Origin: Nitzschia sp. pyKryTriq1
Lineage: Eukaryota > Bacillariophyta > Bacillariophyceae > Bacillariales > Bacillariaceae
DNA length: 64,000 nucleotides
Direction: 5' to 3'
Assembly: GCA_956465555.1 (NCBI GenBank)
Contig: OY101126.1
Coordinates: 786,501-850,500, forward strand
The first letter of the stretch is position 1; each line of letters starts with the position of its first letter. Made by a program: the position numbers and the translations under genes. Below are positions 1 through 64,000 of this stretch, piece by piece. The notes below the pieces were generated by a model. That model saw only the letters and a program-made list of their open reading frames with translations, had not been told where the DNA came from and made no database searches.

Positions 1-636
1 ATGTCCTCAATGAAGGATCGGAACAGAAAGCGTAGCCTAACTGTGGGGAGAAATTCCTGGGACGGCAGCGCTGACTACCACCCGCCGAAGCGTGTGAAGT
101 TTGAGACTTGCGGGCCACACACCGAAGATGTCAAGACGTACGAGAGGTATATTGAAGTCTTTCGCTCTCAGCTTGATAAACCAGCCATGTGGTGGTCTAA
201 AGCGGAGCGTGAGGACATCACAGAGGAGTGTCATGATGAGATTGAAGCCTTTCGTCGTGACAACGTTGACCAAGTTCGGCACTTCATTCGAGTGTTCGAC
301 CACTGTCAACTAGCACCTTCCGAAGCCTCAAGCGATTACCTTGAGAAGGCCACCATCAGCCTCCCTGCGAGTATCAGAGGGCTCGAATGGGGATGGGCGC
401 CGAGCACCATTTCACATCGCCGGACTCACATAAGAGAAGTCCTCGCCGTTCAAGATCAAATCAGGACTCTCACGCCAGAAATGCGTGATAGAGTCCTCTC
501 TTCACGCTCTCTGCGCTCGAGCCGCCCTGGTCGAGTCTTGGCCCGTATCTTGGGAGAAGGTGACGAGAGACAGTGCAAGACTGTCAATTCGACACGTGGA
601 CATCGAAAACAGTGCAGAATGATGCCGAGTTGGTAG
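1..636 (+). CDS. RGLE-family hypothetical protein, tandem copy 1
   Basis: This 211-residue protein has no recognised function. It is clearly paralogous to the gene at 1825-2430. Shared blocks are PPKRVKF/VGKRVKF near residue 30, YERYIEVFRSQLDKP (47-61), the W-W/Y-S-x-AERED block (64-72), RGLEWGW (125-131) and MRDRVLSSRSL.SSRPGRV (161-179). A more distant member lies at 56417-57244. The layout (Lys/Arg-rich start, 'xWYSxxE' box, then RGLE and a 'VLxxQ' helix) is typical of an expanded, uncharacterised diatom family. The basic PPKRVKF stretch could be a nuclear localisation signal; that is inference. The ATG is the first base of the window, so an upstream exon or earlier start cannot be excluded. 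The last 20 residues diverge from the paralogue. Confidence 0.75.
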   Translation: MSSMKDRNRKRSLTVGRNSWDGSADYHPPKRVKFETCGPHTEDVKTYERYIEVFRSQLDKPAMWWSKAEREDITEECHDEIEAFRRDNVDQVRHFIRVFDHCQLAPSEASSDYLEKATISLPASIRGLEWGWAPSTISHRRTHIREVLAVQDQIRTLTPEMRDRVLSSRSLRSSRPGRVLARILGEGDERQCKTVNSTRGHRKQCRMMPSW

Positions 637-1824
637 CGGTTTTTTATTGACCTTGGGCGACAAGCAAGCATCTACAGCGTGACGGCTTTGCCAATTTTTA
701 CTACAGTACTTAAAATACTATATCGTAAGATTTTCTTAGCCTTTTATCATCGTTTACTAGGCTACGGTACAACTGTATCAACTGGAAATCCTCGTGTTAC
801 ATAATTAGTGAATCATCAGGCACCCACCACTTGATTCCATGCTCGACCTGGCGGATGCCAAATACGAATATGATTTTCTTCGCTCAGTACAGCAATGCTA
901 TGGGACATGTCACTACTGATAATGAGTAGAGTAACGGGGTATGTAAAATATTGTTTTCTTTCTCTTCTCTCGAAAATAGATATCCATTCATCGACAGCCC
1001 TTCCCGCTCTCATCATTCATCTCACGAACAAGAAACTCTTCTCACTGTTCGCGGAGGGAAGAGACACCGCTGAGACCGAAGAACGGCAAATCCGCTAGAT
1101 GATGATGCTGATGGCATGGCGTAATTTTGCCATAGTATGTGTTGGTACTGTCCTGGTACTGCACTGTACTACCGGTACGAGTTCCAGGTCTACCGGTACT
1201 TGTGGTACTGTACAGCGTCGACCGGTACTATTCGCCCCATCCGTCGTCCTGCCCATGCCTCCGATCGGTTTGCTTGGCCGGCGGGCGCAGTAGTGACAGT
1301 TCCTTTTATGTTTAGAATCAATGTACGATGTCCTTGTTCGATAAGAATAGTGTCTTGTTAAGGTCTGATATGACACAACCATTTAAGGATTGCTTTATTC
1401 GGCTTCCTTAAAGAACTATAAGTAATAATGATGAAGTTTCGGATTGTCAAATATGCCCAACCTCCACTGGTACATTCTCGGACGTAGAAAAGACAACACA
1501 GAGCACAACGCTATATATACAGTTTTGCACTTCACAAAACTCAGCCGCCCTCCGGGAGCGTGTATTTTTTCTCCCACACTCATCATCATCCGGTATCACA
1601 GGCCCGCTACTCGACTACTACAGTACCGGTACGAACCTCGTTCGTTCCTGGTGGCTGCACACGCTTCACGCTTCACGCACTGTGCACAGCGCCTACTCTC
1701 ATCTCACACCACCGCAGAGCGCTTCTCTCGTCGCCAACACCTCGCCTTTCTCTACGAATACCAAATTCGTTCGAACAACAAGCATTCAAACACCGCTACG
1801 GCAAGTAGTTATAACTCATATACC
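637..1824. other. Intergenic spacer between the tandem paralogues
   Basis: No convincing gene is seen. It holds a GTAC-word cluster at about 1141-1237 and a single TACCGGTA site near 1624. An ORF in frame with the downstream gene opens at about 1444 but has no conserved sequence before 1825, so it is treated as leader. Confidence 0.6.
1141..1237. repeat. GTAC-palindrome cluster
   Basis: A run of short self-complementary words: GGTACTG, GTACTACCGGTAC, CTACCGGTAC, GGTACTGTACAG and ACCGGTAC. It is one of about a dozen such clusters in the window's spacers. Confidence 0.6.
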
Positions 1825-2430
1825 ATGGGACTTTCCAAGAAACGAAGCATCGAATCACCTCCAGTATCATTGATCAGCAGGAAGCGAAGTCGATCGCTCT
1901 CCCCCCACGAAGACCGCGCTCCCGTCGGGAAGCGTGTCAAGTTTGATTCAAACGGCAGCGGCGCCATCAAGACTTCCGAAAGATACATCGATATCCTTCG
2001 TTCTGATCTCGATAAGCCAAATATGTGGTACTCTCGGGCAGAGAGAGAAGACATCCTGGCAGAATGCGAGGAAGCTATTCAAGAGTTTCGGCAAGAAGAC
2101 CTCGAAGAAGAATCGAACTATCTGAGAGTGTTTGATTACTGCAGCCAAAGCCCTTCTCAAGAATCAAGCGACTTTCTGGAAACTGCAGAGCTTCACATCC
2201 CTGCCACCGCACGAGGCATTGAATGGGGCTGGGCGACTTCGAGCGGATCACTGAAGAGAAATCATGTTCGTGAACTCCTCAAGGTACAGAACCAGATTCA
2301 GGGTCTCAGCGAAGCCATGCGAGATCGCGTGCTATCGTCTCGATCTCTCAAATCGAGTAGACCGGGACGTGTTATGGCTCGGCTGCTGGGTGAATGCGAT
2401 GCTCGAAACGAGCAGTCAAATGGTTTGTAG
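1825..2430 (+). CDS. RGLE-family hypothetical protein, tandem copy 2
   Basis: A 201-residue protein of unknown function, paralogous to 1-636. The start at 1825 (context ACCATGG, with C at -1 and G at +4) was chosen because homology to copy 1 begins just downstream and the in-frame sequence back to 1444 looks non-coding. Conserved parts are GKRVKFDS (about 33-40), ERYIDILRSDLDKPNMWYSRAERED, RGIEWGW and MRDRVLSSRSLKSSRPGRV. Charged residues dominate, with no signal peptide and no membrane segment. An SxxSRKRSRSLSP stretch near the N-terminus is basic and serine-rich and may be nuclear-targeting or phosphorylated (inference). The two genes are in the same orientation, consistent with local duplication. 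Confidence 0.8.
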   Translation: MGLSKKRSIESPPVSLISRKRSRSLSPHEDRAPVGKRVKFDSNGSGAIKTSERYIDILRSDLDKPNMWYSRAEREDILAECEEAIQEFRQEDLEEESNYLRVFDYCSQSPSQESSDFLETAELHIPATARGIEWGWATSSGSLKRNHVRELLKVQNQIQGLSEAMRDRVLSSRSLKSSRPGRVMARLLGECDARNEQSNGL

Positions 2431-2654
2431 CGATATTCACTGAAGACACCGCCCCAGCATTATGCGGCGAGTAGCACTTACAGCAACGAGAAAGCTCACA
2501 CTGAGCTATTATACTATGACAAAGAAAGAGGCTAATCCACTCAATTGCTTCTTGTATATTCTAATAATAGTCATTACAATTATTCAAAACTGCTCCGACG
2601 TCCAACCACTAAAGACCATTATCTTCTTTGAACACAGGAAGGACCTACCAGGAC

Positions 2655-4172
2655 CTACCGTATCGTTTCTTCACGCAGAATATTCAGATAGAGCTCACCA
2701 TACCCTTCATATTCTACGCCTTGCGTTATGCTCTCTGGTAGATTTGTAGTTTGTCCTTTGACAGGTTCAATTTGGGTATCCTCATGCCACTCATTAAAGG
2801 AATTCACCATGATTAGGTTGTCGATATTTGCATCGACAAGTTTTCGAGCATATTGCAATGCTGTCTTGAACAAGGAGCCAGGAGGGTCATTTGCCGTCAG
2901 ACGTCGAGAAAGAGGACCATGTTCTTTGTCTGGGCGCACCGCAAGATCATTGTATCCGGGTGAAACGGAGGGTATAAAAGCGCATTTCTGCTCTGCGGCG
3001 AGAGATTGCCATTCTCGCGCTCTCTGAAAGTGCTGTCGAACTCCTGGCTCTGTCGCGTACGGAGAAGGTTTAAACATACTTCCATAAACGTCGTAGTTCG
3101 TAACAGCATCCAAGGTCGTGAAGGGAGGATGGATATCGTCATCATCAGGTGCACGGTGGAAAACATGATCGCCTGCGATGAAGATTTGAAAACCGTTGTT
3201 ACGAGCCCCAAGCCGCATTTGCCCAACGACAAGATCAAGTATCCCCAAACCTTCAAGTTTCCTCGACAAATAGATAAACAGCACCGGTTTTCCATCAATT
3301 CGGTAGTAGTTCGGATGAGTGAAGTAGTTGCGGCAGATATACTCGATATCCGGTGTGACGCGTTGGGTAGAATATCCTTCGCTCTCTCTGATGCGTCCTG
3401 TAGTCTCATAAAAGAGAGCTATCTTGTGATCTCCTAGCGCACTATGCTGCAGAATGACATCCTTGGTTGTGGTGTCTTCTCGGGATCCCTCTCCCCACCA
3501 GGATGTTACCCACAATCTTACGTTGGCCTGAGCGCTCCACTTCAAGTGTTGATATATCGTTTGAGGGTCGGAATCGTCATATTCGCCTAACACGGGCTGT
3601 TGAATCGTCGCTAATTGCTCTCTTAGATAACCCGAACCACGATGAAAGTCGTCGGAATACCAGGGATAATAGTAGACCCCGACTGTAAGATTTCCTTCCG
3701 GTCTCACCCAAGGAGTGGAAAAAAAGCCCCCAGAATCATCACCCCCCTCCGATTCTGAAACGGTCCCTTCTGATTTGGTCATGAAATATAAAATTACACC
3801 GCCCACGAAGATTCCCATTGCAAAGACCATCAAATACGAGCAAAAGCGGGCAATTTTTATCGTTTGACGATAGCTCAGACCGCAACAGCAAGTGTATCCT
3901 GTTTGTTTCGGAATTAAATAGGAAGGGACTTCCATATCGCTCGTGGGTAGCGTGTCGTTGGATGGATAGTATTGTTCTTTCGTTGCCTGCAGTCGTTTGA
4001 TGGCTTTAAGATATGCTTTTTGTTGGACATCTGATATTTTCTCCGTGTCTTCTTTTTCTTCGTCCGACCATACATCGTCATCATCGTCATCATAGGAGTA
4101 GGCAACATGACGCCCTACAAGTACCATTGAGCGGTCGGTACGCCCACGCTTTTCTGCATAGAGATGGGACAT
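2655..4172 (-). CDS. GH99-like glycoside hydrolase, type II membrane protein
   Basis: A 505-residue protein with an acidic cytosolic N-terminus (Asp run at 28-33), one membrane anchor at about 109-131 and a lumenal catalytic domain at about 150-500. The domain opens with GVYYYPWYSDDFHRGSG and closes with NSFNEWHEDTQIEP, the two hallmark blocks of the GH99/endo-alpha-mannosidase-like clan (known family features). Between them lie WVTSWWG, KPVLFIYLSR and IAGDH segments. Family members act on alpha-mannosidic linkages of glycans in the Golgi, and the single N-terminal anchor fits a Golgi type II enzyme. Related WbsX-like proteins of unclear activity share these motifs, so the substrate is uncertain. 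The start ATG at 4172 is followed by an uninterrupted frame. The 3' end faces the RGLE gene 225 bp away. Confidence 0.8.
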   Translation of the reverse strand: MSHLYAEKRGRTDRSMVLVGRHVAYSYDDDDDDVWSDEEKEDTEKISDVQQKAYLKAIKRLQATKEQYYPSNDTLPTSDMEVPSYLIPKQTGYTCCCGLSYRQTIKIARFCSYLMVFAMGIFVGGVILYFMTKSEGTVSESEGGDDSGGFFSTPWVRPEGNLTVGVYYYPWYSDDFHRGSGYLREQLATIQQPVLGEYDDSDPQTIYQHLKWSAQANVRLWVTSWWGEGSREDTTTKDVILQHSALGDHKIALFYETTGRIRESEGYSTQRVTPDIEYICRNYFTHPNYYRIDGKPVLFIYLSRKLEGLGILDLVVGQMRLGARNNGFQIFIAGDHVFHRAPDDDDIHPPFTTLDAVTNYDVYGSMFKPSPYATEPGVRQHFQRAREWQSLAAEQKCAFIPSVSPGYNDLAVRPDKEHGPLSRRLTANDPPGSLFKTALQYARKLVDANIDNLIMVNSFNEWHEDTQIEPVKGQTTNLPESITQGVEYEGYGELYLNILREETIR

Positions 4173-5102
4173 TTTCCAAAGCCTTGCCCGTTACGAACAG
4201 AATATTCGGACAGCTTCTTCTTCGTAATAGGACGGGATTTGGCGCCTCAAAGGAGCAACGAGATTAGGATCGATGAAACAGACAGCCTCATCGAAGGAAC
4301 GCGTGTGGCAAATCAGCAAGTCTTCTCGTCGTTTCTTACTACTTTTGAGTTCAGAGTTGGAGGTTAGTTCGTTCGAAGCAGGGAACGACAAATCGGACTG
4401 GAATTTTTGGCGCGCCAGGCGACCGAACGGAAAAAGACCGCTTCCTCACGATGTCTGTCATACCGGTACTGTATGGCGCGAGTATGTACAGCACAGTACC
4501 GGTACAGTACCAGGTGTACCTGGTACCTGGTTCATAGGCGGATTGAGGAGATGATGACTGGAGGGTGGAGGGACTACACAAGTCCGTGCGGCGCTCATCG
4601 TCGCGGACGATCCATCCACCACACAGCCCCATCACCAAATGACCCAACTCTGAAATGAAACCCTACTAGTTTCATCATATAAAACAAATATTATGATATA
4701 AGTGGTGAAGTAGATTCACAATCTACGAGTACTTTACTGTTGGTGGTCAAACAATGTCCAATGGATTGGAGCCATCCAGCCAGCATGGTTTGACCAACGG
4801 GAATAATAAACAGTACTATAATGAATAATGATACGGGAATGGGTTGGTACAGGTAGTAGTAGTAGGACAGTGCTGGGATAAAGTGAAAATCAATCATGAG
4901 TCATGAGTCACTGATGCGTCTGTACTGTGTCAGTTTGAGTTCAACGCGAGTAAATAATTATGACCGTCCGTCCAAGCCAGATGAAAAGATCGAAGTACAA
5001 GATGCAAGATTTTTTGACGATGAACATTGAACCATAATCCGAACACTTGGATGCCGACTTCAGAAAGGTGCTTTCAAAAGAGCATAAAACAGCTAGGAAA
5101 AT
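4173..5102. other. Divergent promoter region with GTAC cluster
   Basis: Spacer between two divergently transcribed genes. It contains a GTAC-word cluster at 4461-4532, including an inverted repeat with 9-bp arms at 4507-4515 and 4518-4526 separated by GT. No coding potential is seen; the ORFs here are short and unsupported. Confidence 0.6.
4461..4532. repeat. GTAC-palindrome cluster with 9-bp-arm inverted repeat
   Basis: Contains TACCGGTACTGTA, CAGTACCGGTACAGTACC and GTACCAGGT-GT-ACCTGGTAC, all self-complementary. Confidence 0.65.
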
Positions 5103-6008
5103 ATGAATATGCAAAGGAAGCGTCTCTTTTTTCTTGCCACCTTGGCATGGGCGCAAACGAATTCGATCACGAGAGCGTGGACCGGCGTTTCCACAAGATT
5201 CTCGACGAGGGTAGATCATCTACTACCGGATGCACAACGACCGGGCACCCATCCTAGACTTTTCATGACATCCGACAATGGAGAAACGAGTGCTGCTTCG
5301 GACGATGGTAGAATTGATATTTCCGTGGATGATCGTTTATATCGGATTCGGTTGCCTCGGGCACCTGGGATTGAATGGGGTACCGATCTGAGCTTCTCGT
5401 TTGTTTACGTACGCGACTTGGAACCAGCTGGTCCTGCCTCCATATCAGGAATGGTTAGCAAAGGAGATCAGCTGTGTGAATTGATTCCCATCTCGGAAGG
5501 AGCTCAACCAGTAAATTTGCTGGGTGCTAGTTTCGACACAGTGATGGGATCCTTCGCCTCGCTCGATAAGACCGTGAAGGACCTGGACTTGGTATTCTTC
5601 AAAGGAACCAAAGATGAGCTCAAGGCCGCTTGCGAAGGCGGAGAAGCTGGTGAGAAAAAAGAATTAATTACTGTGACAGTCATTCAGGACAAGGGATCTC
5701 CAAAGGAGAAAGTAGTCAAGTTACAAGCGCCACCTGGCGTCAACATCCGAGAACTCCTTGTCGAAAACGAAATCAACGTGTATCAAAGTGTGACGCGTTG
5801 GACAAATTGCAAGGGCAAGCAGCTATGCGGGACGTGTATTGTCAACATTACAGAGGGACTGGGCAATACCAATTGGAAGAGTATGGACGAAGGTTCGACG
5901 TTGCGTGAAAATCCAGAGAGCTACCGACTCTCTTGCGTTGCCTTTGCATACGAGGATGTCACCGTCGAGACCTTTCCGCCCGTCAACGCCGACCAATGGA
6001 CACGTTAA
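5103..6008 (+). CDS. PDZ-like plus [2Fe-2S] ferredoxin-type protein, PnsB3-like
   Basis: A 301-residue protein. A hydrophobic N-terminus (about 7-18, FFLATLAWAQT) followed by basic and hydroxylated residues suggests a signal peptide plus plastid transit peptide; there is no perfect ASAFAP motif. Residues about 75-172 resemble a PDZ domain (VRDLEPAGPASISG..KGDQLCEL). Residues about 186-295 form a ferredoxin fold. The cluster Cys are C236, C242, C245 and C278, spaced C-x5-C-x2-C-x32-C. The x5 gap (CKGKQLCGTC) differs from the usual x4 of plant ferredoxin but, from my knowledge of the family, matches the [2Fe-2S] domain of plant PnsB3/NDF4-type proteins. An electron-carrier role in the plastid is inferred. 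The start ATG gives the hydrophobic leader; a second Met lies at residue 3. Confidence 0.75.
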   Translation: MNMQRKRLFFLATLAWAQTNSITRAWTGVSTRFSTRVDHLLPDAQRPGTHPRLFMTSDNGETSAASDDGRIDISVDDRLYRIRLPRAPGIEWGTDLSFSFVYVRDLEPAGPASISGMVSKGDQLCELIPISEGAQPVNLLGASFDTVMGSFASLDKTVKDLDLVFFKGTKDELKAACEGGEAGEKKELITVTVIQDKGSPKEKVVKLQAPPGVNIRELLVENEINVYQSVTRWTNCKGKQLCGTCIVNITEGLGNTNWKSMDEGSTLRENPESYRLSCVAFAYEDVTVETFPPVNADQWTR

Positions 6009-6151
6009 GCCATAGGCAAAAACCAAACGAGCTATTTGCAATATCATGCTACTGCCAAAGTAGAAACATGTCATCGAATATATGGTAATCCAGTAGACTA
6101 CCGGTATACTTTTTCCACCGCTTCGCAAAAGTATTTGCCATAATCTCGCTA

Positions 6152-6423
6152 GTTTTACGAGCGTGTAGTAGTACAGGTACAGTCGCTTATCATTCCAAGT
6201 TGCAGCTGGTCAATCGACTGCCTCAGGCATTTTATGCTAAAGAAGGCCCCGATATAACCCTTGGTCAACATGGCCATCGGCAAAGTGGTTTTACGAGCGT
6301 GTAGTAGTACAGGTACAGTCGCTTATCATTTCAAGTTGCAGCTGGTCAATCGACTGCCTCAGGCATTTTATGCTAAAGAAGGCCCCGATATAACCCTTGG
6401 TCAACATGGCCATCGGCAAAGTG
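6152..6423. repeat. 136-bp perfect-register tandem duplication
   Basis: Copy A is 6152-6287 and copy B is 6288-6423. They differ at one base (C at 6195, T at 6331). Each contains GTACAGGTACAG. The repeat lies in the 490-bp spacer (6009-6498) between two convergent genes. The rest of the spacer holds an ACCGGTATAC word near 6110 and nothing else recognisable. Confidence 0.95.
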
Positions 6424-6498
6424 TAGTACGCGCATGCTATATTGCTTAGCTAATATTCGTTATTTTTAACTTAATACAAAATCCGGGAAACCCCATCT

Positions 6499-9400
6499 TT
6501 ATGAGGAGGATGGAGGCCACTTGACTCCGGTCAACGATGTTCGTGTTTCGTCAGTCTCCGCACGGGGTGGCCACACATACGTGCCCGCCGCCGCCGCCGC
6601 ATGACCGTTCGTTGGAAGGGCTGTGTTGCCCAAATACGAAGAATCTTGACCATTCACTTGGCCTCGTAATGCGGCAAAGGAGGGTATGGTTCGTTTTGGG
6701 GCGGTGATGGGAATTCCAGCTCCAAATCCATGGGAGGCGGTTGCCGTCGTCGTCGTCGCTGGAGTTCTGTCTAACGCCGAAAAGGTCGCCGCTCCGTTAG
6801 CCAGTGGCTGTTCTCGTTCTGCCTTGATTCCAGCAAAGCTCGCCAAGGCAACTAAGGCGTCGGCCGAAGAGAGTGTCGCCATGGAAGTCGAACCGGAGGG
6901 CAGCGTCAAGGAGTCCTGACCACTTGAATAGGCGGATACAACATCTGCTGAGTCTCGAGGCGCAGCAGCATTGGCCCCAACACGTTCCCAGTGAGTCGGC
7001 AACGGCGAGGCGACCGGAGCCGTTTCTGTGGGATACGCACGACGACTATAGTCTACCGTGTTCAATTCCATAGCAGCGGGTTGGGGAGGATTGATATGGG
7101 ACAAGTGGCTTGCGTATGATGCAACGATCATGTCTCGGCGTTGTCGTTCCAAGTCAGCAGGTACTGGTTGGTACGCGGCGGCACTGGCTTCTCCCATTCG
7201 ACGAATCCGTTCCTTTTCCACTCGAAGTTCATCTTCCTCTCGACGTCGCTGCTCTTCCAATTCCCTTTGTTTCTGCTTGCGAGCTTCCCGTCGTCGTTGA
7301 TCGGCTTGTCGTCGCTTCTCGGCCCGCATCCTCCTTTTATCTTCTTCCTCCTTTTCTTTTCGCTCGCGCTCTACCTTGGCAACCTCATCAAAATCAATAG
7401 GAGGAGCTCGTTTCCCACACGAGTGAATGACGAGGCGCCCGCGACAAGCATGGCAATTAGGATCCACCTTGTCTCTCTTGGTTTCAAACAGGCTTTCGGA
7501 ATCCGTTTTGTACATGGCATGATTGGATGAACCGGCATTTTGAGAGGAAGTTCGAGATGCAGTATCTGATGCAAAATCTGTGTCTGGTGTTTGCACTCGA
7601 CCTTGATTGGGACTCAACCCCAAGAGCCCCAATGCCACCGCCGCCTCGTCTTGTCGCCTTGTAGAGAGGGCGATGAGCCCGTTCGTTTCCACCCCTTCTT
7701 CTTTACGATCTTCCGAGTCGTCGGCATCGGGAGATGGCGTCACGTGCTTGGGCAATTCGACCACCACAGGCTTAACCGGTCGTAGACAGCTTCCCCGCCC
7801 GTCTACCGCACAAGCTTGTTTGGAAAACATGAATCGCTGTAATCGTGGATCAATGGAGGACTTGAGCAAGGCTTCTAAGCTGGCTGCTCTTGATCTCTTG
7901 GCATGCCGTCCTACCGTGGGACCACGGTTGACGACCGCAGGCTGCGCTGGAGCGCTAGCAATGACTACCTTGGCAGTAACAGAAAAGGAAAAGTCGCCAC
8001 CCCCTTCATGTTTCTTTGGATTGGCATGTCCCAAACTCCCCAGAATATTGGATACAAAGAGTTTGGGATCACGGGCTGGTTTGGCAGACATTTTGGACGG
8101 GCTGGCTGTGGCACCTTCTGGATCCTCATGGTTTTCAAGCGCCGTTACCTCCTCCTCATCGGAATCGTCCATTTGTGAGTTGACAGCTTGTCGAAGGTAA
8201 GCTTCGGGTCGGCAAGGAATCAAGCCAGCGTTCGAATCAATGAGAGGATGAATCACGTCAACATCCTTATCCTTGAATGCCAGTTTTTGTTTCTCAAGTT
8301 TTTGTTCCAACAAGGATCGTCGCATGGCTTCTCGCAAGTCTTCATCGAGTTCTTCCTCCAGCACGTTGACATCCGAAGATTCGTCATTTTCAGTGACACT
8401 TTCTGATTTGGTCGAATCTTCCGCCACCACTTGATCTAGTTCCCCTTCGTCTTCCATGTAATCCACATTATCCGTAATAACATGGTAACCGGGTGGATAC
8501 ATGATTCCAGCAAAGTTGGATTTCATTCGTGGCATGAGCACATGGCCGTCTCCATCTCGTCCCGCTAGTACAAGACGATCGAGACCATCTCGCTTGCTGG
8601 GTGCCACCACCAAGGCTTGAACTCCTTCCGATTTGGAGGGTAATGGTAACGAAATGGCAGGGACGACACTGGCTTGTTCCACTTGCCAGACATGCAAGGT
8701 TTCGGTCAGCTCTTTGGGTCCCTTGTGATGCGGAACACCCACGATGTACTGGCCCAGGTCATTTGAGGACGACTCGTCTGTTTCGTCTTCTTGCAGCCAA
8801 TCGTCACATTCCATATTGCCACTGGCATCGTTGCTAAGAGTGAACCTGCTGCTCCGTCTTCCTAGCATCAAACAGTCATTCCAAACCACCGACTTGCCAT
8901 GCAAGGCGAGCTGATCTCCGTATACATGAATGAGCTGCAGGGTTTCCGTTTGGTAGAGACGAATTCCCCTGGAAGAGGCCACCAACGTGTAGGTCCCGTC
9001 TTGAGACTGGGAGAGACGAGTGAAGTGATTCGATTGTTTGACCGGAATCCTTGTCTTACAAGCCACCTTCCAGTTATCAATCGAACCCCCTTGCACTAGA
9101 ACCAGTTCGAGTTCCTCATTGGCGACCGCCACAAAGAGCAGCCGATTCTCCACATTTTTGGAATTGTCCCAGATGGCAGTACAGCAGGGACTTCTCAAGA
9201 GAATGGGGGCGTTCGCATCGCAGACTTCCACATTGTTCTGCGAGTGTTGAAGTAGCATCAAGGGAGAACTCAAACCCAATGTTTCCGCGTTATCAAAGAG
9301 CGAGCAGCTGACGAGCACATCGTAGCGAGACGGATGCATATCGAGCGACGTGACTAGTCGATCTTGCGCCAGCGGACACACCCACAGCGAAGTCTGCGAA

Positions 9401-10578
9401 GGAACGTCCATGCACTCCAACTCACAGGCGGTTGCGAGTACGACCCGATCTCCAATCATTCCTAGCGCGTGAATAGTAGTCTGCGATGTGTCAACGACAA
9501 GTGACTTCCGCTTTCTTCGCTGTTGGTCCCTGATCTTTTCTTGTTCCTCCCTCGCTCTCTGCTGACAGGCCACCGTCTCTAAGCGCGCCACCGGTCGAAT
9601 GAGCGTCTCGATGCTGTAGATGGTGCAAAACCCCATTGAATCCCCGACTGCCATGTAAGCATGATCTGGTTTGCGCGTTGTTATGCAGGTGATCGAGCGG
9701 GTGACGGGCTCCAGGTCTTCCGGAATTCGATTTGTATCATTATCGTAGTCCTCATCAAAATAGACGTCTGTTTCGTACAGTGGATTCCACTGCGGTGGTT
9801 CCAGTGGAGTAACTTTGCCTAGACCTTTTCCAAAGACTTGTGAGTACTTCAGCGTGGCGGCGGCGTTGCTTCCATTCTCCAAGACGGGCGGTAGGATCGG
9901 CGCCAGACGGACCGCGTGGTTCAAAAAGGAGCCTTCCAAGTCCTGCAGGGGAGGCGTCCACGATATTTCAGAGCTTTTCGTCGACACAGTCGCGGCTTTT
10001 GCCTTTCGTCTTGGCGACTTGGGAGCATCGGTGGAGGCGGAGGTGGCTTTTCCAGGGGAACGCGGCGCCACTGTAGAAATTCTCGCCGGTTCCACAGTAG
10101 GAGCTACGGACGCGCTTACAGGAGTCACAGGATTCGTTGCTGCAGATACCGGAGCAACGACGGGTTTCAAATTTCGATTCTTGGGCGGCCGACCGCGTTT
10201 TCGCTTGACGGGCGGAGCCTCCACAACAACCTCCGTGTCGGTCATCCGTTGTTGCGACAAGACCTCCAATTTCTCCGCAGTCGTTATCTCTAGCATATCG
10301 TCTTTGTGATAGGGCTTGCGTCTTCGGTACGGTCGTTTCGTGGGAGTGTCCTCCTCCACATCCTCTTCGACATAAAAAAACGAAGGCTTAGGCGGCTTCA
10401 ACTCGGGTTCGACGCGGTCGCCCTTGGGGATTTTCACGGTAAATGTGCTCGGGTTGTCATCTGTATACAGCGTGGTGGGAGTTCGCTGCCGCTTGGGTCT
10501 CCGACGATCACGAGACATGGCGGCTGTGAGTTCCTCTATCTCGACTTTCATGGCGGGTAGTAAGAGGGTGGGAGGCAT
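6499..10578 (-). CDS. Large nuclear-type protein: AT-hook, WD-like region, UIM, Cys/His motif, coiled coil
   Basis: A 1359-residue single-exon protein, not assigned to a named family. In order: a basic N-terminus with RDRRRPKRQR; an AT-hook (KRKRGRPPKNRN, about 125-136) suggesting binding to AT-rich DNA minor groove; a long central region (about 290-700) with beta-propeller-like strands (SITCITTRKPDHAYMAVGDS, SLDMHPSRYDVLVSCS), probably diverged WD40 repeats; a ubiquitin-interacting-motif-like helix (DEDLREAMRRSLLEQ, about 740-755); a CHACRGRLVIHSC Cys/His motif near 1046; a highly charged Arg/Glu coiled coil at about 1060-1130; and an Ala/Thr/Ser-rich tail. A chromatin or ubiquitin-related scaffold is plausible, but this is inference from motifs. 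The start ATG at 10578 gives MPPTLLLPAMK; further Met codons at residues 10 and 21 are possible starts. Confidence 0.75.
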   Translation of the reverse strand: MPPTLLLPAMKVEIEELTAAMSRDRRRPKRQRTPTTLYTDDNPSTFTVKIPKGDRVEPELKPPKPSFFYVEEDVEEDTPTKRPYRRRKPYHKDDMLEITTAEKLEVLSQQRMTDTEVVVEAPPVKRKRGRPPKNRNLKPVVAPVSAATNPVTPVSASVAPTVEPARISTVAPRSPGKATSASTDAPKSPRRKAKAATVSTKSSEISWTPPLQDLEGSFLNHAVRLAPILPPVLENGSNAAATLKYSQVFGKGLGKVTPLEPPQWNPLYETDVYFDEDYDNDTNRIPEDLEPVTRSITCITTRKPDHAYMAVGDSMGFCTIYSIETLIRPVARLETVACQQRAREEQEKIRDQQRRKRKSLVVDTSQTTIHALGMIGDRVVLATACELECMDVPSQTSLWVCPLAQDRLVTSLDMHPSRYDVLVSCSLFDNAETLGLSSPLMLLQHSQNNVEVCDANAPILLRSPCCTAIWDNSKNVENRLLFVAVANEELELVLVQGGSIDNWKVACKTRIPVKQSNHFTRLSQSQDGTYTLVASSRGIRLYQTETLQLIHVYGDQLALHGKSVVWNDCLMLGRRSSRFTLSNDASGNMECDDWLQEDETDESSSNDLGQYIVGVPHHKGPKELTETLHVWQVEQASVVPAISLPLPSKSEGVQALVVAPSKRDGLDRLVLAGRDGDGHVLMPRMKSNFAGIMYPPGYHVITDNVDYMEDEGELDQVVAEDSTKSESVTENDESSDVNVLEEELDEDLREAMRRSLLEQKLEKQKLAFKDKDVDVIHPLIDSNAGLIPCRPEAYLRQAVNSQMDDSDEEEVTALENHEDPEGATASPSKMSAKPARDPKLFVSNILGSLGHANPKKHEGGGDFSFSVTAKVVIASAPAQPAVVNRGPTVGRHAKRSRAASLEALLKSSIDPRLQRFMFSKQACAVDGRGSCLRPVKPVVVELPKHVTPSPDADDSEDRKEEGVETNGLIALSTRRQDEAAVALGLLGLSPNQGRVQTPDTDFASDTASRTSSQNAGSSNHAMYKTDSESLFETKRDKVDPNCHACRGRLVIHSCGKRAPPIDFDEVAKVERERKEKEEEDKRRMRAEKRRQADQRRREARKQKQRELEEQRRREEDELRVEKERIRRMGEASAAAYQPVPADLERQRRDMIVASYASHLSHINPPQPAAMELNTVDYSRRAYPTETAPVASPLPTHWERVGANAAAPRDSADVVSAYSSGQDSLTLPSGSTSMATLSSADALVALASFAGIKAEREQPLANGAATFSALDRTPATTTTATASHGFGAGIPITAPKRTIPSFAALRGQVNGQDSSYLGNTALPTNGHAAAAAGTYVWPPRAETDETRTSLTGVKWPPSSS

Positions 10579-11421
10579 CTATCTATCGAATGACTGTAAT
10601 GGATCGATGGATGTGCGGAACAGATAGAAGTGGCGACGCGGCGTTTGTTGTTGAAGAGTCTTGGTGCGCTCGCTGCTTGCTGGTTGGGGTGGTGGGTGGC
10701 GGGTGGTGATTTGGTGATGCATGCCGCGTACCGGCGAAGTCTCGCGCATGCCACGAGGAAGGTGTCACGTAGGAACTAGTAGGAATGCTACGGCAGCATT
10801 GGAGTAGCACAGCGATGATGAATGACTGTGGTGTTCTTAACAACGCACTCGCGATAATGGTTGTAATTAGTAATTTGGCTACGACGTCACTATTAAATAT
10901 TTATGCAGAAACTATTATCGCGAGTCAATTTTAATTTCGATGACGTTTGATTGGATGGGATGCTTTAGCTTCGCATCGTGAATTTCCATCGATCGCAGCG
11001 CTGTGGAGCTCCAATACGAGTAAAAATAATGTCCCCCCCGCCGCCGCCGGCCTGCTTCCGAAGCTGCGAACCGAATTTTGTCGGCGCCAAGAAGACAAAC
11101 GTCACCTTTTTGGGAATTCGGTGGTCGTCGACGGCCGAGTAAGAAAAATAATAATATCTTTCTTTTGTTCCTTACGTTGTTGTTGACAACCAGAACACAT
11201 CAGGCAGCAGCCGGATCCACGACCATTACAACCACCACTAGCGCTTCACTCAGCGGAAATGCTGCAAGGCAACTCTTCGTGCACCAACAAACTAGGAATT
11301 CACTTATTTATTTGAAACAACAGCAAGGCCTTGTCCTCGATCCACTAGGATTGGATTCCATTGAAAAGAATGTTATGTTGAGAGCGAAGCGAAGAATTAT
11401 CAGTTGTTGCTGTCGTCAGCC
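10579..11421. other. Divergent promoter between the UIM protein and the SerRS-like gene
   Basis: Contains CRE-like sites (10883-10890 and 10941-10946) and a GC-rich tract with a CCG run at 11034-11050. A possible 5' exon exists: ATG at 11029, donor GTAAGA at 11139, acceptor CAG ending at 11193. It leads into a frame (THQAAAG...) that differs from the SerRS-like frame and would need a second splice, for example a GT at 11279 to an AG at 11403, to add a presequence. Confidence 0.5.
10883..10946. promoter_or_regulatory. CRE-like bZIP sites in a divergent promoter
   Basis: GACGTCAC at 10883-10890 and TGACGT at 10941-10946, 50 bp apart. Such TGACGT/ACGTCA elements are known cAMP/CO2-responsive sites in diatoms; function here is inferred. 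Confidence 0.45.
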
Positions 11422-13005
11422 ATGCCGATTTCCCTTCTTTGGATTCGGAACCACCCCGATCAAGTGCAGGAGTGGCAGAAGTCGAGAGGTCTCGACAATC
11501 ACACTGCCTTGGAAAAAGCCATTTCGTTGGATCTACAAGTGCGGTCGTTTATGCATGAGATTCAATTGCAACGACGACGACTCAATCAAGTCTCGAAGGA
11601 GTTGAAAGACAGCCAGGATCGCGAGAGGCTCTTGCAGGAACGGCGTGAATTACAATTGCAACTAGTGGAAACAGAAAAGGAATTGGCATTGACACGAAAC
11701 GCCTTGCAGCGGGCTCTCTGGACTCTTGGTAGCCCCGTAGATGATTCTTCACAAGTGTTGGAACAACTGGAAACATATCACCAGATGATGCTGCCAGGCG
11801 TCCAAGACGAGTTTCTCTACAAATGGCATTTGGCTCGAGACATGATGAATTTTGCGTATCATTTCTTGGGGCGTAAATATTCACGGAATCATCCGTTGCC
11901 GTCACAGCCCGAACTAGATTTGTGGCAACGAAATCACTTGGATTTATTGCATGCCATGTGGGGATGCTGCCAGGAGCAGGACAGCAACAACAATCAATCG
12001 TCGGCCTGTGCCATTTGTGCCATGTCCGAGCAAGACAATAATTCCTTCACAACAGCACCAACGGATGCCATAGCGTCCACCAGTCGCCATCCTCCTCCGG
12101 CGTGGTTGACGTGGATGGCGCAATCGATCCCCCGAAAATCCATTTTTGGTGCCAAGCAACTACCAAGATACACCCTCCTCCGAGGCTCGACGGCCCTAGA
12201 CGCCCCCAATAGCTCTACAAGCAAGAAGCAACCACCGTCAGTGACGATCATTTCCGAGGAAACAATCGAATTACTCGCCATGACTGCTGGGACCACTTGG
12301 GATTCTCGTCAAGTGCAGATGGAATTGGCCCATGAGCTCGTAGCCTTGTATCAATGCCTTATTACTGACCCAGAAGCGGTGACCTTTTCTCTACAAGCCG
12401 TCCCCGCTCAAGACTTGGAGCTTCACGAACAAAGTCGTGTCATGGTGGTAGCAACGTCTACTACTACTAATACTACAGCCGCTGCGACGGATACCAGCAG
12501 CATCAAGACTTGCACGAATACGTACCCTCTAGGTTGGGTCTCCAACTTCGGAGACTCGGCCAGCCGAGCTTGCGATTTATATTTCAAGGGAGGGGGTCTT
12601 CAAGATTCCAAGGATAATGTCCATTGGGTGCATGCAACCATTGTGGGGCACAATACCATTTCCAATCTTATACGATGCAACGTCTGCAAAGATAAAGTCT
12701 TGATTCCCACTTGTTGTGAAGGCGCCTTGGCAATGCACTCACAAGAAACAGCGCAGGCCAGTCTGTCCCTCCAGTCGTTCAGACCCCCAAAGACCAAAGA
12801 TATCATGATGCCTGCGCGAAAGGATGATGACTGCTCGCCGCGACTGGTGGCCATCGCACCGAAGCAGCAAGAGAGTATTACAGCCAAAAGCAAACTGACG
12901 CTCTTTGGAGTCCATGGATCCTCCTCTGGAGCTCGTGGATGTACAAAAGAGAGCCTATCTGCCGAGTCCCTCACCTGTCCGTTTGGATTTTTGATAGACC
13001 AATAA
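11422..13005 (+). CDS. Degenerate seryl-tRNA-synthetase-like protein, probably non-catalytic
   Basis: A 527-residue protein. Residues 1-100 match the SerRS N-terminal arm: an opening like 'isllWIRNHPDQVQEWQKSRGLD' and a long coiled coil (about 35-98) that in SerRS grips the long arm of tRNA-Ser. The C-terminal half keeps traces of the class II core: YPLGWVSNFGDSASRACDLYF (about 370-390) aligns with the SerRS 'reiSSCSNFeDFQARRmniRf' segment, and VHWVHATIVGHNTISNLI (about 400-417) with motif 3 'yVHTLNGSGLAVGRTL'. The motif 2 FRxE signature is not visible, and the motif 3 Arg position is Ser. Aminoacylation therefore looks lost, much as in the animal SerRS paralogue SLIMP (analogy). It also has a Ser/Thr/Asn-rich insertion and a C-terminal extension with Cys pairs. 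The start is the first ATG in frame; upstream exons could add a targeting peptide. Confidence 0.65.
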   Translation: MPISLLWIRNHPDQVQEWQKSRGLDNHTALEKAISLDLQVRSFMHEIQLQRRRLNQVSKELKDSQDRERLLQERRELQLQLVETEKELALTRNALQRALWTLGSPVDDSSQVLEQLETYHQMMLPGVQDEFLYKWHLARDMMNFAYHFLGRKYSRNHPLPSQPELDLWQRNHLDLLHAMWGCCQEQDSNNNQSSACAICAMSEQDNNSFTTAPTDAIASTSRHPPPAWLTWMAQSIPRKSIFGAKQLPRYTLLRGSTALDAPNSSTSKKQPPSVTIISEETIELLAMTAGTTWDSRQVQMELAHELVALYQCLITDPEAVTFSLQAVPAQDLELHEQSRVMVVATSTTTNTTAAATDTSSIKTCTNTYPLGWVSNFGDSASRACDLYFKGGGLQDSKDNVHWVHATIVGHNTISNLIRCNVCKDKVLIPTCCEGALAMHSQETAQASLSLQSFRPPKTKDIMMPARKDDDCSPRLVAIAPKQQESITAKSKLTLFGVHGSSSGARGCTKESLSAESLTCPFGFLIDQ

Positions 13006-13343
13006 TAAGTATTTGTCTACCGGTAATTTCTTATTGACACCCATGTCCTACAGTAGTGAAACAGAAAACTGCTGCGACAAACTCCTACTACTCTTGATCG
13101 ATCACGGCAAATGATTGTTTTCCATTATTTTCATCTTCTGTTCTGTTTTAAGTTGCTCGTAGCTTGAGAGCGTTGGTGCAAGCAAATGACTATTCCGCCA
13201 CTTCGTCCATAATGATTGATTCAAAAGCGTGATTCGACAATTATTTACTTTTTGAATGATCAGTACTGGGGTGGCGATTTCTTTTTCATATTCGATACGT
13301 TACCATATCGGTACTCCACAGCATAGCATATCATAGCACAGCA
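13006..13343. other. Convergent spacer
   Basis: 338 bases between two convergent genes. AT-rich, with no gene or notable repeat beyond a short CATAGCATA/CATAGCACAGCAC run near 13318-13345. Confidence 0.6.
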
Positions 13344-14531
13344 CTACCTCGCTAAAGGCAGTACGAGGTACGACAGGTAAAAGAGCTTCCAGAGATGCAT
13401 GTAGAAATTGTAGACTTGCTTGGAATCATCGGGGTCGACGGGCTTTGCTTCCTTTTGAACCGACAGACCTGCCAGGACGGCCGAAAGGCCCACCACTCCT
13501 CGACCCACTTGGATCACCAGAGACGAGGACGTCAAAAAAGCACTCCGCAAGAAGCTGGCACCGACTCCCACAAAGAGAGCCGTCAACAAGCGATGCATCC
13601 CTCCAAAGACACGTTTCTGGCCCAGTCGTACCGAGAACGTACGAACATTGGAAATGGCATCACCCTTGACATCAGGAACATCCTTCATGAGGGCAATGAC
13701 GATACCAAATACCGCAAAATACAAACTCGATAGGATGCAACGGGGATCGGAGGTGAGACATTCCATCACACTGCCACTAGCTCCAAATGCGGCCGCTCGA
13801 GCATGGGCAAAAAAGCCAGCATTGATGACGGCTCCTCGCACGGATACAATACAAAAGGCGGCCAGAAATGGAAATCGTTTGAGACGAAATGGCTCTAGTG
13901 AGTAGAGTGTCCCCAAGATACCAGAAACCCACAAAGCCACATTTAGGCCTTGTGTTCCAAAAACAGGATGCGCAAAACCCATACTCAAGCTTAGTATCAC
14001 AGCGACCAAAATAGTAATGATCCCATTCTTCATGCTCAGATCTCCAGCCGCAATGGGGAGATCTGGTTTATTGATTTTGTCGATTTCGACATCTGTCACT
14101 TGATTCAAGCCAGTGATGTACAAATTCATGAGCAGCGCAGGAACCATGGCATACAGCATACTGCAGAGGGATCGAGTTGTGAAGGCAGCTGCATATGTAG
14201 GAGCTGCTAGCATGTGCAGGGCTGGAATCGCCAAAGCCGAACCAATGATGGTGTGTGGTCGAGTGAACCGCCACAACACCACGGGAAAGGACGGCTTCGA
14301 CGTATTCTCCTTGCTGCTGGTGGAGATCGCAGTAGGAGTGGTCGACGCACCCAGAGACGAGCTGTGACGATGGCGTGAGGAAGAAGTGTTCATCAGTTTC
14401 AACCTTGGCGTCGACATCACAGGCAGAGAAGGACGCATCCATAATGCCGGAGGGTGAACGGATGTTGCCGGAGATGGCTGGAATCCACCCACCAGCGCCA
14501 TCGGAACGACAAGTATCCACAAAGCCAGCAT
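13344..14531 (-). CDS. Homogentisate prenyltransferase (UbiA family), plastid
   Basis: A 395-residue member of the UbiA prenyltransferase superfamily. It condenses homogentisate with a prenyl diphosphate for tocopherol (phytyl) or plastoquinone (solanesyl). The Mg-diphosphate motifs are present: NQVTDVEIDKINKPDLPIA (143-161) and KDVPDVKGD (283-291), with WRFTRPHTIIG (87-97) at the domain start and about eight membrane helices from about 95 to the end. The N-terminus is a signal peptide ending at ALVGG-FQPS (about 15/16), resembling the diatom plastid cleavage site with Phe at +1, followed by a Ser/Thr-rich transit region. The VTE2 versus HST specificity cannot be settled by eye; the NLYITGLNQ opening is somewhat closer to phytyltransferases. 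The gene shares a promoter with PMM. Confidence 0.88.
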   Translation of the reverse strand: MLALWILVVPMALVGGFQPSPATSVHPPALWMRPSLPVMSTPRLKLMNTSSSRHRHSSSLGASTTPTAISTSSKENTSKPSFPVVLWRFTRPHTIIGSALAIPALHMLAAPTYAAAFTTRSLCSMLYAMVPALLMNLYITGLNQVTDVEIDKINKPDLPIAAGDLSMKNGIITILVAVILSLSMGFAHPVFGTQGLNVALWVSGILGTLYSLEPFRLKRFPFLAAFCIVSVRGAVINAGFFAHARAAAFGASGSVMECLTSDPRCILSSLYFAVFGIVIALMKDVPDVKGDAISNVRTFSVRLGQKRVFGGMHRLLTALFVGVGASFLRSAFLTSSSLVIQVGRGVVGLSAVLAGLSVQKEAKPVDPDDSKQVYNFYMHLWKLFYLSYLVLPLAR

Positions 14532-15119
14532 TCTTGATTTACAGCCTAGCTTTGAGTTGCAAGTACTGTAAGTATGGACGATTCAAATTTAAGGCACGGC
14601 TGCTTTTCTTATTCTTATTCTTCCTCTTCCTCTTCTCTTCTCTTCTCTTCTCTTCTCTTCTTCTTCTTCTTCTAAAGCGAAAGCTTGTATCAACCTTTTT
14701 GCCGTCTTCGCTTTTCAATCCATCAAAAAATGTTATTCCAATAAGGCCGATAATGATGGAGAATGGAGACGAATATGCAATATATGCATGAAAGAGATGC
14801 CGAGATTGAGAAGGACGAATGACGTCGTGTTTGCACGCAAATCTTTTAGAGCTCGTCGGCATTTTTGCGACAAAATTCTAGCTACTATTATGGTCGGATT
14901 AATCGAATGCCATATTTAGGCCTTTTTTGGTGTGGACGGCGAAGATCCGTTTTTGATCGATCGGCTCGCCGCGCCCGTCCGAGAGGTCCGAGCAACAAAA
15001 GCAATGCGATGATGATGATCGGTCTTCGACGATTGACCATGTCCATGTTTCTCGCAAACAAACAAAGTACCTCAAGAACGATCATTGTCCATCAGCCTTT
15101 GAACGCTCTATCTCGTCCT
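14532..15119. other. Divergent promoter between the prenyltransferase and PMM genes
   Basis: Contains a strand-biased pyrimidine tract (TCTTC)n at about 14621-14673, which lies in the upstream or leader region of the minus-strand gene as a purine tract, and a TGACGTCG element at 14820-14827. An ATG-led frame opening at 14907 or 15009 is continuous with PMM and might be an N-terminal extension. Confidence 0.55.
14621..14673. repeat. Polypyrimidine (TCTTC)n microsatellite
   Basis: About 53 bases of uninterrupted C/T built on TCTTC then TTC units, 90 bp upstream of the prenyltransferase ATG. Confidence 0.85.
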
Positions 15120-16218
15120 ATGTCCGCTGCCGAACCAGACAACAAAAAGTTGAAAATGTCCTCGCCCGAGAATCCCCGCATCATTGCCTTGTTTGATGTC
15201 GACGGCACTCTCACTATTCCCAGAGGTGAAGTGACCCCCGACATGATGAACTTTATGAAAGAACTCTCCAAGAAGATCACTGTAGGAATCGTCGGTGGAA
15301 GCGACCTACCGAAGCAAGAAGAGCAGCTTGGAGAAGGAATTGTCAAAGTGTTCCCATACAACTTTTCTCAGAACGGATTGGTGGTACGTGCTTGTTGTTC
15401 ACGTGTGTTTGTTCGACTAGATTATTGTACCGGTAGTAGCTTGGTTGCGGAATCATTCCCAGGATGGATCGGCTTGGCTCTCAATTTGCACGCTTATTAG
15501 CAACGCTGTGAAATCCATCTATTACTTTGACTTGACTCTGCATCCATGATATCACCCGCCGTTTACAACTTCTCACAAATCTCAACCTCCCCAAACCGCA
15601 GGCCTACAAAAATGGCGAATTGCTCGAGTCCCAAACCATTGCCAAGTTTCTAGGCGAAGACAATATCAAGCGTGTGGTCAACTGGGTTCTGAAATATTTG
15701 TCGGAGCTTGACCTCCCCGTCAAGGTAGGATTCGATGATGATTCTAGCAGATGCATCTTCGCGTTTTACCATGTGTATTATTCTATTGACCCAACTAATA
15801 TCTGTTCATTTTTCATCAGCGTGGAACTTTCATTGAATTCCGAAGTGGAATGCTTAACATTTCTCCCATCGGTCGTGATTGCTCGAGGGAAGAACGTAAT
15901 GACTATGAAAAGTTTGATTTGGAGAACAACATTCGTAAGAACATGGTAGAAGCCATGCGAAAGGAGTTCGCCGACTTGGGCTTGACATACAGCATTGGAG
16001 GTCAAATCTCCTTTGATTGCTTTCCGAATGGCTGGGACAAGACTTACGCGCTCAAATACGTCAACCCAGAGGACTTTGACGAGGTTCATTTCTTCGGTGA
16101 CAAGACATTTGAAGGAGGAAATGATTTTGAAATCTTTTCTCATGAACGAACGATCGGGCACACGGTTACGTCTCCAGAAGATACCAAGGAACAATGTGCC
16201 AAGCTTTTCATGAGCTAA
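15120..16218 (+). CDS. PMM: Phosphomannomutase, three exons
   Basis: A HAD-superfamily enzyme converting mannose-6-phosphate to mannose-1-phosphate, feeding GDP-mannose for glycosylation and, where present, ascorbate. Exons: 15120-15383, 15602-15724 and 15820-16218; both introns are GT-AG and phase 0. Assembled length is 261 residues, or 249 from the alternative ATG at 15156, matching the usual 245-255. Key motifs are FDVDGTLT (nucleophile and acid Asp), [32 protein letters not shown] (sugar-phosphate binding), [16 protein letters not shown] and [15 protein letters not shown] (Mg ligands). Intron 1 contains a GTACCGGTA word. In-frame ATGs at 15009 and 14907 would add an N-terminal extension; PMM is normally cytosolic, so the shorter start is preferred. 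The convergent RAD54 gene lies 231 bp downstream. Confidence 0.93.
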
Positions 16219-16449
16219 AAGCAATCTCAAATAGTTCCAACTTGCACCAACACTCACTTGGGTGGGAAGAATAATGGTGTCTAGATATCCACTAGGTTGG
16301 CTCAATTCTACTTCGATTCTACTACTGCCCACCAACCAATAGCATCGAGATACTGTCCATTTTCACAATGTCAGCCTCGAACTCTTGATGATTCTTGAAT
16401 ACTGAACATAGGGCGCCCTTCAGAGACTTCCAGTTGGCATTCTTTTAGA

Positions 16450-19400
16450 CTAGGCAACCTCTTCCAGAGCGCGCTTGGTACCCGCCTTGGGGCGTTTGGT
16501 TCCACAGGCGCCACACTTACGAAGACTTTTCTTGTTGAAGAGCGTACAGGTTGAGCACTCCCATTCATTCTTTCCTGGAGATACCTGGCTGCTAGCACCA
16601 GAGTTCTCAGATGGGGCTTGGGAGGCAAAAACTGCCTCCACTATGGACGAGTCCTGGGACTGGGATGTGTCCAAGATCTCGACTTCTGGAGTTGTTGCAT
16701 CCACTTTCGCCGGCGATTCCTCGGCTTCTTGCGCTGGAAGCGAAGAGGCGGTTGACTCGTCGTCACCCTCCTGCGAAGACAGCTTTGGACTTGTCTCTCC
16801 AGCATGCGATGCCTCGTCCTCACTTTGATCGCCAATATGGCCCTCCTGCACCTCAGTTGTGTCAATCTGCATCGCTGATTCCTCGTCTTCGTCACTACTG
16901 CTGGAGCCCTCGTCATTCACCAGTGCATTTTCCTCTTCTTCCCGGTCTCCTTCCGCCGCGCACGGAAAGTCTTCCTCGCCAACTTCTTGAATCGCCTCCA
17001 TTGCCCTCTTGTCTTCCTCGTCTTGTTGGCGTTGTTGGATGAGACTCCAAGTCACTTCCAGCCCAAATACAAAGCTAACAGAATCGGTTCCACGCATCGC
17101 TGCTCGGAAAACTGGGTCATCCACCGTATCAGTGGTGTGATGATGGGACCATTGTCGCATGTTCTCTTCGTCGGGCATACCAATCTGCTCTTGGTAGTCC
17201 TCACCTCGCTCGTTGTTGAAAGTAGCACAGCCGTCGAGTGCATCTCCGAGAGGATCATTTTCCTTGTCGGCGCCATCGTCATCGGCCTTCATTCCCATCA
17301 AGGTGGGGACTACCATCGTCCATTTCTCAATCCTATAGATGCAACGCACTAATTGAGTTTCGAAAGCTCTCGCAGCATGCTCTTCGCTTTCAAAATTTGT
17401 ACTTACCACCAAGCCTGCAGCCGCCGTGCCGCATCGGCGATCTCGTCTCCAGGTGCCCACACTTTCATGACATTCGAGAAGATGCGATTCACGTCTTTCG
17501 ATAAACTTGAAATATTCATGTACGACGATGCTTGTTCTTGGGACATCTTCAGTCGACTTTGAATCGTTCCTAGGTCGATAGGTTGCTTGACAGCTTTTTC
17601 GTAGTCCTCCTTGCTCACTCCGTGATCTTGTGACACCAAGGGCTTAGCGAAAAAGTGCGCATCTTCATGTGTCATCATTTCATCCACAATCTCCAGACAA
17701 CCAGCTAGCTGCTTCGGTAGAACTTTCATGGCTTCCATCTCGGCATTGTCCTGAATTATTTGACATCGTTCACAGCGAAGTTTGTCGTGGGTATCAGAAG
17801 GAGTGCCGGATCGCAGCTTGAATAGATTCCGCAAGTCCTTGGTACTCAAAGCATTGACTTGCTCTTTGTCGTCTACAACTGACTGCAAGCCTTCTTTCGA
17901 AAGTTGGCGCTGGAAAATCTTCTCTTCGACGGTCCCGGTGGCGAGGAAGCGATAGGTAAAGCATCGTTTCCTTTGTCCATCACGCCAACATCGAGCTGCG
18001 GCTTGTTTGTCAACCGCGGGATTCCAGTCTGGGTCAAACAAGACCAAACGGTTTCCTCCAATGAGATTGAGGCCACAACCTCCAGCCTTACTGGATAGCA
18101 AAAAGGCAACCAAGCTGCTTGAGGGGTCGTTGAACTCATCCACCATTTTCTGTCGCTTCTTCATTGTTACGCTACCATCGAGGCGACAAGAGCCCCAAGA
18201 GTTCTCTTTGCACATCTGACCAATCAAGTCCAGTGTTTGTGTGTAGTTTGAAATAATGACAATCTTGTCACCGCCGTTGCCAGGCTTGCGCATCTCCTTC
18301 ATGAGTCTGTACAAGACGAACATTTTCCCACTCCATTCAGGATGTACAGGTCCCATGCCACCGCGACCGCCGCCACCACCAGAAAATGGCAAGAACTTGG
18401 CAATGCCATCGGCACCAGGTGCTGCAAAGTTAGTCTCGTCATCATCCGTGTACTTGACTTGCTTCGCACCGGCACGCCGACCCATTTGTACTTTGTTGCC
18501 ATAGGTCTGATCATCGTCAGCAAGCAAACTAGGATGATTGCATAATTTCATGAGCATCTGAATGGAGCCCAAGCAATTGACCTGTTTTCCATCCATGACG
18601 TGTTGCATATCCTTGCTTGTAATCAGGTGCTGGTACATGTTCTGCTGAATCTCCGTGAGATTGCAACAAACCACCTGGACCAGCTTCGGTGGCAAGTGTT
18701 GCGCATTGAGTGTATTGATACGGCGTAGAATGAATTCATTGACGGTCCGACTCATTTCTTCTTGGATCTGCATCATTTTTTTCTTTTGAGAGTCCGTAGC
18801 ATCGGGTTCACGGCCACGAAGAATGGGAAAGAGCATATTCTTTCGGAATTCTTCCTGGGTGCCGAGCACACCAGGATTGGTAAAGTCCACCATAGCAAAG
18901 AACTCCTGCAAATCTGTGTGAATTCAGAAAATAAAATTGTGAGCAATGTCTTAGGAGGAAACAAAGACGTTCCAGATCAGCGTTTGGGTCTTACCATTTT
19001 GCATCGGGGTTCCAGTCAACAGTACTCGACGTTTGACAGGCAACGAGTTGAGTGCTCGACTTGTTTGGTTGTCGCTGTTCTTGAGACGATGCGCTTCATC
19101 GCAAACCAACAAATCGCAACAATCAGCGTACTTTGTGAGACGCTTGACATGCGTTCGCAAACATTCGTAACTACAAATGAGGATTTGATGCATGCGTAGC
19201 CTGGCGAAGAGGTCGAGCTCCTTTTCAATCGTCTTTCGATCCTGTTCAGCCATGGGTAAAGTCTTGACCGCGCCGGGTCCGAGCCACTTGACGAATTCGT
19301 TGTCCCAGTTTTTGACCAGGGAGCAAGGGCATACTACAATGACACGTTTGGCGGTAGGCTCTCCGTTGGAAGTGATTCCCGTCTTCAATAAGGTGTAAAT

Positions 19401-20392
19401 CAAGCACACCGATTGCAACGTCTTTCCCTGTTGATTTCGAAAGATGAACATGCACACAAATCTTGAGACTTCAAATGGTGACAATAATATGGCGGTATCC
19501 ATCGAAACCGTGTTTGTTCCACTTACCAGTCCCATGTCATCCGCAAGGATGCAGCCATTGCCTTTGTATTCCTTCAGTCCCATGACACACTCATACATGA
19601 ATTGTACTCCCTCGCGTTGATGCGGGCGAAGCCACTTCGCGAGGATAGGAGGAACAAATACATCGTTCTTTGAAAACGCCGAAAGGGGCGCAGGCTTTCG
19701 ACTCTTGACCGTCATTTCAATGCCGAATTCGTCCGTTTGGACCTCCTCTACTCTGGAACAAGAACACGACCAGAAAGAATAGTGAGCGACACCACCAATG
19801 ACGCCGAACGAAGAAGTGTCCAACTATAACTGACTTACATTCTTGTTGGCAATCCAATAGGTTCTCCTCCTTGGTGAGGACTTATCCAGACCCTAAGAGG
19901 CTCAAAGGGTCGGTCTTCCTCTTCTTCGTCCGAAGTCTCCCCGCAGGTGCTTCCGTCCTCATTCTTGGACTCGTCTCTCTTCGCACCCTTGAAGTGAATG
20001 CCCTTGCCTTGTCGTTCCCAGATCCTCTTCATCCCATCCAACCGCTTCTTCATGCCCAGTGAGCTGGTTTTCAGGGCTTCATCGTCTCTTTGTTGCTGTC
20101 CGCGGCGCTTTTCCTTGGGGCGGCGAAATGGCTGCAGCACCGAGGCAGACAAACCACATGTCAAGCCGTTCATGATGGGAGCTCGCACGACTTGGAGCTT
20201 CCGGCCCGAAGAAAACAGTTTATTGCTGCTATGACCATTGGTGATGGAAGGGGTCGTCGTCCGTCGACCAAAACCACCCAGAGCACTACCACCGCAAGAC
20301 TTGGGGCAGCTAACGGAGGACGGCGTAGATCCCTCCAATCGGCGGCCATCCGAGCCAAAGGAGGGCCGCGAAACTTTTCGACGCTTTAGCAT
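16450..20392 (-). CDS. RAD54: RAD54 recombination ATPase with C-terminal bromodomain-like region and RanBP2 zinc finger
   Basis: A SNF2-family dsDNA translocase that remodels Rad51 filaments during homologous recombination. Five exons on the minus strand: 20392-19839, 19752-19527, 19427-18995, 18913-17407 and 17332-16450. All junctions are GT-AG and keep frame, giving 1200 residues. The Walker A motif DDMGLGKT is split by intron 2 (GKT at 261-263). CDEAHRLKN is at 369-377 and TGTPMQN ends exon 3. The helicase-C part has [49 protein letters not shown] and EEKIFQRQLSKEGL, all RAD54-type, plus SDTHDKLRCERC. Unlike standard RAD54 (about 750-900 residues) it continues with a bromodomain-like fold (about 795-910), an acidic stretch (about 920-1140) and a C-x2-C-x10-C-x2-C RanBP2 finger (C1166, C1169, C1180, C1183). 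The bromodomain position normally holding the acetyl-lysine-binding Asn reads Ala (KVWAPGDEI). Confidence 0.9.
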
Positions 20393-20938
20393 TGGGATGG
20401 ATTATTGTAGGAGAATGGATGTTGGATGCTTGGTGCCTATCTGTCTCGAACGGGATTCGATCAAGGTCGGATGGAACAATGGTACCGGTATGAGGGTAGA
20501 AGGACTTCTTGACCCTCCTTGTGCTGATGGCTGATGAGATGGTGCAGTGTGCGGTTTTCTCTTCGGCTTTCGACGCGCTGTCACGACGTTTCGCGTTGCG
20601 TTGCGTCAGACAACTTTCTTCGGAGGCAAGTTCAGTGCCCCATTGAGGTACTGAAATCACGTAGAACCGTCGTAGACTGGAACGAAATTTTTGGCTCGCT
20701 TCTCTTCAAGTCGAGCTAGTCGCACAGGGACCTACAGCCTACAGTACCGGTACAGTATCACATCTATGTACCGGTATCTACCTGTACTGTACTGTACCGG
20801 TACAACACTTCTCTTGGTAGACAGCTTGTAGATTTCCGCTCACTACAAGTACCCTAGAGTAGAGAGTAGTCGGCGAGAAGTGCTGGTACCTGGTACCACT
20901 ACAAAAGAAGTGTATTATTCCTCATATTCTCTTGTTAT
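20393..20938. other. Spacer upstream of RAD54 with GTAC clusters
   Basis: Holds a GTAC-word cluster at 20741-20803 and a GGTACCTGGTACC word near 20885-20897. No gene is seen. Confidence 0.6.
20741..20803. repeat. GTAC-palindrome cluster
   Basis: Contains ACAGTACCGGTACAGTA, TGTACCGGTATC and CTGTACTGTACTGTACCGG, all self-complementary words. Confidence 0.65.
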
Positions 20939-22687
20939 TTACTTGAAGAGCGATCGAATGACCGACTGGGTCGAGAGCTTTTGTAAGTGATGGTACTTTT
21001 GCCCTGTCCCCACAAAAAGAATGGGTGCATTGGTGACGTGTGTCATGGTCAAGGCAGCACCAACCTTGTCTGAAACGGTATCGAATTTGGTCAACAAAAT
21101 CGCATTGACCTTTTGGTTCCGACTCAGACTGCTCACGGCTTGGTTGAACATGCGAACTTGATCGACACCATCGTTTCCTACCAAAGCCTCTCCGACAAAC
21201 ACCACTAAATCGGGTTGATTTTCCTCAGCCAATTTGCCCAAGGCTTTCATCAACGGTACATTATTTTGCATCCGACCAGCTGTGTCCACCAGCACTACAT
21301 CATTCCCATTTTTGGAGGCTTGTTCAATAGCAGCCTTGGCGACACTACTGGGGTCTTTGCTATATCCTTGATGGAAAATGGGAAGATCCAAACACCTCGC
21401 ATGCACGCTAAGCTGTTCAACAGCTCCACTTCGAAAGGTATCACAAGCCGCCAAAAGTGGCTGGCACCCATTGGATTTGAGGAAAAATGCTAGCTTGGCA
21501 AGGCTCGTCGACTTGCCTACTCCGTTGATACCCACCACCACAATCACAAAGGGTCGACGCTTGCCAAACAAGGCGTCCCGCTTCGAAACCACTTGCCGCA
21601 GCAAATCCAGTTGGGTACTGGGCAATAACAGCTTATTGATAGCCTTTTCGAGGGCTTGTCGAACAGCGGTCTTGACTCGGTACATACTACTCAGCTTTTT
21701 CCCGACCAGACTTGACTCGACATTGTCACAAATTTGCTGGGCAATATCAGAGGCAACATTCTTGGAAGTAAGCGTTTTGTGCATTTCCTTCAGTGGTTCT
21801 TGTAAATCCTGCTTGCTCAAAACCTTTTGTCCCGTCGCTTGCTGAAAGAGCCCCTTTAACGAATCTCCCCAGGATGAAGACTCATCATCGTCATCATCGT
21901 CGAGGTTTACTTCGGGAACCAGCTCAAATTCCGCCAAGTCCGCATCGGTAGGTAGATAAGCCGCCCGAGCCTCCGCCAGAGCAACTGCGTCTTTATCCTG
22001 CTGTGCTTCATCGTCGTTTTCGTCCCCAGTGTTCTTGCTGAAATCCAATTCAGCCATGGCCTCCTTGGTAACTTTGGCCTTGCCATCATGCCACTGTCGT
22101 TTCTCTTTTCCGCCCTTTCCTCCTTTTGTCTTGGCGGATTTCTGCGCTTTGCTGCTGCTAGGTTTACTAGTGCTGCTGCCGGCAGTCTCCGAATTCTTGA
22201 ACTTTTTGAATATTAGTTGAAAGGTCTTGTCAAACAATGTCATATCCATCGGCTGTGGAAGAGAGTGAGGATTATTCCCATTTTCCTGTTGTTGCGCTGT
22301 CCAGAACACCTGGAATTCTTGGAGAGCATTTTTCAACAACGCCGCAATCCATGGATTCTCTTCTCCCCGTCGAAGGTTAGGGTACACGGCCACTGCAATC
22401 CAGTCCATATCTTCTTGCCATTCCACCACTTGCTTGTTGCTGATGCTTGTATTATTAGTCTGCTGTGACGATGCAGATGCAGAGGGTCCGTCAATGATGG
22501 CCTTGCGGTCGGTCAGAGATTTGGTAGGATTCAAATAAACTTCGCTTAGCCACGTGTTGATGGAATCAGCAGTAGTGTTGTTGCTCCCAGACGTATTTTC
22601 AGGGTCGTCTTCGGTCGGATCAATGTCGGGTGAGTGCTGATAGAGCATCAAGCCACCCTTGTGGAAAATGGAAAAGGACACTAGCAT
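20939..22687 (-). CDS. SRPRA: Signal recognition particle receptor, alpha subunit
   Basis: The ER docking GTPase for SRP-ribosome complexes (FtsY/SRalpha family); 582 residues from the ATG at 22687. The start was chosen because the N-terminus MLVSFSIFHKGGLMLYQ matches the longin-like SRX domain that binds SR-beta; the frame upstream has only a TTG. A long charged linker follows (KGGKGGKEKRQW, then acidic EVNLDDDDDDESS). The NG domain starts with the helical bundle at about residue 280; G1 is GINGVGKST, then CDTFRSGAVEQL, DTAGRMQNN (G3), TKFDTV (G4) and FVGTGQKYHHLQ (G5 region). It ends with the family-typical SVIRSLFK. This is the full-length eukaryotic architecture, not the shorter plastid FtsY. 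Confidence 0.92.
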   Translation of the reverse strand: MLVSFSIFHKGGLMLYQHSPDIDPTEDDPENTSGSNNTTADSINTWLSEVYLNPTKSLTDRKAIIDGPSASASSQQTNNTSISNKQVVEWQEDMDWIAVAVYPNLRRGEENPWIAALLKNALQEFQVFWTAQQQENGNNPHSLPQPMDMTLFDKTFQLIFKKFKNSETAGSSTSKPSSSKAQKSAKTKGGKGGKEKRQWHDGKAKVTKEAMAELDFSKNTGDENDDEAQQDKDAVALAEARAAYLPTDADLAEFELVPEVNLDDDDDDESSSWGDSLKGLFQQATGQKVLSKQDLQEPLKEMHKTLTSKNVASDIAQQICDNVESSLVGKKLSSMYRVKTAVRQALEKAINKLLLPSTQLDLLRQVVSKRDALFGKRRPFVIVVVGINGVGKSTSLAKLAFFLKSNGCQPLLAACDTFRSGAVEQLSVHARCLDLPIFHQGYSKDPSSVAKAAIEQASKNGNDVVLVDTAGRMQNNVPLMKALGKLAEENQPDLVVFVGEALVGNDGVDQVRMFNQAVSSLSRNQKVNAILLTKFDTVSDKVGAALTMTHVTNAPILFVGTGQKYHHLQKLSTQSVIRSLFK

Positions 22688-23379
22688 TATTGAAGTATTA
22701 TTGTATTGTCGATTGTCGGTCAAAATTTAACCACACGTTCAGTCAGTATCGTGCGTGCCTGCGTGTCAATCGAGCGGCGAGCGGAGTATTTACAAAGCTT
22801 TTCCCAGCAGATAGGTGTTTCTATCGACAATAAAACGTTAGGGTGTTTTCACTTGGTGTTGTTCGTTCTCGTAGTGTTAGGATAGTTCAGTGATAGCGAT
22901 GGTGATTACTCGTAGAAATAAAAAAGGAACAACCAAAATGTGCAATGACGATCACATCATGGTGAAAGTCAAGGTCGCAAAGGTCATCAAAAAGTTGCGT
23001 GCGTGCGAAAAAGGTACTGGTTCAGGCCTTTATGGCTGGACGTCAGTTTTTGAAAAAGTACTCATTTAGTGTTTCCCTGAATCAAAAAATAAATCTGTAC
23101 GGTACAGTACTCATACAGTAGCGAGTTGGCAAGTTCCAAGAAAACGTGGCTGGCGCGCGCGCGTAGACGGCCATCGTCTTTCTTCCTCGTTCTTTTTTTA
23201 TTCTTGCTGTACTGTACCCTGTACCTCATTCGTACATCCAGCACGAGGACGTTGTCCTTGTACATGTACGGAGACGTATTGTATCGCGTATCGCCATTTC
23301 GATCGTCTGTTGTTGTCATCCTCATTCCCCCAAAAGAATACATCATCATACGTACTGTAGCTAGTTGTTGTTGGTAAAG
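22688..23379. other. Divergent promoter between SRPRA and YKT6
   Basis: No gene. Contains a short GTACGGTACAGTAC word near 23097-23110 and a GCGCGCGC run near 23153-23162. Confidence 0.55.
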
Positions 23380-24432
23380 ATGGTGAAAGTATTGGCATTG
23401 GCACTGGTCCGAACAGGCACGGAGCTCCCGGAGCCCATCGTTTGTACCTTGGGGACCGAGCTTAGCAGTTATGGATTCTTTCAGAGACCGGTACGTTGGT
23501 TGTTGCGGTTGGTTTTTTAGCGTTTGTCCGTCGATCTCTTTCCTGTCTGCAATAATGTACTGTCTGTGCGGGAATGAGCGGCATTGTGCACACAATAGCT
23601 GAGAGAAAGTCGAGTTGCCTGAGATTATCAGCACAAGTCGATGCAAGAAGGGAGCTGTACCGACTAGCAGCGTTAGTGGATGTTTCTGGCGCTTGTAGAA
23701 CAAGCTCGCGAACTTGCTGGCTAGATGACCGCGGACTTGACGGGGAAACGACTCAGCATTGTTGATTCGTGTGTCCCAGATGCTCTTTCATCTTGTGGAA
23801 GTGGATAATCTCTTGAAGCTTCGGAGTTTGTTTGCGTATAGTCGGACCCAACCCAACCCTTGTCTATGCTGGTCTCTAGCTCACTTGCGTATGTTTTCAA
23901 AATACTTCACATCTCACTGAACGTCACGGCGGTACAGACTCTGAAGGAAATGATTGGTTTCTTGACCAAGACATTTATGAAGAGGACGGAGCCTGGTCAG
24001 CGCCAATCAATTACGCATGAGGGATATGTAGTTCATTGTTATGTCCGATCGGATGGCTTGGGAGGGACCGTCACTACCGATTTGGAATATCCCGCTCGGG
24101 TTGCCTTTGTCTTGCTAGGACAACTATTGGAGGACTTTACAGCCTCTGTCGGGGATGCTTGGCGAACATGCACGGTTCCAGAATCAATTGCCTTTCCCAA
24201 AATTGATGAATACTTGCAGAAATACCAGGATCCTTCGGCTGCGGATAAAATTACCAAAATTCAAAAGGATTTGGACGAGACAACACAAATCTTGCACAAA
24301 ACTATTGATAGCGTCTTGGAACGTGGTGTCAAGTTGGACAATTTGGTAGAGCGCAGTAACGATCTGTCGGCACAATCCAAAATGTTTTACAAGCAGGCCA
24401 AGAAAACCAACAGCTGCTGTGTGATTAGTTAA
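23380..24432 (+). CDS. YKT6: YKT6-type R-SNARE, two exons
   Basis: A 201-residue prenylated SNARE for ER-Golgi, endosomal and vacuolar fusion. Exon 1 is 23380-23490 (MVKVLALALVRT... to FFQRP). A 447-base intron runs from GTACGT to TACAG. Exon 2 is 23938-24432 (TLKEMIGFL...). Intron phase is 0. The longin domain covers about 1-130 (YVVHCYVRSDGLGG, YPARVAFVLLGQLLEDF). The R-SNARE coiled coil covers about 137-192, with the zero-layer Arg in SVLERGVKLDNLVERS. The C-terminus NSCCVIS supplies a CAAX box (CVIS) for prenylation with an adjacent palmitoylatable Cys, the YKT6 hallmark replacing a transmembrane anchor. The intron falls within the longin domain and is the longest among the genes modelled here. 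Confidence 0.92.
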
Positions 24433-24827
24433 ATGCGCTGGTTTGTGTGCATCACAGGCCACATGGAAAGGAGGACTGATCAGGAAGGTGTTGCTTGCCT
24501 GCACTACTCGTACTGTATCCGCTTGGCGAAAACATGAAATTCAGCGTGTATGTGTGGCTGTTTTGGACGTAATGGTACTATCGCAGTACAAAAAGTGAAA
24601 TAATAAAAACAATAATACATTTCTATAGATTGAACAAACGAAAACTACCGGTATTGATTTTGCGTCCGGGGAAGTAACGCCTCCATCCCACAACTAGACT
24701 AGTACTGTAGCAGTTACTCGTGTAGGCATGAATTTGGAATCTATGACTCTTTCTCTAATGAATTTCTGTTTCTCTTTGTTCATTGTGAGAAAAAAATCGA
24801 ATGTGCAACCACTGCCGTGTATGTTCA
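24433..24827. other. Convergent spacer
   Basis: About 395 bases, AT-rich, with one CTACCGGTA word near 24646. No gene is seen. Confidence 0.6.
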
Positions 24828-26246
24828 TCACAAAGTGACAAACTTGTGATTTGTTCCTTTCCGGACAGCATTGCGATTGGGGTTTTCATCGTGCCGAGTC
24901 AACGACGACGCCCCTTCGTTGACAAAGGATCGTGTGGCAGCTCGAACTCCAGTCAAACTTGCCAATGCTGTGGCACGAATGGCTACCCATGCCAATTTTG
25001 ACGAAAAGAGGGCGGGGGCGAGGAGTTGCCTGCCCGCCAGCACCAGTGGCGTCACCAAGTTGCGAGTTGTTCGGCCGAGTGGTGTCGACAAAAATACGTC
25101 GGCTGGGAGTAACGCAAGGTTCAAAGTAGAATCAATAATGTTCTTGCGTTCAATGACAAAGACGGCGTTCCGGTGGATCTTCAGACAAGCTTTCTCTTGA
25201 TGACGATTGGCGAGGTGATACTCCACCAAGAGCCACGGCCCCGACGTCTCCAAAACATGAAGCGGCAGTCGTGGCGGTAAAATGGGTCGACAGCTCGCTG
25301 CTCTTACATCTTGTCTCGCAAAAACTTCCAGCGCAACAATGTCATGTGATTGAGGCTCCATCCCATGAGGATGATAGCTCACCAGCACCCTGACACGCCC
25401 TGTTGGACTATTGGCAGCTTCCTCCTCGTCCGTCTTAGGAGGCGGCTTCTTGAGTGGATCATTAAGTTGCCGTAAGGTCTCCACCGCATCCTGCCGTTGT
25501 TTTTCTTGGTGTTTTCGTCTCAAGTATATTGGCACCCATGTGTCCAAGACGCCTACTTGAGGCTGCCCTGTTTCGACTACCTGACCCATACAAAGTGACG
25601 TCAAATCGACCTCTCCAGTCCCTAAAAGTCGAGAATCTCCTCCCGAAGGAACTCCCGGTAAGATATTTTCAACCGCCGTCGCATCTTCGTCGACCCGAAT
25701 TTCCACTTTGATAGGCTGCCCATCTCGCAAAGCCCCTTTTCTCAATGGCAAGTTGAAATAGGTATTCGTCCAAACAGGGCTGTCATCATGGGGCGCGACT
25801 GGCGAGACGAAGCACGGGCGTTGGAAATGAAGCTTCGCGGGTGGTTTCGCGTCAATCTTTTGGTTTCTTGCCGCAGCCTCGGCCGCTTCTTCGGCTCTAA
25901 CGGGTGCTTCTGGATCAAAGGTGAAACTGACAAAACTACTAACCGCACCATGCGCCTTGGACAACCCCAGCAGTTTGACTGGACCAATCGCTAGCGCACT
26001 CCAGTAGCTTCGCTTGAGATCAGCGGCCTCCAACAATCGAATATGAAAGGTTCCGATCAAGCCTTGTTGATGATACAGGTGACGGTAATTTTGATTGCGA
26101 TAGGCCGCTTCTCGTTCCCAGTGAATTTGATCGGCTTGCGTGGAGTTCACCTCTTGCGCCTTCCGTGCCTCGTAGGTGGCAAATTGCGACTCTCCATCGC
26201 CAAGAGCCGCTGCGGGGAGTATTGCTACCGAGGATGAGGATGCCAT
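24828..26246 (-). CDS. C2-domain-like protein, unknown function
   Basis: 472 residues from the ATG at 26246 (MASSSSVAILPAAALG). The in-frame sequence further upstream starts only with GTG or a weak ATG at 26402 and looks like leader. Residues about 60-250 resemble a C2 beta-sandwich: an opening GLIGTFHIRLLEAADLKRSYWS, then SSFVSFTFDPEAPV, PVWTNTYFNLPLRKG and GQPIKVEIRVDED, followed by LLGTGEVDLTSL. Asp residues typical of calcium-binding loops are only partly visible. A second beta-rich part (about 320-400) has VRVLVSYHPHGMEPQSHDIVALEVFARQ. A membrane or lipid-associated role is inferred from the C2-like region; no partner is identified. Confidence 0.65.
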   Translation of the reverse strand: MASSSSVAILPAAALGDGESQFATYEARKAQEVNSTQADQIHWEREAAYRNQNYRHLYHQQGLIGTFHIRLLEAADLKRSYWSALAIGPVKLLGLSKAHGAVSSFVSFTFDPEAPVRAEEAAEAAARNQKIDAKPPAKLHFQRPCFVSPVAPHDDSPVWTNTYFNLPLRKGALRDGQPIKVEIRVDEDATAVENILPGVPSGGDSRLLGTGEVDLTSLCMGQVVETGQPQVGVLDTWVPIYLRRKHQEKQRQDAVETLRQLNDPLKKPPPKTDEEEAANSPTGRVRVLVSYHPHGMEPQSHDIVALEVFARQDVRAASCRPILPPRLPLHVLETSGPWLLVEYHLANRHQEKACLKIHRNAVFVIERKNIIDSTLNLALLPADVFLSTPLGRTTRNLVTPLVLAGRQLLAPALFSSKLAWVAIRATALASLTGVRAATRSFVNEGASSLTRHDENPNRNAVRKGTNHKFVTL

Positions 26247-26710
26247 TGTCTTGCTATGGGACGGATAGAAGAGGAACAATGGCTTTGGGGTCCGACTTCG
26301 GCAAAACTGGCGTGGAGAGTGGAGACGAGCGAAACACAAAACACACAAGAAGACACAAAATAAAAGAGGGCATTGGCGGTTTCTTCTGTCGACGAAGCGC
26401 ATTTTGGCGACGAAATCAAATGCGTCGACTACCTTGACCAAGCCTTGACCACTTTCATTTGGGGGCGGCGGGCGGGGAGGGGCGGGGCCGTTCTTCGCAA
26501 GATATGACACGATATATCGAGACTACTTTAGTACATGGTGCTCGCACGTCGCGCACTCTAGCTATCCATTCATCAAATCCCTTTCAGTCTCGCCTTTTCT
26601 TCCACAATTCTAGTAAGCTGGTGGTATGGTAGAGTAAATACAAAGATTATAACATACCAACACATCATGGTCATGATCACATCGGAGATGTGATATCCTA
26701 CAATGTCTTT

Positions 26711-26746
26711 ACGTCACTCGCTATGGCGACGTCATACCCATGACGA
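26711..26746. promoter_or_regulatory. Cluster of ACGTCA / GACGTCA / TGACGA elements
   Basis: ACGTCA at 26711-26716, GACGTCAT at 26728-26735 and TGACGA at 26741-26746, about 470 bp upstream of the C2-like gene. They resemble the paired CO2/cAMP-responsive elements described in diatom promoters; the role is inferred. Confidence 0.4.
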
Positions 26747-26869
26747 ATTCCTACCCCAATCCCACGGGATTTAAACGGCACGTTTTAGATTACGTAGATT
26801 ACGAATCCGTTGTCATTTATCGAATACTATGTTTTGGTTGGTGGCTAGCTAGATGCCATAGATAGCTAT

Positions 26870-26894
26870 ATGTGAATCAGGGTCTGATTCACAT
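26870..26894. repeat. Perfect 11-bp inverted repeat with 3-base loop
   Basis: ATGTGAATCAG (26870-26880), loop GGT, CTGATTCACAT (26884-26894). It could be a dimeric protein site or a cruciform/hairpin. Confidence 0.8.
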
Positions 26895-26924
26895 CCCATA
26901 AAGAGATAGGGTATCATAGAGTAC

Positions 26925-27012
26925 CAGGTACCGGTACTGTACTGTACCTGGTAGAGACTACCGTACAGAGGTACAGTAACTGATATTCGGGTACAGTACC
27001 GGTACTCTACTC
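26925..27012. repeat. GTAC-palindrome cluster
   Basis: Contains GTACCAGGTACCGGTACTG, TACTGTACCTGGTAG, GTACAGAGGTACAGTAA and GGGTACAGTACCGGTACTC. Confidence 0.7.
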
Positions 27013-27541
27013 GACTAACTAGTATCTCAACCTGAAAATGTATTACGTATCTAGTTTACCAGAGTACGCAACTAAGCGAACCAACCAACAAACGCTAAGA
27101 ACTTCTTCGTAGTCAGTGCAGTATAGTAATCTTGGTATATCTGATAATTTCAGATTAGTAGTCAGTCAGCAGCAAGCAAGTAGTGAGTCACTACTAGTAG
27201 TAAGAGAGAAAAGTACTCTACTCTACTAGTAGTATATCGTAAAGCAGCGAAGCAGAGTATTCATCGCAAGACAGACCTTCACACTTGTGACTACACTAGA
27301 AAGGAAAAGTGAATGCGGTTCGACTATACTAGATAGATACTGAGATGCGGAATCACCACTGCCCGACGATGTACTCAAAGTTCCTTGTCAGTACTAGCAA
27401 TTCCCTCCCAAGAAGGGTGGGGCCATCACTTGCGGGCCATCACTTGCTGCTTCCAGAAAAGCCAGAACAGACGGACGATGCCGACCAACCAAGTTTCCGT
27501 GCTGTTGCGTGCGAGCAGCTACTAGTAGAGTACAAGTGCCT

Positions 27542-30229
27542 CTAATTGTACGCAGACTGTTCCGACGACTCGAACGAAAAATCCAGATCATCTCTGAGGG
27601 GGAATGGTGCAGCAGCAGCAGATTGACGCTTCGAGTAGGTCTTCTTCTTGCCACGCTGGACGACTATGTTCTTGCTCTTGGGCTTCGCAGTGGCGGACGA
27701 TCGACGCTTCGCAACAACCTTTCTCGTGGTCACGACTCGAGCCCGGCCACTGGTCTTCTGAACATTCAGTTTCGATGCTGAGATGGTACTCAAGGGAGAT
27801 GCGCACACACCCGAGTCTTTGGTGACGATTTCGTTCATTGGAAACAGATCAGAATCTTGAGAGCTATCTTTGAAAGATGCTGGGCTCGAAAGCTTGTTCT
27901 CGGGCACTGGCTTGAGTCTGGGACTCGAAGATTCGACAGTGAAGGCCTTGTGCCGGGTGGACCGCTTGCTGAGTCTGGAAACAACTTTCGTGGCTTCGTG
28001 ATCGGTTCTGCAAAACGCCGATGCAATATCCTCCTTGGGTGATCCTCTGTTGGTACTCCCAGCAAGAGGTGTGATGAGAGGAACATTTTGGCGCTTGGGG
28101 GGAACTGGGGTTTTGTTCTCTTTTCCAGCACCATCTTCGGACTGACTTTGGGTTTTCTTCATTGAGCTGGGAGCAACTGATGTCTCGTAGTGAGTTTCTG
28201 AAATAGAGGAAAGCAATTCTTGTGTGAAGACAACATCACTGGTTCTCTTTCCACGGCCAGACGCTGCAGTTTCATCACAGAGATCACCTTTCTTCATCGT
28301 TCGGGACGAGACCTTTGACTTGTTGTTATAGTCGGCAAGCAGTTTCAGAGGCACAATCGCACTGGCGGCACTTGAAGTTCGACGAGAGCGCGTCTTCTTG
28401 GCACTTCTTGTCTCGAGTGAGAGAGAAGACTCGATACTGGACTTGGTGTCTTGAGAAAGTCCAGACAACGCTAGCTGGTTGGAGGTTCTGTGCCGCTTCT
28501 TCGGCTGATGCTCAACCAAATTGCGGGCTGACAGTCGCTTGCCCTCGCTCCTAGTAGGGGCGGGAGATATAGTGCGAGTTCTTTTGCCAATGTCTTCGAC
28601 ATCCATCGTGGCGGTGGACGTTCCCCCGAGCGATTTGTCTTCTCTAGAACTCTGAAGGAGCAATCCCGTCCTCTTGTTAGGTGCGGGAACTAAGTTCCGA
28701 AAGGTTTTGACGAGAGATCCCGGCGTTTCCATAATTTTGTTGATCCATGACTTGGCCGATGATTTGATCAGATCCAACTGCCGTGTACATTCTGATTTCA
28801 GGGTCTCGTGAACTTCTCGGGCTGATTCTGATATGATTTCCTTTGTCTCGTCAAGCTTTCCCTTCAGTTCGGTCTTGGCTGCCTGAAGTGTTGTTTGGAT
28901 ATGCTTCGTGGCTCTGAGGGCATGATCCTCCAACTCGTTCTTAGAGCAAAGCTTCAGTCCCTCCATTCGGGCTTCGAGCTCGGAAGACATGTTCGAAAAG
29001 CGGGTGTCGAGCTCGGAAGACTTTTTCGAAAAGCGGGTGTCGAGCTCGGAGGACTTTTTCGAAAAGCGGTCTTCGAATCCAGTCATCAGTTCGTCCTGAG
29101 TCCGCATTTGAGAGGATAAATCGTTGTGAAGGCTTGATAGTACTTGTACGTCATTTATCTTCGCTTCAAAATGTGAGGTGAGTTCTTCTATTAGTGCTTT
29201 CATAAATTCCTCTCGATCCACAATGTAGGCGTGATGATCGGGCATTGGAGCACGAGTCGTCTTGAAGGATCCTTGTGTTCCCGACGTGCTCTCTGCATCT
29301 TGCTGAGCGAGTAGTAGACCACTAGAAGCATGGCTTGGAGCGCAGTCTTGGCCGGCACTTGATGCACAATTGCTACCATTGCTGACGACCGACGACGCAG
29401 ATTGTGAAGCATGGGCATAGAGGCCCTGGCCCATCATCAAAGAGGGCGGATTGCGATTCGTCGCACGTCTTACCGTACCCATATGAAGGAGTTTCTGGGC
29501 CGGAGTCAGATTAGGGTGGCGCAAGGCAGCTTGGATTGGCATCGGTGGACGATGTCCCATTTGACCCACAGACATGACAGAGGATCCCGTCCGGCCTTCG
29601 GTAGTACCATGGATAATTGACTTTGGGCGAGAAAAGGGGCTTCCTCTTGGATGATGACCTCTTGCCGGGACGAACGCTTCACGTCGCCCCCCAGCTCTTG
29701 AGGACGCAGCAGAGGGGAACGAGTTTTGGCTGCTTTCGAATCCCTGAGAGGAGCTCTGGTGGGCTGGTGGTCCCGAATAGTGCGTTTGGGCCACACTTCG
29801 ATCAGCGCTCCCGCAAGTGTGCTGCGATGCTGTGAGCTGAGACATGGTGAATGGCTGCTCGACGTGGGTGGTTTCTCCAATAGTTGGCTCTCGGACAGGC
29901 GCCCATTGTTGCTGTGGTTGAAAGACCACAGAATGCCGGACTGACACGCCCTGGTGACCTCGAGGTGGCAACTCGCCGCTTGATCCGCTCCCATTCCAGT
30001 CTTGGATGGGCGCGGGCTTTCGTTGTTGAAACCTCGGGAGGCCTGATCCACTTGCTGGATGGCCTCGACCCAGCGATTTCCCGCTCGGACGGTTCCTGTT
30101 TTGAGATACGCGAGACAAACTGGCGATGCTTCGTGCCGAAATACCTGTGCGCGAAGAAGATGGAGGCATCGAAGACATCAGTATTTGTGCTCCCCCTTGC
30201 ACGGCGTCGATTCGGTCGTTTCTTTTCAT
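27542..30229 (-). CDS. Disordered protein with central coiled coil and 11-residue repeats
   Basis: An 895-residue protein, not recognised. The N-terminal 300 residues are Ser/Gly/Pro/Gln/Arg-rich and low complexity (RGHHPRGSPFSRPKS). A coiled coil at about 340-500 (FMKALIEELTSHFEAKIND...) contains a threefold 11-residue repeat, [F]SKKSSELDTR (about 390-422), encoded by 33-bp DNA repeats. The C-terminal 400 residues are basic and Ser-rich with many KR/RS clusters (KKTRSRRTSS, KVVAKRRSSATAKPKS) and end FSFESSEQSAYN. The composition suggests a nuclear or chromosome-axis or cytoskeletal protein, but no domain assigns a role. The ATG at 30229 gives MKRNDRIDAVQ. Confidence 0.65.
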   Translation of the reverse strand: MKRNDRIDAVQGGAQILMSSMPPSSSRTGISARSIASLSRVSQNRNRPSGKSLGRGHPASGSGLPRFQQRKPAPIQDWNGSGSSGELPPRGHQGVSVRHSVVFQPQQQWAPVREPTIGETTHVEQPFTMSQLTASQHTCGSADRSVAQTHYSGPPAHQSSSQGFESSQNSFPSAASSRAGGRREAFVPARGHHPRGSPFSRPKSIIHGTTEGRTGSSVMSVGQMGHRPPMPIQAALRHPNLTPAQKLLHMGTVRRATNRNPPSLMMGQGLYAHASQSASSVVSNGSNCASSAGQDCAPSHASSGLLLAQQDAESTSGTQGSFKTTRAPMPDHHAYIVDREEFMKALIEELTSHFEAKINDVQVLSSLHNDLSSQMRTQDELMTGFEDRFSKKSSELDTRFSKKSSELDTRFSNMSSELEARMEGLKLCSKNELEDHALRATKHIQTTLQAAKTELKGKLDETKEIISESAREVHETLKSECTRQLDLIKSSAKSWINKIMETPGSLVKTFRNLVPAPNKRTGLLLQSSREDKSLGGTSTATMDVEDIGKRTRTISPAPTRSEGKRLSARNLVEHQPKKRHRTSNQLALSGLSQDTKSSIESSLSLETRSAKKTRSRRTSSAASAIVPLKLLADYNNKSKVSSRTMKKGDLCDETAASGRGKRTSDVVFTQELLSSISETHYETSVAPSSMKKTQSQSEDGAGKENKTPVPPKRQNVPLITPLAGSTNRGSPKEDIASAFCRTDHEATKVVSRLSKRSTRHKAFTVESSSPRLKPVPENKLSSPASFKDSSQDSDLFPMNEIVTKDSGVCASPLSTISASKLNVQKTSGRARVVTTRKVVAKRRSSATAKPKSKNIVVQRGKKKTYSKRQSAAAAPFPLRDDLDFSFESSEQSAYN
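28974..29072. repeat. Three copies of a 33-bp coding minisatellite
   Basis: The unit begins TCGAGCTCGGAAGAC and repeats every 33 bp with 0-5 changes; it encodes the SKKSSELDTRF repeat on the minus strand. Confidence 0.85.
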
Positions 30230-32013
30230 TTTGTAGATGATTCGATGTTGGCTGTGATGGTCGACGGCAGAGTACTACTTGTCGAACACTTTCAAGAAGA
30301 TGGGATGGGAGGATGACTACTACGAGTATGTTGCGTGAATGCTTGCTGATGATGATGATGATGATTCAATTGAAGATGGATTTCCTCATCGAAAGAATAA
30401 TGTGGCTTCTTGCTGTCGAATGTCGAAGTTTCAAGTTGATGCCAAAAAGCCGCGCCAAGAAAATCACGGCGGCAAGGGGGAGAGAGAATTCGATGGCTAA
30501 ATCTTTCGAAAATCGGACGCCCGGCGTGAGAAGTGGTCGATCGGGTCGAACAAAAATCCAAAAATCTGCAAGCCGAGAAAGCAGAGAGCTGGGTTGAATA
30601 ATAATTGATGAAGGATACGACGACGGGTACCTATGGTACCGGCGGCAGAGAAAATCAACTGAAAAATGATACACTGCATCCACTCGACCATGGCATCACT
30701 CAGTACCAGCACTGCAGCAGGCTGGCAGCAGCTGAAAACAAATAGAACATCACACCAAAATAAAGGTCAATTGGATTTACACAAAGCAGGTCGTGTATCC
30801 GCATCCCCAATGTACCGCAGTTTGGAAAAAAGAATTGGCTGTTGGTGCTTGATTTTTTGATAAATTATAAATCAATCAACTATTCAAGCCCCAAATGACC
30901 AAATTTCCTTTTTTGAGGCTGTGACAGAAATTGAAACCATTTGTTGCAGGTATGTCATCATCCGCCAGGGCGCGGGTCGTCAAGGCATGAATTTGAAAAT
31001 ACTGATGTTTGGGAAGACAGTATGAGTGGAGCAGTGCTGGCGGGGAGTACGAAGAGTAGGGCAAAAAGTAGTTGCCAATGCCGAAGGAAGCATTACTTTG
31101 ATCCTTGTTTCCTTCCTGCACCCTGCACCCTGCACCTGCACGGTGCCCATTCTTTGGAGATCAGCGCGAGAACCCAGACCTCTACTAGCTAGAGCTACCC
31201 ATAGTAGGGCCCTATCTCTCTCTCTCTCTCTCTCTCTTGCTCCTTTATTACCACACCGGTAGCCTACCTACTCGCACAGTACCGGAACAGTGCAGTCTCG
31301 CGAGTCGCGATTTCCGCGTATTTGGCGGCATCGGTCTTCTCTTTTCTCTATGCAGTCTTCATCATTCGCCGATCGATAGCTGATCTAGTGACGAAAATCG
31401 AGGGCATAAATCAGTAGTGATGGCGAAATAAAACTACGAGAAGAGAAATTTAAGTGCTTCGGTCCTTCTTTGGTACCTGCCTTTTCAAGTTGTTATCTTA
31501 ATCGTAAAAACGTCAGACAGCTTATGTATTATTTTGATGGGGCGCTACTGCATGGTAGTCGTGCAATCATAACGAACACCAGAACTTTCCAGGCAATAAT
31601 CGAGAGCATTAAATACAGTCAGTACCAGGAGACCTACAGTAGCCAGTGGGAGTTCCAGCAGGTGTAATAATACAGTACTGTAGGTACCTACGCTACCGCT
31701 ACGCGAAACGAGCACCACAGACAGCTCGAAGTACTTGTACTGTAGAATAGAGCGCGTGGATTTGCCCTGTGGGCGAGGAGGAGGGTGCGGGGGGGCGCGT
31801 TGGACCGCGGAGGAACAGGACAGCGGGTCCCCATCCAGAATGAAAAGTGCGTGCACCGCCAGTCATCGTCCCCATCGTTCTTCCTTTGGTCTTTCGTCAC
31901 TGGATGCTTGATGGACGGACCCTGTGTTGCTTCATTGTTGAGACTCTTATCTCTTCTCCTGCTATTAGGACCAACACTATCCGCGCAGGTTGTCTGCCAT
32001 TAATTATCTCTCG
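30230..32013. other. 1.8-kb divergent spacer
   Basis: No supported gene. Contains a GATGAT microsatellite near 30347-30365, a (TC)11 run at 31215-31236 and scattered GTACCG words. An ATG at 31911 opens a 30-codon signal-peptide-like reading frame (LLRLLSLLLLLG) that stops at 32002, just before the HD gene start in another frame. Confidence 0.5.
31215..31236. repeat. (TC)11 microsatellite
   Basis: Uninterrupted TC dinucleotides in the spacer upstream of the HD-domain gene. Confidence 0.95.
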
Positions 32014-33411
32014 ATGGCGATGAAGATGTGCTGTTCAAACGTGGCCACTTGTTTATCCCGTAGTGAAGAGGCTCCGATGGAGAGCGCTCTCCCTCAAGTC
32101 GAACAGATGTTGGTGGGCAGTATTCACGGGTTGCAGCCGGAGGCATCGGTGGATGCCGAAGATGCCGCGGCCATTTCAAAGTTGGTATACGATTCAATGA
32201 CCACGGGAGGACGTGTCTATCACGCCATGCAGCATGTCTTTGACATATCTAAAACAATGGAGGATCCCATTCTTGTACTGTCGGCCTTATTTCACGATGT
32301 GATTTATTACTCAATCGACAAGGGTTTTTCGGCGGAGCAGGAGAAGATTATGGCAGACGTAATTAAATCGGATGCGGACAAACTTTTTCTTGCCAACGAT
32401 TTCAGTGGCGATGAGCTAATGGATAAGGTTGTAAAGCTTTACAATTTTACTCCTGGAGAAGAACTTCCCAAGGTGGGAACCAACGAGTTCATTTCAGGTG
32501 TAATTGGGGTCAAGGTATTGTCCAAATGGCTCTCCATGCCTCAGCTTATGGAAATTGCGGCCTGTATCGAAGCCACGATTCCATTTCGTCCAGTTCTGGA
32601 TGGCAAGACCCCGATGGATCGGCTGTATGACCGGTTGAAGTCCGTTTGCCCCGACCAGTCAGAAGAATGGTTCGTCGCTACTATTCAGAAAGCTGCAATC
32701 ACAGCCAATTTCGACCTCTGCTCTTTTGATAGTGATGATCGCAACTTCTTTTTGGACAGTTCTTGGAAGCTAATACCAGAGGCCAGACCTACTTTGCTTC
32801 ACGAAGACTGTCCTCTTATCGAATGGATGAACGAACTAAAAGCACTTGAGGGCCGTACCATGTTCCTCAAGGGCGCTGTTTCCAAGATCTTTCAAGCTTT
32901 TCGGAATAGCCCCTCAGACGAAGAGATGGCCGAGAAGCAGCGGAAAACCCATGAAAATCTTGACGTCATGTGGGAGTATGGGAAAGTTCGACAGCTCCAG
33001 GCCATGGTTCTTGTTGCGATCGTGGAAGCCATGGGGGAAGATCCGGCATCCTTTTCACTTCGCTCCTGTCTCACCATGGAGGCACCTGGGCCGGTGACCG
33101 ACCCCAGCGATTCTCTCACCCCTACAGAGAAGGAGGTGCGAAATTGGCTCGTGCGGGGCAGAAGAGCCTGTTTTGGTTGGGACCCAGCGATCTCGCCCCT
33201 CGGTGGCTATCTTTTCGATACTCTTGGGACAACTGGTGTCGCCGAAGCGATTGAAATTGGAAAGAATCAAGCACCCGGAAGTCATGAATTGCTGAAATTT
33301 TTACCAAAGTCAGTGGTCGTGACAGTTTCCTCTCGGCTTGGTGATGTTTTCACTGATCGTGCAGACGACTTCTCTCAGGTTCCAGAAAAGTTGGGCATCT
33401 TGGCACAATAA
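32014..33411 (+). CDS. HD-domain metal-dependent phosphohydrolase-like protein
   Basis: 465 residues from the ATG at 32014 (MAMKMCCSNVAT; the earlier in-frame codon at 31990 is TTG). The HD signature is visible: RVYHAMQHVFDI (H70, H74) and LSALFHDVIYYSID (H94-D95), with later acidic positions (FDLCSFDSDD) that may complete the metal site. HD proteins cleave phosphoester bonds of nucleotides or other phosphorylated compounds; the substrate is unknown. The remainder is helical, with a C-terminal extension of about 190 residues beyond the core, including WMNELKALEGRTMFLKGAVSKIFQAF and QLQAMVLVAIVEAMG. The vicinal Cys pair at the N-terminus could be lipidated or disulfide-bonded (inference). The gene converges on GCH1. 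Confidence 0.75.
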   Translation: MAMKMCCSNVATCLSRSEEAPMESALPQVEQMLVGSIHGLQPEASVDAEDAAAISKLVYDSMTTGGRVYHAMQHVFDISKTMEDPILVLSALFHDVIYYSIDKGFSAEQEKIMADVIKSDADKLFLANDFSGDELMDKVVKLYNFTPGEELPKVGTNEFISGVIGVKVLSKWLSMPQLMEIAACIEATIPFRPVLDGKTPMDRLYDRLKSVCPDQSEEWFVATIQKAAITANFDLCSFDSDDRNFFLDSSWKLIPEARPTLLHEDCPLIEWMNELKALEGRTMFLKGAVSKIFQAFRNSPSDEEMAEKQRKTHENLDVMWEYGKVRQLQAMVLVAIVEAMGEDPASFSLRSCLTMEAPGPVTDPSDSLTPTEKEVRNWLVRGRRACFGWDPAISPLGGYLFDTLGTTGVAEAIEIGKNQAPGSHELLKFLPKSVVVTVSSRLGDVFTDRADDFSQVPEKLGILAQ

Positions 33412-33815
33412 GTGCTGTTGATGGAAGCCTCGCGATTGCACGCACTTTCGTTATTGGGACAAATAAATCACGATAGTTCTGAAGACCTCGAAAAGGTCTA
33501 GAATTCTGGCGACTGTTATTCCTCTTTAGATTCGTTCTTTTGCTCTGGTCGAGATTGTGTGCCGACGAGGTGTGCTTTTGGCAGTAGTATTCGTATGAAC
33601 AAGGAGTAGTACCTTTATATCGAGAGAACGATCTACTCCTACCAGTAGTAGCGGACCTTGTAGTGTACGAGTGGCGACCTGTTGTGAGATGTCGATGGTA
33701 TCTACGATAGTCTCACTCCTCCTATTGAGAACAAAGGCATCATAAATGCTGGGACAATAAGACTTGGGATTTTTCTGTTTTAACTTTAGTGCCAGACAGT
33801 CTGTTCTGACAAGCT
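33412..33815. other. Convergent spacer
   Basis: 404 bases between the HD gene and GCH1. No gene, and no strong repeat beyond short CTACTCCTACCAGTAGTAG words near 33632-33650. Confidence 0.6.
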
Positions 33816-34646
33816 CTAGCACATTTTCACACCACTCCCATGAATGATGCTGAAAAATTCCGCCCTTGTCTTGGGGTTGCTCTCAAAAATCCCACGCACA
33901 GAAGATGTTGTTGTCGACGCCCCAACCTTTTGTACGCCACGCATCTGCATGCACATGTGTGTGCATTCCACAACCACCGCAACTCCCAATGGTTCTACCG
34001 CATCGACTACGGCATCAGCAATTTGCCGTGTCAGCCGCTCTTGTACTTGAAGGCGGCGAGCAAAGACCTCCGCAATTCGAGCTAGCTTGCTCAATCCCAA
34101 CACCTTGCCATTGGGGATGTACCCAATGTGTACGCGTCCAGTAAATGGAACCATGTGGTGCTCGCACAGGCTATGAATATCAATGTTTCTGACCACAACC
34201 ATTTCATCGTGATCTTCTGAGAAGACAGCACCATTGGTGACTTCCTCACAGGTCTGATGATAGCCTTGGGTCATGAACAAAAGTGCCTTTGCCCATCGTG
34301 CCGGAGTCTTGACGAGTCCCTCTCGACCCGGGTCTTCCCCGATACACTCCAAAATAGTTTGGCAGGCTCTGGTCATTTTATCTAGGGTTTCAGGGTCTTC
34401 TTCCCTCGGCTTCTTGGCGACAACTTCATCCGGAGTAGCGACAGAGAGTGAGCGCTTTCGACCTCCTTTTTGACGATGGATCATGCGTGTCCTCTTCGCC
34501 TCGCAAGTTTCACAGATGCAAATCTGGCCAGCTGCCAACTTGCAGGTCTCTACTGCCACATCGGAAGGCACCGGGGACGACGCGCTGTTTTCAGATACCA
34601 CTGTCATTTCTTGCTCTGATAAATCTTCTAGAACTCTGGGTTGCAT
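33816..34646 (-). CDS. GCH1: GTP cyclohydrolase I
   Basis: Converts GTP to 7,8-dihydroneopterin triphosphate, the first step of folate and tetrahydrobiopterin synthesis. 276 residues from the ATG at 34646 ([14 protein letters not shown]); the frame upstream starts only with GTG. The catalytic domain is about residues 90-276. It has [40 protein letters not shown] (zinc ligands C161 and H164), [27 protein letters not shown] and [12 protein letters not shown] (zinc ligand C228). It ends as in other family members with EFFSIIHG. The N-terminal 85 residues are unusual: [18 protein letters not shown] holds four Cys, a possible metal or redox site, followed by a basic stretch (GGRKRSLS). No organelle signal is seen. 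Confidence 0.95.
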
Positions 34647-35154
34647 GCCGAAGAATGTCACGGGTTTCTTTCGAGGGAGCGTAGTATGGTACTTGCACTT
34701 TCGGCGGGTTAATTCGAGTGTCGAGCGAAGCAGGGACCAAACAATAATGAGTCGTCGTCGTTGCGCAATTAAATCTAGCGAGATTGATTTATAACAGTGA
34801 TTGTTGCTGTCAACAATGATTGCGATTTGCGACGATGATGTTTTGTGTTTGTGTGGGCGCGGTGGGCGGCGGAACGAGGAACACGGAAGATGCGAGAGAG
34901 CGAGATTGAAAATGCTTGGTGGGCGAGGTCGATGATGAAGAACGTGGCGGGAATGATCATATCGCGATGAAGCACGTTCAACCGTTCAACCCGTTCTTCC
35001 ATGCACGGTCGCACCGCGCGCTCGGTAGGTCGGTGTCTGAAAAATCGCGCGTGCTGATTGCTGATTGCTGATTGGCCTACAGGTACGAGTAGACCTACGT
35101 ACTCTTTCGTAGACAACAACATGTTTGTCGTGGGTCATTCAGCCACCACAGTAC

Positions 35155-35215
35155 AAGTACTGTACGAGTATGTACCTGGTACGGTACCAGTACAGTACTG
35201 GTACTTGTACGGTAT
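35155..35215. repeat. GTAC-palindrome cluster with 10-bp-arm inverted repeat
   Basis: GTACCAGTAC (35184-35193), A, GTACTGGTAC (35195-35204) is a near-perfect 21-bp palindrome, flanked by further GTACCTGGTAC words. Confidence 0.7.
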
Positions 35216-35490
35216 GTATTAGTAAATAGACCCTATGCCAGAAACAAAATACCATCACGCCAACAACAGAGTAAAACTGGTAAATACTTGCAGCTTGCTT
35301 GCAATGTAAGGATAGACGCTACCGTACGGTACAGTACCAGGGACCGCGACCCTAACGGTACAGGTACAGTACCAGTACCAGTATGGAACATCCAAGGATC
35401 GAGCGATCACGCGCGCTCCACCTTCCTCCACTGAACTCAAAAGCGCGTTAAATCGAAACCGCGGTGTCTGCTTCGCAGCGTGGCCCACGG

Positions 35491-35769
35491 TTCTTGGCCT
35501 GGGCCAAGAATAGGCCAAGATTCTTGGCCTGGGCCAAGATTCTTGGCCTAGAGCCCCCCCTCTCTGTGCTCCAGTCAAAGTAGTGGAACTCTTTGTTGCT
35601 CGGGGGCTTGGACGTTCGGATGCTATGATGCGATGTTTGCAATTTGAAATTCGACGACAAGTCTGTTTACTCTTTTGGGGGTACAGAAAGGGGGTAGGCC
35701 TTGGGCCAAGATTCTTGGCCTGGGCCAAGACTAGGCCAAGATGCTTGGCCTGGGCCAAGATTCTTGGCC
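35491..35769. repeat. Pair of 58-bp direct repeats made of nested TCTTGGCC/GGCCAAGA palindromes
   Basis: Copy 1 is 35491-35548 and copy 2 is 35712-35769. They match at 56 of 58 positions by eye. Each holds alternating TTCTTGGCC and GGCCAAGA words, so each can fold on itself (TCTTGGCC-TG-GGCCAAGA) and the two can pair in either orientation. 163 bp of unique DNA separates them. No transposase, and no clear terminal repeat or target duplication was identified. Confidence 0.9.
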
Positions 35770-36059
35770 CATGCCAAGCGGGCTTTGCCACAGAGCGTGG
35801 CTAGCGCGAAAGAGCAGTTGTCCAAGCGTGCCCGTAAGCGAGTTCCACGTTAGTTCGCGGTGACCCCGCACCCTTGGATGTTCCTGGTACCGGTACGAAC
35901 AAAGTACTGTACTGTAGAGAGTGCAGACGGACTGACGGACGGACCAGAGTGCACGTGCCCATCTACTGGATTGGTTAGTTTTGTAGTTATCACAGTAAAA
36001 GAGAATAAATAGCTACCACTCATAGCAACCGCAGCAGGGCTAATAGTACAGCAACTTTC

Positions 36060-37991
36060 TTATTCGCAAGGCCCTCCACCATCCTCCTCGAAAAGACTAT
36101 CGTAGAAACAGCGAGGCGCTCCTCTCACGAAGAACCGATGATCGATAGAGTGAGGCGCATGAAGCACTTGGTCATCGTCGCTCTCCCTGTCCAGAGGCTT
36201 GATGGATTCCCACGCTGGTGACACTTGTGGGAGCGCTGTAGGTGTTATCATTGCTGCGATAGACTCCTCGCACGACGTGTCAACACTGGAAACTCCGTCG
36301 CTAGTGTACCCTTGACTAATATCTTGAACCCACGAATGCTCATTTGTTGCTGGTGGCAGTGGACCACAAGGTCCATAAAGGTGTCGCTCCTTCATGGTTT
36401 CGGGGACGTTCCGAGTCCAAAATCCCACCATGAAAGTCAGACGATTGATCTTCTCCGGATTATTCGACTCGGGTGATTTCCAATCATTCCACAACTCCAA
36501 GCACACAGTGTTGTCCTGGATTTTGCTCTCATTGAATTGAGTCTTACCAGGACATGGCAAGACGCCGTGCAATAGATTGCCGGGAAATATAAGGAAAGAA
36601 TTGTCCACAGGGTTTCCCTGCCAACAATGCTCCGAAACTTCCGTCGAGTGAGGTGTTTGATCCAAGATAATCGTAGCCCCACCTGGTGAACGGGCTTCCA
36701 TGGTCTTACTGCCTCCTGTCAGATATAGGATAGACGATAAAATGGGATGCGTCACTCTTCCATCTTGTGCAAGCAACGATTCGTCCGTGTCAAAATGTAA
36801 GTTGTGCCCAAGGTTCGCCTTAATTGGGCGTGTATGTGTCCACCATTCAAAACCACAAATGCTATCACCATCCTCCTTGCTCAGTACCTGCTTGGCTCTT
36901 GGGAGCAAATGATTAACGATCAAATCTTCAATGATATTTCGAGGAGCGGCCCCGGCGATGTAATCCATAAAGTAGGAATAGTATCCCCGACCAATATAAT
37001 TGCTTTCTCGCCAATATACAGCTTCAGGTGCGAAAACCCGCTTCATTCCCGCATATAGATGCTGTGGCAGGATTCCTGCCTCAGGACAAAAGATGAGAGG
37101 CGCTTTCGTCGGAATTTCTTTGGAAACTACTGATGATGATGTATTCCATACATTTGGATGCAATCGATGTGTAAACCCAAAGTGTCGTAGGTGTTCCATG
37201 GCATCGTCATGTCTTCCTTCCATGGACGCTAACATTGAGTACATAAACCGTGATGTTCCTTCGACTGCCGATGCCGAGTAATGTCCATCCTCTTCTTCGT
37301 CTTCATCACCGTCGGCATGGTCGCCGTCTTCATCTTCGATTTCCTCTTGATTCGTAGTCGCCTCCAACTCGTCGTCTACCTCAAATTCGACCCCTAACAA
37401 TTGGTTCAGCATCAACAATTCGACCCATTCTTTCAGTGTTCCATCTTCAACACTCTCGTCATTCAAAACTTGGAGACTCTGCTTTCGCAGATGGGACGCA
37501 TGGTTGGCAGCGCGTTCGTACCATTTTCGGGCGGTGGAAATAGAAAGCCGATGTGTCATGCGTCCAAAATTCGCACCCATGGACCATGTAGCTGCATTCT
37601 TAGGATAATATTCCAAAGATTCTACCAGCAGTGACTGGACTTTTTGGGCTTGCTTCTCGGTGTTACCGTTGGGATGCAGATATTCAGCAATGGCAGACTC
37701 GGCCAAGTGGAAGTAGGCGACGCTTACAAGTATTGGAAGCAAATCCACTATCGAATCCCACCTTTCTGGTGCATCATTGGATACAGATTGTTTGGCGACA
37801 TACTTCTTGGACAATTCAATGAGTTCGTAGAGCTCGTCAATGTCGCCGGAAGTGTCGTTGGATTCTTCTCCGCTCAACGAATCCAGGAAATTACGATAGC
37901 TTTCCCATAGTTGCCCTGCAACTGGTTTTCCAAAGGACGAAGTCTCTTCGTTCAATTTTTGACGCTTGGATGATTCTTGGGGAAGAGTCAT
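36060..37991 (-). CDS. Fe(II)/2-oxoglutarate-dependent oxygenase-like protein with TPR-like N-terminus
   Basis: A 643-residue single-exon protein. The N-terminal third (about 25-300) is helical and TPR-like (VAYFHLAESAIAEYL, KNAATWSMGANFGRM, FMYSMLASMEGRHDDAMEHLRHFGF). It has a very acidic linker (EEIEDEDGDHADGDEDEEED, about 217-236). The C-terminal part has an HxD...H iron triad: LHFDTDES (H399, D401) and LLHGVLP (H475), in a double-stranded beta-helix context (SSILYLTGG, GGATIILDQTP, FLIFPGNLLHGVLP). Such oxygenases hydroxylate proteins or small molecules using 2-oxoglutarate and O2. The downstream Arg that binds 2-oxoglutarate may be in KINRLTFMVGFW. Substrate unknown. Confidence 0.75.
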   Translation of the reverse strand: MTLPQESSKRQKLNEETSSFGKPVAGQLWESYRNFLDSLSGEESNDTSGDIDELYELIELSKKYVAKQSVSNDAPERWDSIVDLLPILVSVAYFHLAESAIAEYLHPNGNTEKQAQKVQSLLVESLEYYPKNAATWSMGANFGRMTHRLSISTARKWYERAANHASHLRKQSLQVLNDESVEDGTLKEWVELLMLNQLLGVEFEVDDELEATTNQEEIEDEDGDHADGDEDEEEDGHYSASAVEGTSRFMYSMLASMEGRHDDAMEHLRHFGFTHRLHPNVWNTSSSVVSKEIPTKAPLIFCPEAGILPQHLYAGMKRVFAPEAVYWRESNYIGRGYYSYFMDYIAGAAPRNIIEDLIVNHLLPRAKQVLSKEDGDSICGFEWWTHTRPIKANLGHNLHFDTDESLLAQDGRVTHPILSSILYLTGGSKTMEARSPGGATIILDQTPHSTEVSEHCWQGNPVDNSFLIFPGNLLHGVLPCPGKTQFNESKIQDNTVCLELWNDWKSPESNNPEKINRLTFMVGFWTRNVPETMKERHLYGPCGPLPPATNEHSWVQDISQGYTSDGVSSVDTSCEESIAAMITPTALPQVSPAWESIKPLDRESDDDQVLHAPHSIDHRFFVRGAPRCFYDSLFEEDGGGPCE

Positions 37992-38750
37992 GGTAAAAGA
38001 GATAGTCTACTGTGCCGTATACTCTTGTCAGTGTCTGATGTGGTAAAATAGGAAGTCACCACCAAAACTTGCTTGTTGGACACTTGATGCGAGATGCGAG
38101 CGATATGGATGATGGATTTTGGATTTGGATTTTGGCCGGCGGACGGAGGATGGATGGAGGGTGGCCGTTTTGACCAAGTCGACTAAAAATAACCTTCGAC
38201 GTTGCATTTTTTGTGTGTGATGTGGATTGGCGGGCGCGCCGGCCAAATCGGCTTCAACGGACGCCGAGGCTTATTCTCAATGCTTCGCGCCATCCATTTA
38301 CTTATAGAGTTGGCGGTCTCACCCAACTTCAGTCTTGGAGGGAGTGGCTACATACCCGGTACAAGTACCAGGTACAGTACCTGGCACTGTACTCGTACTG
38401 CAATAGCTCCTCTTTCCTCATCGCGCACCCCATCTCCGTCATTATCGTCGCCTTCCACAATGAACTCGGAGGAGCTTGGAGTTTTGCGGTATCAGGTATC
38501 GTTGCAAGTTAATATTGACGACCCTTGCGCCGCCTCTTATAAGAAGATATATTGGCAATTTCATCAATAAGATCTGGCTATTGGAGAGATTTGAGGTGGT
38601 TATTTTTCAGGTTTAGGAGACGAGGAAGGCCTTTGAATTCGGTTCGAGAGGTTCCATCAAGCCAGCAACTGAGAGGCGTTGGAAACTTTTAGGAATCCGT
38701 TTCATCGGTTGAGTGCGTCTTTTTGCTCGGGACTGAAGTCCACGTACGTA
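37992..38750. other. Divergent promoter region
   Basis: Contains a GTAC cluster at about 38356-38400. A possible upstream exon for the plus-strand gene exists: ATG at 38460, 36 coding bases, donor GTATCG at 38496 and an in-frame acceptor AG at 38737-38738. It is not strong enough to annotate. Confidence 0.5.
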
Positions 38751-41700
38751 ATGGCATCCACATATTACTACCAAGAGCGATCCAGTTCGGGAAACCCACC
38801 TGCTCTGTACGATACGTCCACATCCACCGCCGATGCTGATTCCCACAGTTCTGGTTCTATAAGAAGACAACAACACAAGAGTCACAACATCAGCGATTTC
38901 GACACCATGCCCTCCAACAATTACACTTCCAACCAGCGGTATCCAGTCGCCCATTTTCCTAGAGTTCGAAAGACAATGAGCGATTCCGGAGTCTCCACTG
39001 AATACGATCGTTATATCCGGCAGGCTTCAGAACTAGACTCTCCCGCTTCCGATGTAGGCGCCATGTCAGTGTCGGATCAAATTCGAAGGTACAACAGTCG
39101 CCGGCATCACAATGCCGACCCAGCTTTAGAGTTCGTGGACGAATACAATCATGAGCAACTTTCCTTTGGGACCAGAAACTCCTCGCAGCCAATTGTTGCC
39201 CTGAAGGACGACCGAGTTTTGAAAGCGCGTCAATTTTATTCGCCGGATCGATCATCATCAGAACGACGACCACGTAGTAGCACGCAGAAGAAAAGCCCGC
39301 CGCAATACTACGGGGACGTGAGATCGAAATTTAAAGCCATGCATCAACAGAATATGTCGCGACAGGGGCCAATTTCGGGAGATCCCGATGAAAGCTTTGG
39401 AAGTAGCGTCGAAACGCCATCACTGCCATCAATTCGCGAGTTGAAGATGCAATTGTGGAACGAGAGGGAGGTATTGCAAGTGGGGGGGGTGTCGATGGGA
39501 AGACTAGATCAAAAGCTTGAGCGCCATAGCCGACCATCTCGCTCGCTTTCGCCTGCTCATCGGATACTTGCTGATACTACGTTTGACAGTGAAAATAGTG
39601 GCACGTCAAGCTTCAAATCTAAATACGTCGAAGCAGCAATGGTGGCCCGGGAGCGAGAGCAAGCATCAATTTCGAATCATCATCAACGCAATGACCCCCG
39701 TGCAAACCCAGTGACTCCTAGAAAGGTAATATCCCGCCCGCGCACTAGTAGTGGTGGCGAAGAAACTCAGGTCAGCGCGTTCAGCTCACCGTACGACGAA
39801 GGGGGTAGGTCCGGAGGGCAACCGTCTGCTCGAAGCAACGCCCGCCCACCATCTCTTGATATACCACCACTCCATTCCTCGTTTGATGAATATGGAGAGA
39901 AAGGATCGGTCGAACGCTACAATCGTCCGCCACCACCACACGAACAGTCGTCTTCGCGATTGAGTCCCTTTGCAGAACAAGAAGGAGCACATTCCAGGAA
40001 CCAAAGAACTTCCATCGACGGAGGAGTAGGGTACGAAGACGGTGGAAACGTCCTCGCCCGATCACTTTCACGTGAACGAATGCAAGATCATTATGTTAGA
40101 CCACCGTCTCCGTTGATCCAACAGCGCGTAAGAGAATTCTCTCAAGAATCGCGAGGACGGACCCCATCACGAACGGGATCAGTCACTGTCGGCAGTCGGT
40201 CCTATTCTCATGAGCCTCGTTCTCGAACAATACCAGAAGCACCCGTGGGGCGATCTTTAAATGAATTTGGGCGCGAAACAACCCAAACAAACAGTCGTCC
40301 ATTGTCGATTGCTCCCAGTACGCAAAGACCTACCACGGCTTCGAGCTTTCTGTATGGGTCAGAAAAGGCACTGCAACACAATACAATCCGACGAATAACT
40401 ACCATCAGGGACGCACCTTCGAAAAGATCCTCTTCTTTGGATCGACGACCACCAACTCCTATCAACCAATCAACGTTGCTAGACGCTCCAAGTCAAACGT
40501 CGCAGCAAGAATCCAACGACACAGGAGGTAGTCGATCGCAACAACATGCAGAAATCGCAGCGTACTGGCAGGAAAAGGCAAGGGCCTCTCCGACCTTTCC
40601 CATGCCAGAGCATCCGGTGGCGCTTATGAATCAGTCTTCGGATTACGCAAGAAGACTTCACAACTTTGAAAAGGAGGCTCGAGCTCTCACCTCGGAATCC
40701 GGGAGCAGTCACAGCGACCAACAACATGTATCCGATCTTGTGGCAAAGCTCAGTGCAGTGAACCGAGCGAATCCAGCAGAGGCACTGGCTCAAATTGATT
40801 CCATTTTGCGGCAGGAAGCCAGAAGCACATCCACCGAGCCGGATTATGGCGCCCGTGGTGGTATGAGTGAAGGTAGCGGCAAGCGAGAATCGCCGAATGA
40901 TTTCGTCGACGGCGAAACTGTACCTGAGATGGACGAGGATTCCGACGACGACACTTCAGTTTCATCAATAACCAATCCTACATTTCAAGGGTATGTGAAG
41001 CCTTCTCAAAATCAGCTGGCGATGGATCAGGGTGTACGGCCATCAAATCTATTTGCCCCGTCGACGTCGTCGTTCCGCCGCCCTCGCCCTTCTGGGCTGC
41101 AAAGCTATATCCCTACAAACTTGCAGCAGCAGCAGGATGCTTCCCCTAGGCATACTCATGCTGAAGGAACCAGCACCAGCAAAGCAAAAGAGAGAAGAGA
41201 ACAGCTGAGACAATATCCGCCACCGCTGACAATCAAAGTACGGGACTCCCAGGAGCCAAACATGTTGTTGCCTCGTCCCAGAGAAAATGAGGATCGGTTT
41301 AGAATCACAGTCACCGAAAATCGGAACGCCCATTGGTCTCCTCCGAACTCACCCACATATGATGATAATCACGTGAAGGTCACTGTGACTCACCAAGACA
41401 GCAATCGCAACACACCTATCCAAGATAAGAATACAGTGCAGTCCTCTGAGCCGGATGTCCACTTGCCGGAGACGAAAATGCTAGAAGCCAAGATCCGAGG
41501 CCGGGATGAGACCAGCCAGAGTATGAAGAAGACCGTCACGCCTAATCATGTGAAAAAAGATGACCCACCGGCTCGGGATCGTGTCACTGTACCTGCACCT
41601 ACAAGAAGGCACCGGGCTCACCCATGGGATGACGAAATTCCGGCCCACACAGAAAAAGTGGACACGCATGAAACATCAATGGATAACGCTGCTGGAGTCG

Positions 41701-42698
41701 AAGCAGCGATGCCACACCGGCAAGCTATGAGGGCTGATGATCGACTCCTGCACTCTTCAGAAGTTTCGCTCACTGAAGAACGTTCAAAGCCGATAATAAC
41801 CCCACATACCATGGCAGCCATTCGACAAAAATCTCTCCTTGAGGCATTTCCGGACGACCCTGCTTTACTTTTGAACCCAATGCCACAAGATCGTCGATGG
41901 GGTGGACGACATCATGAAATAATGCCGGAGAAAGAACGAACACACAATCCTATCGGTTTATGGGCTGCAGTGCAAGACGACTTCCCCGGAGAAACTCCTC
42001 TTATCCACGATCCTCAACCCAGCCCTCGGAATGCGCAACGAGAATCTTGGCTGTTGCCACCGAAAAACGACACGCCTCAGAAGAAAGAGCCGAGACCTCG
42101 TGGTGGCCCCGTTGACTTGGATCAGTCGATCGATACTAATCGCTCTCCGATGCAAGGCACAAGAGCTCCAGCTCAACCTGCTCGTCTACTAGATGACAGA
42201 GAGAGGTCGAGAGAAGATATGGATCGTGGGGCGATCGAGGTTTCTTTGCTTTCCGTGGAAGACGACTCAGAATTTGTGGATACATCCGGCGACACTGATT
42301 TTGTGGATACATCCGGTGATACTGACAATTTGGGCGTCACGCAAGCCCGTCAGCACATTCCAAGACAAGAGCCCAATAACAAGACCAAACGTAGAAGTTT
42401 CTTCCGAGTCTTCAACCGAAAAGATAAACAGAAGGACAAGGCGCACATGCCGAAGCAAGCAGCACTCCACGGGTCAATGCCTAGTGCTGGAAACGACCGT
42501 GCAACACCTCAGATACGATTACAGCCCCTTTCTAAGGCATACCACCCTGAGCCCATCGTTGATCACAAGCGAGGACGTTCCGAAATGGGTTATGGAGGCC
42601 CGGCACAGAGGTCTCGGTCTGCCTCAATGGAACGATTCCGTTCTTCAAACATGGCCCAGAAGTTTGGTAAGGTTCTGAGACTGTACGATCAAGACTGA
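38751..42698 (+). CDS. Very long disordered Ser/Arg/Pro-rich protein
   Basis: 1315 residues from the ATG at 38751 (MASTYYYQERSSSG); the in-frame sequence upstream begins with TTG right after a stop. No folded domain is recognised. Almost the entire chain is polar, with many RxxS and SP/TP sites (RPPSPL, SRSLSPAHRI, TPSRTGS), which look like kinase targets. A short predicted helix (AEIAAYWQEKARASP, YARRLHNFEKEARALTSES) and an acidic patch (PEMDEDSDDDTSVSS) stand out. Near the end is a tandem EFVDTSGDTD repeat (42270-42326) followed by a basic stretch (KTKRRSFFRVFNRKDKQKDK) that could bind membrane or nucleic acid. A scaffold or cytoskeleton-associated role is possible but unsupported. Confidence 0.65.
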   Translation: MASTYYYQERSSSGNPPALYDTSTSTADADSHSSGSIRRQQHKSHNISDFDTMPSNNYTSNQRYPVAHFPRVRKTMSDSGVSTEYDRYIRQASELDSPASDVGAMSVSDQIRRYNSRRHHNADPALEFVDEYNHEQLSFGTRNSSQPIVALKDDRVLKARQFYSPDRSSSERRPRSSTQKKSPPQYYGDVRSKFKAMHQQNMSRQGPISGDPDESFGSSVETPSLPSIRELKMQLWNEREVLQVGGVSMGRLDQKLERHSRPSRSLSPAHRILADTTFDSENSGTSSFKSKYVEAAMVAREREQASISNHHQRNDPRANPVTPRKVISRPRTSSGGEETQVSAFSSPYDEGGRSGGQPSARSNARPPSLDIPPLHSSFDEYGEKGSVERYNRPPPPHEQSSSRLSPFAEQEGAHSRNQRTSIDGGVGYEDGGNVLARSLSRERMQDHYVRPPSPLIQQRVREFSQESRGRTPSRTGSVTVGSRSYSHEPRSRTIPEAPVGRSLNEFGRETTQTNSRPLSIAPSTQRPTTASSFLYGSEKALQHNTIRRITTIRDAPSKRSSSLDRRPPTPINQSTLLDAPSQTSQQESNDTGGSRSQQHAEIAAYWQEKARASPTFPMPEHPVALMNQSSDYARRLHNFEKEARALTSESGSSHSDQQHVSDLVAKLSAVNRANPAEALAQIDSILRQEARSTSTEPDYGARGGMSEGSGKRESPNDFVDGETVPEMDEDSDDDTSVSSITNPTFQGYVKPSQNQLAMDQGVRPSNLFAPSTSSFRRPRPSGLQSYIPTNLQQQQDASPRHTHAEGTSTSKAKERREQLRQYPPPLTIKVRDSQEPNMLLPRPRENEDRFRITVTENRNAHWSPPNSPTYDDNHVKVTVTHQDSNRNTPIQDKNTVQSSEPDVHLPETKMLEAKIRGRDETSQSMKKTVTPNHVKKDDPPARDRVTVPAPTRRHRAHPWDDEIPAHTEKVDTHETSMDNAAGVEAAMPHRQAMRADDRLLHSSEVSLTEERSKPIITPHTMAAIRQKSLLEAFPDDPALLLNPMPQDRRWGGRHHEIMPEKERTHNPIGLWAAVQDDFPGETPLIHDPQPSPRNAQRESWLLPPKNDTPQKKEPRPRGGPVDLDQSIDTNRSPMQGTRAPAQPARLLDDRERSREDMDRGAIEVSLLSVEDDSEFVDTSGDTDFVDTSGDTDNLGVTQARQHIPRQEPNNKTKRRSFFRVFNRKDKQKDKAHMPKQAALHGSMPSAGNDRATPQIRLQPLSKAYHPEPIVDHKRGRSEMGYGGPAQRSRSASMERFRSSNMAQKFGKVLRLYDQD

Positions 42699-43330
42699 TG
42701 CACGGAAGAAGTAAGACCTATTAGAGCTAGTACAAAGCATTACGTGACGCAAAGAAATTGAAAGTAAGTAGAAAGTCATTATTTGTCTCCGATCTACACT
42801 TAGAAGTGCCTTTCACGTTCATTTGAACTGTACCAGTCGTATGGATTCTCAAGAGGAGTAATGGAGGTGAACGATCTCTCTAGCTAGAGAATAACGAGGT
42901 CTTCTCTCTCTCTCTACTCTACTTATTTGTAGAGAGATACTCGTAGTAACCAGAGACAGGAGATTTAAGCAGTACGGTACGAGTAGGGCCTACAAGGAGG
43001 GAGCTACCAGGTCCCGTAGTACCAGCCAACATCTAACGGTACTGTACAGTCTACAGTACCTGGTACCATCCGTCGTCAGTTCAGTCACGTTACGTTCACT
43101 TGAAAGTCGACTCATATGACTCTTCCAAATGCTGACGTCATCACTCATCACATAAAGAACAAAAAGAAGTGACAAGCCGCATCACTAAAACGAGAACCCC
43201 GCGGAAACGGACCTTCGAAGATACCTTTGGTAATCGAGAGAGCGGAAAACGAGAGATGAACATACAGCAACAAAACAAGCAACACCAAGCAACAGATACA
43301 ATTAAGATAACAGACTATCCTTTTCTAATC
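42699..43330. other. Spacer and promoter of the first small secreted gene
   Basis: Holds TC/AGAG low-complexity sequence (about 42875-42940), a GTAC cluster (about 43017-43068) and a perfect TGACGTCA at 43133-43140, about 190 bp before the ATG of the next gene. Confidence 0.6.
43133..43140. promoter_or_regulatory. Perfect CRE palindrome TGACGTCA
   Basis: Full 8-bp bZIP/CREB-type site 190 bp upstream of the small secreted protein gene at 43331. Regulation by it is inferred. Confidence 0.5.
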
Positions 43331-43740
43331 ATGAAGTACTCTTTCATCCTTGCCGCGTTGCTCGCCGGATCAACCTCCGCTCGACGCAGCCCCCACATGA
43401 AGCCATCCGAAATGAAATCTATGGGTGAGTTCGCATCCCATTCCTCGCTCGATATCTTTGTTTAGTTTACATTGGTGCTGACGAGATTGTTTAAATATTG
43501 CCACCAGGGGCTTATGGTTTCGGTTTTCCATATGGTTGGGGTCTCGACAATCCAGAAATGGCTGGCAAAGAATTACCGGACGCGAACCACAGCATGAAAG
43601 TGAAAGAAGTCAAAAATGACTTGAACAAGAAGAAGATAGCAACAACGCCCGAAAAGAAGAGTCGCCGCAGTTTATCATTTTTCCCTCTCCCTCATGATCA
43701 TTTGGACGATATTTTCCTGTCATCCGGAGGTATCGAGTAG
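43331..43740 (+). CDS. Small secreted basic protein, copy A (two exons)
   Basis: A 108-residue protein of unknown function. Exons are 43331-43424 and 43508-43740; the GT-AG intron (83 bp) is in phase 1. The signal peptide MKYSFILAALLAGSTSA is followed directly by RRSP. The mature part has a Gly/aromatic segment (AYGFGFPYGWGLDN), a KVKEVKN block, a Lys-rich run, a dibasic KKSRRS site, a hydrophobic patch (LSFFPLP) and an acidic tail ending GGIE. The same order occurs in copy B at 44528-44986, with the intron in the same place and phase, so the two are tandem paralogues. A secreted or cell-wall (frustule-associated) or pro-peptide role is possible from composition only. Confidence 0.75.
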
Positions 43741-44527
43741 ACCGGTATCCAATTTTGGAGAGCCTGACTACGACCATACCGCTAGATCCTCCTTCGCCGC
43801 CCGCGCGACGATACGACAAGAAAACTGAATTTGTTATTTTATTCGTCGGTACGGAACGAAGACATGGGAGCTTTGTACAATCTTCATTTGGACGACAGAA
43901 CTATTCCGCTGCACGCATTCAATATTGAAATCATCGTCGAATAGGGCGGCTGATTCTCAAATATCTTCTTCTCACTGCCCCAGCACCAGCGGAGGGCAAT
44001 CAAAAGCTAAAAGAAACAAAATTTAAACCTTTTTTATGCTCCAAACTAGTAGAGCTAACCATCTGACGTTGGACGCAACCAACCTTCAGAGTAATGCTCC
44101 TGCTACTACTAGAGTAGAGAGAGACAGAAGGGGACGCTTCGGCGCATGTACAGCTACGAGTAGACCACTTACCAGGTACAGTACCAGGTACCAGGTACCT
44201 GGTACCGTTCGAGGGTCAGTCTCCGAGCTCAATCTTGCAATCTTGCCAGTCAGTCCCGTTGCCGCTATTAGGGATTTTTTATCTTGCTGTCCAATTCAGT
44301 ACTATTTCTACGTGAAGGGTATCTTTTGGAGGAGTTCTCCATTATTTTTCTTTTTGATGATGATGATTCGCGGAAGCGTTGAGGCGACTGTTCTGTGAGA
44401 TGACACCAGCGCCCCGCCTCGATGTTGTGATCTTTGAACAAGAGAAGCAACCGGCTCACAATCCACCCCATCAATAGATCGAACTCTCTTGATCCATCGA
44501 TCCATCCCAACACACCTACCAACACTA
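43741..44527. other. Spacer between the secreted paralogues, with GTAC cluster
   Basis: No gene. Contains the GTAC cluster 44168-44210, which includes a perfect 20-bp palindrome at 44187-44206. Confidence 0.6.
44168..44210. repeat. GTAC cluster with perfect 20-bp palindrome
   Basis: GGTACCAGGTACCTGGTACC at 44187-44206 is its own reverse complement; CCAGGTACAGTACC precedes it. Confidence 0.85.
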
Positions 44528-44986
44528 ATGAGGAGCGTATTCTTTTTCACTGTGGCCTTCGTGGTTCTTAGCTCGTTGTTTGCCACTGTTTCAGCTCGAC
44601 GAACTCCCAAATTGGTTCAATCTCTAGAGAAGAAGCAAGGTCAGCAGATAGCCATGTACATGCTTTATTGCACCGTTCTCATCCGCTGACTGACTCACTC
44701 ACTCGTGACTTCGGTCTCAACTCTTGTTCAAGCAGGATATCTCGGTTGGGGGCTGCCCTCCCTCGACTTCTCGTCCAAGAAGGATGCCGAAGGAGTCGAC
44801 CATCCCGGTGACGGGAAGAAATCTCACATGGATGTCAAAGAAGTCCGTCGCACTCCCAAAAACGTAGGGTCTGAGACATCGCAAAAGCAAGAACCTTCTA
44901 AGAAAAGACGAGGACTTCTATTTGGATTACGAAAGAAGGATCCCACTCCAACAGAGCTCTTCGATATGGCAGACGGTCTTGAGTAG
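44528..44986 (+). CDS. Small secreted basic protein, copy B (two exons)
   Basis: A 120-residue paralogue of copy A. Exons are 44528-44639 and 44736-44986, with a 96-bp phase-1 intron (donor GTCAGC, acceptor AAGCAG). The signal peptide MRSVFFFTVAFVVLSSLFATVSA is followed by RRTP. The mature chain has YLGWGLPSLDF, MDVKEVRR, a KKRRG basic site, a hydrophobic LLFGL patch and a C-terminal DGLE. It shares SARR-[ST]-P, GWGL, VKEV, KK.RR, and G-[IL]-E with copy A. There are no Cys residues in the mature part, so it is not a disulfide-rich peptide. Function unknown. Confidence 0.75.
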
Positions 44987-46269
44987 AACAACGGCGCCGT
45001 TGGTCGTGAACAGGTAGCGCATGAATGTCGTGGCAGCAAACGCCACAAGCAGAGAAATCCAAACAGCCGGTGCCCAATGTTGAGGGACGTCTTGCCTCCA
45101 GCCAAATCATCGGGAATCCGCGAGTAAGCTCAGGGCCGGAAAACAGCATCATGATTGGGTGCATGATACTACGTAGAGTACTACTTTCTATAACAATATT
45201 TTAGTAGCGGACTTGTTGTTCTACGAGTAGTCCCTACAGCTAATAGAGAGTAATCTCTTTTTCAACCCAAATGTCCTTCGTGCGACTCGCTAATTCTTGT
45301 ACTCTTTAGTAGAGTGAGTAGACTGGCGTTCTTCTTGGGCCCGCCATCGATCATCATGATGCATGTCGTCGGATGATTGGTCCAGTCCAGTACTCCTTCT
45401 AGTACTACTACCGGTAGTATGTCTACTCTCGAGAGAGTTCATCTCGTATTTTGCGGGCCACCACGACCAACTCCACCTTGTATGCCAAAGCGTGCTCGTC
45501 TAGTAGGTACATTGACGCGCAGGCCTCTGAAGCATGATCGAAAAAAGAAGATGGGTGGCCCGCGCATGACCTACCTACTCTAGTACTAATATTGTAGCCA
45601 GGCCGACGACTCTACTACTAGTAGACTACAGTACCAGTACTATACGAAAGTCTACTCGAGACTAGTTATGAAAATATGTTGGCTGTCGCCGCGAAGTAAC
45701 ATCCATGTTGATGTCGCAGTTTGAAGTTGTCGTACTACGAGACTGGCGCCGCCATCGTCGATTTTCACTCTTCGTAATCTTCTACCACTCGTAGTAGAGC
45801 TATTATACCGGCACGTACTGTATCATAGTCTACTACTTCTTGCAGCATGATGTACAAGTACAGTCTACCTGGTAGTCTACTGGTATTATGTATCATAGCT
45901 TTTTTTCGGCGTCTGTCAGTCGTCTTTGAACGACGACTCAATCGACCCTAATGAACGAATCATCATCCGTGGGAATGAATACGTCACACGCGTAATACTG
46001 TAAAAACCTCGCATTGCATCATCATCGCATCATCCTTTTTGTCGATCCCGCATCATCATCAGTCTCATCAGCCGCACAAACAACGGTGACGGTAACACAA
46101 GTAGTATGTAGAATAGGAAGGAAAAACAAGGACGCAACACCATTGTTCAAACTGCAGTACCAGGTACGAAGAGTGTACTCTGACCAATACCCACCATTGC
46201 CTCCATATGGTTTTCGTATTCCCCGCATTTTTATAAGCAGATAGACTACAAGTAGAGTAGAGGTGCAAG
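44987..46269. other. 1.3-kb spacer
   Basis: No supported gene. Rich in CTACTAGTAG-type and GTAC-type short palindromes (about 45580-45640, 45810-45890), with one ACGTCA at 45981-45986. Confidence 0.55.
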
Positions 46270-49200
46270 ATGGAGCAACTAGTTCTTGGCTTTTTCCAGG
46301 AGCAGCTTTCCAAGGTAGGAACGACGACGTCACAAGTGCCATCATTCATTCATCGACGAGAAAGTTTGGGTGCCACGAGACGAGGAGTCGCCTCATCATT
46401 CGTTTGTTCTCTATGTATTACTATTGGAATTGTTGTAGGTCATTGTAGGATTCCGAAAGGAGCAGGTGAACGCCAATTTATTGAATGGAAAAGGCGAAAT
46501 CACAGATGTGTCATTGAATTGTGCCGTGATCAACGAGGCGGTCCGGAAGGTGTCCCCGCTGTTGGAATTCGAAGAAATCCACGTGGATCGGCTGGGGTTT
46601 CATGTGACGGCCTGGGCGAATCTTCGCAAGGCGCCCATCGTCGTGGATATTGGCGTGATCACAGCGGTCGTGCAAGAGCCGCTTCACTGTTTGCCGAGAG
46701 GGGAGCGGAAAAGGTTGCAAGTGTTGACCGAGAAGGAATTGGTGCAGCTCATTTTGCAAGGATTGTACAAACCACTGCGGGGGAATGGGTCATATGGGTT
46801 TGTGGATCGAATTGTGGATAACTTGACCATTGAGATTGAGGCGCTGCGGTTCACTTACCAAGCATGGGGAAAATTCAAGACGCGGCGCGTGGGACCGTGG
46901 ACGCCTCCGACGGTGCATTGGGAGGTGGAACATTTAAAGGTGGTGTCGGTGGATCAATATGGCCATGAATCGAGTCCCGATCAAGTGTGGGCACACAATC
47001 GACTAGGAATTCAAGAGTTTTTCATGTACAAGAAGATTACTGGCGATGTACATGTCAAGCTGGTCGACGTTGTGAGTCAGAAATCGGTGCAGTTGATCCG
47101 ACGGCTCAAGTTTGAAACTCAGGCAGCCATCAAGCGACGACTGCGCGACGGAGCAGTCCTAGGACTACAACTGGACTTGACGATACCTTCTATCGAAATT
47201 GAAATTGAGTCGAAAGATATCCCAATACTTGCTCACTGGGTGGCGGCCACGCAATATTGCCTTGCCAAAGACAGACCATTTGAAGACCCGCTCGTCCAAG
47301 AAACTCCGAAGAAACCATCGGAAATGTCAAGTCAGAATTTGAGCAGTGAAGAAAAAGAGGAAGACGACTCCGAAGAAGAGGAAGTGGAAGGTGGTGAAGG
47401 TGAAGGTGAAGACGACAGTGTGGACGAAACCCCAGCAGACACCGCTTCCGTTGGCTCGGAGGATGTCGGAGACGAAAATGATACGAATGATATAGTGCAG
47501 ACTCCACAACTTTCTACTTCTGGATCAATGAATGCACCATTCAAACAGAGACCACTCATTTTGCTACCGAATGGCTTGGTCATTTACGAAAATGTTTGCT
47601 TTACATGCTCGATTCATGATATTGCGATACGTGGTGTGTACGCTAAGGGTCGAAACGGATTTGTACAAATGGCGTCCAAGGGTTGCATCACGGAACTGAT
47701 GTGGCCCAAAACAAACAATGAGCATGGATTATACCTTCAGACTTCTGTTTCTTTCATGTCGATACAGGAGCGACTGGATCGACGAATTCGGACGATCTTG
47801 ATCGGAGGAATCGCCCATGGAGATCACATGTCAATCCATAAACCTTCGAAAAAGCCCCAAGAAGTAAATGCAGATGAGAATTTCCCGCTCTTTGAGCGAC
47901 GAGTGATTCGAGATGATCCACTGGATCTCCGTCACACCTTTCCTTCACAAGCTTTTGGCGCCAAAACTACCATAGATTTTCCTTCAAAAACCGAAGATGA
48001 CGAGCCACCGATGGTGCTGCACGAAGTGGGAATCGATGAGTTTGATATTGTTCTCGACGCCGATGCCTGTTGCCGTGCGCTTTGCTTCTTTCTGAATGAA
48101 GACGGTGGTGGTTTCGATGCCCGATGGCACAGCGGGGACTGGACGGATCTATTGACACCGGACATGCTGAAGGATCCCAATGGCGAATTGCAGCTGGACG
48201 ACCATGTTCAGAATGCCAAGCAAATCCTCTTGGATGAAAATTTTATGATATCCTCGGATCGATTTAACGTCACAGCTCGTTTCAGCAACATAGAAATTCG
48301 AATCCCAGCCGCCGTCACGGAGAATGTGCGATCTTGCGACATTCTAGTGCAAGTAGAGGAAAATACATTGGTCATTTCGTCGGCGCTTCCGAGAACCTTC
48401 TTGAGCGGGAAAATTGGAAATTCTATCAGTGGCGATGCCTTGAAGGACAAGGGCACCATTGATTTCCCTAATGATCCTTCGGATATCGCTTACTCGCTGG
48501 AAAAATCGGAAGATCCTTCGTTGCGACTTTCTGGAGTGAAACTTTCTCGAAATGTCTCCACATTTCGCGCTCAATTGACTGCTCGAGGTTTTCAAATCAA
48601 GACCATCCCCATTATTCCGTTTTGCAACGCCGTCGAAACGCAGCAGCTCATCGCGCCAATGGAAATGACCATGATTGTCTGTTTTGAGGGGGAACCTCCT
48701 TCTCCCGAAAGCAACTTCATCAAGATTGCCTTGTTCATTTCTATGCATGTGCACAAGTTCTCGTTGAACGTCGACTTTGATCTTCTTGCTGGCGCGACGA
48801 GTAGTATTTTACACCATCATGATGTGTTACAGGAATCAATTGCCACAATTTCTGGCTTATTTCCATCATCACCACACACCCACGGCGCTGAGAATGATGC
48901 TACATATGATACATCCTCCAGCGGGAAAGTAAAAAGGAGCCTGAAGGGTCGTCGTGTGATGGTGAGAAGACATTTGGAAAGAAGCAGAGAGACAGGGGGG
49001 TTAGGTGTCGTTTTCTGCCTTCAGGTGGCCCAATGTGGCATCGCGCTCTGGAGGCAAAATGTACCATTTAAAAGTCCTCTACGACACACAGACAATGGTG
49101 ACATTGGGAGCGAATCTTGGCAGGATGAGCACAATACGGGCCTTCTCAAGCTTGTTGACACACAATTGAAAGAGTTTGAACTTGGAGTTGAATTCGACTT

Positions 49201-52200
49201 TCAAGCTCAGGAAAGCCGCCGTACGATTGTGAAATGTTGCCTCGAAGAAGGCCGCGTATTGGTTTGCAATGTCGGTAAGGCAATGGGATATAAGGATTCA
49301 GACTCGCTACTTACGGCTCTAGATCTATCAAATGGCGCCAACGCTGACGCTCCTTCACGGACGAGCCAATGGAACATGGTAGAGCTTGTGACTTTTGGTA
49401 TGGAGAAGCTGCCTGGGAAGCTCAATGCGTCCTACGCTGGCGAAAACCAACACTTGGCGATACGACTAGAAGAGCAGCTGAAGAATGGAGATCGGTCATG
49501 GTCATTATCTGCGGATCTCAATTGTCCGACGACTGTAAACGCATGTATCGAGGAGGTCAAAGATACGATCATATTATTGATTGAGGCACTTCTTTTGCCA
49601 ACTTGGTCTAAACGAGAATTTCCGTCTATCGAAGGGGCCCCCTTTCCCAACAAGACCATCGGAGCCATGCTTTACTCTGTATGTTCGATTAACACAGGCC
49701 CACGGAATTCCGTCGAAATCAAATGGGATCAGCTACCTTCGGGTGAGCAGCAGTCGTCGGATCCGATTGTCGAGCGAGCACTTCGTGTGCTTTTCAAGCT
49801 GTTTCTCCCGGCAGATATGCAACTGGTGCTGCTACGCGTCGAAATCGCCAATTTACTGCTATCAATCCCCAACAGCGTTAGCGACAAGGGACGAGGAAGT
49901 CTTGGCTTGCATCTGATGCAAACAGACCTTGTCGTACGATTTTATCCGAAACCTGGAGTAAACTCTAGTGGAATGGAAGACATCCTTGCATGCAAAGGCG
50001 TGGCATGGTCATCCCTCATCAGTACCAAGGAGGAAGGCTACTATCAGAGAATCCGCTCACGGCAGAGTCTACTTTCAATATCTTTGAATGGAGGAGCAAT
50101 CGAGATAGAAGAATTGGTGCATCCGTTCAACATTGGACTAACTTATGCAGCGGCAAAAGTACACTTGGCCATGGACGAAGATATGAAAGTAAATGATATT
50201 CGGAGAATCGAATCATTTTTCCAAGGGATGAAGGAACTGCAGGACCGAAGTATTCGTTATCATGCTGAACTTGCGTCCTTTCTGGCGGCGGTGAAGCAGC
50301 CGATCAGCGGGACTGAAGAGACTCCACCCAACGATGCTGCTGCACCTGCTCCTCTTACACCAGATGTTGACGAGGTCCCGCAGCTGCATCGTGGTACCAA
50401 GACAAATATTCTACGAACACAACTTATGCTCCGACGAGCTCATGCTGAATTGGGAAAATACGAGAAGGAAATCCGTCTTGCGCTTCAGCAAAAAAAGGAT
50501 GAGCTTGAGTGTCTTCAAAGAAAAGTCTTTGAAAAAGAAAAGGATCGTTTTGCTGCTCTCGCGCTCCTGTCTTCGCGCGTTGCCGGGTGGATTCGGACTG
50601 GAGGTGTCCATCGTACTGGTCAAAGAGTTGCAAGAAAGTCTACCTTGTGGCCGTATTGGGCAGTTTTGAGGAAGAACCTTTTAATTCTGTACACAAGTCC
50701 TGGAGAGGTATGTCGATAAAATCATATTTATTGCGCTCTATTTATCCATTGCTAAGAATATCTTACATTCCCTCGCTCTTCCAGCCTAAACCTTCCGATG
50801 TGATTCTTCTGGAGGGTGCTAAGATTCGCCAGCTTGCGGGAGGGCGGAGCAAGCAGGACGTGAAGCGAGGATTTGCTATCATCGAGCGTGGTGGCATGAC
50901 TCGATATTTCATAGCCTCGAGCTCGCAGGAATTTTCGCGTTGGATACAGGAGATCAGCGAAGTCATTGGCCTGTGTAGGGGAAGCCTAAATGGATCGGGA
51001 GACGAGGAAGGCAACATCTCTGACCGTGGACTGGACGACGAGGCCACTAAGAACGACCTTCGTACGTTGGAGAATGACCCAGCGGATTTATCTGGCCATC
51101 CGAGTGAATACGACGGGGCGAGTCTGGACGACGAAGGGGAAAATCTAGGACGCCCTCGCCGACTCGGCAATAGATTTGTCGGAGCTAAGAATAGACTCGG
51201 GGCTGCTTTAGAAAACGCTCGGCAGAAAGGAAAGGAGCTGTCAGATAGGCGCCGGGATACGATCAATAATACCTCCGAGACCAACGCACAGTTTTCTTCT
51301 AACGACGACCCCGCGAAGGAAAACGACATTGGGTCATATGGTGATTCAACAGCTGTTTCTGCGTCATCCTTTCAAGCTGAGAATGCGGCTTCGCTTGATA
51401 TTGCACAAACCGAAGGGTCTGAAAGTACTACCAACGGCACAAGGCGGCGGCTTCAATTTGGCAAAGCGCTGACTGACATGAAGCTCGTAACTAAAAATAA
51501 ACTTGGCACGGCCATCCAAAGTGCGAGGCAAAAAGGTGCCGAGGCCTCGGTCCGTCGATCAAATGTTTCTGCAGAAATACCACCACGTCCATTGGCGGGA
51601 GTTCGAGGAAAACTCAGAGGGTATTCTCCAGGCCCTCAGGCAATGCCAGGCGTAATCACTGGCAACCGAAGTGCTTCTTCTTCTTTTGATGGAGACGCTG
51701 GACGAGATTCAGGTCCAAGCTCCTTTTGGACCTGCAAGGCTTGCACTTTCATAAACACAGTGCAAACGGGCCAAGCAAGCTGCGAAATGTGCGGTGAAAA
51801 GGAAGACATCGTCAGCGGAGAACGCACTGAAATAAATCCATCCGAAGTAGCCGAATCATTTGCAATGAACGGTACGAATTCACAAGCAGATGACTCTAGG
51901 CGGGGTCGATTCGGTGCAAAAATTGGGGCTGCAGTGCGGAGTGTGCGACAAAATAGTATGGAGGACACTACTGAGGACAACCAGGAAGCACGTGGTCGGG
52001 GAATGGGGATGAGTTCTCGTTTCAACTTCATGAAACGCCGCCCCGGGACGTCGACGGAGTCTCTGTTCGACGATTCTGCCATGACGCTAAAACATGTTCA
52101 CGCCAGCGGTTTGACACCTTCAGTCGGCGCACCAACGACACCAAAAATCCCTTTGAAAGTTCTACAGGGCAACTGGGTCGTCTCCGTCAAGCCACATAAA

Positions 52201-53706
52201 TCACCAGCAAGGCAACCAATGAAGACTTCGTTGTCGACAAATAGCTTGCCTGCGACGGAGGGCAAAGATGATTCCAAGACCGATGCTGCTCTGGGAACAT
52301 CGGCACAGAGTGATACGCGAGATCCCTCCGAAGGCGAAACCGGGCACGTGCCCAATTTGACATATGAGCAGCCTACAATACTTGAATTCAACGGTTTGTT
52401 TGATGTTCGAACACAAAGGAGGGATAGCAGCGAGAGCGCAGCGGTTGTTCAAACTGCTTGTAGCTTCGGTGAACTGATGCAACTGCACGCTTCTGTTTCA
52501 GAATGTGTAGCCCACATTCTACCGCAGCTCTCTAGTGAGCACTTTGCAAAGAAGGATCCGGTAGGAGGTCCCTACCCGCTGGGAGACCCATTTGATTTGG
52601 TCGAAACCGTTTTGATAACTGGCAGGACACTTGGAGGTTTTTTTGATGATGATATCCCTCTTCAAAATCTTGAAAAAACGAGAGAGTATCAAGGTAAGAA
52701 GAATGAATACCATGTAAATTTCTTTTTCCGGACGCACAACTGACACCTTTTAGCTGAGATAATTGAATGGTTCTTGAACTCCTTGCTTCGATGCCCTTTG
52801 CCGATCGAGACACTGATGGAAGTCTCAGACGTGCTTGGTATCTGCGCATCCACCAAGGACGCTGTGACGGCCGAAGCATCAGAGAGTGCGGAACCTCTCG
52901 TAGGGCAGGATGGTACCATTGATAGGGACACAGACAAGGATGCCGTGAAGCACGTTAAGTTCAATCCCATAAAAAGTGAGAGCGAAAATCTCTCTACTGA
53001 GCTTCCACAAGAAATCTTCAGCCTTCTTTCCGCGTGCGGTACAGAACTCCTGCGCGCCGAGACAGCCGAGACATTGGAAACACGGGCACGGGTCATATCC
53101 ACGGATCCTACTCCAACAGTCGCCCCTCCAGCACTTTCAATCGAAATCGCGCCAATGAACATCAAAGTTTTCGAACCCTTGCTTCCACCATCTGTTTCGG
53201 ACCGAATGCAGGAAGCGATGCACGAAGCTCTCATCAATGTCATGGCCGAAAGAGACGAGGCCCATGCTCAGTTGATTGCCTCTAATGTCTCTCACGTCCA
53301 TGAGCTCGAACAGGAACGTAGAAAAAATGAAAGGCTGAGAATTGAACATGACTTGAAGGAGGAAAGAAGAAAGCTTCAGCAACCAAACGTCGGCAACTTT
53401 TTTCAGAATTTGAACGACGATAGATCGAGGCGCACCCTCGAAGCCAAATTGGACGACTTTGAAAGAGCACTTGGGCGAAATACGGATCAGGAACTGGCCG
53501 ATACTTCTCGTCAGCTTGCTGAAGAAGTGTCTGCCAAGACTTCGCATGCACTTGAACTTGTGCGTTTGAAAGAGGCACGGGAAATAGAGCGACAAAATGA
53601 AGCTGCCGAGAAGCAGGCGCTGAAGGATGAGTTGCGGCGTGTCAAGGCTCTGTTGGCTCAGCAGAACGCCAAAACAACAGAACCCGCGAAAATTTTGGTG
53701 TCGTGA
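46270..53706 (+). CDS. Giant chorein-type (BLTP3/UHRF1BP1-like) lipid-transfer protein with PH, RanBP2 finger and PX-like regions
   Basis: Four exons, 46270-46314, 46439-50707, 50785-52693 and 52754-53706, all GT-AG and frame-consistent, give 2391 residues. The N-terminus MEQLVLGFFQEQLSK plus VIVGFRKEQVNANLLNGKGEITDVSLN is a chorein motif, the start of a hydrophobic-groove bridge for bulk lipid transfer between membranes. The following region (YGFVDRIVDNLTIEIEALRFTY..) resembles UHRF1BP1/BLTP3 more than VPS13. Then come an acidic loop (about 310-350), a PH domain (about 1412-1510: LWPYWAVLRKNLLILYTSPGE..RYFIASSSQEFSRWIQEI) split by intron 2, three Arg-rich repeats (about 1563, 1659 and 1809), a RanBP2 finger WTCKACTF...CEMC (about 1751-1779), a PX-like region (about 1959-2110, split by intron 3) and a C-terminal coiled coil (about 2225-2387). 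Contact-site function is inferred. Confidence 0.8.
46326..46333. promoter_or_regulatory. GACGTCAC in intron 1 of the chorein gene
   Basis: CRE-like word 56 bp downstream of the start codon, inside the 124-bp first intron. May be chance. Confidence 0.3.
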
Positions 53707-53831
53707 AGTTCACCTCACTAAGAAACTTACTTCTACTAGCTAGTAGAGAAGTAACCTACTACGGCATCTATTGTAGCTTGGCATAGGGGTTATGCAACTT
53801 GAAAAGTAGTGATGACTTTACTCGCATACGC

Positions 53832-55713
53832 TCACAGTTTCTCGCTGCTTCCGTTGACTTTGCCGAAAGTGTTCGTTTCTTCGATGTCAGATTCGAAAAT
53901 GCTGTCCCCGTCATCTTCGTCAATGATTGATGCCATGGCCTGCAACCAAGCATCGGAACCGTCGTCTTGGTCCATGTAATCCTGCATGGCTTTGCGAGCA
54001 TCGCCTTTTCTATCGTCAACGCTCTTCTTCGGGGTGTCATAGAGTGGAGTGTCTCCATAGATTGATGAAGTTGGCACCTGGTACTCATCCAACATGTCCG
54101 CAAACAAGCTTCCCTCTGCCATAGGTGTTGGGCCGCTGCGAGTAGAAGTTGTGTTCAGAATTGCACCTCCAGAGAGACCACTGCCACCTGGTGTTGTCAG
54201 TACAGCATTTGTGGAATTGCTTCTGCGGGGATCTCTACCCGTGTCTTGTCCGGCTTGAGACAAGGCCACCACTGCGTACGCCGCAAACGCCCCTCCAATG
54301 ACCAAAGGCGGAAGAGAAGGCTCCTCAACAGGCGTTGAATCGTCGACTTGAATTCCACGGCTTCTCAAGCGAGTCCTCTCCATTTCCTGCAGTCTATTTT
54401 GTCGCTGTTGCCGTTCCGACTCTTCTTTCGCCATCCTCGCGTTTTCTTTTCGTCGATATTCTTCTTCGATCTCCACTCTCTCCTGTTCAATCAATACATC
54501 TTTTTTGCTTATCAAGTCCTCATCGTTCATCGACCTCAATCTATTCAGCTCCGCTTTTCCTTCTTCGACCAATGCCTTGTATTGCTGGGCATTTTCTTTC
54601 AATTTCGTCTCATACAACTTTAACGTTGGAGCCATGGTCACGTCGAGCCGAATTTCACCCGGAGCAAATTCCAAGACATGTGCCTTGTTATAGGGGATAC
54701 CCGCAATCATAGCTGACAACAATGCTGGACTGGAACCATCCGGAAATACCAACACAATATTATCTCCCGAAAACTGTGTTTCCAGGACTATAAAACATTG
54801 AAAAAGAGCAATGAAAACCGGTCGAACTGTGAGAAAGACGAGTGGCGAGGAAAAATGTTTGATTGATAATAAGAAGCATGTATATAAAATACTTACTTGA
54901 CATGACTTGTCTTAATCGAATCGCTTGGTCCGCCAATGTATCTTGTGGTGTTCCATCCGTATTTGGTGGCGGACGCGCGCCCCTACCGTCCTTTCCAGCC
55001 TCCAGCTCATCTAACGCCACTACTGCAGGAAAGGTTTCGGCCATGGACATCATGTCCCACTTGCCGATGGCGCGAGGATCCATGAATGTGAACTCTGGAA
55101 CTAATCGGTTCTGCCCGACCTTGAGCTCGTCACGAATGACCATGGCAGTGTCGACCGCCGAAGCAGCTAGAGAATATTTAATCACTGACGGATTGATGTC
55201 TGCCGCTTCCAAAATACGGGAGGCAGCTTGTGCTTGTTGCACGCCCTTTTCCGAGAGAGCAGCCTCTCGATTTGTCAAAAAGAGAGGATTGGTAGACCAG
55301 ATATCGATTTCTTCCAAGAGTGATTCACCGGCTCTCATCAAATGATAGACGTTGAGCAAGGGGGCCGTACAGGGAAAACTGACCAAACCTCGCGCTTGCG
55401 CAGACGGAACTCCTAGTACTGGTGAAAGCGAAGATCCAGTAGCCATCCAAGAGGCCACCGTGGACCCGGCCACTCGCCGGAAAAACCCACGACGATTGTA
55501 ACACACATCATCATCGGGACCCTCCTCTTCGCGATCCATCACTGGCACGTCGTCGCCATGATCATTGACAGGAGATTTTCGCTTGCTGGTCATCAACGGC
55601 AGCCGGTGTTGTCGTCGAAGCCCAGGTTCATCGATCGAGTGTGGTGGCACAAAAGACGACACAACACCGATTCCACCCAGATAAAATAACTCCACCAACA
55701 TCAATATTCTCAT
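53832..55713 (-). CDS. Plastid (probably thylakoid-lumen) histidine-phosphatase-like pseudoenzyme with C-terminal membrane segment
   Basis: Two exons, 55713-54897 and 54787-53832 (donor GTAAGT, acceptor TATAG), 590 residues. The leader is tripartite: signal peptide MRILMLVELFYLGGIGVVSS followed by FVPP (diatom plastid-type Phe after cleavage at 20), a transit region, and a twin-Arg segment NRRGFFRRVAGSTVASWM ending in SAQA (about 107), as in Tat-imported lumen proteins. The domain then reads VYHLMRAGES (123-131), where active phosphoglycerate-mutase-type enzymes have RHGE; the nucleophile His is Ala. LTNREAALSEKGVQQAQAASRIL and the late VLVFPDGSSP (in place of VxSHG) confirm the fold and show that the second His is also missing. 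A charged coiled coil (about 320-425), one membrane helix (about 432-450) and a disordered acidic tail follow. Catalysis is unlikely. Confidence 0.75.
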
Positions 55714-55902
55714 CTTTTAATTCATCGGCGGACAAATATTGACATAAATGGAAAGCTAAAGCACAAAAGTACCTGGTACATAGTGATAAACATCAAGAAG
55801 CACGAAGTGAGTCGAAGAACGAAGAACCCACGGATCTAAATTCTTTTCTTCTCTCTCGGCGATTTTTTTGGTCCGAGATCTTTGATGATTGACAACGACG
55901 AC

Positions 55903-55923
55903 GACGTCACCTACATGACGTCA
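55903..55923. promoter_or_regulatory. Paired CRE sites GACGTCAC and TGACGTCA
   Basis: GACGTCAC at 55903-55910 and a perfect TGACGTCA at 55916-55923, about 190-210 bp upstream of the plastid pseudoenzyme ATG (55713, minus strand). Confidence 0.5.
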
Positions 55924-56083
55924 TTGAATTAATCTAATTGGTCATTGACATGGTTTCTTCAACAAAATATGAGCACAGTCGCCTAATATTGACTTCGGAA
56001 ACCGTGAACGAGGATGGCGCGCGGGAGTCTGGCGGGAGCCACCCCAAATGCGAACCTCGAACCTTCTTGGCTCGAAACGTTCC

Positions 56084-56155
56084 ACAGTACCGGTACCAGG
56101 TACCAGGTACAAGTATCGGTACAAGTACCCCTACCGGTACCTACCGGTAGGTACT
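56084..56155. repeat. GTAC-palindrome cluster
   Basis: CAGTACCGGTACCAGGTACC, ATCGGTAC, CTACCGGTACCTACCGGTAG and GGTAC words in 72 bp; one of the densest clusters in the window. Confidence 0.75.
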
Positions 56156-56416
56156 CTTACGGTAGATTCATTCACCACAGATGGAAGATTCATTCGTCGT
56201 GAAGATTCTCGTTCGCATTCTGCATGCGGCATGCGGTCGGCCAGCCACCACGAGTACGAGTATTGGGAAAACGATGCCGGTTCCATCCATCGGGGTCGCT
56301 TTTGTAAACAGGAGAGCTGCGACTACTACTCTACTAGTAGTAGCTACTACTAGCTAGAGAATGGTAATGATAGATATCGTAAAAGTAATAGTGCAATCCA
56401 AAAATAATTGTCCCTA

Positions 56417-57244
56417 CTACAATGAGATACATTGGATAGAGGTAGGACTCTTGTTGCTTTTGTATTTCCTTTTCTCCTGGTGCAGCCCAAATAGATCCCT
56501 TATACATCCTTCGAGAAACATGTTTTGGGGAGAGGGAGGCAGCTTGATGAGTCTGTTCTCGTCGTCGACTACACAACTTCTGATGGTTGTTGTCGTCACC
56601 ATTGTCTTTTCGCCTTCCGTTTCCTTGCTAGTCAGTTCACACTCAAAAGCTTTCTTGGCAACACGAGCATCCCTCACGCCGGTCATTGCAGCTTCCTTCT
56701 TGCAACATTTCGAAAAGAGTTTATAGATATCAGCCAATACATATGGCTCGTAAATGGCTTTCTTTCGCTGTCGGTCTTGTTCATTCAAGACCGCCTGGCA
56801 GGCGTTTCGCTGATTACAGTAGCGTCGCCGAGCACCTTCCCATGTTCGATCTTCGAGACCTCTTGCTGGGCTGTTTACGTCGTCACAGAAATAACAGTAA
56901 GCATCGCGTTGTATACAGCAAAGAATAGCTCTATTTTCTGTACAGATATCTTCCAGTTCGTCTTTTGTGTAAAAGAGTTCCGAGGGATCGACTGGTGGAC
57001 AGCTCTCCGGTGGAGGCTCGGCGTACATGAACTGAGAAACTCGGAATCGAACGCGTTTCGTTTTGCTGGAGCCACTGCTACTACTAAGGCTGGCGGTGGA
57101 AGCTGTGGTAGAACAATCCGTGAAGAATTTTGTTGATGAATCATTCTTGGTGTTGTTGATAGCACATCTATTCTCCTCTTGTGAGCGTCTACAAGCACTG
57201 TGAGGAGACGTGAATTTCATAATGCCATTGTGCGTATGTTGCAT
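56417..57244 (-). CDS. RGLE-family hypothetical protein, third member
   Basis: A 275-residue protein of unknown function from the family abundant in diatoms. A Ser-rich N-terminus leads to KRVRFRVSQFMYAEPPP (a beta-like VRF segment), then LFYTKDELEDICTENRAI (the 'W/F-Y-S/T' box, aligning with MWYSRAEREDILAECEEAI of the copies at 0-2.4 kb), RGLEDRTWEGARRRYCNQRNACQAVLNEQDRQ (the family's central signature) and YVLADIYKLFSKCCKKEAAMTGVRDARVAKKAF. It matches the typical diatom family pattern more closely than the two divergent tandem copies. The C-terminal 70 residues are unremarkable. Its presence here shows the window carries three family members on both strands. Confidence 0.8.
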   Translation of the reverse strand: MQHTHNGIMKFTSPHSACRRSQEENRCAINNTKNDSSTKFFTDCSTTASTASLSSSSGSSKTKRVRFRVSQFMYAEPPPESCPPVDPSELFYTKDELEDICTENRAILCCIQRDAYCYFCDDVNSPARGLEDRTWEGARRRYCNQRNACQAVLNEQDRQRKKAIYEPYVLADIYKLFSKCCKKEAAMTGVRDARVAKKAFECELTSKETEGEKTMVTTTTIRSCVVDDENRLIKLPPSPQNMFLEGCIRDLFGLHQEKRKYKSNKSPTSIQCISL

Positions 57245-57819
57245 TCTTTTATTCTTCGCTGTTTCCTGTTTCGTTTTTTGTGAGCATCTTTTTTTTTTAA
57301 TAAGTGCGTGAGGTGCGTCTGCTTTATAGCTTGTACGAGTACCGCGGTACCGATAGACATAGACCTGGGGAAGCGTCTGCGGTGCCCTCCTCTGCGTCTG
57401 TGTACGTGCCGGTACTGTACTTATGTACCGGTCTTACAATTCACAGAAAAGTTCTGGCACGCGAATGGGTTGCACATAGAGCTGTACGGTCGTGTGAGTC
57501 AACTACAAAATACACATCATTGCGCTGAGAGGCTACTTCTAGTAGAGTCATAGAGCAGGGAGGGTCCATTCCAATAGCAGCACTCCGATACTGGCACGTG
57601 TAGTGCTTGCTACTACTGTAGCTTTCTGCTTTGAGAGCTCTGTGGGAATCCCCACCATGATCGTCGAGTCTGGCGTCAACGAGAGACCTGGACGAGAGTA
57701 GTGGTAGCCCTTTCGAGAACTGTATCGCCAAGGTCTTCTTTGATTATGTGGCCAATTACTAGTATTGTATTGTAAATGTTAGCAGTAACTCATTGAGGGT
57801 TATATCTCATCTTATTATT
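57245..57819. other. Spacer with GTAC words
   Basis: No gene. GTAC cluster at about 57331-57437 (GTACGAGTACCGCGGTACCG, GCCGGTACTGTAC, TGTACCGGTC) and a poly-T run near 57288-57298. Confidence 0.6.
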
Positions 57820-59469
57820 TTAAAACCGTAATCTCCCCAAAAGTCCTCCTCCGCTACTGGAGCCAGAGCTCTTGCTTTTCTTCGTCCCAGAAGCTCGAGC
57901 AGCGGCACGTAGATCTTTCTGATGCATAGCATAATGTCGTTCCAGAGCTCTGAGATTGAAAATGACTCGAGATGGCCCCACGATCAGTTGTCTCGCATCG
58001 TCCATGTGATGATCAAGCCAGCTTGATTCGATTGCAGTCTCCCAGATTGTAATGAGTTTGTCAATATTGGCCCCATTCTCTAGAAGGTTGCAGTGGTGTT
58101 CCAGGACACCCTTGATATTCTCGTCAAACCTTTCGAGAACTTCAAGATTTGCCAAGATAATGAATTCGTTCCGAACATGTTCCCACTGGATTCGTTGGAA
58201 GAATACCTTGAGTTCAGGGTCATATTTCGCCTTGTCGAAGAAAATTTTTGTGGTTGTAGCGACCGTCTCGACCCCACCCAAATTTTCAGTATAGTGAGTC
58301 ATTGTCTCCTTGGTAATGTACTGATTCGGAGTGAAGCCAGTCTTGGACTGGTTTCGAACACTCCAGCTCGGCGGTTGTTGTTTCCTGTATGACGCTGGTT
58401 GGCTGTGCGATGTCGTTTCTAGACTGTGGTCAGAGCTGTTCAAGTTGAAGGAAGTTTTTGGCTTGCTTCTAGAAGTTGCGCTCGCAGGTTGTTGTTTCCG
58501 GAATGAGGATGGTTGGCTGCGAAAAGATTTAGGTTCCGCTTGACTGTGGTCGGATATATTAATAAACTCGCTCGGGTCTTCTAAAGTTGATACGCTACCG
58601 GCACTTTGTTTTGCGGTTGATGCCACGGCAACAGCTCGTTTGGACGGGGGCTTGATTTTGCCATGCAGGGAGGAAGATTGCACTGGCGGCGCTGAGTTTC
58701 TTATTTTCACTGGCGGTACAACTTTCGGTGCTGCCTGTTTTGGTTTTGGTCGTCTGTCAGAGGACTGCTTCTTGATGTTTCTTGCTGGTTGAGGAGGGTT
58801 GTTCGATGTTACTGACGCTAGTGGCGGAACTGGTGGTCGCAATGCTTGGACTGACGCCGATGCCGATACCACACTGTTGGATGATCCAGCCTCAGCATTA
58901 TTCGTCTTGTTCTCGGTTCTTTTCTTTTTCACTATTCGTACAATTTTCTTCTTCTTGACAATCATTTTATCGTTGGAACGAACGGAAGCGCCTCCCTTGA
59001 CACTTGTCGCCACTGTCACCGACTCTACATCGACATCTTCTCTTTCCGCCCTCACAGACCGTGATTGGAGCAACATCGGTATTATTTTTCTTCTCGGAAG
59101 AACTTTGGGTGATTTTTCCTTTGTAGCCGGAACTTCCACTTCTGAGTCAATCAATCGATCCATGCTGCTTTGCGCCTGACGCCGCCTCTCTTTGGAGTCC
59201 TCGGTAGCTTTCCGCCTCTCCGCCTTTGCCTTTAATGCTTGCTCCAGCCTATGTTCATCCAAAAGAATCATCCCCGATCCCAATTGTCGTTTTTTTGTCG
59301 TCTGCGGCTCCAAAAGGTAAGTGGTTTTGCGTCTGGTGGGGCTCCTACTAATAGCGCCCGGAGTCGCATCGAGAGTTCCATCGCCGCCTCGAAGCGAGCC
59401 CTTTTTTCTCAGAGCATTTTGGAGGGCACCTTCGTCGAGGAGGATAGGTGTCTGCCGATGATATGGCAT
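57820..59469 (-). CDS. Disordered protein with C-terminal truncated-globin-like domain
   Basis: 549 residues, one exon, start ATG at 59469. Residues 1-380 are low complexity: two related boxes TPILLDEGALQNALRKK (7-23) and SGMILLDEHRLEQALKAK (about 65-82), a Lys-rich run (KKKKIVRIVKKKR), Pro/Ser-rich stretches and repeated QPASYRKQQP/QPSSFRKQQP motifs. Residues about 390-495 resemble a truncated (2/2) globin: ENLGGVETVATTTKIFFDKAKYDPELKVFFQRIQWEHVRNEFI, then VLEHHCNLLENGANIDKLITIWETAI. The HHCNLL segment (H458, H459) sits where the proximal haem His (F8) is expected. Haem binding and function are inferred; such fusions could sense O2, NO or redox. The tail is Ser/Gly-rich. Confidence 0.65.
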   Translation of the reverse strand: MPYHRQTPILLDEGALQNALRKKGSLRGGDGTLDATPGAISRSPTRRKTTYLLEPQTTKKRQLGSGMILLDEHRLEQALKAKAERRKATEDSKERRRQAQSSMDRLIDSEVEVPATKEKSPKVLPRRKIIPMLLQSRSVRAEREDVDVESVTVATSVKGGASVRSNDKMIVKKKKIVRIVKKKRTENKTNNAEAGSSNSVVSASASVQALRPPVPPLASVTSNNPPQPARNIKKQSSDRRPKPKQAAPKVVPPVKIRNSAPPVQSSSLHGKIKPPSKRAVAVASTAKQSAGSVSTLEDPSEFINISDHSQAEPKSFRSQPSSFRKQQPASATSRSKPKTSFNLNSSDHSLETTSHSQPASYRKQQPPSWSVRNQSKTGFTPNQYITKETMTHYTENLGGVETVATTTKIFFDKAKYDPELKVFFQRIQWEHVRNEFIILANLEVLERFDENIKGVLEHHCNLLENGANIDKLITIWETAIESSWLDHHMDDARQLIVGPSRVIFNLRALERHYAMHQKDLRAAARASGTKKSKSSGSSSGGGLLGRLRF

Positions 59470-60024
59470 TATTCTAAGCTATCTAGAGAGGTGTTGTTGT
59501 GATAGAGAAATCCAATTGCCTCGCCTCGAGTGCCTGCACGAAATACGTTTGATGATGGATAGCGAAATGAGAAAAAGGAAAGAACGACGTCGCGACGATT
59601 GATTTTTTGTGTCTACGGAAGTACATCGATCGTGCGTTGCGCGTAGTGATGGAAGGCGTACCGGCAAGGCAACGGTACCGGTATCGTACTAAATGCTCGT
59701 ACGAGTACCCATAGCAGCGAACTTCGCTCGACTTCCTAATTAACGAAGTGTAAAGGCCCTACAAGTTCATACCTTTTTAGATGTGCCCTGATTGTCCGTT
59801 CATGAGGCAACGGAATGACCCCCGGATGAATTATTACTACTGTGTATGCTGCCTGTCCGCGCATTTTGCTGTGGCTTTATTATTGTGTGTATTGTATCGT
59901 GTATCGTGTATTGTGTTGTATCTTTTGATCCGAAGAATCATCATCGTCATTGTGCTCGAGCTTCATCCTCCTTTCATCGGTTGGAGGTCACAAACAAAAT
60001 CTACAAAACGCCAGTAACACGAGT
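59470..60024. other. Divergent spacer
   Basis: No gene. Short GTACCGGTATCG words near 59673-59685 and a TGTATTGTATCGTGTATCGTG low-complexity run near 59886-59920. Confidence 0.55.
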
Positions 60025-60972
60025 ATGATGGAGATTGCAAGCTGCCAACGATACCGGTATTTAATCCTTGTGCTTTTTCTGCTGATGACGGAAGGAGCAA
60101 GGGGACGAGCGAGTCGTCGAGATTTCAGGCCACGATGGCGTGACAACAAAGATGATACGCGTACTCGTACTCTTCATCGGAATACGACACCCCATTTCTC
60201 GCTTACAAAGTCCGCTATCCTTGGCATCCCACGAGGAGGATTCAATATTGCTACCGTTACAGCGACTGCTACTTCTGCCGTTTTGGGACTGAATGGCGGA
60301 TTGTTGCTCGCGAATCCAAACGCTGTCCTTCGACGAATCTACAAACTCAAGCCATCACGACAATCGGGGGAAGCCCAATTGAGCACAGTGCTCATGCGGT
60401 CGATTGGAAGTGTATCCATTGGAGCTGCCATCACAGTATATTCTTCAATTGTCTTGCAACGGTCATTAGAAATGGCTGTGGCATGGGGGTTGATTCCTCG
60501 GCTGTTAGTTTTTGGTTGGATTTTGGCGTTTTATCGACGAACTCCTTTTCTCGTTCTCAATACCATCATGGGATGCTGGTGTACCTTTTCGCTTTTGACG
60601 GGAGTGGAGACGGCACAGAAGACTTGGAAAGTTTTCTCGGTGGTCTCTATGATCAAGGGATTGTCGCTCGTTCTGGCGCCAAGGGCGGCTCTCCAACGAT
60701 TCTTGGGCGTCTCAATGATCGGAAAGAAGCCCCAGGCCCTTGTGAAGGCATTGGGCAACGAGGTTGCCACAAGTGCATTGCTAATGGGTTCGTTGGCTTT
60801 TGGTATGAATCCGATCCATGCCGCTGGTAGCGTATGTCTACTTTGGATTGCATTGCTGGCGGATATGGCTTGGATCGATAAAACCTGGCAACTGATGGAT
60901 GATCGACCCAAGACCCAATACATTCATATGGCTATTGCTGCCCTACTTGCATTGGGTTTCTTTTCCTCGTAG
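60025..60972 (+). CDS. Polytopic membrane protein with signal peptide, unknown function
   Basis: 315 residues from the ATG at 60025 (MMEIASCQRYRYLILVLFLLMTEGARG), which begins a clear signal peptide; an earlier in-frame codon at 59950 is GTG. A basic hydrophilic stretch follows (ASRRDFRPRWRDNKDDTRTRT), which could be a plastid transit-like region though no Phe-type cleavage site is clear. Then about six membrane helices (about 75-95, 128-150, 155-205, 218-235, 255-295 and 300-315). Between them are short loops such as KKPQALVKALGNEVATSALLMG and LLADMAWIDKTWQLMDDRP. No family is recognised. It faces the convergent aldo-keto reductase gene 175 bp away. Confidence 0.7.
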   Translation: MMEIASCQRYRYLILVLFLLMTEGARGRASRRDFRPRWRDNKDDTRTRTLHRNTTPHFSLTKSAILGIPRGGFNIATVTATATSAVLGLNGGLLLANPNAVLRRIYKLKPSRQSGEAQLSTVLMRSIGSVSIGAAITVYSSIVLQRSLEMAVAWGLIPRLLVFGWILAFYRRTPFLVLNTIMGCWCTFSLLTGVETAQKTWKVFSVVSMIKGLSLVLAPRAALQRFLGVSMIGKKPQALVKALGNEVATSALLMGSLAFGMNPIHAAGSVCLLWIALLADMAWIDKTWQLMDDRPKTQYIHMAIAALLALGFFSS

Positions 60973-61147
60973 AGTATTAGAGGCTTTGAAAAAAGGAACT
61001 CGGTGGTTTCATTGTGGTCCCTGGCGGATATCTTTTGGGGTTCGCGGTTCTCGTAGGACATTTATTCCGATTGCCGTATATGATGGAACATTTCTAGCTA
61101 CTGCAGAAGTGGTAGTCTAGACTAGACTACACGTAGGCTGTGCGACA

Positions 61148-62464
61148 TTATAATATTAGAGATGATTCGTTCTGCCAGCATTCTACCGTCATCGATGGCA
61201 CGGCCATCCAAAAATCGTGTGCCTGCCGAATACCATCCCAATGGTGCAAATTGTTTTTCCAAACTTTCGCGAAGGGCCCCTTTGTGGGATCTATTATTTC
61301 TTGTAACAGTGGATATTCGACTGGCGTCATGACTCCTTGGGCGGAATAAGAAAGATCGCTGTTGTTGTCATCGTTGTTTATCATAATAAAGGCGATATCA
61401 TGAAATCGATTCGCTGCTTCGGCGGCTCGTTGGACCTCAGCAACATTCTTGCATCCAATAATCGTGCAAGCAATCTGGGGATTCGAGAGGGCAAACATGG
61501 TCGCCAAAGAGGCCAGATTCACATTATGACGCTTGCATAGTAATGAGGCCTCAAGACAGGCATCTTTGAGTTCCTGTGACGCTGGGTGCCAATCGGCCAG
61601 TGTCAACGTTCCCTTGTCATTGGGCGGTGTCAAGAGCCCCATGGACAGTGGGGCAGCTGCCAGTAACCCCATACCTTGGCGTCTACAATAGGCAGCAAAG
61701 GATTCATTATCTTTGCCGATCGGTTGGGTCGTCAATCGGGTATTGTGCAGATTGAAATGACCGTACGTCAAGGCTTGATCCCAAATATTCTTGCCAAATA
61801 CTTCCAGGGAACGCTGCAGAATTTGATATTGCACTTCCAAAGGATAGCCCGTCATACCCAAAGCTTGGCACCAACCCTGCTCTTGCGCATGGATCATGGC
61901 CGGGATGGTCTCTTTCATGAGTTGATCTAAGGAAGGGGCAAATTCAGGATCATGTAGCTGCAAGACATCAATCGTCTGGCACTGAAGTCTTTCTAGGGAT
62001 CGCTGGATCGATTGTATAGTGGTGTCGTAGGAGAAATCAAATTGCCGAGAGGGATCCGCTTCGTATCGTCCGACTTTGGTCTGAATGGTCATTTCCTTGC
62101 GAAAGGCCCGTAATTCGGCGCTCTCTTGTAGCGCCAATCCAATCACCACTTCCGAAGTGCCATGGCCGTACCACGGAGCCGTGTCGAGGAGAGTGATGCC
62201 ACATTCCACAACCGCAAAGCGAATCGTTTCTATCCATTCTTGGACACGGGGATGATCCTTTGTTATCGTATCGACGGTAAGAAGTGGCGCGGGGTGCTGT
62301 TGCTCATCACCAAGGTCGTCAGGAGTCCAGAAAAATGTGGAAAAGGAGGAGCAACCCAAGCCGACAATGGGAAGCGTGGGGGACAATTTGTCGTTGCCAA
62401 GTTGGGTGCCAAAGGCTCGCCGTGGAACCTTTTTCAAAGGAGTCGCCGATGCAGTGGACAGCAT
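61148..62464 (-). CDS. L-galactose-dehydrogenase-like aldo-keto reductase
   Basis: A 438-residue NAD(P)-dependent oxidoreductase of the AKR superfamily. The catalytic tetrad is visible: Asp and Tyr in LLDTAPWYGHGTSE, Lys in QTKVGRYE and His in LQLHDPEF. The order and spacing resemble plant L-galactose dehydrogenase (L-galactose to L-galactono-1,4-lactone, ascorbate pathway): LPIVGLGCSSFS opening, SYDTTIQSIQRSLERLQ, GMGLLAAAPLSMGLLTPP and a C-terminal ACTIIGCKNVAEVQRAAEAAN. It is longer than typical (about 320) because of an insertion near residues 40-65 (WTPDDLGDEQQHPAPLLTVDTI) and a C-terminal extension of about 80 residues. Substrate preference is inferred. PMM elsewhere in the window would supply mannose-1-phosphate to the same pathway, if it operates here. 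Confidence 0.8.
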   Translation of the reverse strand: MLSTASATPLKKVPRRAFGTQLGNDKLSPTLPIVGLGCSSFSTFFWTPDDLGDEQQHPAPLLTVDTITKDHPRVQEWIETIRFAVVECGITLLDTAPWYGHGTSEVVIGLALQESAELRAFRKEMTIQTKVGRYEADPSRQFDFSYDTTIQSIQRSLERLQCQTIDVLQLHDPEFAPSLDQLMKETIPAMIHAQEQGWCQALGMTGYPLEVQYQILQRSLEVFGKNIWDQALTYGHFNLHNTRLTTQPIGKDNESFAAYCRRQGMGLLAAAPLSMGLLTPPNDKGTLTLADWHPASQELKDACLEASLLCKRHNVNLASLATMFALSNPQIACTIIGCKNVAEVQRAAEAANRFHDIAFIMINNDDNNSDLSYSAQGVMTPVEYPLLQEIIDPTKGPFAKVWKNNLHHWDGIRQAHDFWMAVPSMTVECWQNESSLIL

Positions 62465-62774
62465 CGTACGAAGGATCCAGGATCACCTGCTTTGATTTGT
62501 TTGCTGTTATTGCGATTGACAAATATAGTTGACTTGGCCAAAAGTGTACGGTGTACTCTGCGGAAGAGAGCCGTCTTCGCTGTCTTTTATTATTACTGTA
62601 CATTCGGCGCCATGGTCCATGGTCGGTGTCGAGTGTCGACGGTCGATTTTCTCGTTTTGCAGTTTTTATTGCGTACTGTACCGGTACGAACTGCGTAATA
62701 AAAAAATATACTGTCGTGAATCCAGCAATCGACCACTACGACTGGAAATTTTCCGCGGAAAGATCCAACAAAAA
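62465..62774. other. Divergent spacer
   Basis: 310 bases; one GTACTGTACCGGTACG word near 62674-62689. No gene. Confidence 0.6.
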
Positions 62775-64000
62775 ATGATCAGATGTATTCGTATCCAAAA
62801 GGCGACGATGGATCCAATGTACGACGATGAGCAGAGATCGACCTGCTCTATGATATTTCGTCCCATTGCAGCAAACCAACAAACACATGTATTCTACCAT
62901 AGATGGTTTACGACTGTGAAAGATGAATTGTTCCATGATCTGCGTTACTCGGTGATGATGGTGCAAGTACGTCAGAGAAAGCGAGGAGTCGTCGTCCAAG
63001 ATGACCTTTTGATGTCGTCAGGAATGGAGCAAGCTCATTCACTGTACGGCGGCGATACGATGAGAAGGATTTTGTTGATACGACTAGAGACTCGTCATTT
63101 GATTCGTATTGCGCCTATCTTGATATTGCTGATACTGGTGTGGCAAGGTTCTCAATGGAACCAACACAATAAAGGATCAGCGTCTACTACGCAAATATTA
63201 TCGCCACCCCACGCCAACCAAGCTAGGTGCCCCTCGCTGCTTGCAGAGGCATCCCAAGGTGCTACTTCTATGATTCAGAAATTATCCTTCGACGATTCTT
63301 CTGCTTTCGAAACGACGAACAGAAAGCCTTATTTTATTTTGCACATCGGTCCTTCCAAAACGGGTACAACAACGCTGCAAAAGGATTCGGTACGGTTGCA
63401 TGACGAGTTGCAAAAAGATGGGATGGTATACTTGGGTCGTTATGCTCCTCGATCACTTCGTCAACCGGCTAAAATTGCCGAGCTCTTTGCAAACGACAAA
63501 TGCCTTCAACAAGTGGCAGCATCCATCGAAAAAATCTCTCCTGCCTCTACTACCTTTTCGAACAGGGACCTCGATCTTCCAGAATGTTGGAAGGACCGAA
63601 CCAAGGGAATTCGAGATTCATACCATGCTCATAACATCAGTATCATTGTTTCTGATGAGCTATTCAGCTACGAACGCCAAATGATTTCAATTTGCAACGA
63701 CCCAAAGTATCTACCTACGTTGAAAATGGCCCTAGGACAAGACTGGAATCTAATGGTAGTGGCCACTTACCGTCGGTACGCCGAATGGTTATTGAGCGTC
63801 ACGAAGGAAGTCAATCAAAAAGTATGTCACAATTCCCAACGACCAGAAGGACAGTGGAGTGGTCAAAGGTGTTGGTCGCTGTGGCAGCTGGTGAATACGT
63901 ACCGATCCACTACCACGGGGGATGCCTTTTCGTATATGAATTTGGATACAACCCTTCCTGCCTGGAGCCGACTGGGTACAATCATTCCTGTACGAATATT
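62775..64000 (+). CDS. Sulfotransferase-like type II membrane protein (3' end beyond window)
   Basis: An open frame of 408 codons from the ATG at 62775 to the window edge, with no stop, so the gene is partial. Alternative ATGs are at 62808 and 62850. A cytosolic N-terminus is followed by one membrane anchor (about 108-123, LIRIAPILILLILVW). The lumenal domain begins at about 185 with FILHIGPSKTGTTTLQ, the 5'-phosphosulfate-binding loop (GxxKTGTT) that grips the sulfate donor PAPS. Downstream, IIVSDELFSYERQ and NLMVVATYRRYAEWLLSV resemble the 3'-phosphate-binding strand and helix (R..R.S-type). Golgi carbohydrate or protein sulfation is the likely role (family knowledge). The acceptor substrate is unknown. 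Confidence 0.75.
   Translation, partial: MIRCIRIQKATMDPMYDDEQRSTCSMIFRPIAANQQTHVFYHRWFTTVKDELFHDLRYSVMMVQVRQRKRGVVVQDDLLMSSGMEQAHSLYGGDTMRRILLIRLETRHLIRIAPILILLILVWQGSQWNQHNKGSASTTQILSPPHANQARCPSLLAEASQGATSMIQKLSFDDSSAFETTNRKPYFILHIGPSKTGTTTLQKDSVRLHDELQKDGMVYLGRYAPRSLRQPAKIAELFANDKCLQQVAASIEKISPASTTFSNRDLDLPECWKDRTKGIRDSYHAHNISIIVSDELFSYERQMISICNDPKYLPTLKMALGQDWNLMVVATYRRYAEWLLSVTKEVNQKVCHNSQRPEGQWSGQRCWSLWQLVNTYRSTTTGDAFSYMNLDTTLPAWSRLGTIIPVRI

Follow-up and report, generated by a model that had tools for sequence, protein, structure and literature searches.

Short TA-linker-TA palindromes crowd the non-coding DNA of Nitzschia sp. pyKryTriq1, turn over by indels and are favoured as landing sites by a PHIS transposon

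Three described systems come close to the sequences considered here. HIP1 is a highly iterated palindrome of cyanobacteria (PMC4390886), for which an origin through methylation or repair has been proposed. The transposon Sleeping Beauty leaves TACAGTA or TACTGTA as excision footprints (PMC4378557), and PHIS transposons of the NuwaI type, mainly animal, make CWG target duplications (PMC4482050). Among the matches listed in PubMed Central there is no earlier report of such a vocabulary of words or of scars of this kind in diatoms.

In Nitzschia sp. pyKryTriq1, a small set of palindromic words crowds the non-coding DNA of the whole genome in thousands of copies. Within the window (the whole 64-kb stretch of DNA analysed), GTAC occurs 317 times against 130 expected from dinucleotides, GGTACC 24 times (6.6 expected), TACCGGTA 23 times (0.26 expected) and GTACTGTAC 11 times (0.07 expected). 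Coding and non-coding DNA were set by a hexamer gene model, with gene starts modelled; of the 123 canonical words that the window contains, 112 are non-coding by this model, and six of the remaining 11 sit in gene calls scoring below 20. The pattern is not restricted to the window, as 20 further 10-kb samples, pooled, give the same result. Throughout the 40.65-Mb genome there are 15,515 copies of TACCGGTA as opposed to 839 of its reversed control word, the great excess over expectation that marks HIP-type palindromes. Sampled non-coding DNA holds 97 copies (0.89 expected), and 18 fall inside the coding model in a 264-kb sample. The view that the words are almost absent from coding regions is thus right for the longer ones only, GTAC alone being 1.8-fold enriched there (492 vs 275). 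Likewise CCAGGTACCTGG, put forward as a recurrent word, has a single copy in the window but 89 in the genome (3 for its reversed word). Among 25 complex 14-mers present in at least four large loci, 21 are chains of these words and four belong to one other repeat.

The original prediction named eight stretches as spacers dense in GTAC. All eight are dense, with 5-9 GTACs each, and seven are non-coding by the hexamer model; the exception, 57331..57437, lies half over a modelled gene and holds only two canonical words. Clusters of three canonical words occur at 1170..1212 (with 8 GTACs in 1141-1237), 31635..31682, 43040..43065 and 45616..45639, of four words at 38360..38397 and 45816..45885, of five at 4461..4525, of six, CCAGGTACCTGG included, at 44155..44204, of seven at 20740..20802 and 56088..56149, and of eight at 26922..27004 and 35152..35209. 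Words had also been placed in PMM intron 1, and one may lie there: a TACCGGTA at 15428..15435 follows the PMM domain match in the ORF 14850-15497 at a distance of 42 bases and is beyond the end of the modelled coding segment (15350), a position that fits a putative intron.

GTAC had been taken for the shared core of the words. It is instead a by-product of a tighter grammar, in which the real unit is TA-(C...G)-TA, the linkers being CWG, several CNNG (chiefly CCGG) and CCWGG. Linkers of the C...G form account for 196/679, 306/814 and 87/415 of those between TAs at lengths 3, 4 and 5, and the excess at lengths 3 and 4 is absent for AT, CA, GA, CG and GC cores. The centre is mostly W: 158 CWG compared with 38 CSG among three-nucleotide C-N-G linkers, and 45 CCWGG compared with 2 CCCGG/CCGGG among those of five. 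Some linkers outside the C...G rule are also enriched, among them GAG and CTC (37 and 31, about 5-6x) and the trinucleotide-like GTAG (62, 45x), and the linkers CATG and CGCG show no enrichment. Where CTAG and CCWGG words stand alone, their flanking bases are skewed (61% C and 79% G, respectively; n=28 and n=7).

Words chain through one common TA, as do 144 of the 247 neighbours lying within 30 bp of each other, and this sets their GTACs 5-7 bp apart; distances between non-coding GTACs peak at 5-7 and 11-12 bp and do not exceed expectation at 4 and 8 bp. Linkers are drawn almost independently along a chain, since only 24 of the 144 chained pairs have identical ones (18.9 expected). The adjacent identical units of a tandem repeat or microsatellite are therefore not what is seen, and the arrays are indeed more than tandem repetition, with variable order and a constant word set.

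A promoter or insulator element, one of the functions first suggested, is not supported by the distribution of the words relative to genes. They occur in every type of spacer (divergent ones hold 6.1 per kb, tandem ones 5.4 and convergent ones 4.0), their number rises with spacer length, they are sparse at gene edges, and they form no sharp peak relative to modelled gene starts. No constant link to gene starts or to one class of spacer was detected, nor any conservation of sequence. Within coding DNA, units of 6 bp, which keep the reading frame, have no clear advantage (51/325 vs 28/231, P=0.27). In all this the words look more like scars than switches.

Turnover was followed in a segmental duplication with 98% identity, leaving alignment blocks of fewer than 600 columns out of the counts. 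Non-coding words differ between the copies in 22 of 64 cases, compared with 14% of other non-coding 8-mers. Words at first appeared to carry more substitutions than other DNA (15/372 as against 106/8947), a difference that vanished once near-gap columns were removed, and more than 12 columns from gaps the rates are alike (3/231 in words, 79/8154 in the background, P=0.49); constraint on the words is not detected, and three substitutions leave room for moderate constraint. Indels are another matter, opening near words of either copy in 17/940 columns vs 28/8379 elsewhere (5.4-fold). Because this count favours words made by the indel itself, a fairer one takes only the surroundings of words that both copies have in unbroken form, where the excess is 3.0-fold (9/706 vs 36/8613 columns, P=0.006); it is 2.65-fold beside GTAC alone (P=0.006) and 0-1.25-fold beside eight control tetramers. 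The tetramers CTAG (18/42) and TATA (9/30) also vary much between copies. Differences of one unit at a TA are found (CAGTA; CTCGTA; CGTGTA, the last with one substitution adjoining; and CGAGTA in a further locus, L006), in a comparison of two copies that is itself free of polarity. Much of the indel variation beside words does not come in whole units, and several indels are 3-bp CTA-type steps, with one tandem TCGTAC unit.

The words had also been proposed as a target avoided or used by a modification system. They are used, and the user found is a PIF/Harbinger-type transposon, PHIS, which favours them as landing sites. Eighteen copies were inspected from those behind at least 107 matches; three loci (L048, L049 and L054) show again copies that had entered the count through their ends, and each such copy figures once in the 18. 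The empty site reads TA-C(C)WG(G)-TA in 11/18, as against 9.9% of non-coding CWG sites, and the CWG target duplication is the same on both sides in 15/18, as in elements of the NuwaI type. A DDE_Tnp_4 transposase region (C1:1695507-1695980) lies between the like-oriented terminal repeats of a long copy (ends at 1691676 and 1697637, CTG on both sides, intervening DNA read in part). The window carries a non-autonomous copy on the reverse strand at 35385..35884 (ends GGAACATCC...GGATGTTCC, approximate), whose target copies are CAG and CAT and which sits between two word clusters, of four words at 35330..35383 and of three at 35888..35916.

We tentatively read the words as a neutral, turning-over non-coding vocabulary that arises from short insertions at TA, with scars of TA-specific transposons as the most specific candidate generator (probability a little over one in three). 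A short insertion at a TA dinucleotide would convert TA to TA-linker-TA, a chain would form whenever a TA of an existing unit receives a further insertion, and the insertions could be what remains after excision of cut-and-paste transposons of Tc1/mariner type; PHIS, with its CWG target duplications, would then prefer the finished words. The writer would be a TA-cutting transposase, and the direction of change presumably gain rather than loss. The TA is duplicated around a short remnant as in a footprint, the C...G excess at lengths 3-4 being confined to TA, and unit-sized indels at TA, be they gains or losses, do occur in duplications. In a 264-kb sample (about 0.65% of the genome, TAC/GTA-rich inverted repeats set aside), no TA-flanked terminal-inverted-repeat element has ends matching the linkers, nor is the remnant seen as the terminal bases of a resident element. 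Three candidate parents were rejected, one TA-flanked inverted repeat being a gene duplication (L016) and another a word-like pair (L005), and an 18/18 inverted-repeat pair (L021) beginning with TGTTGG, which matches no linker. Tc1-like DDE_3 gave at least two matches, with ends beginning TA-CATTTTGCGG, and TACATGTA shows no excess (1 copy, 1.6 expected); a DDE_1 search found one region with two matches, and a Transposase_1 search, run without a positive control, found none. Counting against scars, three linker lengths would require several transposon families or cut geometries, and the one-unit differences can be losses through slippage between direct repeats. The linkers outside the C...G rule, the skewed flanks, the variability of CTAG and TATA and the unclear favour for 6-bp units in coding DNA weigh the same way. 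A bolder version, which we hold to be quite unlikely, has a low-copy or domesticated TA-specific cut-and-rejoin enzyme that wrote tens of thousands of scars and may write them still, giving a eukaryotic counterpart of the iterated palindromes whose arrays became a safe landing zone for PHIS.

Slippage and microhomology by themselves, with GTAC/TAC/GTA-rich, cryptically simple DNA expanding, contracting and reshuffling and no enzyme writing units, are a possible though somewhat unlikely source of the words. The excess of indels beside words and beside GTAC alone, the CTA-type steps and the tandem TCGTAC unit all agree with it, as do the equal variability of CTAG tetramers and the enrichment of TAC and GTA trinucleotide runs in the 264-kb sample. 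Against slippage, identical neighbours barely exceed chance, and neighbouring linkers of three nucleotides each fall below expectation (10 vs 18); nor does it predict the preference for a W centre, the unenriched CATG and CGCG linkers or the 321 chains of a single word. It is unlikely that the clusters are selected arrays of binding sites, in which a dimeric or polymerising protein would sit on GTAC half-sites separated by roughly half a turn of the helix, single sites would turn over while clusters are kept, and bound protein or open chromatin would attract PHIS. The GTAC spacing peaks, the sharp palindromic grammar, the presence of a word in 50 of 53 spacers longer than 600 bp, and the location of two of the highest well-sampled bins at 300-400 and 500-600 bp upstream of coding DNA (0.80 and 0.90 words/100 bp) would suit such arrays. 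Three different spacings would be unusual for one dimer, however, and the words are found 3' of genes and between convergent genes as well, scale in number with spacer length, and combine undetected conservation with an excess of indels. Creation directed by methylation or repair, a methyltransferase and a mismatch-repair bias turning near-matches into words, is very improbable: abundance and palindromy resemble HIP1 (PMC4390886), the linkers are symmetric CG/CWG/CCWGG contexts and the commonest one-base variants of TACCGGTA are TACTGGTA (25) and TACCAGTA (17), but away from gaps the words are not substituted faster, indels are in excess, non-coding CpG is not depleted (1.03), and three lengths with several sequences would require several enzymes.

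Viral contigs were also scanned for long word chains and then set aside. The scans gave 0 and 4 matches; TACCGGTA occurs once in each of L070-L072 and three times in L073 (0.03 expected), where GTAC is also raised (48 vs 21 expected), and the other words are not dense in any of the four. One of them, L071, looks phage-like from its ORFs.

If the words are scars, the spacers of a genome would preserve a legible record of its cut-and-rejoin events and could serve directly as a mutation clock; as binding arrays, the words would rank among the commonest cis elements of Nitzschia sp. pyKryTriq1. Under both readings they help to account for the landing sites of one transposon family, and they can mislead motif searches in Nitzschia sp. 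pyKryTriq1, which could miscall them as promoter elements.

Compared with the described systems, the landing element is like NuwaI-type PHIS in its CWG duplications and in the DDE_Tnp_4 region of its long copy; those elements are described mainly in animals, whereas the copies here come from an alga whose antenna proteins are of fucoxanthin type, and they prefer a longer palindromic word context. A light-harvesting protein of locus L068 has as its best matches 6ly5_A 'FCPI-7' (E 1.5e-90) and 6l4u_5 Lhcr11 (E 1.4e-88), both from Chaetoceros gracilis. The Tc1/mariner footprints of Sleeping Beauty are the same TA-CWG-TA 7-mers with a TA on either side, and the other main linkers share their form, C first and G last; beyond those footprints, the words here include several CNNG linkers and CCWGG, are chained, and are very dense. 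HIP1 offers the likeness of a short palindrome hugely over-represented throughout a genome. It is also present in coding DNA, while the diatom has not one palindrome but a set of them, which are seldom found in coding DNA and have an indel-rich turnover, in a eukaryote.

The words, short palindromes consisting of a linker between two TA dinucleotides, are present at the coordinates quoted in the original prediction. The assembly comprises 40.65 Mb in 20 contigs, with the window at C12:786501-850500; our sample of 264 kb consisted of the window and 20 ten-kb pieces from contigs C1-C3, which a hexamer-based coding model splits into 169 kb of coding and 95 kb of non-coding DNA. This model is purely mechanical, with predicted gene bounds, and its low-scoring calls are probably not genes. 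Comparison with a dinucleotide background, the check proposed with that prediction, gave a strong excess for several words in the sampled non-coding DNA: TACCGGTA was observed 97 times (0.89 expected), TACTGTA 79 times (5.7 expected), TACAGTA 79 times (6.0 expected) and TACCAGGTA/TACCTGGTA 45 times (0.5 expected), the tetramers CATG, TGCA and CTAG standing at 1.0 observed/expected. The whole genome holds 15,515 TACCGGTA versus 839 for its reversed control, and 89 CCAGGTACCTGG versus 3.

Among all TA...TA pairs, the chief enriched linkers are CWG (CAG or CTG), followed by CCGG, CTAG, CTCG/CGAG, CTGG/CCAG and CAAG/CTTG, and then by CCWGG; CATG and CGCG show no enrichment, and enriched linkers of other form also exist (e.g. 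GAG/CTC and the trinucleotide-like GTAG). GTAC is abundant because the main linkers all begin with C and end with G, an excess that was absent for every other dinucleotide core tested at lengths 3 and 4. Neighbouring words no more than 30 bp apart share a TA exactly in 144 of 247 pairs, and this sharing produces GTAC spacings of 5, 6 and 7 bp with second peaks at 11-12 bp; spacings of 4 and 8 bp show no excess over expectation. The chains differ from a microsatellite in that neighbouring linkers are near-independent draws, identical in 24 of the 144 chained pairs versus 18.9 expected. Among the papers listed in PubMed Central, a collection whose scope takes in few subscription papers, we found no earlier report of this vocabulary.

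A segmental duplication (C1 ~4.28-4.33 Mb and C3 ~3.14-3.19 Mb), which carries light-harvesting genes, is 96-99.8% identical in the stretches read, and words were compared over 21.8 kb of it at ~98% identity. Between the copies 22/64 non-coding words differ, against 14% of other non-coding 8-mers and 12% of those far from words; the control tetramers CTAG (18/42) and TATA (9/30) are likewise variable, and the remaining six differ in at most 18%. An apparently elevated substitution rate in words (15/372 versus 106/8947 elsewhere) vanished when gap-near columns were dropped (3/231 versus 79/8154), leaving the words at the background rate. Taking words present in at least one copy, indels opened within or close to them 17 times per 940 columns versus 28 per 8379 elsewhere (5.4-fold), a figure that was recounted because word-creating indels are included in it by definition; around words intact in both copies there were 9 per 706 versus 36 per 8613 (3.0-fold, P=0.006), and eight control tetramers gave 0-1.25-fold in the same recount. 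Given this excess and the background substitution rate, the words occupy indel-prone DNA with constraint undetected, although just 3 substitutions were counted, which is compatible with moderate constraint. Exact differences of one unit (linker plus TA) occur at TA for CAGTA and CTCGTA between the duplicate copies and for CGAGTA at locus L006; a CGTGTA difference is accompanied by an adjacent substitution, and further indel differences take the form of CTA-type steps of 3 bp or are messy.

Divergent, tandem and convergent spacers carry 6.1, 5.4 and 4.0 words per kb, respectively. Density is low less than 100 bp from modelled coding ends, on both sides of which a sharp peak was sought and none found. 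Word number rises in proportion to spacer length, with words in 0/13 spacers of 50-150 bp and 50/53 above 600 bp. Apart from a slight upstream excess persisting at 300-600 bp, this would look like the picture expected from tolerated insertions in free DNA.

The window also contains a transposon copy (~35385-35884) whose family has at least 107 genome matches. A ~6 kb copy on C1 has like-oriented ends bordered by CTG on either side, and a DDE_Tnp_4 transposase region lies between them; this places the family in the PIF/Harbinger-type superfamily (PHIS). The 18 copies inspected have CWG target duplications, identical on both sides in 15/18, the same duplications as are described for NuwaI-type PHIS transposons (PMC4482050). 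Reconstructed empty sites read TA-C(C)WG(G)-TA in 11/18, a context found at 9.9% of the 2646 CWG sites in non-coding DNA (binomial P 1.5e-7), and the insertion point lies within a listed word in 10/18. Empty sites average 2.9 words, random CWG surroundings 0.46 and word-centred CWG 2.5. The transposon thus favours words as landing sites, but 2/18 empty sites lack any word, making this a preference rather than a rule. Just inside the termini of PHIS copies, e.g. that at 35385-35884, lie nested GGCCAAGAA/TTCTTGGCC palindromes, arrayed in varying number and order. A 2.7 kb non-autonomous copy (C7:2034600-2037340) has ORFs at 756-1367 (+) and 1640-2347 (-) that look like captured pieces of host genes, judging by a match to the ZNF598 PAH domain (E 2.2e-6, which passes the cut-off) and a weak Rpc31-like match (E 0.0038, which does not); several more PHIS copies are of similar length.

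Other repeats are present. The 15-mer ATCGTAAAGCAGCGA (window 27236-27250) is a second repeat family, with 169 genome copies (reversed control 0) and a 13-base core at seven sampled places (the window and six others), mostly after CTA/TAG-rich sequence. Two loci, L025 and L026, hold Tc1/mariner-type elements with a DDE_3 transposase; the inverted ends of the former are ~106 bp and start TA-CATTTTGCGGAAC, and the latter has the same end on one side. A TA-flanked inverted pair matching at 18/18 bases (TGTTGGACAGATCGCGCG; locus L021, 7540-9177) is possibly another element. Window positions 6152-6423 are a tandem duplication of 136 bp at 99% identity.

Sleeping Beauty, a Tc1/mariner-type transposon that leaves excision footprints, has the consensus footprints TACAGTA and TACTGTA (PMC4378557); both are also words of this genome, and the other main words share their form. 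Cutting at TA would leave scars that become words. Footprint form, TA sharing and indel-rich turnover make such scars the best single candidate for what writes the words, at a probability of about 0.37; that a parent element matching the scar linkers was not seen in the 264-kb sample counts against them, as does the possibility that slippage generates part of the word pattern. We have good confidence that the words are neutral, indel-prone, TA-centred and favoured by the PHIS transposon.

HIP1, the highly iterated palindrome of cyanobacteria, occurs in coding DNA too, and differs in this from the words, which are rare there. The two are similar in abundance (PMC4390886) and differ in the indel mode of change seen in the words.
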